This document shows, in pieces, positions 1 through 64,000 of a stretch of 64,000 nucleotides of DNA (its first letter is position 1; every line of letters begins with the position of its first letter). The DNA comes from Cristatella mucedo (Eukaryota; Bryozoa; Phylactolaemata; Cristatellidae). The translations under genes were made by a program, and so were the position numbers. The notes below the pieces were generated by a model. The model had not been told where the DNA came from, did not search any database, and saw only the letters and a program-made list of their open reading frames with translations. The stretch spans positions 804,501-868,500 of the forward strand of contig WPIO01000051.1 of assembly GCA_009760855.2 (NCBI GenBank), read 5' to 3'.

Positions 1-1716
1 TTTCTCAGTTGCTGCAGCAGATTCCGACGGTTTAAATGACAAATACAACTGAGTATCGTCAGCATAGAAGTGATATCCTAATCCACGGGCCTTAATCACT
101 TTTCCCAGAGGTTGTGTATAAATGGAGAACAGCAAGGGACCGAGTGCAGACCCTTGAGGGACTCCACAGGTGACCCTTCTCGCGTCTGAGACCTGATCCC
201 CACACGTCACGGATTGAACACGATCAGACAAGTAGGATTTAAGCCACGCCAGTGCTTCGTCTGCCAGACCGATCGTTGTTCTCAATCGTTCAAGCAGAAC
301 TTCGTGATCAATGGTGTCGAAGGCAGCAGACAGATCTAGCAGAGCTTAGGCAGTGACATTCCGTCGTCGTTGCCACGTAGAATGTCATTGTTAACACGTA
401 GGAGAGCAGTTTCAGTAAAGTGCTGCCTCTTGAACCCTGACTGAAATGTTTCTGACATTCCATTGTTTTCAATACGTTCAACTAGCTGCTTAGCGACAAT
501 TTTTTCAAGAATCTTTGATAAGAACGGAAGAAGGGAAACTGGACGATAGTTTGCTAGGACCTCTGTGCCCAATCCAGGCTTTTTAAGAATAGGTCTAACG
601 ATTGCCGATTTGAAGGACTTGAGGACGACCCCTTTTTCCAAAGAAGCATTACAAATCTTGGTTTTGGCAGGGCTAAGTTGGTCTGCTAGTGAAGACCACA
701 GAGATGAAGGTATAGGGTCTTTAGGAGACGAGCTCTTTTTGCTAGGCTTTATTAAGGCAGCCACATCACAGGCAGAAACATCGGAGAACCTATTAAGGAA
801 AGTCACAGGTTGAGGAACGGCGATTGCTTTGGTCGGATGGGGCTTAATGGAGGCACGACTGTGCACAATTTTTTCAGTAAAGAAGGCTGAAAACTTTTCG
901 GCTGAACCCTTAATACCTGGGGAGTCAGACCTCACAGCCTTGGCCAGTAAATGGTTTATTGTCTTATAAATCTGTTTAGTGTCTGTTTGGCAGGAATTCA
1001 GCTTTCTAATAAAAAATGAAGCCCTAGTTTGTTTAAGCTTTCGGGTGTAAACTCGAAGGAAGTCTTCAAAATTGACTAGATCTGCCTCAGACCCCAATTT
1101 CTTAGAACGACGTCCTAGCCTGAGCTTAACCCGGCGCATCTTAAGGAACTTTTTTGTAAATTTAAAGGAATCTTGATGACTTTGAACACGGACGGAGCGA
1201 ACGGGAGCATGCTTGTCAAGAGCACTCCTGAGTGTCATATTCATTGCATCAGTGAGGGTATCGAGGCTGCCGGTTGAGTCTGAATGCAGATTAAGAAGAC
1301 CTGCATTACAAACAGATTTCAAAAACTTTTCTACGTCAATTATTTGTAAGTTACGTCGTTTGGCAAATTCGACATTGCCCTGTACATACGAGGGAGCAGG
1401 AACAGTAAACGAGACCGAACAATGATCTGAGAGGGTCAGTGGGTACACCACAAAGTCAGTGAGGAGAACATCCTTAGTGATCACAAGATCTAGAATTTGG
1501 CCACCGACGTGGGTGCTATGACTAACGTGTTGGGCCAAACCAAAATTCTGCAGACAGTCAAGAAATGAGCGGACATGGCTGCTGCTAGGGTTGTCATCGT
1601 GAATACTGAAGTCTTCTACAATCAGTAACGGCCTGTCACACATAAATATTTTGTCGAGGAACTCTGAAAACTCCTCTATAAACAAGTTTAGACAGCCAGA
1701 AGGAGGCCGGTATATC
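1..1716 (-). mobile_element. LINE family B copy B1 (L2/CR1-like), truncated
   Basis: Antisense copy of a non-LTR retrotransposon, close to the sense copy at 43,214-46,370. Similarity begins abruptly at about 1,716, inside the endonuclease region at the YRPP motif, so the copy is 5'-truncated. The 3' end lies beyond the left window edge. Bases 1-335 (read on the minus strand) encode the middle of the reverse transcriptase, including an intact YADD box at the extreme left. The truncation point differs from that of the second copy, so the two are separate insertion events. Family assignment rests on motif order (endonuclease then [19 protein letters not shown]) and resemblance to L2/CR1 elements. 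Confidence 0.9.
336..1685 (-). pseudogene. LINE-B ORF: endonuclease C-part plus RT N-part
   Basis: Open frame of 449 codons on the minus strand. Residues 20-95 are the C-terminal half of an APE-type endonuclease. The usual GDFNIH motif reads EDFSIH (residues 24-29), so the Asn is lost while Asp is kept; SDHC is kept at 86-89. Residues from about 378 (ANYRPVSLLP) are the first RT motifs. The frame ends at MSLPKLC, and RT continues ([17 protein letters not shown]) in another frame in bases below 345, so the ORF is frameshifted by one base. Non-functional as it stands: no start of the endonuclease, one altered catalytic motif and one frameshift. Confidence 0.85.
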
Positions 1717-2019
1717 TGAAGAATTGTGTAGTGTCGTAGAGACAGCAGGTACGGAGGTTAGTAAAACAATACCTAGGAGACGTTTTTGTTACTTGGGAAT
1801 GAAAGTATTGGCTTAGCAAACAATTTTTGGAATATGACATCAGGCACAGCTATAGTGGAACTACGCTACTTTTTTTGAGTATTTTTTGCATGTATTTCTG
1901 TTAGAAACTACAGCTTAGCAGGTTACTGTAATATTAGTAACCGCTAGAGTTCACTACCCTTGGACTCGCTTCGCTGGTTCGTAGTATTGTGTTGTATTTT
2001 ACACGTCACTCCTGAAAGT
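1717..2019. other. Unassigned spacer
   Basis: About 300 bp between two LINE copies with no coding signal on either strand. It contains a short inverted repeat, GGTTACT/AGTAACC, near 1,920-1,942 with an eight-base loop. Nothing else is recognised. Confidence 0.5.
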
Positions 2020-2092
2020 ACTTGGCCCTATCTTCCGCAAATCAAGTTCTCTCAACTTCCTTGCTGCATGTTTAGATAACATCCGAACATGG

Positions 2093-2608
2093 ATGGCAGA
2101 TCTTTTAATCGAACTGAAAAATGATAATACCAACGCACTAGCTATGGGCAAACCAAGTGTGATTCAAAAATTTGAAAGGCTAACATTCGACTTTGGCACA
2201 TCTCATGTCGAATCTGCACGAAATCCAGGTGTCTTGTTCCAAAGTAACCTTTCATTAGACGACCACATCAGCTCAAGAGTCAAGTCTGCACACTTTCAGC
2301 TACAAAACAATTCTGAAATTTGGGTTTGCTTAGACAGAGATACCTCGTTTAAGTTGGTCCATGCATTTGTGACATCTCGTCTTGACTTCTGTAACTCACT
2401 CCTGGCTGGTCTACCGACCTGTGCAATCAGGTACGGACAGCTGGTTCAAAACTGTGCAGCGGGGCCTGTCTATCGTGAGCATCGCCTTTGCCGATCTGCA
2501 CCGGTTATCAGTCAAGCAACGGATAGAGTTCAAGGTTTTGTCACTCAGTTTGAAATACCTTCATTCTTTGGCTACATATTAATCAGGTCTACTCCCCCAC
2601 CAGGCTAA
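2093..2608 (+). pseudogene. LINE-A RT C-terminal fragment
   Basis: A 171-codon open frame that matches the palm/thumb end of the LINE-A protein (ADLLIELKNDNTNALAMGKP, then SLDDHISSRVKSAHFQLQ and [20 protein letters not shown]). The frame drifts after about residue 120, where other copies read RLVCRE. It stops at the edge of the inserted LTR-like element. It is a relic without catalytic residues. Confidence 0.75.
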
Positions 2609-2610
2609 GC

Positions 2611-2614
2611 ATAC
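2611..2614. repeat. Left target-site duplication ATAC
   Basis: ATAC precedes the terminal TG of the insert and is repeated at 3,846-3,849 right after its terminal CA. Removing the insert and one ATAC restores the LINE-A sequence seen in other copies (AAGCATcgTACCACC-like). Confidence 0.7.
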
Positions 2615-3845
2615 TGTAACGCCGAAGGCTCGGCGGGGTAGGCTTGACCTGCCGCTTACCTAGCGGCGTAGCCTTGCGCCTACGGCCGTTCGGTGCGCGC
2701 CTACGCGCAATAAGCTGGCCGCCACGAAACGAGCGTTTCTGTCGCTGACCAGCTTACCGTTACTAAAGGGGGTCGTGAGTCCGCGGTGGGAATTGGAAAG
2801 CGAGACACACAAATTGGGGATTTTACTTAACTTTATTCGCAAGCGCACAAAGTCACTGCGCTTCTAGTTCAGTTTTATCTCCACACTCCTCGCACGTTCT
2901 CAACAGCACCAACACTCTTGCGGAGGGAATATTTCTCCACACTGAGGCGCGAACCAGAGCCAAAACCCTAACCGGAGAACTAGAACTCGGTTTCCACCAG
3001 TGCGGCAGGAATACTCCACACATGCCAACTCAAGCATTCCTGCGGAGGAAACACGTCTCCACACTTACGCTACTTACATCTATACTGGGAAACGACCCAA
3101 ATAGACAGAGCTCAAATTGGAGCCTAAACCCTAACCGGAGACCTAGAGCTCCTCACACGCCAACTACGCCTAGCTCGCACCGGCAAATCACTATGCCAAG
3201 ACCGCGTGCTAGCGCGCACACACAAAAAACAAGAGAAACACAAAATGCCAGCTCGGGCGCTATACGACCGTGTTCGGTGGAGTCCACCGGCACCCTCCCA
3301 GCGCTTTCTCGTCCTGTTCCGTCAATCGCCGGCGAACAGCCCGCCCTCCTCCCTCGCTTTCAGATAAACGAGTCCGACGGCGTCGAAGCGCAGTGCCGGA
3401 CAGAAGACCAGAAGGGACCAAAAACACCATGCAAAAGACCAAGAGCGAGCATCGCTCGACTCTTAAATACTTGGCTGATACAATGGGGCAAGAGCTTAGT
3501 GGCATTGGGCCCGACACCCCGGCCCATTACGGCAAGGAATCAATACCGTTAGTAGGCCACTGGAAGGGCACCTCTGTCCATCTTGAATGGCGAATGGGTT
3601 CCAGACGATTCTTTCTTGGAACGAGTGAAGGTGGAGGTTGACAGGCCAGCCAACATCAATCAGCAGCTTCCGGGCGTACCGGACCAATTCTTAAGGCCGA
3701 ATCGCCACCGCTCGTCTCAGAGCTTCCTGGCTTGCTCTTAAGCGCTTCCTCTCTGGCTCACTGCTTCAGGACAAAGGAGCTCTAGCCCGCCGCCTAACAG
3801 CTCTGGTTCGTACTAAAATTCAGCCAAGGCCAGCAGGGCATTACA
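2615..3845. mobile_element. 1.23-kb TG...CA element, probable solo LTR, inside LINE-A
   Basis: Begins TGTAACGCC and ends GGGCATTACA, giving the short inverted termini TGTAA/TTACA, and is flanked by ATAC on both sides. No gag, protease or RT was seen inside, so a solo LTR or a non-autonomous element fits best. A minus-strand AATAAA (plus TTTATT near 2,830) suggests a minus orientation. The first 150 bp are GC-rich and full of short palindromes. Bases 2,915-3,190 contain an imperfect internal duplication carrying AAACCCTAACCGGAGA twice (2,963 and 3,125). ORFs crossing it (3,022-3,552 and others) show no family features. Confidence 0.65.
2640..2765. repeat. Cluster of GC-rich hairpins
   Basis: Several palindromes follow one another: GCCGCT-TACCT-AGCGGC near 2,650-2,666, alternating GCGC-rich arms near 2,675-2,706, and a nested hairpin at about 2,708-2,754 with outer arms TAAGCTGG/CCAGCTTA enclosing GAAACG-AG-CGTTTC. 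All lie within the first 150 bp of the inserted LTR-like element. Confidence 0.65.
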
Positions 3846-4272
3846 ATACTACCATCCGTTTTTCTAAATCTAACTGTTTACCTATACCACATACAAATCT
3901 CAAATCCTTTGGAGACCGTCAATTTAGTTCTTGTCTCCCAAAGATTAGAACTCACTCCCGAATTATGTTACAAAATCTCCTGAATTGACCGCATTTACCA
4001 AGATTATATTAACGCACGTATTTATTACAGTATTTAGTGGGTCTCGGTGATATGTCTTTTATTTGCCATTGGGTGCTGACACTGTGCAGGCTGCCACTAA
4101 CCACACTTGAATGCTGATGGTTACATGTCACATCTAATCATGTTATTCTCGTTGTATATAAAGCATGTCTGATCGTGTTTACTGAGCAGCAAATGTAAAG
4201 CGCATAGAAATAGATTGAGTTCCCAGAGGGCGCCTTATCAATTCTGTTCTTATTTTTATTGTTATTATTATC

Positions 4273-4639
4273 TTGCAGCTGCGGTGTGACGAAAAAATGG
4301 CCATCTTGCTGTGTGACGGATGGACATACTTGCTCGCTTTAATTAGTAAAGATATGTAGTTTTCATAACGTCATAACAAAACTCAATGTCTGTACTGCCG
4401 CTTTACAACTCGATGTAAAAGAATCAGCACCAAAAAGTTAGTTGCACGTACAAGATTAACCATGCAAAACCAAACATGCATAATGCTTAGGTCAGCACCA
4501 TAAAAGACATAAACACTCATGACCACCAGTTAGTAAGACATCTGGCTTGTAAAATGCACTGAGTCATGCATAGGTACACAAGTAGAGCATATAAGAAAAA
4601 GAAGAAGCAGAATGCTCAACACAGTGTCAACCGAAAGGT
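4273..4639. other. Unassigned non-coding stretch
   Basis: Lies between the LINE-A tail and a fragment of the 10-kb unit. No open frame, repeat or RNA signal is recognised. Confidence 0.4.
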
Positions 4640-4984
4640 GAAGACCCAACCCTCAAGATTGGTTGTGCTAACTGGCTTTTGGTCGTGAGACAGCTCGTAT
4701 CTCTGAAAAACTCCTTGGTTCGCACGCTCATAAGTCAACGTCCGACTGTTCTTGCACGATTGTGCTCAGAGACATAGAATTTCCGCCATCTCCTTCGTTT
4801 TGATTTGTTTCATACTGATGTCCAGGATCCAATGTGCAGTGAGAAGACTGAGGTGTGATTTACGTCACCAAGCTGACGATTTCGGCTGGCCGTTCCACGT
4901 AAACCCGCGTCTACACAAAGTCTTACTTCCGTTTAGAACGTGTCATACTCTTTTGTACACACGTGACCACAGCTGCTGGAGCTG
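4640..4984 (+). repeat. Scrap of the 10-kb unit (unit 0)
   Basis: Two pieces of the unit are joined here. Bases 4,680-4,860 match the unit-2 end near 31,040-31,210 (GTTCGCACGCTCATAAGTC block). Bases 4,862-4,984 match the segment at 35,385-35,510 (TCGGCTGGCCGTTCCACG, then GTGACCACAGCTGCTGG). In intact units these segments are several kb apart, so this scrap has an internal deletion or rearrangement. Confidence 0.6.
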
Positions 4985-6118
4985 GCCGTGGACTGTTAGA
5001 TTCCGAAAAGCGGGTGGTACGATGCTTGCCCTGATGGGGGAGCATGTCGGGGAGATTGGCTGGAGCCATATAATGAAGGCACCTAAAAGTGAGCAAAAAA
5101 AAACCTTGAAGTCAATCCGTTGCTTGACTGGTAGCCAGTGCAGGTCGGCGAGAAGTGGAGTAATGTGGCAACTGCGACACTCACGACAGACAAGCCTAGC
5201 TGCTGAGTTTTGTACCAGCTGCAATCGCCTGATCACACATGCTGGTAGGCCAGTAAGCAGTGAGTTGCAGAAGTCGAGACGGGATGTCACGAATCCATGG
5301 ACCAACTTGGAAGTGGTATCCTTATCTAAACAAGCCCGAATTTTAGCAATGTTATGAAGTTGAAAATAGGCAGATTTGATTGTGGAGCTGATGTGGTCGT
5401 CTAAAGAGAGGTCGCTGTGGAATATGACACCTAGACTTCGAGCTGCTTCGACAGGAAATATGCTGGCAGAGCCAATTTTGAAAGTCAGCCTTTCCAATCT
5501 CTGAATCACACTGGGTTTGCCCATAAATAGTAAGTTAGTTTTGTCATCGAATAGTTTTAGAAAATTTTCAGCCATCCATGTGCGGATGTTATCAATGCAT
5601 TCAGCAAGTGAGTTTAGAGAATTTCAGGTACTTGAAGGCTGGGAGGGATCAAAGCAAAGGTACAACTGAGTGTCATCCGCATGGAAGTGAAAGCCTAGGT
5701 TGTGCTTGGCAATCACATCAGCAAGAGGCAGAGTATAAACCGTGAAAAGAACCGGACCTGGGACGGAGCCCTGAGGTACGCCATATTTCAAAAGTACCTC
5801 AGATGATCTTTGTCCATTCACGTCAATACTCTGGAGTCTCCCACTGAGAGAGGACCTGAACCACTGCAGAGCAGTGCCAGTGATTCCCAGGCGATATGAG
5901 AGGTGGTCTAGAAGAACTTTGCGATCGATGGTATCCATAGCTGCCGAAACATCGAGCAAAACAAGCAGAGACATTCTACCCATGTCTGCATTAGTAAGTA
6001 GGTCGTTGTATACCCTAAGCAATGCTGACTCCGTTGAGTGATTAGCTCTAAAGCCAGACTGGAACTTACTAGCCAGGTGTGAGGTTTCGATACATGAGTT
6101 CAGCTGGTCTGCCAACAC
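4943..6118 (-). pseudogene. LINE-A reverse transcriptase, one stop and one slip
   Basis: Minus-strand frame running from about 6,118 leftward. It shows LLVLLDVSAAMDTIDRKVLL, then YGVPQGSVPGPVLFTVYTLP, then [12 protein letters not shown], in which the catalytic YADD reads HADD. One in-frame TGA (5,624-5,626) interrupts FDPSQPSST/NSLNS; the same frame reopens and continues through DFCNSLLTGLPACVIRRL. Near 5,095 a run of A bases replaces the usual GACAAAA and shifts the frame after RIDFKV. This is one of the better preserved RTs in the window but is dead as written. Confidence 0.8.
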
Positions 6119-6270
6119 CTGTTACAGTCTCTTTGATAGGAATGGTAGAAGGGAGACTGGGCGGTAGTTGCTCAAGTTCTCTTGGACTAGTGTTGCTTTA
6201 TTGAGTAGAGGCCTGACTACAGCTTTTTTGGAAGGTGCTGGGACATGACCTGAGGCTAATGACATATTAA
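4985..6270 (-). mobile_element. LINE family A copy A2, truncated at both ends
   Basis: Antisense LINE-A covering most of the RT and part of the C-terminal region. Its 3' UTR and (TTA)n tail are missing at the left (junction at about 4,984 with unit scrap). Its 5' end is lost near 6,270, next to an AT-rich tract. Missing both ends suggests a deletion or recombination product, not a simple retrotransposition copy. Confidence 0.85.
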
Positions 6271-6334
6271 ATAATAGATTATTTAAATAGTCATTTTAAA
6301 TAATAAATTATTTTAAATTAAATTAAATGCTGAC
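6271..6334. other. AT-rich tract
   Basis: Sixty bases of almost pure A and T (ATTTAAATAATAAATTATTT-like), between the truncated LINE-A and the start of the first 10-kb unit. Confidence 0.5.
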
Positions 6335-6514
6335 CTATATAAACTAAAGCATCAGAACAGCAGTGAGCTTTAAATAAAACATAATTGTATTACCTGATAT
6401 AGTGAATAAATGTCTTTTCTTGTGAAGAACCCTCTGACAATGCACCTTATTAAGCGCGAATAAAACAAAGCTATTGTTATTATTATCGCTTAAATAGCAG
6501 CGAGCGACGTTAAT

Positions 6515-6591
6515 ATCATCGTAATTACGAAGGGTGGCAAGGTGCTCACACTTCATGACCGAGGTCGTTTGTTGGAATTCTACAGTGGGCG
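6515..6591 (+). repeat. tRNA-like SINE head, unit 1
   Basis: Degenerate version of the tRNA-like block in the other units (CACTTCATGACCGAGGTCGT...), here with the B box damaged to TTTGTTGGAATTC. It is recognised only through unit alignment. Confidence 0.45.
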
Positions 6592-7149
6592 AGGCTTTTT
6601 TGAAAACTCGTGTGATCATGATGGGCGTCAAGGCTCCTATGGAGCTACACACTCAAGTGTGTTGGATCAGCTAATATTTTTTTCTGAAAGCTTAAGCAAA
6701 TTGTTGCAACTTTAAGCTTTACCACATCGACGGATCATCCCGCCTGAAGACGATTGGTCAACTATGCCAATCCAGTTCTCCAAGAATATCGTCAATGGAT
6801 GTGCTCAATAGTTAAATTAGAAAGCGGTACAAAAAAGTATACTGTGAACACAATTTGTTTGAAGAGACGCCGTTCGATCTATGCATATGTTCACACAAAA
6901 CTCGACTATGGTAATGAAAATTCTCGTACAGAGATTTGCGTTTCTTCTTGCTTCCAAAACAAACATAAGAACCACTCGTAGGACGCAAGAGTAAGGCATT
7001 GTGTTTGATATCACGTCTTTAAAACGCATGACTGCTGTACGAATAACGTATGAACCGTCAGTATTGCCAATGTCATGAAATTAGCAGTTAAGGAGGGTCT
7101 TTCTTCAGTTACCCTTACTGCTACAGCTGATATTAACACGTTTGTATTA

Positions 7150-8010
7150 AGCCCTCAGAGAAATTGATCTCTTACTAGGCAATTTATTTAAACTGTAGGA
7201 AGCTGGATGAGCTGATAAGCTGTACAATGGCCAATTTTATCAAGCAAAACGTGGTTATTAGATTTACAAGCATAGTATCAAAACGTAAATGTGCTTAGTG
7301 GCAACATACACAGTGTTGGCATTCATAGGCACGAAACAAAAGGTCACAAGAACCCTTTAAATGCTGACAAAATAGTTGCTTTTTAAGTTTCTACTTGAAT
7401 TTTTATTCGGGGGTTGTCGTGACGTCAGACTAGAATGTGATCGAGCATTCGGGAGCAAACAAACTAAAGGTAGGGTCTCTATAGAAATTGCCGATATGAT
7501 CCCACCTGACGAAGACAGAATTTTAACGAAGCATGGATTAATTTAGATGTGGTAACCTCTCTAAGGAAGACAGAATTTTACAATGCTGTGGATCTTCGAG
7601 TAGGCAGACTTGGCTGTTGAGCTTATCTGGAGTCTTCACCCCTAACATTTTATACTTGTTTCTAATTGAGAATGTCACCACTCATCATTCAACCGTGCTT
7701 CCTATCCAGTTAATGTAAAGTGATTAGAAAGAGTTTGATTTCTCCGAGGACGCTAGATTAATTGTAATATTATTATTGTTTTTATCTATCTTCTAGTGCC
7801 TGAACACTGTGGAACAAGACACCAAGATTTTGCGAGACTTTAAGTTTTCTGATTTTTTAATGACACTTCGTTTGTCCGTAACTAGCGAGTTACTTGAATC
7901 ATCCTTTAATTTGAGAAGACCTGCTACCTTTAACAAGTGGATGACAGCATTGCATGCTGCAAGGAAGCGGAATAAGCTCAGAGCCTTGAGACACACCTTA
8001 CTTCAGCTGA
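7150..8010 (-). mobile_element. Old antisense LINE-A relic with nested sense 3' tail, unit 1
   Basis: Bases 7,150-7,590 and 7,840-8,010 are highly decayed antisense LINE-A (reversed tail CCCTCAGAGAAATTGATCTC, then the antisense of the RT end). A sense LINE-A 3' end (about 7,640-7,790, ending in a TTATTATTG tract) interrupts it. The same nested arrangement is at 32,210-33,100 in unit 3 but not in unit 2. Confidence 0.65.
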
Positions 8011-9518
8011 GCTCCCAGTGGATGGTGGCAGACGGGCTAATGTAGATCTCCGATGTTTTATCGGCACGTGTTTTCGTGCTTTCACTTGCTATCTCGCCGT
8101 CGATTCACATTGTACTAGTTTACTTGCACTGGTGGCATTGTTCTAATACCCATGTAATTGCCCAAAACCAAGCGTTGCAAATCATCTCGTAAAACGCATT
8201 GCTTGTGGTACCATTTACGGCACCAGGCTGCGAGATTTACACGAGCAATTTCATATCGGCATTTAGTCTTCGGTTCTACTAGAAATTAGAAAGGCACAGG
8301 GTGTGAGCATCGAGGTGGTATTATGCCAATTTTTGTAACTATTTTTAAAACATAATCGAAGATTACAAGATCCCAGTATGCCCGTGGGGTCATTCCCTAG
8401 GTGTGCACTGGCTGTGATATTGATGACTTTTGCTTTTTAAAGGGGGTCTTCCTATTTTTTTTTAATATCGAGCTAATATCAGTCGATTCCTAGATTGAGC
8501 GAGACTCTTTGCATTTCATGGTCTTTACTCTTGAATTTAAGTCTTGATTTTCGTAACTCTAGCTTTGAGTTCAGTGAAAAGTTAAAATAGTAGATTAGGT
8601 ATTACTTTCCGAAGCAGTAAAGTGGGCTAACCTTATTTCGAATGCAAAAAACAAGTAACAAAATCAAAAGGACTTTTTTTGCTTGCCGAACAAAGAATTG
8701 TTGATGCAATTGTTGGATGACATCATTATCCAAGAGAAACTTTGTGTCCTATTTTAGTCTACGATTGAGAAACATCCAGTCGTTTCATCCACTGCCAGGG
8801 CATGGAGCTCGAATGCATACTATGCACGGAGGTGGACGACAACTCAGTCGTTTCTCTTCATACGAAAATCCTGAAATGATACTTCAGCATCGACGTCTCC
8901 GTCTACCCCATGACTGCTGAGGAGCAGCATAGGCTTCCTAATGAACAATGTAGTCGCGTTTGCATATCTTACATTTGAAAAATCAAGATTTTAGCAAATT
9001 GATTGCTTGGACTTTAAGATTATCAAAAATAGAGACCTCCATCAATGGCCATCATTTTCACCGATGGAGTACTCATACACATTTAAATAAAAACAGTATC
9101 GGAATTCGAGCAATAGTGGCAATCTATGCCTTAGGAATGCTGCATGGATTTGGTACGAAGCCTTCAGTATTTCTCAGCGTCAGGTGGAGTGATTAAGCCC
9201 GGCCCACCTAGTGACTTGTTTGCTTTTTGAATACCATAAGACGCAACTATTATAAACGGAATAAATGCGACATTCCAAATTATGAAACAGCATTTACACA
9301 TCAACAGAAGAGTTCAAGTGGCTACGGCTCTGCATTCGTCGGAAAATACTGGATTTAGAGCTGCAAAAAAAGAATTCACTACGTGGGTTGTAGAAGGCCA
9401 TTACCTTAGGCACACGCTAACACCACGAAGACAGTAGCACATGTAAAGAAATGAGGGGCAGCTTGTGACTATGGTGTCACTGGTCACGGAACAATCGGTC
9501 ACAGATTTCCAAACCTGA

Positions 9519-10312
9519 ATAATAATAATAATAATAATATTGCACTTGATAAAGCGCCCTCAGAGAACTTAATCTCTTTCTAGGCGCTTTACATTTGCTG
9601 CAAAGTGATACGCAATAGAATAGTAAGTAAAATCATGCTTGAAAAACAAACACAATGAATAACATGGTTAGGGGTTACATGCACTGGGTCAGCATGCAAA
9701 TGTGGTTAGTGGTAGCATGAACAGTGTCAGCACGCATAAGCACATCGAGGACGAATCACAAGGACCCACTAAATGCTGTCCTAAATAGGAATGTTTTTAA
9801 GTTTCTTTTAAATGTGGTCAGGTCAGGGGATGTTCTGATGCAGGTCGGGAGGGAGTTCCAGGCTGTGGGAGCATACGAGCTAAATGCACGGTCTCCAAAG
9901 GATTTAAGGTTTGTACGAGGTATTTCTAGACTGTTGGATTCCGAAAAGCGAGTGGTACGATGCTTTGCCTGATGGGGTAGTATCTCTGAAAGATAGGCTG
10001 GAGCCATAGAATGAAGAGACCTAAAAGTGAGCGACAAAACCTTGAAGTCAATCCGTTGCTTGACTGGTAACCAGTGCAGGTCGGCGAGAAGTGGAGTAAT
10101 GTGGCAACTGCGACGCTCACGGCAGACAAGCCTAGCTGCAGAGTTTTGCACCAGCTGCAATCGCCTGATCGCACATGCTGGTAGGCCAGTAAGCAGTGAG
10201 TTGCAGAAGTCGAGACGAGATGTCACGAATGCATGGACCAACTTGGACGTGGTATCCTTATCTAAACAAGCCCTAATTTTAGCAATGTTATGAAGCTGAA
10301 TCAGTTGATGAA
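9519..10312 (-). mobile_element. Unit-1-specific antisense LINE-A, 5'-truncated
   Basis: Starts with an (AAT)n tract, the reversed LINE-A tail, and runs through the 3' UTR into the RT C-terminal region. The frame 9,756-10,241 reads LVCRERRSCHITPLLADLHW and ends FLFRTAFSGSL. Units 2 (near 24,350) and 3 (near 34,700) have no insertion at this place, so it arrived after the array formed. It is well preserved, which fits a young insertion. Confidence 0.85.
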
Positions 10313-10353
10313 ATGTTATGATGCAATGTTATGAAGCTGAATCAGTTGATGAA
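10282..10353 (+). repeat. 31-bp direct duplication at a LINE 5' junction
   Basis: The stretch starting GCAATGTTATGAAGCTGAAT occurs at 10,282-10,312 and again at 10,323-10,353, offset by 41 bp. It straddles the junction between the LINE-A 5' end and unit-1 DNA, so it probably arose during or after insertion. Confidence 0.75.
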
Positions 10354-11330
10354 TTTGAAGCCCCGCATGCCGTCAGTTCAAGGTTTCACGTCCTACGGGT
10401 AGCCGATCATGCTCAGACGGCCGACTAGAAGTACCTAAATCATACCTCGGTAGCTAACCCTATAATAATAGCCTTAATTGGTAGATTTCCACAGACGGCT
10501 ACTTTTACAGAATTTAGTCCTCACTGAAAACCAGCTGATAATGGAGATTGCAGGAGGCGAGAGATTAGTATAACTTTACCCATTCGCTAGTGAATAAAAC
10601 TAGACATGGAGATGCTACTCAAGCAGAGGCTATACGTTCGACTATCTGGCAAACAAGCTGCAGATTAAGGCCGATTTCTACTTGCTACGTCATGCAGATG
10701 CCTGGGCGGAAGACAAAGCTATGGGCGGTATGGATTCGGATTAACTCACCGAGTACACCATGCTTCAATTAAATCGGGTCAAACGGGTGCAAGTAGAGAA
10801 GAATGTATGCTGCTCGTGAGATGTGGACTAGCATTTACATTAATGGCCGCAGACTATAGCAATAACAAAACTATGGACGCAGAAACGCACTTTCACAGGT
10901 TAAATTTGTTTTGCAACAGCGTTTACTCCGTTTGTTAAGCTTAAGAAAACTAAAAAGAAACGACGAGGTGTCACCGAGCCGATGATTTCGGCTGGCCGTT
11001 TCACGTAAACCAGTGTCTCCACAAAGTCTTACTTCCGTTTAGAACGTGTGGCCTGAAACGGTGATCGGTGTTCCCGGTCTATTAGTTATATCGATGAGAT
11101 TCACTGACGGAATAGCATCAGTTCGTCCCTCCTACGGGAAAAAATATGTCCTCTGGTTCGACAACAGGCAGTCCACGGTTCGACCCAAATGGGACCAGGT
11201 CGTTACCTCAAGCCTCAAGAGTCGGCCTCCAAAATTGGCTAATCGGCTGAGCTGTGGCCTCAGCCAATGCTAGCCATAAAGCACACCAGAGCCACCCTCT
11301 TTGTTATCTAATAAACACAAGCATGCGTAC

Positions 11331-11400
11331 GCACAGACTCACACAGGCACACACAGGCACACACACAGGCACACACACTGGCACACACACGCACACACAC

Positions 11401-11447
<47 letters not shown>
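11331..11447 (+). repeat. (CA)n microsatellite, unit 1
   Basis: About 115 bp of CACACA with interspersed G. The orthologous tract in unit 2 (27,325-27,391) and unit 3 (36,353-36,413) is about half as long. It produces spurious His-Thr ORFs. Confidence 0.95.
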
Positions 11448-11448
<1 letters not shown>

Positions 11449-11629
11449 CTGGTAGAAGGCTAATCTCTTTTAATTGTCACAAAAAAACAGCAAAAATTCT
11501 CTAGACATGGACCGCATGAAGACCACTTTTTTTGAAGACACATTTATAGCATCCAGTAAAGTTTTTGCTTCACGCCAAGTGAAGCAATATTTCGAAGTTG
11601 AAAAGAATAGGTCGCTTTATTGAGTGGAA

Positions 11630-11732
11630 AAATATGTGTACAATTCATTTACTGGGCAGGCAGGTGAACTTTATGTCTATGCAGGCTCGTCCAGTATCCC
11701 GCAGGGTATTACCGGAAGGCCTCAATCATCGA
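11630..11732 (-). repeat. SINE 3' piece, unit 1
   Basis: Matches the minus-strand SINE at 62,540-62,690 in its tail half (ACAATTCATTTACTGGG..., GCAGGCTCGTCCAGTATCCC..., ends near CCTCAATCATCGA). Orthologous pieces are at 27,577-27,677 and 36,597-36,708, so it predates the array. Confidence 0.5.
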
Positions 11733-11735
11733 ATC

Positions 11736-12490
11736 AGTTTAGATAAGGATACCTCGTCTAAGTTTTTCGATGCATTTGAATCACACCATCTTGATTTCTG
11801 TCCGACTCTGCTCGCTGGCCTCCTGGCATCTGAAATTAGGCGATTACAGACTGTGCAAAACTCTGCAACTAGGCTTGTCTGTCGTGAGCATGGCAGTTGC
11901 CACGTCGCACCACTTCTCGCCAACCTGCAAAGGCTACTAGGTAAGTAACGGATCGGTTTCAAGGTCTTGTCGCTCACTTTTAGGTCACTTCATTCTTTGG
12001 CTCCAGCCTATCTCTCAGATCTACTCTCCCACCAGGCCAAGCATCGTACCACCTGCATTTCGGAATCCAACAGTTTACCAATACCTAGCACAAACCTCAA
12101 ATCATTCGGACAACTTGCATTTAATTCGTATGCTACCAAAGCCCGGAACTCCCCCCCCCGACTTGCGTCAGAACATCTCCTGACTTGACCACGTTTTAAA
12201 AAAAAAACTTAAAAGCACACCTATTTAGGACAGCATTTAGTAGGTCTCTGCGATTCGTCTTTCATGTGCTTATTCGTGCTGACACTGTGCAAGCTGCCAC
12301 TAACCACATTTTCATGCTGACCTTGTGCATGTCAACCCTAACCATGTTATTCCTGTTGTTTATAAAGCATAATATTACTTGCCATTCAATCGCGCTTCCC
12401 TTAACAAGAAATGTAAAGCACCTTGAAAGAGATTGAGTTCTCAGAGGACGCTTTATCAAGTGCATTATTATTATTGTTATTATTACTATT
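11736..12490 (+). mobile_element. LINE-A 3' fragment shared by units 1 and 3
   Basis: Sense LINE-A starting in the RT end (LDKDTSSKFFDAFESHHLDF) and ending in a TTATTATTA tract. It lies between CATCGA and GCAGTCCCCTAGACC. Unit 3 has the same insertion at the same place (36,714-37,462). Unit 2 reads straight across (27,670-27,690). Three frames are used, so the coding part is dead. Confidence 0.8.
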
Positions 12491-12931
12491 GCAGTCCCCT
12501 AGACCTCGGTCATCAAGGTGCCCAAGTAACCTTTTGGGTCAACTTAGGGATGCAGAATATTCAGTCTAAAAAGGTATTCAGACGATTGAAACGATAACAT
12601 TGAAATGATGATAAGACCATTAGGCCGTGTATTAGAATTGAGTTAATTCACCAACCATAAACTATCTCGGCTTTGCCACAGCATGAAACCTCGCTGACAG
12701 CTGACGACTGAAATAGGCTCCAGCTGATAATGTCAACTGAGTAAAAGCCAGCATTAATGCAAATTCTGAGGGACTCAAGTTAGGTTTCTGTCACATGTGT
12801 GCCTCAACGAGAATGACTGAATCTTACTTTGACCGCGATCGCTCATGTTTAGTCATTCATTTTTTTGACTTTTTTAGGCTTGGCGATTCTCTTGGCTCAA
12901 CCGTCGCAAAACGAAAACGAAACTCTTTGGC

Positions 12932-13057
12932 ATGGCTGCAAGTTACCAAAGCCCAAATCACGCCGCAGATGAGCAGGACGAAGCTGTAAGTCAATACTTT
13001 CGTTTTCAGGCTACTGATCACAATGTACAAGTAAACGTAGGCAGTTTGACGACTTAA
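12932..13057 (+). pseudogene. MAAPYLS-type unit ORF, truncated copy in unit 1
   Basis: Counterpart of the ORFs at 28,122-28,313 and 37,907-38,116. It begins MAASYQSPNHAADEQDEAV and stops after about 41 codons because GACGACTGA reads GACGACTTAA. No family is recognised. Confidence 0.4.
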
Positions 13058-13269
13058 TACCACGAGGGCGTCCGGAAAAGTATGCTGGAAGACGGGCATT
13101 TACCCAGAAGCTAAGCTCTGTGACAGCGTCAGAGTGGTAACTGAAAATTCTAGATGACTCTGTAGAGCTATACAGCTGTAGCTGTGTGCTGCTAAGTGAG
13201 CTTCGTGGATCTACGCAGCACGATTACTACAGCATGCTTACAGGAAACCATCACATTCCTGAGAGAGGC

Positions 13270-13604
13270 TTTAAATCATGCTGAACCCCATGATTCATTT
13301 TACAGTTCCTATGTTTGCGCAAAGCCCTAAAGCTCACATCCAACGTGCAACCTCAACGAGGAGCTGACCCGTGCTATTCGTTCTTTGTGTATTTATGCAT
13401 GCTTACAGTGTGCATGTGGCCACTAACCATATTTGCATTCTCAACGCATGCATGTCACCTCTAACCGTGTTAAGCTAGGTTACTCTCAAGCATGCTACTT
13501 CAATGCATTTTATCATGCTTCTTTTGCAGCACATGTAAAGGGACTAGAAAAGAATTGAGTTCTGAAAGGGCAAAATACAATTCGTATTATTATTATTATT
13601 ATTA
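13270..13604 (+). mobile_element. Oldest shared LINE-A 3' end, unit 1
   Basis: LINE-A 3' UTR and tail ending in (ATT)n. The same fragment is at 28,470-28,777 and 38,290-38,614, so the insertion predates all three units. Confidence 0.75.
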
Positions 13605-13889
13605 AATGCTGGTGCAAGTGCTCGTGCTCACTGCTCAGCCTTCACCCGAATTTAAGAAAAGCACAAAAATCTTCCAACAGCTGCTGTAAATGCCTGTACA
13701 CTACAAGGCTTTCCTTTGTAGCCAAGGCACCTGCAAGAGTCCGACTTCGGACAGCTCGAAGACACAGCTGTCACTTAAATTATGCAGGCATAGGAGCTAG
13801 TCTGCAGTTTGTAGAGAGCAGCGTTCCTCATTAGCCTGGCTTACTGCATCCTTGACCTAACTAGAGCTTGCAGCATATTCTGAAAAATG

Positions 13890-14620
13890 CCATTTCAATT
13901 TAGCCTCATATACTACCGTGTTACTGGTTTGCTCACCAAATATTTGCTGCAAATGTGCTGTGGCGATTGTCACCTTAGAAAGCTACACTTTAGCGGCCAC
14001 TTTTGAAGGGTGATCTGCCTTTCCATTTCTAAATAGGCTGTACGAATCAGCAGTCTCGATTCCCCATAGCTAACAGCGGTGTCCTGAGTTTACGCGTGAG
14101 TTTCGCACTTTTCCTCATGAGCATTCTTATGAAAATGACCTCCAGTAGTCCGCCTAGGCACTTTTGTACCCCAATCCACTTGCCAGTTTCAAATCAAGTG
14201 GCGAGACGCTACGATTTAGATTCTACTTAGTAGACTTTGTTGCTTTGTGTTCTTCCTCAAATTCAGACACTTGTGCATGTAAGTTTTCATGCAAATGGCC
14301 TGAGAGAGCATGGTCCGGCCCATTGGAATCACGATACACATGCTAATATAAAAAGAAGCCGTAACACACTTTGAGTTTTTGCCACAGACAAAACTGTGTC
14401 GGCCATTTACCGAAAAAAAACATCTTCACACTGCCAGGTCGCATTTTTATGCAAATTACATTCAACATGATGGCCCAGCCGGTGGGCCAGCACGTTAGTG
14501 GCTTAGAGACACTCCTGACCTGCGGCAAGGACTGAAGGCATATCCAGATATACTGTATAAGAGCCGCCACAGCGCCTGCAGCTTCTTCCTTCTAACTTAC
14601 ACGATTAACCTTACGTGCCT
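13890..14620 (+). repeat. 160-175-bp monomer block, unit 1
   Basis: A motif of the type ATGnAAATGrCCTCnAG recurs at about 13,950, 14,130, 14,288 and 14,449, giving steps near 160-180 bp, with CACTTTTG and CATG-TTCT words at matching places. Equivalent blocks: 29,290-29,960, 39,110-39,800 and 46,700-47,340. Confidence 0.6.
14449..14535 (+). pseudogene. MQITFN-type unit ORF, broken copy in unit 1
   Basis: Begins MQITFNMMAQPVGQHVSGLE and stops after 28 codons. A one-base difference from the unit-2 copy shifts the frame after the shared CAGCACGTT segment. An ATATAAAAA box lies about 110 bp upstream. Confidence 0.4.
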
Positions 14621-16015
14621 CAACCCACATACTTATTTATTCGGTCTCACCATTTTGCAAAAGGCTAACTTAGTGAGCTTAATACTTATTTTCGAATAAG
14701 TGAAGTGGTCAGCCGATGCGGTGTCGCACGCCAGGGTTATGTGGCTGCTACAATCCTAATTCAATTCTTCCTCAATCAAGGGCTCACGATCTTTGAACAC
14801 CGGACTGTTTACAAATAAAGTGGTACCTTGGCTCACGAGTTTAATTTGTTGGGCGACGAGGTCTAACTCAATTTACTTGTAAGTCAAATTAGTGTTCACA
14901 TTTAAATGAAATCAAAGCCACTATTATGCTCCACACCACCAAAAACTATCGCGATTTTGTGTCACCTGTTTTAAATTAAAAGATCTACTTACATGCAACG
15001 GACATTGTTGTAAAGCAATTCAAGAGAACGTACCCGCAGTAATCGGGTTTTATGATTTCTTTAGTACGACGTGGAGATTAGGTGACCAGTAGATGTAGAT
15101 GAAACCCTATGACAAATTTGTCGGCGACGTGGAACGCTCGTTTATTGGCTGGGCATTTACGTGGACGTACCGATTGTTATCAGTTATGCGAAGAATTCTT
15201 ACACGAAGGTAGTGCCTAAGTAAAGTAGGGTACGTAATTAGCTGTACCTGCTGACTAGTCACATTTAAATTTTGAGTCTGGCGATCTTGTGCAACCATTA
15301 ACCAGGATGTATCTCTTGAGTCTATATAGGTGCGAACCTCGTTGCCTGAGCTTGACTCACGTTCGGGTCGTCAAGTAGCTTCTTGCAGCTCAACGTCTTT
15401 CGCTGCCCCACCCTGAATGGACCAATTAAATGCAAGCAGTCTTCCCTCGACCCTCCTGCTTGCATCGCTGACACACGCAGTCGCACACTTATACATGAAA
15501 GAAATTGCCGTTGCAACCGCTTCCTGTGAACGAGTGTGGCACGGGATGCTTGGGTGGACTTTGCAGGATTCACTGTGAAGTTCACTGTGTCAACCCACTG
15601 TGGGGTATTTTTACCGGATGGCAACTCAAACATTAGCTCCAAAATCTAACAAAGAGTCGGCCTAGAGACACTTCGTATATCTGAAAACTCGCAGGTTCGC
15701 ACACTCCAAAGTCAACGTACCACTGTGCACGCCTACATGTGCCCAGAGACAAGAATATTCTGTTGCGTGCTGAGTTTTCGGAAGGTTTCTGACTCGATCG
15801 CTGGACCTGACGTTCAGTGAGAACAATGTGCAGTGATAAGATGCATCAAAATCCTCTAACTGCCTGCCGCTAGCAAGCAAAAACCATTGCCACTAATTGT
15901 TGTTATTCGCCCTTTTAAAAGATGCTACTGTGAGTGGTGCCACTCTAAAGTGCTCATCAGCTTAACTACCAAAAGAAACAAATATGAATAAAATCTATTA
16001 AAATCCTCGTCTAAA

Positions 16016-16674
16016 AACTATTAAAATTCAGCTGTAAAACATCAACAGCTGTAGCCAAGAAACATATCTCAAGCTAACTGATAACAAATATCACAGAAAA
16101 CGCAATTGCAAATGAAGCGTGAAACCCAAGGATAAATGTTAGTGGTGTGATACAAGTTGCTTTAGTATCTGATCTTTCCAATTTCAGTGCTGAAGGCTCA
16201 CAGCTCGAATTTACAAACTGGCTGGTAACCGGAAGCGTGAATGTGATCACCCTTTTCTAAAAGAAATTGAAAACTGTCGAGGAAAACTCCGTGTAGCCAC
16301 TACAGAACCCTTCTAAGGCACGGGTCGGATTATTTACATTCTTTTAATGAAGAGTTTTCTCGTGGAAATCATGAAGTAAGGAATGCTAAGCCATACCGAG
16401 CAAGGCGATGTCATTAAGACTGTTAGGTCTTTTAGACCAATGATGCTAATTTTAATCTGAAACTGATCCTTTAAATTAAGTTACTAATTGTGCGTAAAGT
16501 CTCTTGTTTAATTGATAGATTCTGCTTGTGCCTGCATATGGCATTCTGTGGTGTGGCCAAAGTCAGTAACTACTTTGTGTCTTGCCAGCTCTTATGGACC
16601 TCACACAGACAACAGACCAATTTTGGCAAATCACAAGTTGACTATATGAACCATGGCAAATTAGTTGAAGGTTA
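16016..16674. other. Spacer between units 1 and 2
   Basis: Not clearly present elsewhere in the window. No coding or RNA signal is recognised on either strand. Confidence 0.4.
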
Positions 16675-16777
16675 AAAACAGCTTGCGATGAAGCCGCTGA
16701 AAATGCAGCTTATTAAGAACAAATCAAGCAGAGCTGTTGTTAATATTATTGCTTAAATGGCAGCGAGCTACGTTAAT

Positions 16778-16854
16778 GTCATTGTACAAGCTAAGGGTGG
16801 TAATGTGCTCACAATTCACGACCGAAGTCACTGGTTTGAATTCTACAGTGGGCG
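16778..16854 (+). repeat. tRNA-like SINE head, unit 2
   Basis: CAAGCTAAGGGTGGTAATGT followed by CACGACCGAAGTCACTGG and TTTGAATTC. It keeps the A-box-like and damaged B-box-like words seen in unit 3. Confidence 0.45.
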
Positions 16855-17399
16855 AGGCTTCGTTGGAAAATGCAAGCGATCGTGATAGCCATTTAGGGTC
16901 CTATGGCGCAATGCACAATTGCCTCTTAGATGAGCTAATATGTTTCCTAAAAGCTTAAGCAAATTGTTGAAACATTGAGCCGTACCAAATCAACGAATTG
17001 TCCTGCCTGGTGACCATCGGTCAACTATACCTATCCAGTTCTCAAAGAACATCGTGCAAGAATGTGCTCAATAGTTAAATTTGAAAGCGGCACAAAAAGG
17101 TTTACGTGAAGACACTTTGCTTAGAGACATGCCGTTTGATCCACACGTATGCTCACTCAAAACTCAACTATGACAACGGAAATTCCCTTACAGAGATTTA
17201 TGTCATCGTACTTCGAAAACAAACATATGAAACAATCGTGAGATGACACACAAATGCATAATGTTTAATATCACGCCATAAAAGCGCATGACTACAATAC
17301 GAATAACATACGAACCATAAATATTGCCACTGTCATTAAATTAGCACTTAAAGAGGGTCTTTCTTTAGTTACCCTAACAGCAGGAGCAGATAATAATAC

Positions 17400-18262
17400 A
17401 TTTGTAGTGAGCCCGATAAGAATTCGATCTCTTACTAAGCAATTCATATAAGCTGGAAGAAGCTGTATCAACTGATTGGCTGTAAAGTGGCAGATTTCAT
17501 CAAGCAGCACATGGCTATTAGAGTGACAGACACAGAATCAACATGTAAACGTTCTTAGTTGCAACATGCACAGTGTCGGCACTCAGAAGCACTTAAAAGA
17601 AATGTAACGATAATCATCTAAATGCTGACAGAACTACTGCTTTCTAAGCTTCTATCTAAATGTTTATTTGTGGCAGGTCGTGACGTCTGACTGGAATGTG
17701 ATTCAGGATTGGAGGGAGTGCAAACTAAAGGTAGCGTCTCTAAAGGACATGCGGTTCGTGCGAGATATAGCAAGCGATTCGTTTCAGAAAAGCGGGTGTC
17801 ACGATGCCTACAGCCTACTTGGGCCGTAGTTCTGACAGGTAGGCATGAGCGAAATAATGAAGGGACCTAAAAGTAAGTGACAGACCCTTCGAGTCGATGA
17901 GCTGCCGGAATGGGTAGCTAGTGCAGGTCGGACAGAAGTAGTGCGATTTATCAACTGTGCCGCTCACGGCAGACAAGAGTAGGTGCAGAGTTTTGCACCA
18001 ACTGTAAGTGCCTGATTGCACAAGCCGGTAGACGAGAAACAGTGGGATGCAACAGTAACGACAAAATGTTAACAACGCATTGACCAATTTAGATGTGGTA
18101 TCACTGTCTAAGGAATGGATCAAATCATAGGCACAGCTAAATTTCGCTTGCGTGAAAGTGAAAGCCTAGATTGTGCTTGGCGGTCATATCGGTGAGAGGG
18201 AGAGAGTATAAAGTGAGAATAGAACCGGACCGAGCAGGGAGCGTTGAGGTACTCCGTTCTTC
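17400..18262 (-). mobile_element. Old antisense LINE-A relic, unit 2
   Basis: Longer version of the relic at 7,150 and 32,210. It runs from the reversed tail (CCCGATAAGAATTCGATCTC) through antisense RT to a GAACCGGACC block. The frame on the minus strand is broken throughout. Unit 2 lacks the nested sense tail found in units 1 and 3. Confidence 0.7.
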
Positions 18263-18591
18263 AGCTAAGCTGGCGGTGCTTGGTGGCAGACGGGCTAATG
18301 TAGATCTTCGATGTTTTATCGGCGCGTGCTTAGCGGTCTCGCCGTCGATTCACATAGTATTAGTTTACTTGCACTAGTGGCATTGTTCAATTACCCACGA
18401 TGAGTGCCCACAACCAAGTATTGCGTCATCTTGCAAAATGTATTGATTTTGATAGCATTTACGGCACCAGACTGTGATATTTTTACCTGAAATTTCTCGT
18501 CGGCATTTAGCCTTTGGTTCTAATAGAAATGAGAAAGGCATAGGAGAAAAGCGCCCGGTAGCCACCGCGATGGCCGGAACCGCCAGGTCAG

Positions 18592-19626
18592 ATGCCGCTC
18601 GTTGGGCGGGGCAACCACGAGCTGAGTACCCGCTCGTTTTGTATTCCTAGCATTGTCTCGTACCGCTCAGCACGCTCCCCCACATGCGTCACTGTTAATC
18701 TCTCTAACTTAGTGGTCATCAGGTCTGTTGTAACTCCATCGGCTAGACTTAACGCTTGCCTTTGGAATCCTCGCTCACTGTGCAATAAGCCTCTGGTAAT
18801 AAGCAACCTTATTTCTGAAAATGGTATCGACCGGCTCGCCCTAACTTAAACTTGGCTGAAATCGATAAACTGCCCGACAATAAAAGATGCCACCCCATCT
18901 GGTTTCACGTTCTTTCACACCCCTAGATCGATCAAAACTGGATGTGAAGTTGCTATCATCGTGCGATCGAAATTCGTCTTCAAGCCATTGACAATACCAT
19001 CGCAGCAGTCTTTTAAATCAACTGTCTTGGTCTCATCCGAAAAAAAGCTACTGATAAAGGCAGTAGTCTATCGCCCACCAGGTACCAAATCCTTCTCTAT
19101 CTCAGATTTCTCCGATCTCATTTTGATTCTGCGTGTAAGAAATTGATCCTTCCTCGTAATGGGTGATTTCAACGTTCACTTTGATAACTTATCTGACGCT
19201 TTTAGCACCGAATTTCGTGCATTGATTGACTCATTGTCTCTTGTGACTCATGTGCATGGCCCGACTTACATCAAGGGTCACACACTCGACGGGATTTTCT
19301 CATACGACTGCACTTTGTCATCACCAATTATCACCAAATCCTGCCTATCTGACAACATGCAGATCTCATTCAATCTACAGTGTGTGCCCACCTCCTCCTC
19401 TAAAATAGCCTGCGAATCGCGAAACATCAAGACCCTTGACATCGATGCTGTCCGTGCGAGAATATCTGCTTCACCTCTGCTGCTCAGTCCTCCCTCTGAT
19501 CTGTCGTCATTGGTAGATAGCTACAACACGACACTAGCTGACACGCTCAACGAGTTTGCACTTCTGACAAAGTGCACTGTGCACACCGCACAGACGGCCT
19601 ATGGTTTACCACAGACATTAAACTAG
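18592..19626 (+). pseudogene. LINE-A APE-type endonuclease domain with two stops
   Basis: A single frame with two in-frame stops. Motifs in order: NACLWNPRSLCNK, LALT-stop-TWLK (canonical LTETW), GCEVAIIVRSK, VVYRPPG, MGDFNVHFDN, LVTHVHGPTYIKGHTLDGIF, and SDN, where SDH is usual. The TAA at 18,847 falls exactly where the catalytic Glu of LTETW should be. A TGA at 19,144 precedes GDFNVH. The endonuclease is therefore inactive. The frame ends near 19,626, before the nested insertion. Confidence 0.8.
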
Positions 19627-19872
19627 CCAGGTCTACTAAGCGAAAGCTTGAAAAACATACAAAAGATCTGGACTGACTGTCCACCGACAGGCATATGAAG
19701 ACTACTGTACGTCGTACCAATCGATCCCAGCAAAGGCCAAATCTAGCTTCTATAGAAACATTGTTGAATCTGAGATGCACCATCCAAAAATGCTAATGTC
19801 GACGATAAAAAATCTCCTCAACCACTCCCTTGTTAACTCTCTACCTGATGATCCTTGTGATGATCTAAAAAT

Positions 19873-21100
19873 AATATTAACAATATTATTAATGCACTTG
19901 ATAAAGCTCCCTCAGAGAACTTAATCTCTTTCTAGGCTTTTTACATTTGCTGCGAAGGGAAATGAAATTGAATTGTAAGTAAAATCATGCTTGAAAAACA
20001 AACAAAATGATTAACATGGTTAGGGGTGACATGCACAGGGTCAGCATGCAAATGCAGTTAGTGGCGGCATGCACAGTGTCGACATGCGTAAACACATGAA
20101 GGACGAATCACAGGGACCCACTAAATGCCGCCCTAAATAGGTGTGTTTTTAAGTTGATTTTAAATGTGGTCAGGTCAGGGGATGTTCTGACGTAGGTTGG
20201 GTGGGAGTTCCAGGCTTTGGGAGCATAGGAACTAAATACACGGTCTCCAAATGAGTTAAGGTTTGTACAAGGTGTTTGTAGACTGCTAGATTCCGAAAAG
20301 CAGATGGTACGATGCTTGGCCTGATGGGGGAGTATATCTGAGAGATAGGCTGGAGCCATAGAATGAAGGGACCTAAAAGTGAGCGACAAAACCTTGAAGT
20401 CAATCCGTTGCTTGACTGGTAGCCAGTGCAGGTCGGCGAGAAGTGGTGTAATTTGGCAGCTGCGATGCTCACGACAGACAAGCCTATCTGCTGAGTTTTG
20501 CACCAGCTGCAATCGCCTGATCGAACATGCTGGTAGGCCAGTAAGCCGTGAGTTGCAGAAGTCGAGACGGGATGTCACGAATGCATGGACCAACTTGGAC
20601 GTGGTATCCCCATCTAAACAAGCCCGAATTTTAGCAATGTTATAAAGCTGAAAATAGGCAGATTTGACTGTGGAGCTGATATGGTCGTCTAACGAGAGGT
20701 CGCTTTGGAATATACACCTAAATATCGATTTGATTCAACAGGAGGTATGCTGGCAGAGCCAATTTTGAGAGTCAGTCTTTCCAATCTCCGAATCACATTG
20801 GATTTGCCCATAACTAGTAAGTTAGTTATATTATTGTTTCGTTTTAGAAAATTTGCGGCTATCCATGTGTGGATGTCATCAATGCATGCTGCAAGTGAGT
20901 TGAGAGAATTTGAGGAAATCAAAAGCTGGGAGGGATCGAAGCAAAGGTACAACTGAGTGTCATCCGCATAGAAGTGAAAGCCTAGATTGTGCCTGGCAAT
21001 CACATCAGCAAGAGGGGGAGTATAAACCGTGAAATGAACCGGACCTAGCACGGAGCCGTTAAGTACTCCATATTTCAGAGGTACTTCAGATGAGCCGAGA
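19873..21100 (-). mobile_element. Nested antisense LINE-A inside the composite copy
   Basis: Begins with the reversed tail (AATAATATTAACAATATTAT) and ends near 21,100, where the host LINE resumes at GCCGAGAGCTTCTCTC. The left flank GATGATCTA and the right flank GATGAGCC share GATGA, a possible short target duplication. It is 5'-truncated within the RT. Confidence 0.8.
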
Positions 21101-21111
21101 GCTTCTCTCAA
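20108..21111 (-). pseudogene. RT fragment of the nested LINE-A
   Basis: The first frame (21,111-20,689) reads SSEVPLKYGVLNGSVLGPVH, where GVPQGS has become GVLNGS, then [15 protein letters not shown] with YADD intact. A frameshift near 20,715 follows. The second frame (20,593-20,108) gives LVHAFVTSRLDFCNSRLTGL through to HLFRAAFSGSL. It is broken by a frameshift and 5' truncation. Confidence 0.8.
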
Positions 21112-21628
21112 TACTTTGTGTAGAAGATAGACGAGATCAGGGAATCCATCCCTGCGATGACAACATCTCCACTAGAATGCTGTACCCCGATTCATGGCAG
21201 CACCTCAACGTCTATATTTAAGCAGGTCACTAGTGATCTAGTCCTGAAGCTCGTATCTCAATCAAATAAGATAACAAGTTTTCTGGACCCTATTCCCACT
21301 GTCCTGCTCATACGTGGCATTGATCTGCTGCTGCCATGTATAACTAACATGAATAATTTGTCATTAGCCTCAGATCATCCCAGCACCCTTCAAAAAAGCT
21401 GTAGTCAGGCCACTTCTCAAGAAATCAACACTAGAACAAGAAAACTTGAGCAACTACCGCCCAGTCTCCCTTCTACCATTGCTATCAAAGAGAGTGAAAT
21501 GGGTAGTGGCGGACCAGCTGAACTCATATATCGAAACCTCACACCTGGCTAATAAGTTCCAGTCTGGCTTGAGAGCTAATCACTCCACAGAGTCAGCATT
21601 GCTTAGGGTATAGAACGACCTACTTACT

Positions 21629-22709
21629 ATGGCAGACATGGGTAGAATGTCTCTGCTTGTTTTGCTCGATCTTTCGGCAGCTTTGGATACCATCGATCAC
21701 AAAGTTCTTCTAAAGCACCTCACCTATCGCCTGGGCATCACTGGCACTGCTCTGCAGTGGTTCAGGTCCTCTCTCAGTGGGAGACTCCAGAGTATTGACG
21801 TGAATGAACAAAGATCATCTGAAGTACCTCTGAAATATGGAGTACCTCAGGGCTCCGTCCTAGGACCGGTTCTGTTCACGGTTTATGCTCTCTCTCTTGC
21901 TGATGTGACTGCCAAGCACAATCTAGGCTTTCACTTCTATGCGGATGAGAGGCAGTTTTACTTTCGCTTTGATCCCTCCGAGCCTTCGAGCACCTCAAAT
22001 TCTCTAAACTCACTTACTGCATGCATTAATTACATCCGCACATGGATATCAGCAAATTTTCTAAAACGAAACGATGATAAAACTAACTTACTAGTTATGA
22101 GCAAACCCAGTTTGATTCAGAGATTTGAAAGGCTGTCTCTCAAAATTTGCTCTGCCAGCATATCTCAAATTGAATCAGCTCGAAATCTCGGTGTCATATT
22201 CCAAAGCGACCACTCGTTAGACGACCATATCAGCTCCACAGTCAAATCTGCCTATTTTCAGCTTCATAAAATTGCTAAAAATTCAGGCTTGTTTAGATAT
22301 GGATACCACGTCTAAGTTGGTCCATGCATTCTTGAAATCCCTTCTCGACTTCTGCAACTCACTGCTTACTGGCCTACCAGCATGTGCGATGAGGCGATCG
22401 CAGCTGGTGCAAAACTCTGTAGCTAGGCTTGTCTGTCGTGAGCGTCGCAGTTGCCACACTACACTTATCGCCGACCTGCACTGGCTACCAGTCAAGCAAC
22501 GGATTGACTTCAAGGTTTTGTCGCTCACTTTTAAGTCACTTCATTCTTTGGCTCCAGCCTATCTCTCAGATATATTCCCCCATCAGGCCACGCATCGTGC
22601 TACCAGCTTTTTGGAATCCGAATGTCTACAAAAACCCGTACAAACCTCAAATCCTTTGGAGACCGTGCATTTAGTTCGCATGCTCCCAAAGCCTATAACT
22701 CTCTCCTGA
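21629..22709 (+). pseudogene. LINE-A RT and C-terminal region of the composite copy
   Basis: The first frame (21,629-22,315) covers [40 protein letters not shown] and FHFYADERQFYF; the YADD box reads YADE, losing the second catalytic Asp. A one-base slip near 22,275 moves the protein to a second frame (22,272-22,709) with SLLDFCNSLLTGLPACAMRR and VARLVCRERRSCHTT. The upstream fingers region (21,157-21,552) is in yet another frame. Confidence 0.8.
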
Positions 22710-25140
22710 CCTACGTCAGAACATCCCCCGACCTGACCACAATTAAAAAGAATTTAAAAACCTATTCAGGGCAGCATTTAGTGGGTCCCTGGGATTCGTC
22801 CTTCACCTGCTTATGCGTGCTGACATTGTGCATGCTGCCAGTAACCACATTTGCATGCTGACCCTGTGTATGTCACCTCTAATTATGTTATTCATTTTGA
22901 TTGTTTATCAAGCATTATATTGCTGACCATTCAATTGCATTTTCCTTTGCAGCAAATGTAAAGCGCCTAGAGAGAGAGATTAAATTTTTTGAAGGCGCTT
23001 TATCGAGCGTATAATATTAATTATTATTATTACGTGAGCATCGAGGTTGGTGTCATGCAATTTGTATCCCTGTTTTTGAAACATGATATTAAGCCGCAGC
23101 ATCCCAGTGTAAGTATAAGGTCGATTCCAAAGTGTGCACGGGCTGTGATATTGATGGCTTTTCCTTTTCAATTGGGGTCTTTCAATTTTGTTCTAGATAT
23201 AAAGCTTATATTAGTCAATTCATAGGTTAAGAGAAACTCTTTGCATTTCATGGTCTTGACTCTTTATATGAAGTCTTGCATTTCGCAACTCTAGCTTTCA
23301 GTTCGGTGAGTATTTAAAATATCAGATTGACTATTACTTAAATACCCAGTAAAGTGGGCTAACTTATTTTGGAATGCAAAAAACAAGTGACAAATTCATA
23401 ATAATATTTTTTATTTGCCTAGCACAATATTTTTGAAGCAATTGTTGATTGACATCGCTATCAAACAGAAATAGAGTGTCATCAACAATCTCGAAACTGC
23501 CAGCCATTTCATTTTAAGCCGGGGCATGGAGGTCGAGTGCACGTTAAGCATGGAGATTTGCGACATCCGGGGATAAAGGTTATAAAATTTCGTTCCTCTT
23601 TTTCAGACAATCCTGAAATGATAAAACGACGATCTGTATGATTGCCCTAAAATCGCAGATCACAGTGCTATCTTCCAGAATAAGGGCTTCTTACCCAGGG
23701 CTCGTCCTTCAGCATCGACGTCTCCGTCTGCCACATCGGCTGACTGCTGAGGAGCAGCATAGGCTTCCTAATGAACAATGTAGTTACATACTTACATTCA
23801 TTATTTTCACAAAGTCACAAGTTAGGCAAATTTGTGACGCGAACTTTAAGGTAGTGAAAATAGGCATGTCCATCAATGGCTGTCACTTGTTTCCAAGGGA
23901 GTACACGAACACATTTAAAGAAAATCAGTATCAGAATTGGAGCAATAAAAGCTATCGATTCCATAAGAATGCCACATGGATTTGAAACGGAGCCTTCGGT
24001 ATTTCTCAGCATTAGGTGGAGTAATTTAGCCTGGCCTACCTAGCGACTTGTTTGATTTTTGCATACCATAACACGCAAGCAGTAGAAAAAGAATAAATGT
24101 CTAATTCCAAGTAATTAAACAGCATTATTCACACATCGGTAAAGCTCAAGGGGCATCGTCCTGCTTGCGACGGACAATACTGGATTTTGAGCTGCCAAAA
24201 TGGAATCCACAACATGGGTTTGTAGAGGACCATTGCTCAACCACTAGGCTAAGATCACAGGGACAGTAGCAATTGTAAAGAAACGAGGGGCAGCACGTGA
24301 ATACGGTGTTAGTGGTCACTGGACAATCGCTCTTAGGTTTCCAAGCCTGAATGAGATTATGAATTTCGAGCTAAGCACGCCAGCACTACACCTGAAGCTC
24401 CACCATTGCAGACGAATGTATGCAATCGCTTTCGGGTTTTTAGGCTTCATGCTGAACGGTTAGCCAATCGTGCTGAGACGGCCGACTAGAGGTTACTAAC
24501 TACGTGATACCTCGGTACCTTACCCTTTAATAGTTGCCTTAGTTGGTCGTTCACCACGGACGGTTACTCTTACTGAGTATAATCGCCACTGGAAACTAGC
24601 TAATAAAATAGAGCTCAGGAAATGAGAGATTTGTATTACATTAGCCGTCAAAGAGTGAATAGAACCAGAGATGGAGATGTTTCTCAAGCAGAGGCTATGC
24701 GTTTGACTACCCGGCCAACAAGCTGCAGATTTGGGCTGATTCGTACTTGATACGCTATGCAGATGCCCGGGCAGAAGACAGATCTTTGGGCGGTAAACAA
24801 TGTTGCCAACTCACCAAGTACAGCATGCTTCTACTAAATCGGGCCAAATTGGTGCGACTGAAGAAGGATTTATGCGGCTCGTGAGATCAGGACGAGCATT
24901 TACATCAATGGCCACTGAGTACAGCATCAGCCAAATTATGGATGCAAAAATCCACTCTCAAACATCAAATTTATTTGACTTCAGCGTTGACTCCCTTTAT
25001 TAAGCTTATGAAACCTCAAAGAAACAATCAGGCGCCACGAAGCTGACATGTTCGGCTGGCCGTTCCACGTAAACTCGGGTCTAAACAAAGTCTTACTTCC
25101 GTTCTGGACATGTCCTGCTCATTTGTGCATACGCGACCAC

Positions 25141-25366
25141 TGTAGTCTGACATTCTCCAAGTGGCAGGTACACAATACCACACCGAAGACCGAAGCGGGC
25201 TGAAATACGTTTATTCATACGGACTCGGCAGCGGGCAAATACGAGACTGCACACCCGGTGTCCTCGAAATCCCTCTCGGGCCTTTGCGGCACGTTACTTG
25301 TATACCACTGTCGTAAAACTCAACAACCCATAATCCAAAGACAGTGTCGGAATCTCAAAATAACCA
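25141..25366 (-). repeat. 3' LTR (minus orientation)
   Basis: Direct repeat partner of 26,272-26,501. Both contain a minus-strand AATAAA, a TCTCGGGCCTTTG/TCTCAGGCCTTTG word and AATCCAA(A/C)GACAGTGT. Confidence 0.7.
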
Positions 25367-25453
25367 CGTTCCCCTTCGGTCTAAAGATCAAATAGGGCAG
25401 CAACCAAACAGGGCATTACAACACCTAAATAATAATACGTGCCGATCCGGCGG

Positions 25454-26065
25454 CTACCGCGCTTTTTTACTCTCTACCGATTCTTTCCGTGCCACCGCCA
25501 CCTCTCTGGCAGACACAGCCTCCTCTCTGGCACACAGAGCCTCCTCTCTGGCAGACACAACCACCTCTCCCGCAGACCAAGCCTCGTCTCTGGCAGACAC
25601 GGCGACCTCCCTGGCAGACACAGCCTCCTCTCTGGCAGACATTTTTCTCAATGGCAGACAGAGACTTCTCTCTGCCGGTCGCTGCCGTCGCTCTGCCGGA
25701 CGCTGCCATCTCGCTTAAGGAGCTGCATTCGCTCTGCCGATTGCTTCTTCCTGCAGCTGTTTCTGCCGCGGCGTCTACGGGCTCCACCGGCGTCTTTGCT
25801 AGCTCTGACTTTGTCGCTCGGTACACTGTTGAAGATTGCTGCCACCACTTCCGGTGGCTCTTGTTGGCCTACTCAGTCAGAAAGCGTTACTAAAATCCGA
25901 GCACAGCAGCCGCGCTTTATCGGCGTGCACCTCCAGCCGCTTATGCACTATCGCCTCAGCTCTCCCGGCACTCTGCAAGTCCGACCACCAAAGCCTCTCC
26001 TCACCTTCAGGGCTTGCAAACACCTTAACAAGTGTTGCACGCAGCTGAGTGTAGTCCTCTCCCAC
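25454..26065 (-). pseudogene. Gag-like fragment with heptad coiled-coil repeat
   Basis: Minus-strand scraps in several frames. One near 26,065-25,877 reads LRATLVKVFASPEGEERLWW, which resembles the short helical segment of Ty3-type Gag (YxxLKxxLxxxF...EE). Downstream, 25,651-25,454 encodes about seven copies of a seven-residue repeat of the VSAREEA type, predicted to form a coiled coil. The plus-strand counterpart (LADTASS repeats) is the shadow of the same 21-bp tandem repeat. Naming it Gag is an inference from position and resemblance. Confidence 0.45.
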
Positions 26066-26271
26066 CTAATCAGGAAGGGTTGCAGCGAGTGTTAATGCAC
26101 TGCCTGCCAGGAACATAAATACGAACATGTGCCACAAAGCTGGATCGACACCTCATTTGTTTAGCCTCCTCTCCGAGTCGAGCAGCCAGCTTACGAAGTC
26201 GTTCCCGACGTAGTAGTACTACAGCATCATTTCCTAGCGTGGGCTACTCTGCCACTTTTGCCGAAATAGCT

Positions 26272-26501
26272 TGTAGTTTGACATTTCTAAGCGGCTGGTA
26301 CGCGAAACCACAGATGACACTGAAGCAGGCTTAAAGACATTTATTCATACAGACGAAACAGTGGGCCAGTCCACGACTACCCGACCTGCATTCTAAAGCT
26401 CCCTCTCAGGCCTTTGCCATCCGTAACTAATCAACCACTATCATAAATCGCAACAGCTGATAATCCAACGACAGTGTAATAATCTCAAAGCCTTAAACAC
26501 A
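26272..26501 (-). repeat. 5' LTR (minus orientation)
   Basis: Partner of 25,141-25,366 with roughly 75-80 percent identity by eye. On the minus strand it ends ...ACTACA. A TGGCAGAGTAGCCC word about 20 bases downstream could be a primer-binding site, but no tRNA match was verified. Confidence 0.65.
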
Positions 26502-27324
26502 ACTGGTGTGGGTGGCGAGGGATTTAGGATAAAGGAGGACTCAGAAAGTACACGGGTGATGCTTCCTGGGCAAGACAAAGGCGAGACTAAAATTGACCAG
26601 TTACAGTTATAGATACTTAAATGGGTAACCTTTTTTCTGTCCTTTAAAATACAAGGCAGATGACTCGACCGGGGCGATCATCGAAACGGTTCCTGCTGTC
26701 AGGAACGTAATTACTAGAGTCACTATTTACGTCATATAATAGTCCCTATACTGACGCGAGAGTCCCTGCTTACTGCAACCTACGAGCTCATCACATAAGA
26801 GCTAGACAACGAGGCGGTTTACGCTTAAAGCATCGGAAAATTTAAACTTCCGTTAGATCTGCACCTCTAAGAACCATTTCCGATCTCCCTGACACACTCT
26901 TTTCCGTGATAACATTCGCGATAAAGCAAGGCGAAAGCACAGCTTTGAAAAGATGACCGAGTAAACTTCCTCCGACAAAGACGCCGGAAGCAGGACAGAT
27001 TCATTTCCCAATAACAACTCAAGGTTGACAATCCAGCTATCGTGGCCTAAAACGGTAATGGGTCTTCCCGGCCCATAAATTATATCTATGAGATTCACCG
27101 ACTGACCAACATCTGTTCGTCCGTACTGGGGAAAAAATATGTCCCACGGTTCAACACCAGGCAGTGAGCGATTCGACGTGAATGGGAGCAAGTCGTTACC
27201 TGTAGCCACAAGAGTCGGCTGGCTAAATAGGCTAATCGGCTTTACTGCGGCTTTAGCTACTGCTAGCCATGAAGCACACCAGTGCGAACCCATTTGATAT
27301 CTAATAAACACAAACATGTATATG

Positions 27325-27391
27325 CACAGGCACACACAGTCACACACAGAGACACACACACACTCACACACACACAGGCAAACACACACAC
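27325..27391 (+). repeat. (CA)n microsatellite, unit 2
   Basis: About 65 bp of interrupted CA, orthologous to 11,331-11,447 and 36,353-36,413. Confidence 0.9.
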
Positions 27392-27576
27392 CTCTGTTAA
27401 AAGACTAATCTCTTTTAATTATCAGAAGAAAAGCAGTAAACATTCTGTACCCATAGACCACATGAAATCCACTTTTTCACCGACACATCTAAAGCTTACG
27501 GTTTAGTATATGCTACATGCTAAGTGATTCCATGTGTCGAAGCTGAGAAGAGTAATTCGCAATGTTAAGTGGAAAA

Positions 27577-27677
27577 AATATATACAATTCATTTGCATAA
27601 GTTCCAAAGGGGAACTTAATCTATCCCCAGGCTCGTCCAGTATGCTGTAGGGCTCAATCGACGACCTCATTCATCGA
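27577..27677 (-). repeat. SINE 3' piece, unit 2 (empty site for the later LINE-A)
   Basis: Reads GGAACTTAATCTATCCCCAG and GGCTCAATCGACGACCTC, then runs directly into GCAGTCCCC. Units 1 and 3 have a LINE-A fragment at this exact join. Confidence 0.5.
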
Positions 27678-28121
27678 ATGCAGTCCCCTTGACCTCGGTC
27701 AACAAAGATGGTCAAGTTAACATTTGAGCGAAATTAGGGAAGCAAATTATGCAGCTCAAAAAAGAATTAAGACGATTAAAACAAAAACACTGAAACATTT
27801 ATGAGATAATTGAGCAGTCTATTATAATTTAATTCATTCACCGAGCATAAACGATTTCAGCTTTGCCAGAGCATCGAGCCTCGCTGACAGCAGGCAGCTG
27901 TAATATACCACAGCAGATAATGTCGACTGAGAAAAAGCCAGCATTAAGGCAAGTTCTGAGGGAATCAAGTAAGGTTTCTGTCAAATGTGTCCATCAACAA
28001 GAATTGATAGACTTTAGAATTTTTGTTTTTGCTCATGTTCAGTCATTCAGTCTTTCGACTTTTTAAGGGTTGGCGATTCACTTGGCTCAACCGTCGCAAA
28101 ACAAAAACGAAACTCATTGCT

Positions 28122-28313
28122 ATGGCTGCACCTTACCTGAGCCCAAATGACGCAGCAGATGAGCAGGACGAAGCTGTAAGGCAAGACTTTCATTTTCAGG
28201 CTACAGATCACGTTCTACAAGTAAACGGAGGCATTCTGACGACTGAATACCACAGGGGCATCCGAAAAAGTATGCTGGAAGGCGGGCATTTACCCAGAAG
28301 CAAAGCGCCGTGA
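28122..28313 (+). CDS. Short unit ORF, MAAPYLS type, unit 2
   Basis: Sixty-three codons starting MAAPYLSPNDAADEQDEAVR and continuing with FHFQATDHVLQVN and LTTEYH. The unit-3 copy (37,907-38,116) is 69 codons and very similar through TTEYH; the unit-1 copy stops early. It is acidic in the first 25 residues, with no signal peptide and no membrane segment. I do not recognise the family. Conservation could simply reflect recent duplication of the unit. Expression is unproven. Confidence 0.3.
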   Translation: MAAPYLSPNDAADEQDEAVRQDFHFQATDHVLQVNGGILTTEYHRGIRKSMLEGGHLPRSKAP

Positions 28314-28469
28314 CAGTGTCCCAGCGGCCACTGAAAATTCTAGATGACTCGGTAGAGCTATATAGCTGTAGCTGTGTGCTGCTAAGTGAGCTTCATGGAT
28401 CTATGGAGAATGATTACTACAGCATGCTTACTGGAAGCCACCACATTCCCAAGAGCGGCTTGGAATCTT

Positions 28470-28777
28470 GGTGATGCCCAGGATTCATTTTACGGTTACT
28501 ACGTTTTTGCACAGCACTGAAGCTCACATCAAACGTACAACCTCAACGAGGAGTGGATTCATGATACTTGATATTTGTTTGCTTATGCGTTCTTACAGTG
28601 TAAATCCTGCCTCTAACCATATTTGCATTTTCATCGTATCTCGAATCGTGTTACGCCAGTTAACTATCAAGCATGCTCCTGCCATGAATTCTATTATGCT
28701 TTTTTGCAGCATTTTTATATTGCCTAGAAATGAATTGGGTTCTTAAAGGGCGCAACAAAAAAAGTATTATTATTATC
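28470..28777 (+). mobile_element. Oldest shared LINE-A 3' end, unit 2
   Basis: Ortholog of 13,270-13,604 and 38,290-38,614. It ends near AAAAAAAGTATTATTATTATC, with the GCCTAGAAATGAATTGGGTT tail core still readable. Confidence 0.7.
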
Positions 28778-29289
28778 AATACAATCTGGTGCAAGTGCTC
28801 ATACTCATTACTCAGCCTTCACCTGACTAACAAAAGCAGAAGCACCCTCCAACAGCAGTTGTATATACCTCTACACTACAAGGCTTTCCTTTGTAACCGA
28901 GGCACCTGCAGTGGTCCGACTTGGATCAGCTCAAAGGTACAGCTGTCATTTAAATTATGCAGGCATCAGAGCTAGTCTGCAGCATGTGGGGGAAGGCGTT
29001 CCTTCTTAGCCTGCCTTACAGCGTACTTGGCCCTGTAGCATCATGGTTGCAAGGCTGGTATATGCCGTTAGCAAGTATTCCTGTAACAAAAACACTACGG
29101 TCAAACACGACTTACTGGTTGATTTTCGCATAAAGATGCAGGATTCGTAGTGTTATAGGACCCATTGCTTGGTTCGGATTTGAGGCCTACAGCTGCAGCT
29201 CCTAGATCCGATCAATAGCTACGATAGACTGCCATCTTAACGAAAAGACGATCGAGGAAACGCAATTTTAACTCAGCCTCATAGACTAC

Positions 29290-29960
29290 TGTGTTACGGG
29301 TCTACTAACCAAAACAATTCGGTGAAAATGGCCTCCAACAATCGTACCCAGCGATTGGGTCGGTACGTTTGTACAGTGATATCCCTGACATTTCCAAACA
29401 AGCCATGCGAATCTGGAGACTTGACTCGTCATTATAGAAAACGGTGTCCTGAGTTTACACAGAAATTTCATGCAATTTCTTGTAAGCTCTCTTATGAAAA
29501 TGGCCTCCAGTAATCTGCCCCGGCACTTTTGAGTTCCAATCTTCTTGCCTGTTCCGAACCAAGTGGCGAGATGCTAAGATTTTAATTCTACACAGTGGAC
29601 GACATTTTTTCATGTTTTTTCACTAACTTCATGCACTCGTGCATGCGAGTTCTCATGCAAATGACCTCAGATATCATGGTCCAACCCTTTTGAATCGAGA
29701 TACACGTGCTCATATAAAAACAAGCCGTAAAAAGCTTTGAGTCCTTGCCACAGACTAACTTGTGTCGGCTTTGTGCAGAAACAAATTCTTGACACCGTGC
29801 GTTTGCATTGTTATGCAAATTACATTCAACATGATGGCCCAGCCTGTGGCCCAGCACGCTCGATGGTTAGGGCCACTCGCTGATCTGCGACAAAAACTGC
29901 AAGCATATCCGGATATATTGTATATGAATCACCGTGGCTCGTACAGCTTCTTCCTGCCAA
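29290..29960 (+). repeat. 160-175-bp monomer block, unit 2
   Basis: The ATGnAAATGrCC motif falls at about 29,325, 29,495, 29,655 and 29,813, steps of about 170, 160 and 158 bp. Confidence 0.6.
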
Positions 29961-30040
29961 CTTCAAAGCAATTAACCTTACGTGCCTTAACCTACCTACA
30001 CAACTATCGACTAACACAATTATGCGAAAGGTTAACTTAG
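29813..30040 (+). CDS. Short unit ORF, MQITFN type, unit 2
   Basis: Seventy-five codons from the ATG at 29,813: MQITFNMMAQPVAQHARWLG, then LQAYPDILY, SYSFFLP, LTLRALTYL. The unit-4 copy (47,226-47,420, 64 codons) keeps LQAYLDILYK, CSFFLPNSK and LSLRALTH in the same frame despite greater divergence. The unit-3 copy is shortened and the unit-1 copy broken. A TATA-like CATATAAAAA lies about 100 bp upstream in units 1-3. Family unknown; coding status doubtful. Confidence 0.3.
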   Translation: MQITFNMMAQPVAQHARWLGPLADLRQKLQAYPDILYMNHRGSYSFFLPTSKQLTLRALTYLHNYRLTQLCERLT

Positions 30041-31572
30041 TGAGCTTAAACCTGATTTACGAAGGAGAGAAGTGGTCAACCGAAGAGGTGTCACACGCTA
30101 TTGATCCGTGGCTGCTATGATACTAAAGTACACGACTTCCTGAATCAAAGGCTCACAATCTTTTCACCCCCGGACTGTGTGCAAATACAGTGGTACCTTG
30201 GCTAACGAGTTTAATCAGTTCCGTGACGGAGGTTGCAAGTCAATTTACTCGTACGTCTAATTAATTTTACTCATTTAAATGAATTCAAATGTCATTGTTC
30301 TGTTCCCGACCCGCAAAAAAGCGAGCATTTTTGTCACGTGTTTCAATTGAAAAAATGTACTTATACATAACTAATTTGGTTTTAAAACAAAGTAAAGAGA
30401 ACGTAATCCAATGAAAGGGTTTTAATATTTTTACTGTACAGCTTTAACTTTGAGACCAAACGATTAGTAGACGTTGACGGAACTGGAGGAGAAACGTGTA
30501 GACGCAGCCGAAAGCGTATTTATTGGCTGGGCTTTTACGTGGACGCTGCGATTGTTATCAGTTACGCGAAGTGTTTTCAACCGAAGGTACTGCATTGGTG
30601 AACTACATTACGTACTTAGCTGTTCCAGCCGTAGTCAGATTCATCTCAGAGTCTGACGATCTTATTAGTCCTTGCACTTAGATGTCTCTCTCTCTCGAGC
30701 CTGCCTCGGCGCAAACCGCCAGGACTTTGCTTGACGGCAACCACGGGCATCTGGCAGCGTCATGCTGCAGAACGTCTTTCGCTGCCCTACCCTTAATGGC
30801 GTGAGTAACCGCAGGCAGTTTGTCCGTCCACCCTCTTCGCTTGCCTAGGTGACACACCTACTCGCACTCATACAAATGAAAGAAATTCAGTTGAAAAGGC
30901 TTAAAGTAAACGAATGTGGCAGGCGATGCTGGGCAGTCGTTGCAACATTCCCTATTACGTTCGCTGCGGAAAATAGCTGTGAGGTACCTTAAGCTGGATC
31001 GTAACCGAAATTTAAGCTCTCAACTCAAAGCGAAAATTCGGCCGAGAGACGGCTTGTATCTCTGTAAACTCATTGGTTCGCAAGCTCATAAGTCAACGTC
31101 CAACTGTTCTTGCACGCTGGTGCTCAGAGATTAAGAAATTCCGCAACCTCCTTCGTTTTTGATAGGTTTCATACTGGTGTCCATTATCAGATGTGCAGTG
31201 ACAAGACTGACGTGGGATTTTATCTTTTACGAAACATTTTTTCGACCACTCACAAGTCTGCTCTCGAATGACAAATAAAGCATAGCCTATAATGAAAAAA
31301 CAAACATCCATGGATTCGTCACCAACAAGTCTATACACCAGTGTCCGCATAAATATTTTCAATGTACTACAGTGAATTTTATCAAATACTGCCCTATTTA
31401 AACTAAAGCATCAGAACAATAATGATTTTTAAATTAAACATAATGGTATTACCTTATATAGTAAATAAATGTCTTTTCTTGCGAAGAACCCCCTGACAAT
31501 GCAGCTTATTAAGAGCGAATAAAACAAAGCTGTTGCTATTATTATTGCTTAAATAGCAGCGAGCTACGTTAA

Positions 31573-31650
31573 TGTCATTGTGCAAGCTAAGGGTGGTAAG
31601 GTGCCGGCACTTCATGACCGAGGTCGTTGGTTCGAATTCTACAGTGGGCG
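31573..31650 (+). repeat. tRNA-like SINE head, unit 3 (best preserved)
   Basis: CAAGCTAAGGGTGGTAAGGT looks like an A-box/D-arm region, then CTTCATGACCGAGGTCGTTG and GGTTCGAATTC, a near-perfect B box. The T stem does not pair well and there is no clean acceptor stem, so this is a SINE head or tRNA pseudogene, not a tRNA gene. Confidence 0.55.
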
Positions 31651-32209
31651 AGGCTTCAATGAAAACTGCACGCGATCGTGATAGCCGTCATAGCTACTAT
31701 GGCACTACACACGAAGGTTTTTTAGATCGGCTAATATTTTTTTCTAAATGCTTAAGCAGATTGTTGCAACATTAAGCTGTACCACATCAACGGATCATCC
31801 CGCCAGGTGACCGTTGGTCAAATATGCCTATCCAGTTTTCCAAGAATATCGTGCAAGGATGCGCTCAGTAGTTAAATCAGAAAGCGGCAAAAAAAGGTAT
31901 ACTGTGAACACACTTTGTTTGAAGAGACGCCGTTTGATCTATGCATACGCTCACACAATACTCGACTGTGGTAACGAAAATTCTCGTACTGAGATTTGCG
32001 TGTCATCGTGCTTCCAAAACAAACATATGAACCACTTGTAGGACGCAAGAGTAGTGCATTGTGTTTAATATCACGTCTATAAAACGCATGACTATTATAC
32101 GAATAACGTAGGAACCGTCAGTATTGCCACTGTCATGAAATTAGCATTTAAAGAGGATCATTTCTTCAGTTACCTTTACAGCTGGAGCAGATAATAATAC
32201 GTTTGTATT

Positions 32210-33100
32210 TCGCCCTCTGAGAATTTTATCTCTTACTAGGCAATTTATTTAAACTGTAGGAAGCTGGATGAGCTGATAAGCTTTAAAATGGCCTATTTCA
32301 TCAAGCAGAACGTGGTTATTAGAGTGACAAGCACAGTATCAAAACGTAAATGTGCCTAGTGGCAACACACACAGTGTCGGCATGCATAAGCACGTAAGAG
32401 AAAAGTCACAAGAACCCTTTAAATGCTGACAAAACAGTTGCTTTTTAAGCTTCTATTTGAATGTTTATTAGGGGGATGTCGTGACGTCAGTCTAGAATGT
32501 GATCCAGCATTAGGGAGCATACAAACTAAAGGTAGGGTTTCTAAAGGAAGTGAGGAGATGATCCCACCTGACAAAGACGGAATTTTAACGAAGCATGGAT
32601 CAATTTAGATGTAGTACCCTGTCTCAGGAAGCCCAAATTCTCCAATGTTGTGGACCTTCAAGTACACAGACTTGTCTGTTAAGCTTATCTGGAGTCTTCA
32701 CCCCTAAACATGTTATACTTGTTTCTTATTGAGATTGTCACCACTCACCATTTCACCGTGCTTCCTATCCAGCGAATGTAAAGTGCCTAGAAAGAGTTTG
32801 ATTTCTCTGAGGGCGCTATATCAAATGTTTTATTATTATTATCTATCTTCTAGTGCAGGAACACTGTGGAATAAGACACCGATATTTTGTACAGGTGTAA
32901 TGGAAAATTTGATAACAAAGCCTATTTCAAGCTTTAAGTTTTCCGATTTTTATATCACACTTCGTTTGTCCGTAACTAGTAAATTGTTTGTATTGTCCTT
33001 TAATTTGAGAAGGCCTGCCACCGTCAACGAGTAAATGTGGATGACAGCATTGCATGCAGCAAGGGAGTGGATTAAGCTCAGAGCCTTGAGGCACACCCTA
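32210..33100 (-). mobile_element. Old antisense LINE-A relic with nested sense 3' tail, unit 3
   Basis: Same architecture as 7,150-8,010: a reversed tail (CGCCCTCTGAGAATTTTATC), a sense LINE-A 3' end at about 32,690-32,850 with a TTATTATTAT tract, then more antisense RT (TTTCCGATTTTTATATCACA onward). Confidence 0.65.
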
Positions 33101-36100
33101 CTTCGGCTGAGCTCACAGTGCATGGTTGCAGATGGGCTAATGTAGATCTTCGATGCTTTATCGGCACGTGCTTAGCTATCTTGCCGTCGATTCACATTAT
33201 ACTAGTTTACTTGCACTGGTGGCATTATTCAAATATCGATGTGATTGCCCAACACCAAGCGTTGCAAATCATAGCGTAAAACGCATTACTTTTGGAACCA
33301 ATTATGGCACCAGGCTGCGAGATTTAAAAGAGCAATTTCTTGTCGGCATTTAGTCTTTGGTTCTACTAGAAATGTGAAAGGCACAAGGTGTGAGCATCGA
33401 GGTTGGTATTATGCCAATTTATAAAACTATTTTTAAAACATAATCGAAAGTTACAAGATCCCAGTGTGCCCACGGGGTCGTTGCCTAGGTGTGCACTGGC
33501 TGTGATATTGATGACATTTGCTTTTTAAAGGGAGTCTTGAAATTTCTTTTTTTTTTAAATATCAAGCTTATATCCTTCAATTTATAGGTTGAGCAAAACT
33601 CTTTGCATTTCATGATCTCGACTCTTGAAGTGAAGTCTTGCATTTCGTTACACTAGCTTTGACTTCAGTAAATAACTAAAATAGTAGATTCGGTATTACT
33701 TTCCGAGGCGGAAGAGTGGGCTAACTTCATTTTGAATGCAAAAAACAAGTAATAAATTCAAAAGAACTTTTTTTACTTTTCGAACACAGAACGTATGAAG
33801 TAATTATTGGATGACATCAATATCAAACAGAAACTCTGTGTTCTTTTTTGCCTACGATTGAGAAACATCCAGTCATTTCATCTTCTGCCAGGGCATGGAG
33901 CTCGAATGCATACTATGCACGGAGGTACGCGACAACTCAGTCGTTTCTCTTTGTTTGCAAATCCTAAAATGATAGAACGACGGTCTTTATGGTTGCCCCA
34001 AGATCGCTGCACACAGTGCTATCTCCCAAAACAAGCGCTTCTTACCCACGGCTAGTCGTTCAGCATCGACGTCTCTGTCTGCCCCATCGGCTGACTGCTG
34101 AGGAGCAGCGTAGGCTTCCTACCAAACAATGTCATCACGTTTGCACATCTTACATTAAAAAAATCAAGATTTTAGCGAATTGATGGCGTGGACTTTAAGA
34201 TTATTAAAATTAGAGACCTACATCAATGGCCATCATTTTTCACCGATGGAGTACTCCTACGCATTTAAAGAAAATGAATATCAGAATGGGAGCAATAACG
34301 GCAATCTATGCCTTAAGAAAGCCGCATGGATTTGGTACGAAGCCTTCGGTGTTTCTCAGCATCAGGTGGAGTAATTTAGCCTGGCCCTCGTAGCGGCTTG
34401 TTTGCTTTATGTATACCATAACACGCAATTATTAGAAATAGAATAGATGTCTAAGTCCAGATGATTAAACAGCATTATTTACACATCGGCAGAAGAGCTC
34501 AAGGGGCTACCGTTCTGCATGCGACGAAAAATACTGGATTTAGAGCTGCAAAAATAGAATCCATTACGTGGTTGTAGAGGGCCATTGCCTAACGCTTAGG
34601 CTCAGACCACGAAGACAGTAGCACATGTAAAAAAATGAGGGGCAGCATGTGAATACGGTATCACAGGTCACTGAACAATCGCTCGTAGGTTTTCAATCCG
34701 GTATGAGGTGATGAATTTCAAGCCCGGTATGCCATCACTGCACCTGAAGCTCCACCTGAACAGACGAATGGATGCAATCGCTTTCGAATTTTCAGGTTTT
34801 CACGTCCAACGGGTAGCCGATCATGCTCAGACGGCCGACTATAAGTACCTACATGATACCTCGGTAGCTAGCCCTATAATAATTGCCTTAATTGGTAGAT
34901 TTCCACAGACGGCTACTCTTGCTGAGTAGAATCACTACTGGAAACGAGCTGATAAAGGAGAGCACGAGAGGTGAGAGATTAGTATAACTTTAGCCGTACG
35001 CAAGTTTATAGAACAAGACATAGAGATGCTACTCAAGCAGAAGCTATACGTTCGACTATATGGCAAACAAGCTACACATTAGGGCCGATTTATACTTGCT
35101 ACGTCATGCAGATGCCGTGATGAAGACAAATTTATGGGCGGTACGGAATCTGGTTAACTCACCGAGTACACCATGCTTCTACTAAATCGGGTCGAGGCGG
35201 TGCGACTAAAGAAGGATTTATGCTGCTCGTGAGATGGGGACTAGCATTTACATAAAGGGCCAATGACTGTAGCCTTAACAAAACTATGGATGCAGCAACG
35301 CACTGTCAAAGGTTAAATCTATTATCCTACAACTTTTACTCAGTTTGTTAAGCTTAAGAAAACTCAAAGAAACGACGAGGCTTCACCAAGCCGACGACCT
35401 CGGCTGGCCGTTCCGCGTAAACCCGCGTCTACACAAAGTCTTACTTCCGTTTAGAATGTGTCATGCTCTTTTGTACACACGTGACCACAGCTGCTGGGGC
35501 TGGCCGTGGACTCAGGGTAAACGAAGACTCTGAAGGTGAACGGGTTCTGCATCCTGGGCAAGATAAAGCAAGACTGAAAAAATGACCGATTATAGATACT
35601 AAAATGGGTCACCCTTTTTCTTTCCTTAAGAAAGCATAGCAGACGACTCGACCGGGGCAATCATTGAAGCGGCTCCTGTTTACAAGAACTTAGAGAGAGA
35701 ATCACTATTTGCATCATATAATCGTCCTAATTCCGAAGCGACAGTCCCTGCTCACTGGAAACTGCAACCTCATCACATAAGAGTCTGACGACGAGGCGGC
35801 TTGCGATTAAAGCATCGTGAAATATGAGAAAGGTTTTCAAACATAAATGCAACCTCGTGCTGTAAAATTGCTTCCTAAATACACGGGAATCATCAGCAAC
35901 CGCGAGCATAGGCTGAGGACAAAGAGAATATGGCGATCGCGACAACACATATGGCAAGAATTTCAGTTAGATATGCACGCCCAAGGGCTATTTCCTACCT
36001 CCTTAACACAATTTTTTCCCGTAATCACTATAGCCAAGAAAAACTCGAGGTTAACGATCCGGCCATCGTGGCCTGAAACGGTGATAGGTTTTCCCGGCCT

Positions 36101-36352
36101 ATAAATAATGTCGATGACACTCACCGACGGAATAACATCAGTTCGTCCCTCCTACGGAAAAAATATTTCCTATGGTTCGACACCAGGCAGTCCACGATTT
36201 GACCCAAATAGGAGCAGGTCGTTACCTGTAGCCTCCAGAGTCGGCCTCCACAATTGGCTAATCGGCAGTGCAGTGGCCTCACCTACTGCTAGCCATGTAG
36301 CATACCGGAGCCACCCTCTTAGTTATCTAATAAACACAGGCATATATACGCT

Positions 36353-36413
36353 CAGACTCACACAGGCACACACAGGCACACACACATACCCAGATACACA
36401 CGCACACACACAC
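36353..36413 (+). repeat. (CA)n microsatellite, unit 3
   Basis: About 60 bp of interrupted CA at the same unit position as the tracts in units 1 and 2. Confidence 0.9.
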
Positions 36414-36596
36414 CTCTGGTAAAAGAATAATCTCTTTTAATAATCAGAAAAATAACAGCAAACATTCTATAGCCATGGACCAAAGGAAGACCACTTTTTT
36501 CGCCGCCACATTTATGGCTTAAAACTACAGTTTGTGCTTCACTCTAAGTGATTCAATATTTTAAAGTTGATAACAATAGGTCGCTTTGTTGAGCGG

Positions 36597-36708
36597 AAAT
36601 ATATATATATATATCCAATTCTTTTGTTGAGCAGGAAGGGGAACTTAATTTCTATCCAGGCTCGTCCATTATCCCTCAGGGCTCAACCGAAAGACCTCAA
36701 TCATCAAA
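36597..36708 (-). repeat. SINE 3' piece, unit 3
   Basis: Ortholog of 11,630-11,732 and 27,577-27,677. It begins with an ATATATATATAT run and reads GGAACTTAATTTCTATCCAG and GGGCTCAACCGAAAGACCTC. Confidence 0.5.
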
Positions 36709-36713
36709 GGCTT

Positions 36714-37462
36714 TTTTTAGATAAGGATACGACATCTTAGTTGGTCCATGCGTTTGTAACACCCCGTCTTGATTTCTGTAACTCACGGCTCGCTGGCCCA
36801 CCGGCATGTGCAATCAGGCGATTAATGATGGTGCAAAACTCTGCAGCTAGGCTTGTCTGTCGTGAGCGTACAAGTTGCCACATCACACCACTTCTCACCG
36901 ACCTGCACTGGCTACCAGGCAAGCAACGGATCGGTTTCAAGGTCTTGTCGCTCACTTTTAAGTCACTTCATTCTTTTGCTCCAGCCTATCTGTCAGATCT
37001 ACTCTCCCACCAGGCGTATCGTACCATCGTACCACCCGCTTTTCGGAATCCAACAGTTTACCAATACTTCGTACACACCTCGAATAATTTGGAGATCTTG
37101 CATTTAGTTCGTATGCTACCAAAGCCTGGAACTCACTTTCGACTTGCATCAGAACATCCCCTGACTTGACCACGTTTAAAAAAAACTTAAAAACACACCT
37201 ATTTAGGACAGCATTTAGTAGGTCTCTGCGATTCGTCTTTCATGTGCTTATTCGTGCTGACACTGTGCATGCTGCCACTAACCACATTTGCATGCTGACC
37301 CTGTGCATGTCACCGCTGACCATGTTATTCATGTTTATCAAGCATTATATTACTTACCACTCAAACTCGTTTCCCTTTGCAACAAATATAAAGCAACTGG
37401 AAAGAGATTGAGTTCTCTGAGGACGCTGTCTCAAGTGCATTATTTTTATTATTATTATTATT
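36714..37462 (+). mobile_element. LINE-A 3' fragment shared with unit 1
   Basis: Sense RT-end and 3' UTR. The frame 36,741-37,169 reads LVHAFVTPRLDFCNSRLAGP and RLVCRERTSCHITPLLTDLH before drifting. The tail is TTATTATTATTATT. It sits at the same junction as 11,736-12,490. Confidence 0.8.
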
Positions 37463-37906
37463 GCAGTCCCCTAGACCTCGGTCCTCAAAGGTGACCCAGT
37501 TAACTTTTGGGAAAAACTAGGGATGCAGATTATGCAGCCTAAAAAAGAATTCAGACGATTGAAACAGTTACATTGAAATGATAAAAAGATAATTGGGCAG
37601 TCTATTAGAATTTAGGTAATTCACCAACCATAAACCATCTCGGCTTTGCCGGAGCATCAAACCTCGGTGACAGCTGTCAGCTGAAATAGGCGCCAGCTGA
37701 TAATGTCATTTGAGTAAAAGCCAGTATTAATGCAAGTTCTGAGGGACTCAAGTTAGGTTTCTGTCATACGTGTCCCTCAACGACAACTGCTGAAGCTTAC
37801 TTTGATCGCGATCACTCACGTTCAGTCATTCAGACTTTTTCGACTTTTTAAGGCTTGGCGATTCACTTGGCTCAACCCATGCTAAAGGAAAACGAAACTC
37901 ATTGCT

Positions 37907-38116
37907 ATGGCTGCACCTTATCTGAGCAAAAATGACGCCGCAGATGAGCAGGACGAAGCTGTAAGGCAAGACTTTCATTTTCAGGCTACAGATCACGTTC
38001 TACAAGTAAACGTAGGCATTCTGACGACTGAATACCACGAGGGCGTCCGAAAAAAGTATGCTGGAAGACGGGCATTTACCCAGAAGCAGAGCTCTGTGAC
38101 AGCGTCCCAGTGGTAA
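37907..38116 (+). CDS. Short unit ORF, MAAPYLS type, unit 3
   Basis: Sixty-nine codons from ATG to TAA: MAAPYLSKNDAADEQDEAVR, then VLQVNVGILTTEYHEGVRKK and a basic C-terminus. It differs from the unit-2 ORF at its C-terminus because unit 3 has one extra A in the AAAAAG run, which changes the frame after VRK. Function unknown. Confidence 0.3.
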   Translation: MAAPYLSKNDAADEQDEAVRQDFHFQATDHVLQVNVGILTTEYHEGVRKKYAGRRAFTQKQSSVTASQW

Positions 38117-38158
38117 CTGCAAATGCTAGATGACTCGGTAGAGCTATATAGCTGTAGC

Positions 38159-38200
38159 TGTATATATGTATATATGTATATATGTATATATGTGTGTATG
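38159..38200 (+). repeat. TATATATG microsatellite, unit 3 only
   Basis: About five TATATATG-type steps inserted where units 1 and 2 read AGCTGTAGCTGTGTGCTGCT. Confidence 0.9.
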
Positions 38201-38289
38201 CTGCTATGTGAGCTTCGTGGATCTACGGAGAATGATTACTACAACATGCTTACAGGAAACTATCACATTCCCGAGAGAGGCTGCAAATC

Positions 38290-38614
38290 ATGCTGGTGCC
38301 CATGATTCATTTTACAGTGCCTACGTTTGTGCAAAGCCCTAAAGCTCACATTCAACGTGTAACCTCAACGAGGGGCGGATCCGTGCTATTTCTTCTTTGT
38401 GTGTTTTTACGTGCCTACAGTGTGCATGCTTTCACTAAACACATTTGCATTCTCACCGTATGCATGTCACCTTTCACCGTATTAAGTTAGTTAACTATCA
38501 AGCAAGCTATTGCAATGCATTTGATCATGCTTCTTTTGCAGGATATGTAAGGGACTAGAAAAAATTGACTTCTTGAAGGGCACAATAAACAACAAATTAC
38601 TATTACTATTAAAA
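38290..38614 (+). mobile_element. Oldest shared LINE-A 3' end, unit 3
   Basis: Ortholog of 13,270-13,604 and 28,470-28,777. It ends near CAACAAATTACTATTACTATT. Confidence 0.7.
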
Positions 38615-39109
38615 GCTGGTGCAAGTGCTCGTGCTCACTGGTCAGCCTTCACCCGAATCCAATAAATGCAGAAACATCGTCCAACAGCAACTGTAAATGC
38701 CTGTACACTGCGAGGCTTTCCTTTGTAACCGAGGCACCTCCAAGAGTCCGACTTCGAACAGCTCGAAGATACAGCTGCCACTTAAATTATGCAGGCATCA
38801 GGCTAGTCTGCAGTATGTGGAGAGCGGCGTTCTTCATTATCCTGACTTACAGCATACTTGGCCCTGTGGCACTATGGTCGTAAGACTGGTTTCTACCGTT
38901 AGCCAGTATTACTGTAACAGAAAGAGCATGGTTAAGCACGACTTACTGGTTGACTGTTGCATTAAGAAGCCGGACTTCAATGTTAAAGGACCCATAGCTT
39001 GGTTTGGATTTGAGGCCAGCAGCTGTATTTCCTATATCCGACTAATAGCTTCGATCCACTGTTATCGTAACGAAAAGACTATCGGACGAATGCGATTTCA
39101 ATTTAGCCT

Positions 39110-39800
39110 CATACACTACCGTGTTACATGTTTAGTCACCAAATATTTGCTGCAAATGTGCTGTGGCGATTGGATCCTTAGACTAGGCGGCCACTTTTGA
39201 AAGGTGATCTACCTTTCCATTTCTAAACAGGCTGTACGAATAAGCAGTCTCGATTCCCCATAGCTAATTACGGTGTCCTGAGTTTAGACGCGAGTTTCGC
39301 AATTTTCCTCGTGAGCATTCTTATTAAAATGACCTCCAGTAGTCCGCCTACGCACTTTTGAACTGCAATCCACTTGCCAGTTCCGAATCAAGTGGTGAGA
39401 TGCTACGACTCAATTCTACACAGTAGATTTTGTTGCTTCGTGTTCGTATACAAATGTCAGGCACTTGTGCATTGAAGTTCTCACGCAAATGGCCTCAGAT
39501 AGCATATTCCAGCCTTCTGGAATCGCGATACACATGCTAATATAAAAAGAAGCCGTAAAACCCTTCGAGTACTTGCAATAGAAAAAAATTGTGTCGGCTG
39601 TGTTCCGAAAAAAACATCTTCACAGTGTCAGTTTACATTTTTATGCAACTTATATTCAACACGATGGCCCAGCCAGTGGCCCACCACGTTCGCGGCTTAG
39701 GGCCACTCGTGTTCCTGCGACAAGGACTGCAAGCATATCCCGATATACTGTATAAGAGCGTATACTGTATAAGCCTGCAGCTTTTTCCTGCCATCTTACA
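39110..39800 (+). repeat. 160-175-bp monomer block, unit 3
   Basis: Motif positions near 39,148, 39,322, 39,480 and 39,643 give steps of 174, 158 and 163 bp. Confidence 0.55.
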
Positions 39801-39807
39801 CGATTAA
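39643..39807 (+). pseudogene. MQITFN-type unit ORF, shortened copy in unit 3
   Basis: Starts MQLIFNTMAQPVAHHVRGLG and keeps LQAYPDILYK. A duplicated GAGCGTATACTGTATAAG-like word then replaces the SYSFFLP segment, and the frame stops after 54 codons. Confidence 0.35.
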
Positions 39808-41289
39808 CCTTACGTGCGTCAACCCACGTACATAATTATTGGCTCAGACCATTTTGCAAAAGGCTAACTTAGTGAGCTTAATCCTTATTTTTGAATGAGA
39901 GAAGTGGTCAACCGAAGCGGTGTCGCACACTAGGGATCTGTGGCTGCTACAATCGTAATACACGTCTTCTTGAATCAAGGGCTCACAATCTTTTCACACC
40001 GGAATGTTTACAAATAAAGTGGTACCTTTGCTCACAAATTTAATTAGTTCCGCGAAGGAGGTCATAACTCAATGTACTCGTATGTCAAATTTGTGTTCCA
40101 CATTTAAATGAAATCAAATGCCACTATTTTGCTGCTGACCAGCAAAAAATAACGCAATTTTTTCAAGTGTTTTAAATTAAAAGAACTACTTACATGCAAC
40201 GGACATTGTTGTAAAGCAATTCAAGAGAACCTACCCGCAATTATTGGGTTTTAATGTTTTTAATGTTCAACGTGGAGATCAGGCGACTAGTAGATGTGTA
40301 CGATACTGTATGATAAATATGTAGGCGACGTGGAAAGCGCATCTATGGGCAGGGCTTTTATGTGGAAGCGCCGATTGTCATCAGTTATGCGAAGAATTTT
40401 TACACGAAGGTGGTACCTAAGTAAAGAACGGTAGGTACTTAGCTGTTCCTGCTGTAGTCAGATTTAAAACTGGACTCTGGCGATCTTTTGCAACCAAGAA
40501 CCAGGAGGTATCTCTTGAGTCTATATAGGCGCAAACCTCGTGGCCTGAGCTTGACGTCACATTCGGGTCGTCAAGTAGCTTCTTGCAGCTCAACGTCTTT
40601 CCCTGCCCTACCCATAATGACCCAATTAAAGGACAGCAATCCCTCCCTCCACCCTCTTGCTTGCGTCGCTGACACACGCACTCGCGCTTGTATAAATGAA
40701 AGAAATTCCGTTGCAACCGCTTGAGGTGAACGCGTGTGGCATGGGATTCTGGGTGGACGTTGCAGGGTTCACTGTGAAGTTCACTGTGGCAACTCTCGGT
40801 GGGATATTTTTACCGTATAGTAACCCAAACTTTAGCTCCCAACTCGAACGAAAAATTGGCCAGGAGACACTTCGTATATCTGAAAACTTGCAGGTTCACA
40901 CACTCCTTAGTCAACGTACTACTGTGCATGCCCACACGAGATCGGAGACAAGCAATTTCCGCTGCCTGCTGAGTTTTTGCCAGGTTTCTGACTGGATCGC
41001 TGGACCTGACGTTCAGTGAGAACAACGTGCAGTGATAAGATGCATCAAAATCCCTATACTGCCTGCCACAAGCAAGCAAAAAATTTTTGCCACTAATCGC
41101 TGTTATTCGCGCTTTAAAAAGATGCTACTGTGAGTGGTGCCACTCCAAAGTGCTCATCCGCTTAAATAACCATAAAAACAATTATGAATAACACCTATTA
41201 AAATCCTCTTGACTAATCACTAAGACTCGAGCAAGTCGAAGATCTACCCACGGACATGCCACACATGATTTTTTGTTGATTCATAATGA

Positions 41290-41480
41290 TCTTTATGATG
41301 ATATAGCCGATCGCTTCTCTCTATTTTTTGTCCAGAAGATAGACAAGATCAAGGAGTCCATCCCTGCGATGACAACATCTCCCCTATAATGCTGTTCCCC
41401 GATTCCTGGCTGCTCCTCATTGTGTCCATTTAAGCAGGTTCCTAGTGATCTCGTCCTGAAGTTCATATCCCAATCAAAGA
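41290..41480 (+). mobile_element. LINE-A scrap at the end of unit 3
   Basis: Matches 21,096-21,270 (CGATCGCTTCTCTC, AGAAGATAGACAAGATCAAG, ATCCCTGCGATGACAACATC), the linker between endonuclease and RT. It splits a block that is continuous in unit 4 near 48,350-48,410. Confidence 0.75.
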
Positions 41481-41536
41481 AGACAACGAGTGGAATGGCT
41501 CATCCTGCAATGACGGTAGCAGTTTTGTAATTTGAT

Positions 41537-41767
41537 TTACGCTCTATCAGTGTTATTGCTCGTCCCAAAGTCAGGGATGTAATTCAATCGGCAGGCTGGC
41601 TCAATTCTACCAAATCTGAGCTGTATTATTTCAAGAAATAGCAAGCATTGTATCTCAAAAAATAATTTCTTCACCCTCTGTTTACTCTTGAGATCGCTTT
41701 GAGCCTTTAGCAGGCTCAAACTTTCGAATACAGTGTCCAGAACTACCTGCCTTTGGTGTGCTGGCAT
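41537..41767 (-). pseudogene. Unidentified minus-strand relic in the unit end block
   Basis: A 76-codon frame with SLLKAQSDLKSKQR and FGRIEPACRLNYIPDFG. The homologous unit-4 frame (48,344-48,547) reads IGMIELACRLTYILKFGARN and then NQVAELLPPLQ. Neither copy is intact and no family is recognised. It may be a decayed exon of a gene captured in the unit. Confidence 0.25.
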
Positions 41768-42460
41768 CCTTAATTTAACGGCTATATATCTGTGAATGTA
41801 ATTCTTGAGGTGTAGTACACGTAACGTACAGCATAAGTGAATGGCAGTGTGGACGCATTGCTCCGTAGAAGGATACCTAGTCTGTGCATCGCCTTAGTCA
41901 ATAACTAAGTCAGTTTGGTCGCAGTTAATAATAAAAAATAATGCACTTGATAAAGCTCCCTTGGAAAGCTCAATCTCTTTCTTGGCGCTTTACATTTGCC
42001 GCAAAGTGAAATGAGATTTAATGGTGAGTAATATCATGCTTGATAAACAACATGGATGACATGGTTAGGGGTGACATGCACAGGGTCAGCATTCACATGC
42101 GGTTAGTGGCAGCATGCACAGTGTCAGCACGCATAAGCACTTGAAGGACGAATCTCAGAGACTCACTAAATGCTGTCCTAAATGGGTGTGTTTTTAAGCT
42201 TTTTAAACGTGGTCAAGTCAGGGGACGTTCTGACGCAAGAAGGGAGAGAGTTCCAGGCTTTGGGAGCATACAAACTAAATGCACGGTCTCTAAAGGATTC
42301 GAGGTTTGTGCGAGGTATTGGTAAACTGTTGGATTCCGAAAAGCGGGTGGCACGATGCTTAGCCTGGTGGGGAGAAGATCTGAGAGACAGGCAGGAGCCA
42401 AAAATGAAGTGACCAAAAAGTGAGCGAGAAAACCTTAAATTCAATCCGTTGCTTGACTGG

Positions 42461-42524
42461 TTGCCACATCACACCACTTCTCGCCGACCTTTGCAGGTCG
42501 GCGAGAAGTGGTGTGATGTGGCAA
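42461..42524. repeat. Perfect 30-bp inverted repeat with 4-base loop
   Basis: Left arm 42,461-42,490, loop TTGC 42,491-42,494, right arm 42,495-42,524. Every base pairs. The right arm (AGGTCGGCGAGAAGTGGTGT...) is normal LINE-A sequence. The left arm is an extra inverted copy replacing the TAGCCAG found there in other copies. Confidence 0.97.
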
Positions 42525-42744
42525 CTGCGACGCCCACGTCAGCCAAGCCTAGCTGGGGAGTTGTGCACCAGATGTAATCGCCTGATTGCACATGCTGGTA
42601 GGCCAGCTCGTAGTGAGTTAAATAAGTCAATAGGATGTTGACAACACATGGACCAATTTAGATGTGGTATCCCTGTCTTAAGTCTTTTGTTTCAAGGAAG
42701 AAAAGATTCTACCGATGCTGGGGGCTGCAAGTAGGCAAACTTGA

Positions 42745-42915
42745 CTGTGGAGTTTATCTGGAGTCTTCACCCCTAAGCATGTTATGTTTGTTGCTTATCG
42801 AAATGCTGCCACTCACTATGTGACCGTGCTTCCTGTCCAGAGAATGTAAAGTTCTTAGAAGGAGATATAGTTCTCTGAGGGCGCTATATCAAATGTATTA
42901 TTATTATTATTATTA
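42745..42915 (+). mobile_element. Sense LINE-A 3' tail nested in the antisense copy
   Basis: Same 3' end type as 7,640-7,790 and 32,690-32,850 (GGAGTCTTCACCCCTAAGCA, then GAGGGCGCTATATCAAATG and a TTATTATTATTATTATTATT tract). Confidence 0.75.
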
Positions 42916-43209
42916 TGGTTATCTGATCGTCACTTTGGAATAGGACTCTTTGATTGTGTGCAGTTGTAATAGGAAATTTATTGGCACAGCCTATTTTGAG
43001 AGTTAAGTTTTCCAATTTTTGAGTCACACTTGGTTTTTTCGTTGCTAATAAATTAGTTGTATCGTCATTTTTTTTAGAAGACCTGCCGAGTCAATGACAG
43101 CAATTCATGCAGCAAGTAAGTAGAAATAGTTCTCTGTGCTGGAGGCCTGGAATGGATCAAATCAAAGGCACAACTAAGTGTCGCCAGTATGAAAGTGAAA
43201 GCCTAGATT

Positions 43210-44193
43210 GTGCTGAAACGTCGTCCCACGGCCGATACCAAGGTCCAATTCAAATTCGAAGAGCCAGCGTCCGCCAGGCCGGACGTAATCGGTAGAGAAC
43301 ACGAGCCACTTCATCGCCGTCGCCCAGTTGATGGACAGCCTCTTAAATTCCGCCTACTAAATGTCCGCTCGCTAAAAACCAAGGGGTTACTTATCCGCGA
43401 TCAGGTGGTCCAGGAGAAGCTAGATGCATTTCTGCTTACCGAAACCTGGATGACGCCTTGTTCCAGTAGCTGTATTTCCGAGACCACCCCACCCGGGTTC
43501 TCATTCTATCAGTCCATTCGTTCTGACAAGGTTGTTGGCGGGGTTACAATTGTTGTTCGCGAATCGTTTGGCTATAAAATGTGCAGTTTCTCGCATGGGT
43601 CATCGTTTGAATAAGTTGCTATCAGGTCTTCATCAAAGACAATGCCTCTCACCGGTGTGATATACCGGCCTCCTTCTGGCTGTCTAAACTTGTTTATAGA
43701 GGAGTTTTCAGAGTTCCTCGCGAAAATATTTGTGTGTGACAGGCCGCTACTGATTGTAGGAGACTTCAATATTCACGTTGACAACCCTAGCAACAGCCAG
43801 ATCTGCTCATTTCTTGACTGTCTGGAGAATTCTGGTTTGGCCCAACACGTTAATCATAGCACCCACGTCGGTGGCCCCATTCTAGATCTCGTGATCACTA
43901 AGGATGTCCTCCCCACTGACTTTGTGGTGTACCCACTGACCCTCTCAGATCATTGTTCGGTCTCGTTTACTGTTCCTACTCCCTCATACGTTCAGGGCAA
44001 TGTCGAATTTGCCAAACGACGTAACTTACAAAGCATTGACATGGACAAATTTTTGATATCTGTTTGTGATGCAGGCCTTCTTGATCTGCATTCAGACTCG
44101 ACCGGCAGCCTCTATACCCTCACTGATGCGATGAACATGACACTCAGAAGTGCTCTTGACAAGCATGCTCCCGTTCGCTCTATCCGTGTTTAA
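43210..44193 (+). pseudogene. LINE-B APE-type endonuclease region, stop-interrupted
   Basis: One frame with an in-frame TAA at 43,612 and another at 44,191. Motifs in order: LLNVRSLKTKG, FLLTETWMTP (catalytic Glu kept), GGVTIVVRES, GVIYRPPSG, IVGDFNIHVDN, SDHCSVSFTV. All core catalytic motifs are present, unlike B1. The TAA at 44,191 stands where B1 has CAA (RVQSHQD), so a single C-to-T change explains it. The first residues (43,210 onward) have no good start codon, so the true N-terminus may be truncated. Confidence 0.85.
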
Positions 44194-45041
44194 AGTCATC
44201 GAGATTGCTTTAAATTTACAAAAAAACTCCTTAAGATGCGCCGTGTTGAGCGCAGGCTGGAACGTTGGTTCAAGAAATCGGGGTCAGAGGCAGACCTAGT
44301 CAATTTTAAAGACTTCCTTCGAGTTTACACCCGAAAGCTTAAAAAAAAGCCAGGGCTTCTTTTTTCATTAGAAGACTGAATTTCTGCCAGTCGGACACTA
44401 AACAGATTTATAAGACAGTAAACCATTTACTGGCCAATGCTGTCAGGTCTGACTTCCCAGATATTAAGGGCTCAGCCGAAAAGTTTTCAGCCTTCTTTAC
44501 TGAAAAAATTGTGCACATTCGTGCCTCCATTAAGCCCCCTCCGACCAAAGCAATCGCCGTTCCTCAACCTGTGACCTTTCTTAAAAGGTTCTCTGATGTT
44601 TCTGCCTGTGGTGTGGCTGCCTTAATAAGGTCTAGCAAAAAGAGCTCGTCTCCTGAAGACCCTATACCTTCATCTCTGTGGTCTTCACTAACAGACCAAC
44701 TTAGCCCTGCCATAACCAAGATTTTTAATGCTTCTTTGGGAAAAGGGGTCGTCCTCAAGTCCTTCAAATCGGCAATCGTTAGACCTATTCTTAAAAAGCC
44801 TGGATTGGGCACAGAGGTCCTAGCAAACTATCGTCCAGTTTCCCTTCTTCCGTTCTTATCAAAGATTCTTGAAAAAATTGTCGCTAAGCAGCTAGTTGAA
44901 CGTATTGAAAACAATGGAATGTCAGAAACATTTCAGTCAGGGTTCAAGAGGCAGCACTCTACTGAAACTGCTCTCCTACGTGTTAACAATGACATTCTAC
45001 GTGGCAACGACGACGGAATGTCACTGCCTAAGCTCTGCTAG
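44194..45041 (+). pseudogene. LINE-B linker and RT fingers, frameshifted
   Basis: After the stop at 44,191 the frame continues (FKFTKKLLKMRRV) until an AAAAAAAA run near 44,343, where B1 reads LKQTRASFF. That run shifts the frame. From 44,511 a clean frame runs with PEDPIPSSLWSSLTDQLSPA, ANYRPVSLLPFLSKILEKIV and QSGFKRQHSTETALLRVNN, ending MSLPKLC at 45,041, exactly as in B1. Confidence 0.8.
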
Positions 45042-46300
45042 ATCTGTCTGCTGCCTTCGACACCATTGATCACGAAGTTCTGCTTGAACGATTGAGAACA
45101 ACGATCGGTCTGGCAGACGAAGCACTGGCGTGGTTTAAATCCTACTTGTCCGATCGTGTTCAATCCGTGTCGTGTGGGGGTCAGGTCTCAGACATAAGAA
45201 GGGTCACCTGTGGAGTCCCTCAAGGGTCTGTACTTGGTCCCTTGCTGTTCTCTATTTATACACAACCTCTGGGAAAAGTGATTAAGGCCCATGGATTAGG
45301 ATATCACTTCTATGCTGACGATACTCAGTTGTATTTGTCATTTAAACCGTCGGAATCTGCAGCAGCAACTGAAAAACTGAATGCTTGCCTTGCCGATATT
45401 CGATCCTGGATGTCGGAAAACATCCTGAAATTAAATGACGATAAAACCGAACTTCTTCTCATAGGACACCCTAAGCGTGTAGCTGGATTAAAAGGCTTTG
45501 CTATTCCAATAGGTGATGCTATTGTGCGACCTTCAACAAGTGCTCGTAATCTAGGTGTCGTGTTCGACAGCTGCCTCAATTTCAAAAGCTTCATTCAGAA
45601 GACTGCCTCTACAGCTAGCCATCACATCCGATCCCTATCCAAGGTTAGAAGCTGTCTCCCACAGTGGCTTGTAAAAAATTTAACTAGCTCTTTAGTTCTG
45701 TCTCGGCTTGATTATTGTAATTCCCTTTTGGCTGGGCTACCAAAGAAAGCTATTATGCCACTACAGAGGACTATGAATATGGCTGCAAGGCTGGTCTTCA
45801 AGTCCCAGTGGTTTGAACACGTGTCACCTTTGCTGGAAGAGCTAGGATGGTTGCCGGTTGAGCAAAGGATACAGAGCAAAGTTCTTACGCTGACCCACAA
45901 GGCCCGCCACGGCTTGGCTCCTTCATACCTAGCTGAACTGCTGCATCAGTTTAAGCCTGTTCGCGCCCTCAGGTCATGTGTGGACAATAAATTAGCTGTC
46001 CCATTCCTCCGCTTAAAGACAGTTGGCGACAGAAGCTTTAGCTCTGCAGGTCCCAGACTGTGGAACTCGCTTCCACAATTCTTACGCAACGACATCTACT
46101 CTCCAACTGCCGACTATGGCACATCTTTTTCAGCGGTCCTGAACTGCTACTTTTATGCTACTCACTACCTCAACTGCTCTCCTAACTCTGCTGTGCTTCC
46201 CACTTTCTCTTTGTTGCGTGAGACGAAGTCTGTTGGCTACCGAATGCGTACCGAAAGCCGCTTAGGCTGTGAGTGGGCTATACAAAACTCTCCTGCGTAA
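45042..46300 (+). pseudogene. LINE-B RT palm/thumb and C-terminal domain
   Basis: Coding resumes in a new frame about 25 bases before the MSLPKLC stop ([17 protein letters not shown]), then [39 protein letters not shown] (YADD intact), [32 protein letters not shown] and [20 protein letters not shown]. The C-terminal block is the one shared by L2/CR1 proteins. About 400 codons are uninterrupted to 46,300, the longest coding stretch in the window. Confidence 0.9.
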
Positions 46301-46699
46301 CACCCACATGGTCTTTATGACTTTGTGGAGTTACTGACGGAGATGCATTACATTACATTACATTACATTAGTCTGCAGCATGTGGAGGGAGGCGTTCCTT
46401 ATTAGCCTGGCTTGCAGCATATTGGCCCTGTAGCGCCGTTGTCCCATTGCTGGCATCTGGCGTAAGCGAGCACTGCTGCAACAGAAACAGATTTGTTAAA
46501 TACTACTTACTGGGTTGATTTTTGCATGAAGATGCAGGACTCGTAATGCTATAGAACCCATAGCTTGGTTTGGATTTGAAGCCACCAGATGTAGTTCATG
46601 GATCTCCCCGATAGCTATGATCCACTGTGATCTTAATGAGAAGATGATCGGACAAATGCGATTTTAATTCAGCCTCGTACACTACCCGGTTACAGGTTT

Positions 46700-47340
46700 T
46701 CTCACCAAACATTTTATACAAATGGCCTCTAGCTATCCTGGCCATCAACTGGACCGGTACTTTTGAACGGTGATCTAGCTACCATTTCCAAACTAGCTGT
46801 GCGAATCTGGAGGCTTCATTCCTCATTATAGATAACGGTGTCCCGAGTTTAAGCGCGAAATTCGTGCTATTTTTCATGCACGTTCTCATGAATATGGCCT
46901 TCAGTAGTCCACCACGGCAGTATCCCGGCACTTTTGAACTGCATTCCACTTGTGTGTTCCACATAAAGCAGCACGGGTCTGCAATTTTAATTCCACTCTA
47001 TATCCGACGTTTCTTTCATTCCTTTCACAAAATTCAAGCATTCGTGCTTTCGAATCGCCATGCAAATGGCCTTCAGATAGCATGGTCCGACCTTTTAGAA
47101 TTGCGATATGTATGCTAATAAGAAAGAAACTTGTAAACGCGTTTAATTTAAGTCCAAGCCACATAATAAATTGCATTGGCTTTGTGGAAAAAATTATCTT
47201 CAAGACACTGCACGTGTGCTATGTTATGCAAATTAAATTGAACGTAGTGGCCCAGCACTTTCGAGGCTTAGCTCAACTCACTGACACGTGTCAAGGACTG
47301 CAAGCATATCTGGATATATTGTATAAGCGCAGCCACAGTG
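46700..47340 (+). repeat. 160-175-bp monomer block, unit 4
   Basis: The motif falls near 46,717, 46,890, 47,064 and 47,226, steps of 173, 174 and 162 bp. Words at matching positions include CTGTGCGAATCTGG, CGGCACTTTTGAACTGCATT and ATAGCATGGTCCGACC. Confidence 0.6.
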
Positions 47341-47420
47341 CCTGCAGCTTCTTCCTGCCAAATTCAAAGCCATTAAGCTTGCGTGCATTAACACACATAG
47401 TTAAGTATTGGCTAACATAG
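47226..47420 (+). CDS. Short unit ORF, MQITFN type, unit 4
   Basis: Sixty-four codons: MQIKLNVVAQHFRGLAQLTD, then LQAYLDILYK, ACSFFLPNSK, LSLRALTHIV. It is a few codons shorter than the unit-2 ORF (29,813-30,040) through an in-frame deletion near VAQPVAQ. The upstream TATA-like word is degraded (CTAATAAGAAAG). Family unknown. Confidence 0.3.
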   Translation: MQIKLNVVAQHFRGLAQLTDTCQGLQAYLDILYKRSHSACSFFLPNSKPLSLRALTHIVKYWLT

Positions 47421-48343
47421 CTACACGAATATTTGACTCGGTGAGCTGAAACCTAATTTTTAACGGAGAGCAGTCATCAACCGAAGCGGTGACGCACGCT
47501 AGGGATCCGCAGCCGTGAAAGCGCATTTATTGGCTGGGGTTTTACGTGGACGCGCCAATTGTTATCAGATATGGAAGGAATTCTCGCAGGAAGGTACTGC
47601 CTAAGTAAAGTACAGTGTAAACGTAGCTGTTCCTGTCGTAGTCAGACTCAAAACCGGAGTTTGGCAATCTTGGGCAACAAAGAAAGCACCATAAGGTCTC
47701 TCTCGGGTCTGACTGGGCGCCAACCACACGGCCTTCGCTTCACGTCATACCCGGGCGTCGGGTAGCGTCTTGCAGCAAAATATCTTTCGCTGCCATACCC
47801 TTAGTGGCACCTAGTAAATGCAAGCAGTACCTCCCTCCTCCGTCTTGCTTGCTTCGCTGACACATCCATTCGCACTCGTATATATGCAAAGAATTCTGCT
47901 GCAACCACATAAAGTGAACGAGTAGGGCACGAGATTATCGCAGGACGCTGCAGCGTTCACTGCGACTCGCTGCGACAACTAGCGGTGAGGTGTCTGAAGC
48001 TATTTCGTAACAAAAATTGTATCTCTCAACTAAAAGCAAAGAATCGGCCGAGAGACAGCTCGTGTCTAAGAAAACTCATAGGTTCGCACGTTTTAAAGTC
48101 AACGTGCCACTGTGCATGCACACTTGTGCTAAGAGATAAAGATTTTCCGCCGCCCGCTTCGTTTTCGGCAGGTTTCATACTGGTGTTCAGGATCAGACGT
48201 GCAGTGAGAGGACGCCTCAAAATCCGTATACTGCCTGCCGCGAGCGAGCAGAAACCATTGCCACTAATTGCTGCGATTCGCCATCTAAAAATGTTACTAC
48301 CATGTGTGATGTCGTGCAGAAATGCTCAAGTCCTTTCAACTTA

Positions 48344-48547
48344 TCACTGAAACTCGAACAAGTCGAAGAACTTCCCAAGAATACGCCACCCAAGAATCTC
48401 TGGTAATTCGTGGAATGGCTCACCTTGTAATGGCGGCAGCAGTTCCGCAACTTGATTTAAGCTCTCAGAGTTATTTCGCGCCCCAAACTTAAGGATGTAA
48501 GTCAATCGGCAGGCTAGCTCAATCATACCAATGCTGAGATTTGGCAT
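48344..48547 (-). pseudogene. Unidentified minus-strand relic, unit 4
   Basis: Sixty-seven codons, IGMIELACRLTYILKFGARN, NQVAELLPPLQGEPFHELPE, ending DLFEFQ. It is homologous to 41,537-41,767. An AAG/GTGAGC donor-like word interrupts it after LLPPLQ. Not identified. Confidence 0.25.
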
Positions 48548-48840
48548 TTCAGGAAGTAATAAGCATTTAATCTCGTCAATTTATTTATTCTTCGTCTTTT
48601 CAAATTCAACGTTGTTGGAGCCTTAAGCAGGCTCATTTTTTCAAACATTTGATCTAGAACTACTTACCTTTGCTTTGGTGGCATTCTCACTTCATCGGCT
48701 AAATATGTACGGATGTGATTATTGAGGTGTAGTAAACGTAACGTACAGCTTACGTGACTGGCGGCGTGGCAGGTTTGCACTCGAGAAAAATACGCCTGTG
48801 CTGCGCCGAAGCTAATAACTAAAATAACCGTTTCCTAGTT

Positions 48841-49559
48841 GGGATCAACAGCAACTGTTAGCCCTGAGAGCAATTATGAGGAAAAATTCTCGAAACAACT
48901 TCATGCAAAGAATTGGTATAGAAACGTGGCATTGTTAAAACCCCATTCGCGTTGATGGCAAAATCGAAGCACTCAACAATTTCCTGCCGGCAAAGGAAGA
49001 TTAGGAATGTATTTACTTTATAAATTTTACTTAGTACATTTTTGCTGCATAGATCGCCTGCTCTTTATTATAATTAGAAATGCTGGCCCAGCTGGTTGCA
49101 GATGTCTCTCAAATGCCAAACCTGTCATCTGCGGCATTTGTAATCAGTCGGTGGTTGTCACCTGTAGGAAGGTGTTCATGTAAGCGAAAAACAAAGTGTG
49201 TTGGAGACTTTTAACGCGACAAAACGGTGCTCCACTCATTCTGTCGTGCTTTTCCAATAAACGTGAAACGCAGCTCATCTGAAGCTAGTTCAAGAAACAA
49301 AACACGAGGGGAAAGCTTTTGGTTTGAGCTCGTGGCTAGGTGTGCAACGCCGTTGTCTACAACGCGGAACTAACGCTGCCGCTTCTCGCAGCTTATCTCG
49401 GTAGTGGAAGGTACATCCCGTTTAAAAAAGCCAGACCACTGACTGGGCCGTGTCGGGCAACGCGATTTACATGAGACTGGTTGTTCGCAATTTTATAAAA
49501 CTTCTTGTGTTAACCAGAAGCAGCAGTGTCAACGACTTCAAATCCAAACTGCAGTAACC
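48841..49559. other. Unassigned low-copy stretch
   Basis: About 700 bp right of the array. No ORF above background and no repeat shared with the array is seen. Confidence 0.4.
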
Positions 49560-50310
49560 CTCCACTTCATTTAAAATGGCAGATTGATCACAGTCCTAAA
49601 GTCCGGGCAACTCTCTGGGCCAGACAATTGTAGCTATTTGCACAAGAACACATATGTGCAATTGCTTAGAATTTAGTGAGTAAACCCGAAGCATGATTTT
49701 CATACTGTCGAATTTAAACTGCATTTTGGCACCGCTTTTTCTGAAAATGGAATTTGTATCGAAGTATAAAAGTGCATGGCCACTATCTGAGTAAATAAAA
49801 TGGAGGTTATTCGCATGAGAGTGACCTTGTACATTTGCATGATATTTTAAGAGTAAAATAATAACACCGTTGCCAATAATGTGGAATTTAAACCGCGGCC
49901 GCTCTTTTTCAAACTGGCATGTCGATCGTAGCCTGAAAGTGGCGGGCAACTCGCTATATCAGAATATTAGAGGTTATTTATATGATAAGCCCGAATGCAT
50001 TTAATTTGGCGCGTAAACCCAAACCACCATTGTGTAAATGAAGAATTGAGGTCGCAGGTGAGCGCCGCTTCATTCTGAAATGACAGACCGATCTCATTTC
50101 GAAATGAACGTGCACTGGCGAGGCCGGATCATTGAAGACTATTTTCACAAGAGCTCGCATGAACAATTGCAAAAAATTCAGCGATTAAACTCGGAGTACT
50201 GTTATAAGCAACTCGAGTTGAATCCCAGTAGCAGGATGCCCGGTTTATAAATGACAAATGGATTTTTATTAGATCGCAGTTATTCGTGCAACTCGTTATT
50301 CGTTCGAGCC
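49560..50310. repeat. Highly diverged monomer-like repeats
   Basis: The words TAGCCTGAAAGTGGCGGGCAAC (at 49,930) and TCCTAAAGTCCGGGCAACTC (at 49,592), and GAGGTTATT(C/T) at 49,803 and 49,972, recur at steps of roughly 170 bp, the spacing of the unit monomer blocks. Only short words are shared, so the relation is tentative. The antisense ORF 49,596-49,949 inside it is not supported. Confidence 0.35.
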
Positions 50311-50604
50311 AGGAACAGTGCTTACTTGAACTTAAAAAAATGTCAGCTTAGAGATGAGTAAATTTGAGCGAAATAGTAAACAGTGCTTACCCCAAATATC
50401 TCCAAGGATGGCCATCGCAACTGGCAAGTATCTGGCTAAATTACATTTAATGACATACGTATTTCTCCGGTGCAGATGCTATATGTCAGCAAGCAAGGGT
50501 TTGCTGCAGCAATATTTGAACTTTAATATGCCGATAACCCACAGTCCAGAGTCAAGACAGGTAATCTAGATTGATGCAGAAATAACTAAGCAGCATAAAC
50601 TTAC

Positions 50605-50745
50605 GTCCGGTAAAGCTTGAGACCGGAATGAACCTTGTACGGTTAATGCGGCAGACACCAAGAGCGATCGTGTGACCTATGAAGCGCAGTTGTTGGCCAT
50701 AATTAAAGGTCCATATTGTCAAATTAGGATATCCCAAATACTCCT
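50605..50745 (-). CDS. Possible internal exon encoding a WD40-like repeat
   Basis: On the minus strand an acceptor (CTAGCTTCCAG) precedes, and a strong donor (GTAAGT) follows, a 141-nt open segment, exactly 47 codons, with matching phases at both ends (two bases in, one base out). It encodes YPNLTIWTFNYGQQLRFIGH followed by CRINRTRFIPVSSFTG. This has the spacing of a WD40 blade: LTIW end of one repeat, GH start of the next, and SSFTG before the next W. Neighbouring exons are uncertain. Candidates are 51,111-50,8xx and 51,830-51,485 on the same strand. The parent gene is not recognised. Confidence 0.35.
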
Positions 50746-50799
50746 CTGGAAGCTAGTTATTGGTTTTAAGCTAGAGTTTCGAAACGGCTGCAGGTAATA

Positions 50800-51111
50800 G
50801 TCTGGTTCGCTAGCCTTGACAAAATATGAGACTGAGAAAATGACTACTTTCCAAGCGACCGGTGCTGCCGATGTGTAGCCACTTGCTTGTGTAGTTAGGT
50901 ACAGGACTGCTACTCTACAAACAGCTGTATGAGGAACTGCTGCTGTAATATAGGCAAAGCTGCTTTGTTTAGCTGCGACCTTTAACGTGATGGTGCCCGG
51001 GCTGTAAGTTGTGAGACTATTGCTAACTCTAAGTAGATGCTCGATGAGGAAGCTAGTTTCAGCTAGCGACGATGTGGAATGCAATGATATGACTACGTAT
51101 AGTTTAACCAT
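50800..51111 (-). CDS. Unrecognised minus-strand open frame upstream of the WD40-like exon
   Basis: Minus-strand frame from ATG at 51,111: MVKLYVVISLHSTSSLAETS, later AYITAAVPHTAVCRVAVLYL. It stays open to 50,719, where it overlaps the WD40-like exon in a different frame, so if real it must end at a donor before about 50,790. The hydrophobic beta-like pattern is compatible with propeller blades but no motif is diagnostic. Confidence 0.2.
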
Positions 51112-51484
51112 TTCTAATAATGACGGGTAAGAATGCTCGCCCGTTTTATCGCTTTCAGCACTCCCATGTTACGTAGATCGGATGAACTTGATGATTTTGA
51201 TGATCAGGATGTCTACCTGGCTCTTCTACGATCAATCCATTGAGATTAAAACTTTGATATTGCTAATATAGGGTCATCTAGCCCTAAAGGTCAATCAAAT
51301 CCGTGGAGCTACCGATATGCTATATTTTCGGAATCATCACGACTTAAATACAAATAGATTGGACTCTCCTTTCTAATTTATAGTAAGGTATTTGTTTCCG
51401 TTGCTTTAAAAGTCTGCGGTAGGATGCGCTCTCAGCCAAAAGATTGAAAGGACAATCCCAATCTAAGACCACACACTGTGTAAT

Positions 51485-51830
51485 TTAATGCAAGGCTGGC
51501 ATGACTGGATTGGCGAGACGATAGCATACGGTAATGCTTGAGTAAATGTGCCGGAAGTTTGCTCCTGCTTGGGCTGTGTCGGCTAATCGCGTTCTAGTTT
51601 TGAAATCTTTTAGCGTATCTATTTCTTTAAGGCCGAAGCTAAAGTGTTTGTCCTTCACCTTTGCCACGTAAAGCATTGCTTTGCCAAGTGAAGTATTGAT
51701 GACCTGACCCCAAAGAATCCTGGAGTTCGGTAGATGCACTGTAGTCCGGCTCGCGATGCAGACGCGGCTGTCGGTTGCAAAAACTGATGCAGAGAAGGCG
51801 TCTGAAAATACTCTTGGCAGATCTGTAGCC
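51485..51830 (-). CDS. Unrecognised minus-strand open frame, possible exon
   Basis: Open from just after an acceptor-like CCTGAAACTAG at 51,831 to a TAA at 51,485. It reads TDLPRVFSDAFSASVFATDS and VCIASRTTVHLPNSRILWGQ. An AAG/GTGAAG donor-like word follows ...MLYVAK. A second frame (51,873-51,655) starting MAGLGGKQPLTPETRLQI overlaps it and cannot also be coding throughout. Family unknown. Confidence 0.2.
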
Positions 51831-51900
51831 TAGTTTCAGGGGTCAGAGGCTGTTTCCCGCCAAGCCCCGCCATGCTCAGGCCACGCCGCCGCTCGCCATG

Positions 51901-52530
51901 CCGTTGAGCTAGGGTAAGATGAACGGCCGCCAGGTTAGACCTCGTTATAATATTGCATGCGCCAACAGCAACACGGGAACTGAACTAGTCTAAAGGGGGA
52001 TCCTACACAAGGTAAACTATAGGGGCGCGAGACGACGACGCAAGCGCAAACAAACATGTTAGCTGGTCAGTCGGCTTCTGCAGTCCCGCCGTTGTATCGA
52101 CTCCGCTCCAACAGTACGAGCGTACGCCGTATAAGATCCGGCTAGCTGAGTTATTGCTCGGTTAGTCGGAGTCGACGTCCACCACAGTCGAGAGCTTCCG
52201 CTGAAAGACACCAACTCTCGGGGGCCGCAAACACGCTACACGGTGAACGCGGAATATACAAGTCACAACAAAGGGCGTACTATCCAGCTCTGCTCGGGCC
52301 TTGGGTGCACGTGGTCTTGCGTGCCTGCACCCACCCGGCTGCATAACTCGGCGAGTTCGGGAGCCTCCAACACCACGACTTACTCGGCCAACTTCTCCGA
52401 CCCAAGGGCCCCGGCGACCTCTAGTCGCCGCACATCTGGTCATGCCATAGGTCAGACCTCGGCCTAGCTGGTGACCCTTACCACATTCCAGCCGTCCTGT
52501 CCCAGCCAATTGAACCTAGCCTGGGTACAT
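51901..52530. other. CpG- and GC-richer block without a firm gene
   Basis: GC content rises at 52,020-52,500 with many CG dinucleotides. Two overlapping ORFs (52,162-52,509 on the minus strand and 52,243-52,467 on the plus strand) are rich in Arg/Gly or Ser/Thr and look like composition artefacts. It could be a promoter-type island between divergent genes or a piece of an LTR element. Confidence 0.35.
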
Positions 52531-52834
52531 ATTTAATGCTAGAGCCTGGCGAGGAATCAAAGCCGAAAGTAAAAATTCAACCGTAGGTGGTCATGCTAAG
52601 TTTCTTTTATTAACCTGGCAGATGACGCCTTTAAGTTACAGAGGGGACGCGGAAAAACTCGGCACGTTGAATATTTCGGATTAGGTTATGCTAGAGACCG
52701 TTGTAAGTTCATGAATGTGACAATTAGGAATATCATATGCAACACGATGTAGTGTATACCTTATTAAAGCGATCTGGTTTAATTGTATCTCAATAATTAT
52801 TAATAAAACGTATATGCAGGGAGTTTACATATGC

Positions 52835-52905
52835 TACGGTACTCGAGCCCACGACCTTGGGCATGATGACTAAAGCCCTATCCCCTCAACCGTGTCGGTT
52901 TCGCT
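52835..52905 (-). repeat. tRNA-like SINE head
   Basis: The minus strand reads GGTTGAGGGGATAGGGCTTT then GGTCGTGGGCTCGAG and GCATATGT, the same A-box/B-box layout as the SINE at 62,540-62,690. The LINE-like tail is not evident. Confidence 0.5.
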
Positions 52906-53392
52906 GCTGCTGTGCACTATTAACATCGCCAGCACTGCCTGCTCATAAAAATATGTGGAGGGATATAGTAATGAGTACATGTTTGCTGTTTAATGTATAC
53001 ATCACTGCGGCGGTGCTTTAGTAAGCCTGCGGTGTACTATAATGCTGTTACAGAAAAAAGGTATCGGCAGAGAGTGAAAACGTGATTGAGAGCGATTCAT
53101 CTAGCTACTATAAGTTTGGAGACTCAATCTGAAAGTAGAGTCTATAAAGTCATGGCGTTATTCAAGTGCATTCAGTCTTGTCAAATCCCTCGGCGGATTC
53201 TTGGTTAATACCTCGCTCTGTTTGTGCCCTCGCTTGCATACCACGCACCAACTCAAAAGCCTTGTCAGAATTAGCAACCCTGAATGCGTTGCCGCACACA
53301 TTCTAAAAATGCTGTATTTTGACATACGACCCCAATTGTGCTAGCTGAATCTCCACATTGGCGTTAATAATGTCGTGAGTATGCGTATACAG

Positions 53393-53937
53393 TATTGACT
53401 TCAAGGTTTTGTCGCTCACTTTTAGGTCTCTTCATTCTATGGCTCCAGCCTATCTTTCAGATATACTCCCCCATCAGGCAAAGCATCGTACCACTCGCTT
53501 TTCGGAATCCAACAGTCTAGAAATACCTCGTACAAACCTTAAATCCTTTGGAGACCGTGCATTTAGCTCGTATGCTCCCACAGCCTGGAACTCCCTCCCG
53601 ACCTGCGTCAGAACATCCCCTGACCTGACCACATTTTAAAGAAACTTAAAAACATACCTATTTAGGACAGCATTTAGTGGGTCCTTGTGATTCGTCCTCG
53701 ATGTGCTTATGCGTGCTGACACTGTTCATGCTGCCACTAACCACATTTGTATGCTGACCCAGTGCATGTAACCCCTAACCATGTTATTCATTTTGTTTGT
53801 TTTTCAAGCATGATTTTACTTACTATTCTATTGCGTATCACTTTGCAGCAAATGCAAAGCGCCTAGAAAGAGATTAAGTTCTCTGAGGGCGCTTTATCAA
53901 GTGCAATATTATTATTATTATTATTATTATTACAGAC
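53393..53937 (+). mobile_element. LINE-A 3' fragment next to the MPP10 start
   Basis: Sense LINE-A starting at TTGACTTCAAGGTTTTGTCG. The frame 53,409-53,639 reads LTFRSLHSMAPAYLSDILPH to TSPDLTTF, followed by the 3' UTR, the GCGCCTAGAAAGAGATTAAG tail core and a long (TTA)n ending about 53,931. It is very close in sequence to 9,519-10,020 and 61,020-61,540, so a recent insertion. The end of the tail is about 100 bp upstream of the MPP10 ATG. Confidence 0.9.
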
Positions 53938-54012
53938 GACGGTGTACCTGATGTCCAACGAGAGATCGCAGCCGCTCTGGAAGAGCATAACCGGATGCGC
54001 TCTTGGCTATGA
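53936..54012 (+). other. Possible short 3' exon of an upstream gene, or MPP10 5' UTR
   Basis: A T-rich (TTA)n tract followed by CAG precedes a frame encoding DGVPDVQREIAAALEEHNRM, RSWL and a TGA at 54,010. It looks like an amphipathic helical tail, but 24 codons is short. The same bases also read through in frame into MPP10 from an ATG at 53,951. A 5' UTR role is the simplest explanation. Confidence 0.2.
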
Positions 54013-54034
54013 AAAGGTAAAGAGTTATCAGTCC

Positions 54035-54114
54035 ATGGCGCCGCCGTATGCGGCGTTAAGCCGCGTGCTCGAAAGCTTGGAGTCGGTTCTTCAGGCGCCG
54101 GAGGTGTTTATATC
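54035..54114 (+). CDS. MPHOSPH10: MPP10 exon 1
   Basis: Eighty bases: MAPPYAALSRVLESLESVLQ then APEVFI and two bases of the next codon. The donor is GTACGT, less common than GTAAGT but with G at +5. The start was chosen because animal MPP10 begins MAP and because PEVFIS...LYDF aligns without gaps to the human segment PECFLT...LYDF. An in-frame ATG at 53,951 would add 28 residues (MSNERSQPLW...) and cannot be excluded. The base at -3 is T, so the context is not optimal, though +4 is G. Confidence 0.8.
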
Positions 54115-57100
54115 GTACGTATACTCGCCTATCATTCGCAATCCGATGGTATTTCGCGTGGCCGCTAGCCTGTCTTTTTTCAGCTGATATTTGGCTGGCT
54201 ACCTACCCAATGTAGACCAGTCGTGCATGCTCACATTGCTACCTGCCTAGGTACTCATCGAATGAGGCGTCATCGCCTCGCGGCGAACGCCTTCATTATG
54301 TAGCACCTGGCTCCTTCGAATATTCTTGGCATATTGTTGTATCGTAGTAGCATTCGCGTACTTTGCATCAGCAATTTGGAGTACCGGCTTCTCCACTCTG
54401 TGTCAATAGCTGGGGCAAGCTGGTATCCCACCATTTCGTTTCTTGTGAAGCTATTCATATTGGCTTAGAAAGTAGATGTTAATTCGTAGCTGCGGTCCAG
54501 TGCTTACTCTTATGCGCTACTAGCAAGTTTTGTATCTTTCATAGGTCGGACATTTTAATTTCTTTAACTTGAGCATATGCCCTGAGAATATCTATTTACG
54601 CTTGTGTGTACAAGACTCTTACGTTGCAACGGTTTCTTGCTTGATGTAGCCAGACTTTCATTGTGTATTTACATGACTCTCAGCTTACCCAAGACCACCA
54701 CTGCTTCTGCACTACTGTAATAATTTGGCTAACCAACAAAGCTTATATCCTGTCTGGGTCCCTGGCTACAAATGAACAAGCTTCCGCTTTGATCAAGGTG
54801 AAATGAAGCCACATATCTGTGCGAGTTTATCAGCCAGCTTGGTTCATATGTCAGAATAGGCATAATCGAACTCGATAAATTGTTACAATACTTCATTCTG
54901 GTTGTGGTGTCGTGGGCCATTATCGTCTTAAAAAAAGATTACCGAATCCGCAAAATGTAATTGCATTTCGGATTCAGGCGTTTTGAAGATGTAAATAAAC
55001 GTATTGCGTCTTGATGCCTGGTATGCTACGAAGGACTCATGCACCATTTCTGCTGAGCACCCCTATACCATCACACCACCCCTAAATTTTAGTGTAGGCT
55101 TCGGGCATTGGGGTGAGTAGGTTTCGCAGGGCTGCAGACGCATGTAAAGCCTTCTCTTGCTTTTCGAAAGGAGCGTGAAATTGCCTTCGAAACTCCATTA
55201 AACTTGACCTCAATCATCAGCAGTCCAGTGGATCCGAGCCTCGGCCCAATGTAAACAGCCTCTATGTTCTTTTCGGGAAGAAGTAGGTTCCTTTTTGCTA
55301 TTTCAGAATGCAGAATAGCCTCGTCTAATCGCCTTCTGGTAGTATCACCACCAACTTGCATTATTATCTTTTCCTTTCCGGATTTGCAGAGGCAGAGCCA
55401 GGATTTTCAGCTAGGGGGCAAAATCCGAAATATTTTTGTGTAGGTGCAATAACCTCAAGCATAACGTAAACATCACTGATGTGTAGTCAATGTGCAAAGA
55501 ACCCAATTCCGATATCTTGTTATAATTTAATGCTAGTATCACCTGCTTTGCAATCATATCCTTGCAAGAGTGCTGCAATGGGTCCGGTGTTATGTTCAAT
55601 ATTGGCAGCTAAGTTCCAGTGACGGGAGTTATTCTAACCCCGTTGAGACAGGCAGACTGAATTGAACTGCATGTGAAAATAGCATATTCTTGAAACAGAA
55701 AGCAACAGTATGTACTACATGAATATCATGCATATATATTTCATTGTGCATGACTTATTAGTTGTTCTACCTCAGCTGATCCACAAGCTGATCGTTAACT
55801 TCCGATTTGTGACTAGGTGCTAATCATGTGCTGTGAGATAGAAAATAAGTATAACAGAGCACTGCTTCTCACTCTCGCCCCTTGTGGTGGAAGTGGCTAC
55901 CCATCGCTGAAGTCAATATTTGTGGATTTAGTGTATCATTTAGGTCTCTGCTCATGGTGGGTGGATTTTTCCTTCCAAAAGCAGTCCCGGTAGTCACTCT
56001 AAGGGTGCAGCTGCAAAGCTTCAAGACATAACCGTTGTAAGAACACAATACAGATAAAATATAACGATTTTAAAGCTGTAGTTGTTTTGCCGCTCTTCTG
56101 ACCTCCAGCTCCCACTCTGGTAGGGTTGTTTATCCTCTGCCATGACCAGTGGTTGGAGCACTGCTGAAATATGTAGTTGAAAATCACCGGAGGTGGGGCT
56201 ACCCGAGACACAAGCGTAGGTTACTGGAGGTGGGGGCTACCAAGTCACACAAACGTAGGTTTTGACAAGCTGTTTAATCAGAAGTGAAGCCAAATTTGTT
56301 GCATTCATAGATCACAGGGTCGCCCGCTGTCCCTACTGGTGCTACCTCTGTAATAACTCTAAGTAAACCCCCCAGATCTCCTTTAAAGTATGGTTTAGCT
56401 CTATCGCAGCCGTCCCATCAAACCTTCTCAAGATGCCTATTCTAGCTGTGGAGATCAACCTGAAGTTGGCAGTCGAGAATCTCGAGAATCTGATTGTAAT
56501 TAATATTGAAGAGCCAAACTCTGCCCATTGCTCTGGAGGGTCATGCAAGTCATACAGTGTCCCTCTTTACGAAAGTAGCTGTTAGTTGCAGGAGCATGTC
56601 TTCATGTGCGTCAACACTGCCGAAAGTTCAGAGTGGTGAAACCCTAGAACCTAAGGCTCTGTCGTCCGTTTTACTGGTAACAGGCAAAGGCTGGTGGTGG
56701 GTGTGAATGATCTGAGTCTTTCAGGCCGGGATTTAGGAATAAGCTGGGCTGTTACTTCTTGGCAGTCGATCTAAGACTTCTGAAGCAGCCGACCAATCAG
56801 GAACAGACCTAAAAAGCAACATGGATTACACTCTGATAGAAGTTTTGCCTGGGGAGACCAGTCTGTGGCACTGCATGAGTTCAAAATATAGGACTTTATT
56901 GATGCAGAAACCTGCCTGTAGAAGGACGGTGGCTAAGCCTTCTATGAATGGTATATATAGGCAGCAGCAGCAGATACATGTCCACTGGTAGCTGTTGCTT
57001 CTTTTCCATTCACAGCCAAACAAGAAACTTTCAAGTCCTTCACACTTTCGTGTCTGAACTGCTACATGTAGTTTAATTGTATCACCATGAACTGAAGAGA

Positions 57101-60100
57101 TGAGCTGCCGATCACGAAGTGTGATCGTGGACTGAATAAGTAGAATCCCAACCCAAGTATGACTGATTTTACTGGTGTGTGCTAGCATGCCAGGACTTGG
57201 TACGTTATGAGGAGGAAACTGCGTTAGCATAGCGATTCTATTGGCATAAATACATACTAAAATATCACTGGCCACTTAAAATCGAAAGATTGCTTAGGTA
57301 GGTTGAACCAGATTGGTGTCGTATAGGCTCGCTGACTATGCATAGGTGCTTAAGTAGTGCAATTTGCCATTTGCCAATACCTAGCTTCAACTTGTCCATA
57401 TCTGGGCAATCCAACTGTGCATTGGCAAAGTTGTTTGCCAACTTCATAATTCATTAGCATACTGCACTGTAGTACATAGTGCAGTGTACTGTACAGTACA
57501 TACTTTAGCACACTGCTAAATGCTGAGAGTGCAGAGCATGATGTTTGGCTCTTGGCTGCTAGCTGCCCGGAATACTCGGGCCAAGTACTAGATGCTTTAG
57601 TTTTTTTCTGTTTCAGCTGACCATTGTTTAAAATGCCATTTGAAATTAATCCATGTGGTTTTTTCTTAGACCTGATGCCACATTGGCAGCTTCGATCTCG
57701 GCAAAGGTGAAGTACCTCTATGACTTCGTAAAGGCAAATGAGACCCCGACCGAAGCTTCTTCAGAAGCTTTGCCTGAGCTCATCGTCGACGGTTTTGATG
57801 ACGAGCAAGTTTGGCAAGAGTTGGAACTGCAAAACACCCATATTATTGACTTTTTGATTGCTGAAGCCAGTCGGTGCTTTATAAAAGGTAATCGGGGTTT
57901 TGAAACAGAGAGTGCGGGTACTGCCGATGGCACAGGCGATCAGCTTAAAGCCACCAATGACAGACTATTAGCTGACGATACAATATGTGACCTCAATGGT
58001 ACCGACAACAGTGAAGGATCAAGTGAAGATGATGAAAAAGACGATGCTGATGAAACTGGCGATCATGTAGACATTCCTGGCGCTGCTACCGATGTTAAAC
58101 CATCAGTTGTTGATGACCAGTTTTTTAAGCTTTCCGAAATGGAAACATTTTTGGAACAGGAGGATGCCCGATTTGAAAGGGAAGAGAAAGGAAAAGAAGA
58201 GGAGTCTGATGAAGAGGAAGATGAAGAAAGTGATGATGAGGTGAGTAGGCAGTGTCATAATTGTGCTTTATGGAAGCATAGTCGGTCTGCCTCTTGCTGT
58301 CACTGGTGCTGCGCCTGAAGCACAAGGATTTACCTTATGACCTGCTAATGGGCAGTGATTTCAATGTGGGTACCTGTCGTATCGTTGGACGTAATGGCTA
58401 GCACGGCAGGTAGCTTTCCTTAGCTTTTAGATGTTCAAAATTGTACCCTGTGTTTTGTAGCCGTACCTTCCTGACAGTTTCTCAAACCTTAACTTACCTT
58501 ATCCATTTTTATCCGAGTTCACTCTTTTTACAGTGCTGCTAATCTCTTCGTCAGAGAACACTCTTGATACCTGTGTGGGCCGAGGCAGAGCCATGTTTCT
58601 CATCTAGCGTGCAAGACCAAATTTTCATGTAGGGGCAAGACTAACTATTATAAAAGCTATAGCGCAAAATTGCTGTATTTAATTGACATGGACTCAGCTG
58701 TTGCTCATCGAGTGGAATTCCGTGCAATTTTGTCGTTGGACACGGTTGGCGGGCGTAGGAATGGGGCCAGCTCAAGCTGCTGCCCGTGTGTAGGGGAGCA
58801 ACCCCCACCCCCCCACTCATCTGCTGTGTATGGGGAAGACCCCCCTTCCTGCTTCCGTTGTAAACCAGATTTTTTGTTGAAAAAAACGTCCCATCAAGGC
58901 TTTTCGAGCTGCACTAGCAGTGTAACTTGGTCTCCCCAGGGGGATGTTTGACAGCCTACTAGTTTTCTTTACAGTCAGTTGATCTGGGTTTGGGTCCTAT
59001 AATCTTTTGTTATTTCTTAACTCTTTAGTAAGGCAAAGAGTTTATAAAAATTGCCAGTTACTACTTCCACAGCCATGGCTTTTCCTACTTTGGAAAGCCA
59101 CTTTTATTATTTTATTCATATCCTCTGCTTCTACTTGCATGGAGTGTGACGATAAACAAGATTGAGGGGATATATTTGTTAGCATTGCAACAACATTCCA
59201 TCGAAGGACAACAATAAAAATGCATGTATAGCACCGAAAGACAGAAATAAAGCACAGGTAAAGATACAAAACAGGTTTAAGCCTAATTAATAAAAATTAT
59301 GCAAGCAAACCGGAAAACAGTTTGCCAGCTCACCCTGCTTACACTCGTCTTGGTCTTTTTTTAGTGTGACGTTTTGTTTTCAGTGTCCCGACATAAGGTG
59401 GTACCCTTACACTTTGTTTGTTTTTAAACACTGCTGTTATACTTCAGCTCCACATTTGCCAATAGATAATTGTCTGTTTGCCTAAACTCACCCAGAAGCT
59501 TCTCAAATTGATTGGAGTTAAATTTACCAGTCAAAATATGCTTTAATCTGTGGATTGTGCTTGGTCTTGTCTTACCTTGTGCTTTAGCTGTGAGTTGTGA
59601 ATAAGAAAGAAGTGATAATGCATGCATCCAGTGACAGAATTAAGCTTTTTGAACCAAGCAGTGCAACTAATCTTTTCTTTTGCAAGACTTGCAGCATTGC
59701 ATGGTAACTAATTATCTAGTCTAGGGTAACAAAGTAGTGCTGTTGGGCAATTGATCGTCTCTGGTTGCAGTTGCCTCACTGCAAACTCTTGGCTTATCTG
59801 TATTTATAGAATGGGTGTCCGTGTAATAAAAATAAAAAAAAGTAAAAGTAAAGATTCGCTGATTTAGCAATCTCAAGAGCTCTTCATTTTTATTTCTGAA
59901 CAGCTAGCTAACCAGTGTGCCTCTGTATTATCAAGTAGGGTGGGAGCTGGTTGCCTTTGTAGTTAGCTGAGTATAGATTTCTTGTCTTCCTGCTCTTCCT
60001 CCTTATCGTTGATTATACCTGTAGTGTGTGGTTTATTAGCATGCAACTCATTCATTGCATGTAAGACATTTCTCGTATTCCAGTCTAGTTATTAAATCAC

Positions 60101-63100
60101 AAACATCGTATCTTGAGCTTTTGGTAGTATAATTTTTGTCTGAAGCATGTAAGTAATTTTGTTAGCGAACTCTGTATGACCTAGACATTAGTATCCAAAG
60201 GCTACTGAATTCCTTACTTGTCAGAATTTGAATAGCTTTATTTTTGTTTGCTGCAAGGATAATCAGTGTTTCACTTTTTACACATTGGTTGTATTCTTCT
60301 TTTGAGTATCACTTGATTTTTAACCCATATCCAGCAAGTCTTTGATTAGTGGGGTAGCCACTCGTTGAGAAACTTGGTAATTTAAATGGATATGATTCCA
60401 GAATAATGTACTTTGCATGATAGTGTATGCAAAGATGGTTGTTTAAAGCAGATTCTGGAGGTCGAATGAATAGTCTACAAGTTTCAGTTGCTTGAGGGTA
60501 CGTGATCACTGAAGTTAAACTTGCCAATCACTTAACTTTGGATGTCTTTGCAGACTGCTAACTACATGTATGATGAATTTTTCACTTCCAAGCAAAGATC
60601 AGCAAAGTCAAGCAAGAAAGGTGTTCACTGGTATGCACAAATTTGGTGTCTGTCACTGTTTCCCCTTCTATATATCCCTTCTCAAAAGTCTTGTTCCTGT
60701 TATCATCGCATGCACTTTATGCCAACCGATGGCTGTTGCCTTAGCATTCAAAAGAATATGCCATAAATTGCTGCACACTATACATTGAGTGCACATTTAC
60801 CGTCTTGTGTCAGTAAAAATATTATATGCAACATTCGTGACATCCCGTCTCGACTTCTGCAACTCACTGCTTACTGGCCTACCAGCATGTGGGATCAGGC
60901 GATTGCAGCTGGTGCAAAACTCTGCAGCTAGGCTTGTCTGTCGTGAGCTTCACAGTTGCCACATTACTCCACTTCTCGCCGACCTGCACTGACTACCAGT
61001 CAAGCAACGGATTGACTTCAAGGTTTTGTCGCTCACTTTTAGGTCCCTTCATTCTTTGGCTCCAGCCTATCTCTCAGATATACTCCCCCATCAGGCCAAG
61101 CATCGTACCACCCGCTTCTCGGAATCCAACAGTCTAGAAATACCTCATACAAACCTTAAATCCTTTGGAGACCGTACATTTAGTTCATATGCTCCTAAAG
61201 CCTGGAACTCCCTCCCGACCTGCGTCAAAACATCCCCTGACCTGACCACATTTAAAAGGAACCTAAAAACACACCTATTTAGGACAGCATTTAGTGGGTC
61301 CCTGTGATGCGTCTTTGATGTGCTTATGCGTGCTGACACTGTGCATGCTGCCACTAACCACATTTGCATGCTGACCCTGTGCATGTCACCCCTAACCATA
61401 TTATTCATCTCGTTTGTTTTTCAAGCATGATTTTACTTACCATTCAATTGCATTTCACTTTACAGCAAATGTAAAGCGCCTAGAGAGAGATTGAGTTCTC
61501 TGAGGGGGCTTTATCAAGTGAATTATTATTAATATTATAAATAATTTGCTAAGAGATCGGGCCTCCGCGGTGTTTAATAATCTCTTTTATATGCCAAGGC
61601 ATTGAGTCCTTAAGCCATTTACACGTGTCTGAGGTGATAATACCATACTAGTAGTGCAGCTGGCTCATCAGCTCTTTTGGAGTCGTAGCCTGCGCATAGT
61701 TGGACCTCAGACAGCGCTGACCTATCTCAATATGCTCGATGGGATTTTTGTGAGGCGACTGACTCTGCCAACTCATGGCTCTTTTAGCTGCCTCAGCAAA
61801 CAAATTTTGGAAGCTTGGTTGTGTGCTTTGATTTATTGTCCTGGTATCAAATGTAATCGTTTAAGAGCTTTAGCACCTGTAATTCCAGCATTTTTGCAAT
61901 ATCTATGTACACATGCCGGTCCATAAGTCCGTCAATGCGATGCAGAATTTTGACATCGGAGGTGCAGAAACAGTTCCAAACGAAGACACTTCTGCAACCA
62001 AAGTTTACTGGAGCCAGTCAAGATGGTGTGTCTTATATTTTCAACAACTTATCGATATTCTTCGTGTGGTGTTAGCAAAAAGCATTTGACTAGTCGTGAA
62101 GTGGGTGTGGTCCCGGGCCCAACTGAAACGATCTCTTTTGTGTTGCTCGGTGAGCAAACGTTTGCATTTGGCGACCCTTCTTAATATGCCTTAATAATAA
62201 TAATGTGTTTGATATAGCGCCCTCAGCGAACACAATCTCTTACTAGGCACTTTACATTTGCTGCAAAGGAAGCACTATCGAATGGTAAGTGGTAGCATGC
62301 TCAATAAGTAACCAGAATAACGTGTTTAGGGCTGACATGCACAGGGTCATCATCAAAGTACGGTTAGTGGCAGTATGCAGTGTCAGCATGCACAAGCACA
62401 TAAAGGACAAAACACATGGACTAACTAAATGCTGTGATAAATAGGTGCATTTTTAGGTTCCTTTTAAATGTGGACAAATAAAGTGGTGTAGGGACAGAAG
62501 AAATTCGCATGATATGAGATTTTTATGATGTATGGGTAAAATATAAATATAATTCATTTGTATAGCCCCCCAAGAGAACTTAATCTCTATCCAGGTGCTT
62601 CACATATGCCTCAGGGCTCGAGCCCACGACCTCTGCCAGACCTTAGTCGGGGCGAGCACCTTAACCACTGGACCAACCCAACTCGGCAAGCAGTGAGATT
62701 CCGAAAAGCTGGTGGTACTATGCGTAGCCTGGAGAGGTAATAGATCTGATAGATTGGATGGGGCCAAATAAGGAAGAGATATAAAACTGGGTGACAAAAC
62801 CTTGAGGTTGATGCCTTACTTGACTGGGAGCCAGTGAAGTTCGGCAAGAAGTGGTGAGATGTGGCAACTGCGATGCTCACAACTGTCAAGCCTAGCTGCA
62901 GAGTTTTGCACTAGCTGTAAGCCCCTGAATGCACAGGCTGGTAGACCAGCAAGCAGTGAGTTAAGCAGTTAGCAGGAGTCAAGACGAGATGCCACAAATG
63001 CATGAACCAATTTTAGATGTGGCAGCCCTTTCTAAACGACCCTGAATTTTTGCACTATTATGTATCTGAAAGTATGCAGACTTTACTGGGAAGCTGATTT

Positions 63101-63951
63101 GGTCGTCTAATGAAAGGTCATTTGGAACAAGACTCCTAGATTTTGTGCAGATTCAAAAAGACTTTGTCTTTCTTGGCCCGGTCTGAGCAGTGTCTACAAG
63201 CCATATTGCCATGCACTATAAGCTTTTTAACATTGTAGCTCACAGCTGCATGGCTGATTTTAAGAGTCCGTGCCACTTTCGCATTATCTTACGCCCATTT
63301 CATGCATGGCCTGCAGTCGTCCTTTCGCGATCGAGTGGTGACCTCCCAGGCATTTGCACTAGGTGCCAAAACAGGCCGGACGAAGCTGGCCCTCTGTCGA
63401 TTGCATATGGAAACCCTCCCCATGCCCACAGCGACTGTATAAGCATTTACACTTGTCGGTCCTTAAAACGCTATGTTTCAATATCCCAAATCCGTAGCAA
63501 AAGCATTGTTTTTTGCACTTTTAATTAACAGGGTGCATTAACATCTAGTGGTAGCTATTCGACTCTGGCTGATGCTATCGTGGTTTAGTGGATCCGGTAG
63601 CCGTGCTTAGATCTTCGATTCTGTTTGACCAGTGCATGCATTTTTAGTGTGTGGAGCAAGTCGGTCCTCTTCCCCCTCTCCTTTTTTGCAGGTCCTATGG
63701 CAGACTTGACTGATGTATCTTGACAATTGCATTCATTGTGTGCCCGTTGTAGGGAGGACCTGGAGACAAATGATAACGACAGTTTGGCTAGTGAGGAAGA
63801 GAGTGAACACGATGAGCTCGGTGATAGGAATGTAATGATGAAGAAAGTTCAAGATCTGCTTGCAGAAAGCGACGATGGGGACGATGATGACAGTGGAACT
63901 ATATTAAAGGAGGCAGATGCAAAATCCTCATTTGAAAAGAGAATGGAAAGG
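54035..63951 (+). CDS. MPHOSPH10: U3 small nucleolar RNP protein MPP10, 5' part of gene (four exons in window)
   Basis: MPP10 is the scaffold of the MPP10-IMP3-IMP4 complex of the nucleolar small-subunit processome, which acts in early 18S pre-rRNA processing. Four exons give 309 residues here: 54,035-54,114, 57,670-58,240, 60,554-60,630, 63,753-63,951. Phases agree at every join (TC|A, 0|0, TG|G) and the last exon ends in phase 0 at an AGG|GTAAAC donor. The key evidence is FDDEQVWQELELQN (69-82), DDQFFKLSEMETFLEQ (about 175-190), long acidic tracts, YMYDEFF (221-227) and SSFEKR (301-306), all in the order of animal MPP10. Length from the start to YLYDF is 46 residues, against 49 in the human protein. 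The C-terminal half lies beyond the window. Confidence 0.9.
54115..57669 (+). other. MPP10 intron 1 (3.56 kb)
   Basis: Donor GTACGT, acceptor TGGTTTTTTCTTAG. Content: mostly low-copy DNA, a 41-bp tandem duplication at about 56,186-56,266 (GGAGGTGGGGCTAC...CGTAGGTT twice), a palindrome-rich spot at 57,465-57,510, and several antisense open frames (55,089-55,361, 56,342-56,548, 56,826-57,275) that I cannot assign. The frame at 56,826-57,275 (149 codons) is the longest but has no recognised motif. Confidence 0.7.
57670..58240 (+). CDS. MPHOSPH10: MPP10 exon 2
   Basis: Encodes residues 27-217: the N-terminal globular segment (AKVKYLYDFV, FDDEQVWQELELQN), an acidic linker, the DDQFFKLSEMETFLEQEDAR motif and the start of a Glu/Asp-rich tract ending EESDDE. 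The ATG at 57,653 is in the same frame but lies inside the pyrimidine tract and acceptor, so it is not the start. The donor GAG|GTGAGT is strong. Confidence 0.92.
58241..60553 (+). other. MPP10 intron 2 (2.31 kb)
   Basis: Donor GTGAGT, acceptor TGTCTTTGCAG. It is AT-rich and mostly low-copy. A block at 58,570-58,640 (GGCAGAGCCA...TTTTCATGTAGGGGCAA) resembles one at 55,388-55,450 (GGCAGAGCCAGGATTTTCAG...GTGTAGGTGCAA), probably an old short transposon present twice. The antisense frame 59,424-59,627 is unassigned. Confidence 0.7.
60554..60630 (+). CDS. MPHOSPH10: MPP10 exon 3
   Basis: Seventy-seven bases encoding TANYMYDEFFTSKQRSAKSS, KKGVH and two bases of a Trp codon. The tyrosine/EFF word corresponds to the conserved YKDFFDP segment of MPP10, although the usual DP is TS here. 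The donor is GTATGC at 60,631. An alternative GTGTTC at 60,621 would break the phase with exon 4, so the longer form is preferred. Confidence 0.75.
60824..61545 (+). mobile_element. LINE-A 3' fragment in MPP10 intron 3
   Basis: Starts at CATTCGTGACATCCCGTCTC. The frame 60,789-60,992 reads FVTSRLDFCNSLLTGLPACG and stops at a TGA where others have TGG (DLHW). The next frame (61,026-61,307) covers the C-terminal block to HLFRTAFSGSL. The 3' UTR and a TTATTATTAATATT tail follow. It is similar to 53,393-53,937. Confidence 0.9.
61549..62185 (-). pseudogene. Tc1/mariner transposase relic
   Basis: Reading the minus strand from about 62,170: LLTEQHKRDRFSWARDHTHF matches the Tc1 segment before the DD34D core; later a decayed VWGCFS-type region, LHRIDGLMDR; and finally KDSMPWHIKEIIKHRGGPIS before TAG at about 61,549, matching the Tc1 C-terminus (SMPRR...VI...GG). 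At least two frameshifts and several stops are present, and the N-terminal DNA-binding part and terminal repeats are missing. It is squeezed between two LINE-A copies. Confidence 0.7.
62190..63170 (-). mobile_element. Antisense LINE-A with SINE insertion in intron 3
   Basis: Begins with reversed tail AATAATAATAATGTGTTTGA and GCGCCCTCAGCGAACACAAT, runs to about 62,477, is interrupted, and resumes at GAGATTCCGAAAAGCTGGTG (62,694) with antisense RT end coding up to about 63,165. It is more decayed than 60,824-61,545. Confidence 0.8.
62540..62690 (-). mobile_element. tRNA-derived SINE with a LINE-A-like 3' tail
   Basis: On the minus strand: tRNA-like head TTGGTCCAGTGGTTAAGGTG (A box), then GAGGTCGTGGGCTCGAGCCC (B box GGCTCGAGCCC), then GTGAAGCACCTGGATAGAGA and TTAAGTTCTCTTGGGGGGCT, then an AT-rich end. 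The last part parallels the LINE-A tail GTAAAGCGCCTAGAAAGAGA and TTAAGTTCTCTGAGGGCGCT. Such tail sharing is how SINEs use a partner LINE's machinery. Confidence 0.75.
63171..63691. other. Intron stretch with no recognised feature
   Basis: The 112-codon ORF at 63,190-63,528 has no motif and lies wholly within the intron. It is treated as chance. Confidence 0.4.
63753..63951 (+). CDS. MPHOSPH10: MPP10 exon 4
   Basis: Starts with one base completing Trp243, then EDLETNDNDSLASEEESEHD, a Lys/Leu-containing helix (MMKKVQDLLAES), another acidic patch and SSFEKRMER, the MPP10 block that precedes the IMP-binding region. It ends at AGG|GTAAAC. Reading on would give NAFRLQMPA and a stop, which supports an exon end here. 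The remaining coding exons lie to the right of the window. Confidence 0.88.
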
Positions 63952-64000
63952 GTAAACGCCTTTCGGTTACAGATGCCTGCCTAGCCTTAAAAGACCCATC

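Follow-up and report, generated by a model that had tools for sequence, protein, structure and literature searches.

A probable segmental duplication array, tandem and inverted, at a single locus of the bryozoan Cristatella mucedo

Introduction

Segmental duplications (low-copy repeats) are local multi-kilobase blocks that occur in both orientations, form mosaics and have some of their breakpoints near interspersed repeats, and the usual identity threshold in catalogues of them is 90%. Macrosatellites are location-specific, variable-number tandem repeats with multi-kilobase units. According to the available part of one account (PMC3018141), D4Z4, RS447, DXZ4, SST1 and TAF11-Like consist of several-kilobase head-to-tail units at one or two places, and the monomers of human macrosatellite arrays are at least ~99% alike within an array and 97-98% alike between two arrays. 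The sea urchin Sp185/333 immune-gene arrays, as portrayed in portions of two further reports (PMC5103432, PMC3091723), are groups of segmentally duplicated units in an animal, each unit type carrying genes.

Here, an array of large repeated units is described from a 64,000-nucleotide stretch of the genome of Cristatella mucedo (the window, positions 804501-868500 of contig C464 in an assembly of 572 Mb). No published account of this array was recognised in the literature searched, as far as the accessible parts of those sources extend.

Organization and extent of the array

Self-BLAST of the window revealed long collinear matches among copies A, B, C and D (Table 1), all in a single orientation, in agreement with the three collinear copies and partial fourth reported in a first-pass annotation. 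That annotation bounded the array at 6335 and 48840; its right end, at ~48.8 kb, is upheld, but the true left end is at window position ~-35.2 kb (C464:769.3 kb), ~41 kb to the left of 6335. A second cluster, inverted and partial, lies at C464:587-639 kb and includes part of the right flank of the array, and the copies thus occur in both orientations, all within ~265 kb. With further copies on its left and an inverted cluster upstream, the array had been understated. The locus lies to the left of Mpp10. The junction between B and C recurs as that between copies U3 and U4, where -10990 to -7011 aligns through 27864-31804. Among the fragments to the left of A, 1717-2609 and 3850-4673 resemble u-type DNA at window -18.9 to -17.2 kb and are partly CR1-like, while 4678-4861 resembles C at 31037-31220 and 4865-4994 resembles 35383-35512 (reference coordinates).

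Table 1. Features of the array in window coordinates.
Feature	Position	Strand	Remarks
Extra array-derived fragments	1717-4994	+	between upstream copies and A
Copy A, subtype a	6316-16008	+	essentially complete; CR1-like insertions at 9518-10300 and 11737-12485
Copy B, subtype b	16682-31177	+	complete; ~4.5 kb CR1-like and other insert at 18540-23034
Copy C, subtype a	31375-41908	+	reference unit
Copy D	42647-48822	+	partial, most divergent; right end of the array
LINE interrupting copy D	~43.6-46.3 kb		endonuclease and reverse transcriptase frames; Pfam Exo_endo_phos_2, RVT_1
SINE-like element, ~155 bp	31592-31750		dispersed
Ancestral CR1-like pieces	32309-32555, 32698-33068		inside the unit
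Locally alike block	33975-34141		most conserved (165 bp)
CR1-like insertion	36713-37462		common to C and A (11737-12485)
Ancestral CR1-like piece	38390-38611		inside the unit
Old element, ~915 bp	40011-40925		dispersed; right half of the unit

Similarity between copies and exchange among subtypes

With the intervals of CR1-like, SINE-like and TIR elements masked, A aligned to C over 6,069 columns at 86.6% identity, B over 6,559 columns at 79.8% and D over 1,820 columns at 75.3%, and no self-match at E 1e-10 arose in five shuffles of the window under a first-order Markov model. These non-repeat alignments rule out sharing through the LINE/SINE parts only and establish the shared backbone that had been claimed. 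Identity to C in collinear matches is ~83-87% for A and 70.6-73.3% for D; by block it is 84-87% for A, 71-84% for B and 71-74% for D. Copies of different subtypes are ~64-89% identical. Copies U1-U3 are 89-98% identical among themselves, and the pairs V1/V3 and V2/V2b each reach at least 99%. The segments C464:587-604 kb and 627-644 kb agree at 99.1%, as would be expected of either a recent duplication or an unpurged haplotig. A copy was kept in a block alignment if at least 55% of the block was covered, and the near duplicates U2, V3 and V2b were set aside for the conservation profiles.

Trees placed subtype u separately and grouped A, C, V1 and V3. U1 and U3 are mosaics, being u-type to the left of ~38.45 kb and b-type to the right. 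Within the most conserved block, divergence between u-type and a/b-type copies across 33985-34141 is 0.110, lower than the 0.146 found within a/b, whereas in the flank the respective values are 0.313 and 0.199. Because u-to-a/b divergence falls below that within a/b, this block is best read as a putative tract of exchange (gene conversion) that passed between units of the u type and the a/b type, which would fit better than selection. Its conservation exceeds the permutation limit, as does, slightly, that of block b8 in the TIR element (0.856 against 0.849).

Repeats inside the unit

The backbone had been presented as free of any recognised gene and as unidentified. The former stood for unit C in six frames; the latter did not, as some of the backbone is old repeat, comprising CR1-like pieces, a ~155-bp SINE-like element and a ~915-bp TIR element. 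The CR1-like insertion common to C and A is matched by an empty site in B (27675/27679) and in V1 (C464:596125/596127). For the ~915-bp element, 43 of the 52 genome matches of probe 38861-41208 fall only within its interval; its copy in A bears an imperfect 15-bp terminal inverted repeat (AGTGGTACCTTGGCT / AGTGGTACGTTGACT), which was not found in C or B at the setting that detected it in A. Dispersal of the ~155-bp element shows in the off-array matches of probe 31375-32290, which lie mostly at query positions 216-382. A tRNA-like B box (GGTTCGAATTC) was spotted by eye in this element. ARAGORN predicted no tRNA genes, Rfam gave no hits at gathering scores across the whole window, and TRF found short arrays only.

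Several copies end near these repeats. The left end of D and the right end of U4 lie in, or at most 39 bp from, the CR1-like pieces at 32309-33068, and the U1/U3 mosaic switch and the ends of V2 and U2 lie in, or at most 34 bp from, the piece at 38390-38611. Altogether, five of 11 breakpoints are no more than 40 bp from an ancestral CR1-like piece, a post hoc count that includes one hand-set breakpoint and in which alignment ends may fall at repeats for technical reasons.

Coding potential

It is very unlikely that the array consists of tandem copies of a lineage-specific gene (for a short secreted peptide or an lncRNA), with one gene per unit and many of them dead. The most conserved block holds, on the minus strand, a 24-codon stretch between a splice-like AG and GTRAG that is open in seven of eight copies (the near-identical V1 and V3 both counted; A has a deletion), but beyond these codons the frame is open to a stop in C alone, and the changes across them are mostly nonsynonymous by a hand count from the alignment. 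Together with its exchange-like divergence, these features led to the rejection of the block as an exon. A plus-strand ATG at 38814, with a hydrophobic stretch after it, has been lost in U3 and A and persists in the other six of eight copies (U1, B, C, D, V1 and V3); its frame extends as far as GP(V/L)A in five of the eight, stopping after 17 residues in D and after 22 in C, V1 and V3. The surrounding block (38770-38870) is milder in conservation than 33975-34141.

Three coding scans yielded nothing significant, and codon-level constraint shared by the units was not found in them. The best score of the codon scan, which compared U1, U3, A, B, D, V1, V2 and U4 with C after masking the young CR1-like interval, was 113, inside the maxima of 98-191 from 20 shuffles, and median omega was 1.04 in a scan that omitted V3 and V2b. 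A further scan with the same omission listed short windows of low omega; lacking a null, these were given no weight. At E 0.1, Pfam matched no family when unit C was translated in six frames, in a search that may miss short decayed pieces, as it did the CR1-like remnant at 36713-37462; the frame-by-frame scan covered unit C only, and a search of ten ORFs in the window gave the hits to the LINE in copy D (Table 1). Folding of copy C shows nothing out of the ordinary (z 1.55 and -1.05). It is very doubtful that the units represent a former or present lineage-specific gene, for a small secreted peptide or a spliced noncoding RNA, with very short exons (the exon-like block 33975-34141 or the hydrophobic start at 38814), mostly dead; the array would then be a graveyard of an orphan gene family.

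Genome-wide distribution and origin of the array

Long backbone matches of seven probes are confined to C464:589-853 kb in the 572-Mb assembly, in a search that spanned 7.0 kb of the 10.5-kb unit and scored the best candidates only, so that weak dispersed copies might escape it. Two probes had all their matches (12 of 12 and 9 of 9, or 21 of 21) inside C464:589-843 kb, and all nine matches of a third, which holds the most conserved block, fall on C464 within 589-844 kb. The off-array matches of the four further probes are short dispersed repeats within the unit and cover short query stretches only. In C coordinates, the copies end at 38906, 33489, 33458, 38645, 32552, 32594, 41908, 33966 and 38469; at least seven of these nine ends are clearly separate, as 33458/33489 and 32552/32594 may each represent one event.

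A macrosatellite is a very unlikely identity for the array. Copies A-D are head-to-tail multi-kilobase units at a single locus and agree with macrosatellites in unit size and orientation, but the window holds four units or part-units, A, B and C are ~70-87% alike by block and thus far from near-identical monomers, and inverted and truncated copies are present. Few units, low identity and such copies set the array apart from the macrosatellites described in the available part of PMC3018141, which it resembles in unit size and location while failing on identity between units. Most improbable of all is that the copies are relics of a giant mobile element with repeated insertions close to a single site (local hopping), since, despite copies in both orientations within ~265 kb, long backbone matches are restricted to C464 rather than dispersed, the units abut head to tail with a recurrent B|C junction, unit C yielded no transposase, integrase, recombinase or polymerase core in the Pfam search, and the copies end at differing unit positions instead of having constant ends.

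The first-pass annotation had left a satellite-like or segmental duplication and a giant mobile element side by side, and had proposed that copies at one locus only in a genome search with the insertion-free unit consensus would favour local duplication; the search with the seven probes gave that outcome, and left the mobile element unsupported, with neither dispersed copies nor constant ends seen. The array most probably arose by segmental duplication, tandem and inverted and confined to this locus, of intergenic DNA that is apparently noncoding and has subsequently decayed. This reading of the sequence is supported by the site in B and V1 that lacks the CR1-like insertion, the local-only matches and the differing ends. 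A ~9.8-kb intergenic piece already holding old CR1-like, SINE-like and TIR-element remnants would have been duplicated in tandem, and unequal exchange among the copies may then have generated subtypes, mosaic units and short tracts spread between units. The array, together with part of its right flank, would also have given rise to the inverted copy ~200 kb upstream. Ancestral CR1-like pieces may have served as homology for some exchanges, and the copies would thereafter have diverged without detectable selection while taking up more LINE insertions. The copies with their order, orientation and place, the mosaics and the empty site are direct observations. We infer that the copies were made by homologous exchange, unequal or ectopic, and not by copying during replication, and the DNA of the array is presumably without function.

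Comparison with known systems

The array offers a clear worked case in which duplications can be ordered by reading jointly a site that lacks an insertion, mosaics of subtypes and an apparent short tract of exchange, and it illustrates that local likeness of duplicates can mimic an exon yet be better explained as an exchange tract. Like the Sp185/333 arrays, as far as the partial accounts in PMC5103432 and PMC3091723 convey, it is a cluster of segmentally duplicated units in an animal; unlike theirs, its units were not found to carry genes.

The closest parallel is with segmental duplications in general, which the array matches in its local multi-kilobase blocks, both orientations, mosaics and partial association of breakpoints with interspersed repeats, and its collinear copies, adjacent at one place as in a local duplication, are made of DNA other than high-copy repeat. 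The identities between subtypes (~64-89%) are below the 90% threshold, which only U1-U3, V1/V3 and V2/V2b would reach; by this yardstick the array would be an old duplication with younger parts. With no new kind of element indicated, it looks like an ordinary local duplication.

Copies of the unit and their extent

Self-BLAST of the window, which covers C464:804501-868500, and of its 228.5-kb surroundings reveals the four collinear copies A to D, together with further copies U1 to U4 to their left, while five Markov-shuffled control windows yielded zero self-matches. When the CR1-like, SINE-like and TIR-element intervals were left out, the backbones of A, B and D each aligned to that of C, the reference unit, at 86.6% (6,069 columns), 79.8% (6,559 columns) and 75.3% identity (1,820 columns), respectively. 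The collinear array described in the first-pass annotation is thus real, and the case in which LINE and SINE parts alone are held in common fails. LINEs that we take to be CR1-like occupy 11,081 of the 42,507 bases of 6316-48822, and the longer ones carry Pfam endonuclease and reverse transcriptase domains only.

The right limit proposed for the array holds, near 48.8 kb, but its left side runs on past the proposed start, through U1 to U4 and array fragments reaching window 4994. From 48.8 kb to window 124 kb, all matches to unit C are short, resembling those from dispersed repeats. A second cluster, on the opposite strand of the same contig (C464:587-639 kb), comprises V1, V2 (with its duplicate V2b) and V3, as well as segments that match the array's right flank, at window 68-100 kb, with ~79-90% identity. 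These segments lie inverted at C464:609.9-623.5 kb, ~250-290 kb upstream of their counterparts. The intervals C464:587179-603789 and 627052-643573 form a 16.6-kb pair, 39.8 kb apart and 99.1-99.2% identical, which could reflect recent duplication or the joining of two haplotypes during assembly (an unpurged haplotig).

Copies of the unit and neighbouring protein matches (window positions; ends in coordinates of copy C)
Feature	Position	Orientation	Ends	Source or remark
A	6316-16008	head to tail with B-D		self-BLAST
B	16682-31177	head to tail with A, C, D		self-BLAST
C	31375-41908	head to tail with A, B, D		self-BLAST
D	42647-48822	head to tail with A-C	left 32594, right 41908	self-BLAST
U1	-35.2 to -31.1 kb	minus	38906 and 33489	self-BLAST of surroundings
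U2	-23.6 to -19.9 kb		left 33458, right 38645
U3	-13.1 to -7.67 kb		left 33458
U4	-7.63 to -6.3 kb		right 32552
V1, V3			33966
V2			38469
Mpp10 exon	57650-58315			ribosome-biogenesis gene; just right of array; E 8.7e-29
Second, weak Mpp10 exon match	72672-73193			E 0.00082, below curated cut-off
Partial Cdc20/Fizzy-type WD40 match	near 102 kb			E 4.8e-27, under the curated threshold

Genomic distribution of the backbone

The same genome (572,011,866 bases, 688 contigs) was searched with seven probes covering 6,970 of the unit's 10,534 bases. For four probes all candidates were scored: every match of 34150-35488 (12/12) fell at C464:589-840 kb, 37466-38150 and 33960-34160 had nine matches each, all on C464, and 8 of 17 matches of 35500-36330 were on C464, the other nine spanning at most 168 query bases each. 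For the remaining three only the best 40 candidates were scored, so that weak distant copies could escape. Probe 38200-38860 (1,840 candidates) had 9 of 40 matches in the two clusters and the remaining 31 restricted to query 178-422; 38861-41208 (393 candidates) had 9 of 52 there and 43 restricted to query 1151-2074, equivalent to window 40011-40934; and 31375-32290 (740 candidates) had 42 matches, of which four were long, 37 were restricted to query 4-104 and 216-382, and one, a weak one, lay at C464:746 kb (query 655-873). Because off-cluster matches are confined to short query stretches, the probed backbone is local, and those parts of it that are dispersed represent old repeats embedded within the unit.

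One old dispersed element of ~915 bp lies at 40011-40925, 68-77% alike genome-wide among the matches listed; its terminal inverted repeat, short and imperfect, is seen in copy A. Two LINE copies on opposite strands, at 43600-46300 and -491 to 1716, are ~94% alike, both encode endonuclease and reverse transcriptase domains, and are apparently younger than the array. At window 117.3-119.0 kb, a GSSRRAHRAGLIAP-like minisatellite gives long open frames in several frames.

Ends, junctions and mosaic structure

No constant pair of ends occurs among the listed copies, and the ends 33458/33489 and 32552/32594 may each reflect one event. The ancestral CR1-like pieces of C total 840 bp, and by a count made after the fact 5 of the 11 breakpoints are no more than 40 bp away from them. 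The U3/U4 junction aligns through the B/C junction (83.6%, 4,001 columns), indicating that a tandem junction was itself duplicated.

Pairwise identities and trees assign A, C and V1/V3 to subtype a; B to subtype b, with V2 nearest to B in alignment blocks b4 and b5 and not b6; and U1, U2 and the left part of U3 to subtype u; D sits on a long branch of its own. The A/C/V1/V3 group is supported at 99/98 in the b6 tree, which leaves B and V2 unresolved. A CR1-like insertion at 36713-37462 is common to A and C, whereas B and V1 have an empty site there. Left of ~38.45 kb, U1 and U3 resemble subtype u (67-80% to B); to its right they resemble subtype b (mostly 85-91% to B, with single windows farther right in U3 at 78, 81, 83 and 84%), and this common switch implies an old exchange point.

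Coding potential and conservation

Six-frame translation of unit C matched zero Pfam families, and 546 pairwise coding tests gave a smallest p of 2.6e-4, mostly in LINE frames, a significance that correction would remove. Median omega was 1.04 over aligned windows, the top codon-substitution score (113) fell inside the range of 20 local-shuffle maxima (98-191), and RNA folding of copy C was unremarkable (z 1.55 and -1.05). Conservation exceeded the 95% permutation limit in two of seven blocks, barely in b8 (40333-40394, within the TIR element; 0.856 vs 0.849) and more clearly in b3 (34059-34123; 0.927 vs 0.853), where the minus strand has an exon-like 24-codon stretch open in 7 of 8 copies.

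Divergence structure served to decide between constraint and an exchange tract for the locally alike block in b3 (33975-34141). Inside it, over 33985-34141, divergence is 0.110 for u vs a/b and 0.146 among a/b (ratio 0.75, bootstrap 0.63-0.92); in the flank it is 0.313 and 0.199 (ratio 1.57, 1.25-2.11 in block-sized samples), and the difference between U1 and U2 is 8.0% within the block against 5.8% outside it in the flank. Taken together, these values are better explained by an exchange tract than by constraint, although low divergences throughout the core 34042-34130 (0.03-0.14) make some constraint possible there.

Nature of the array

Of the two origins put forward in the first-pass annotation, a mobile element with dispersed copies and constant ends is not supported, given the local matches of the probed backbone and the varying end positions, and segmental duplication is supported in an old, local, tandem and inverted form. 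Mosaics and junctions point to exchange as its mechanism, and the negative tests suggest that its DNA has no function. The array belongs to an already-known kind: an old local segmental duplication, with copies both in tandem and inverted, of DNA that appears to be noncoding.
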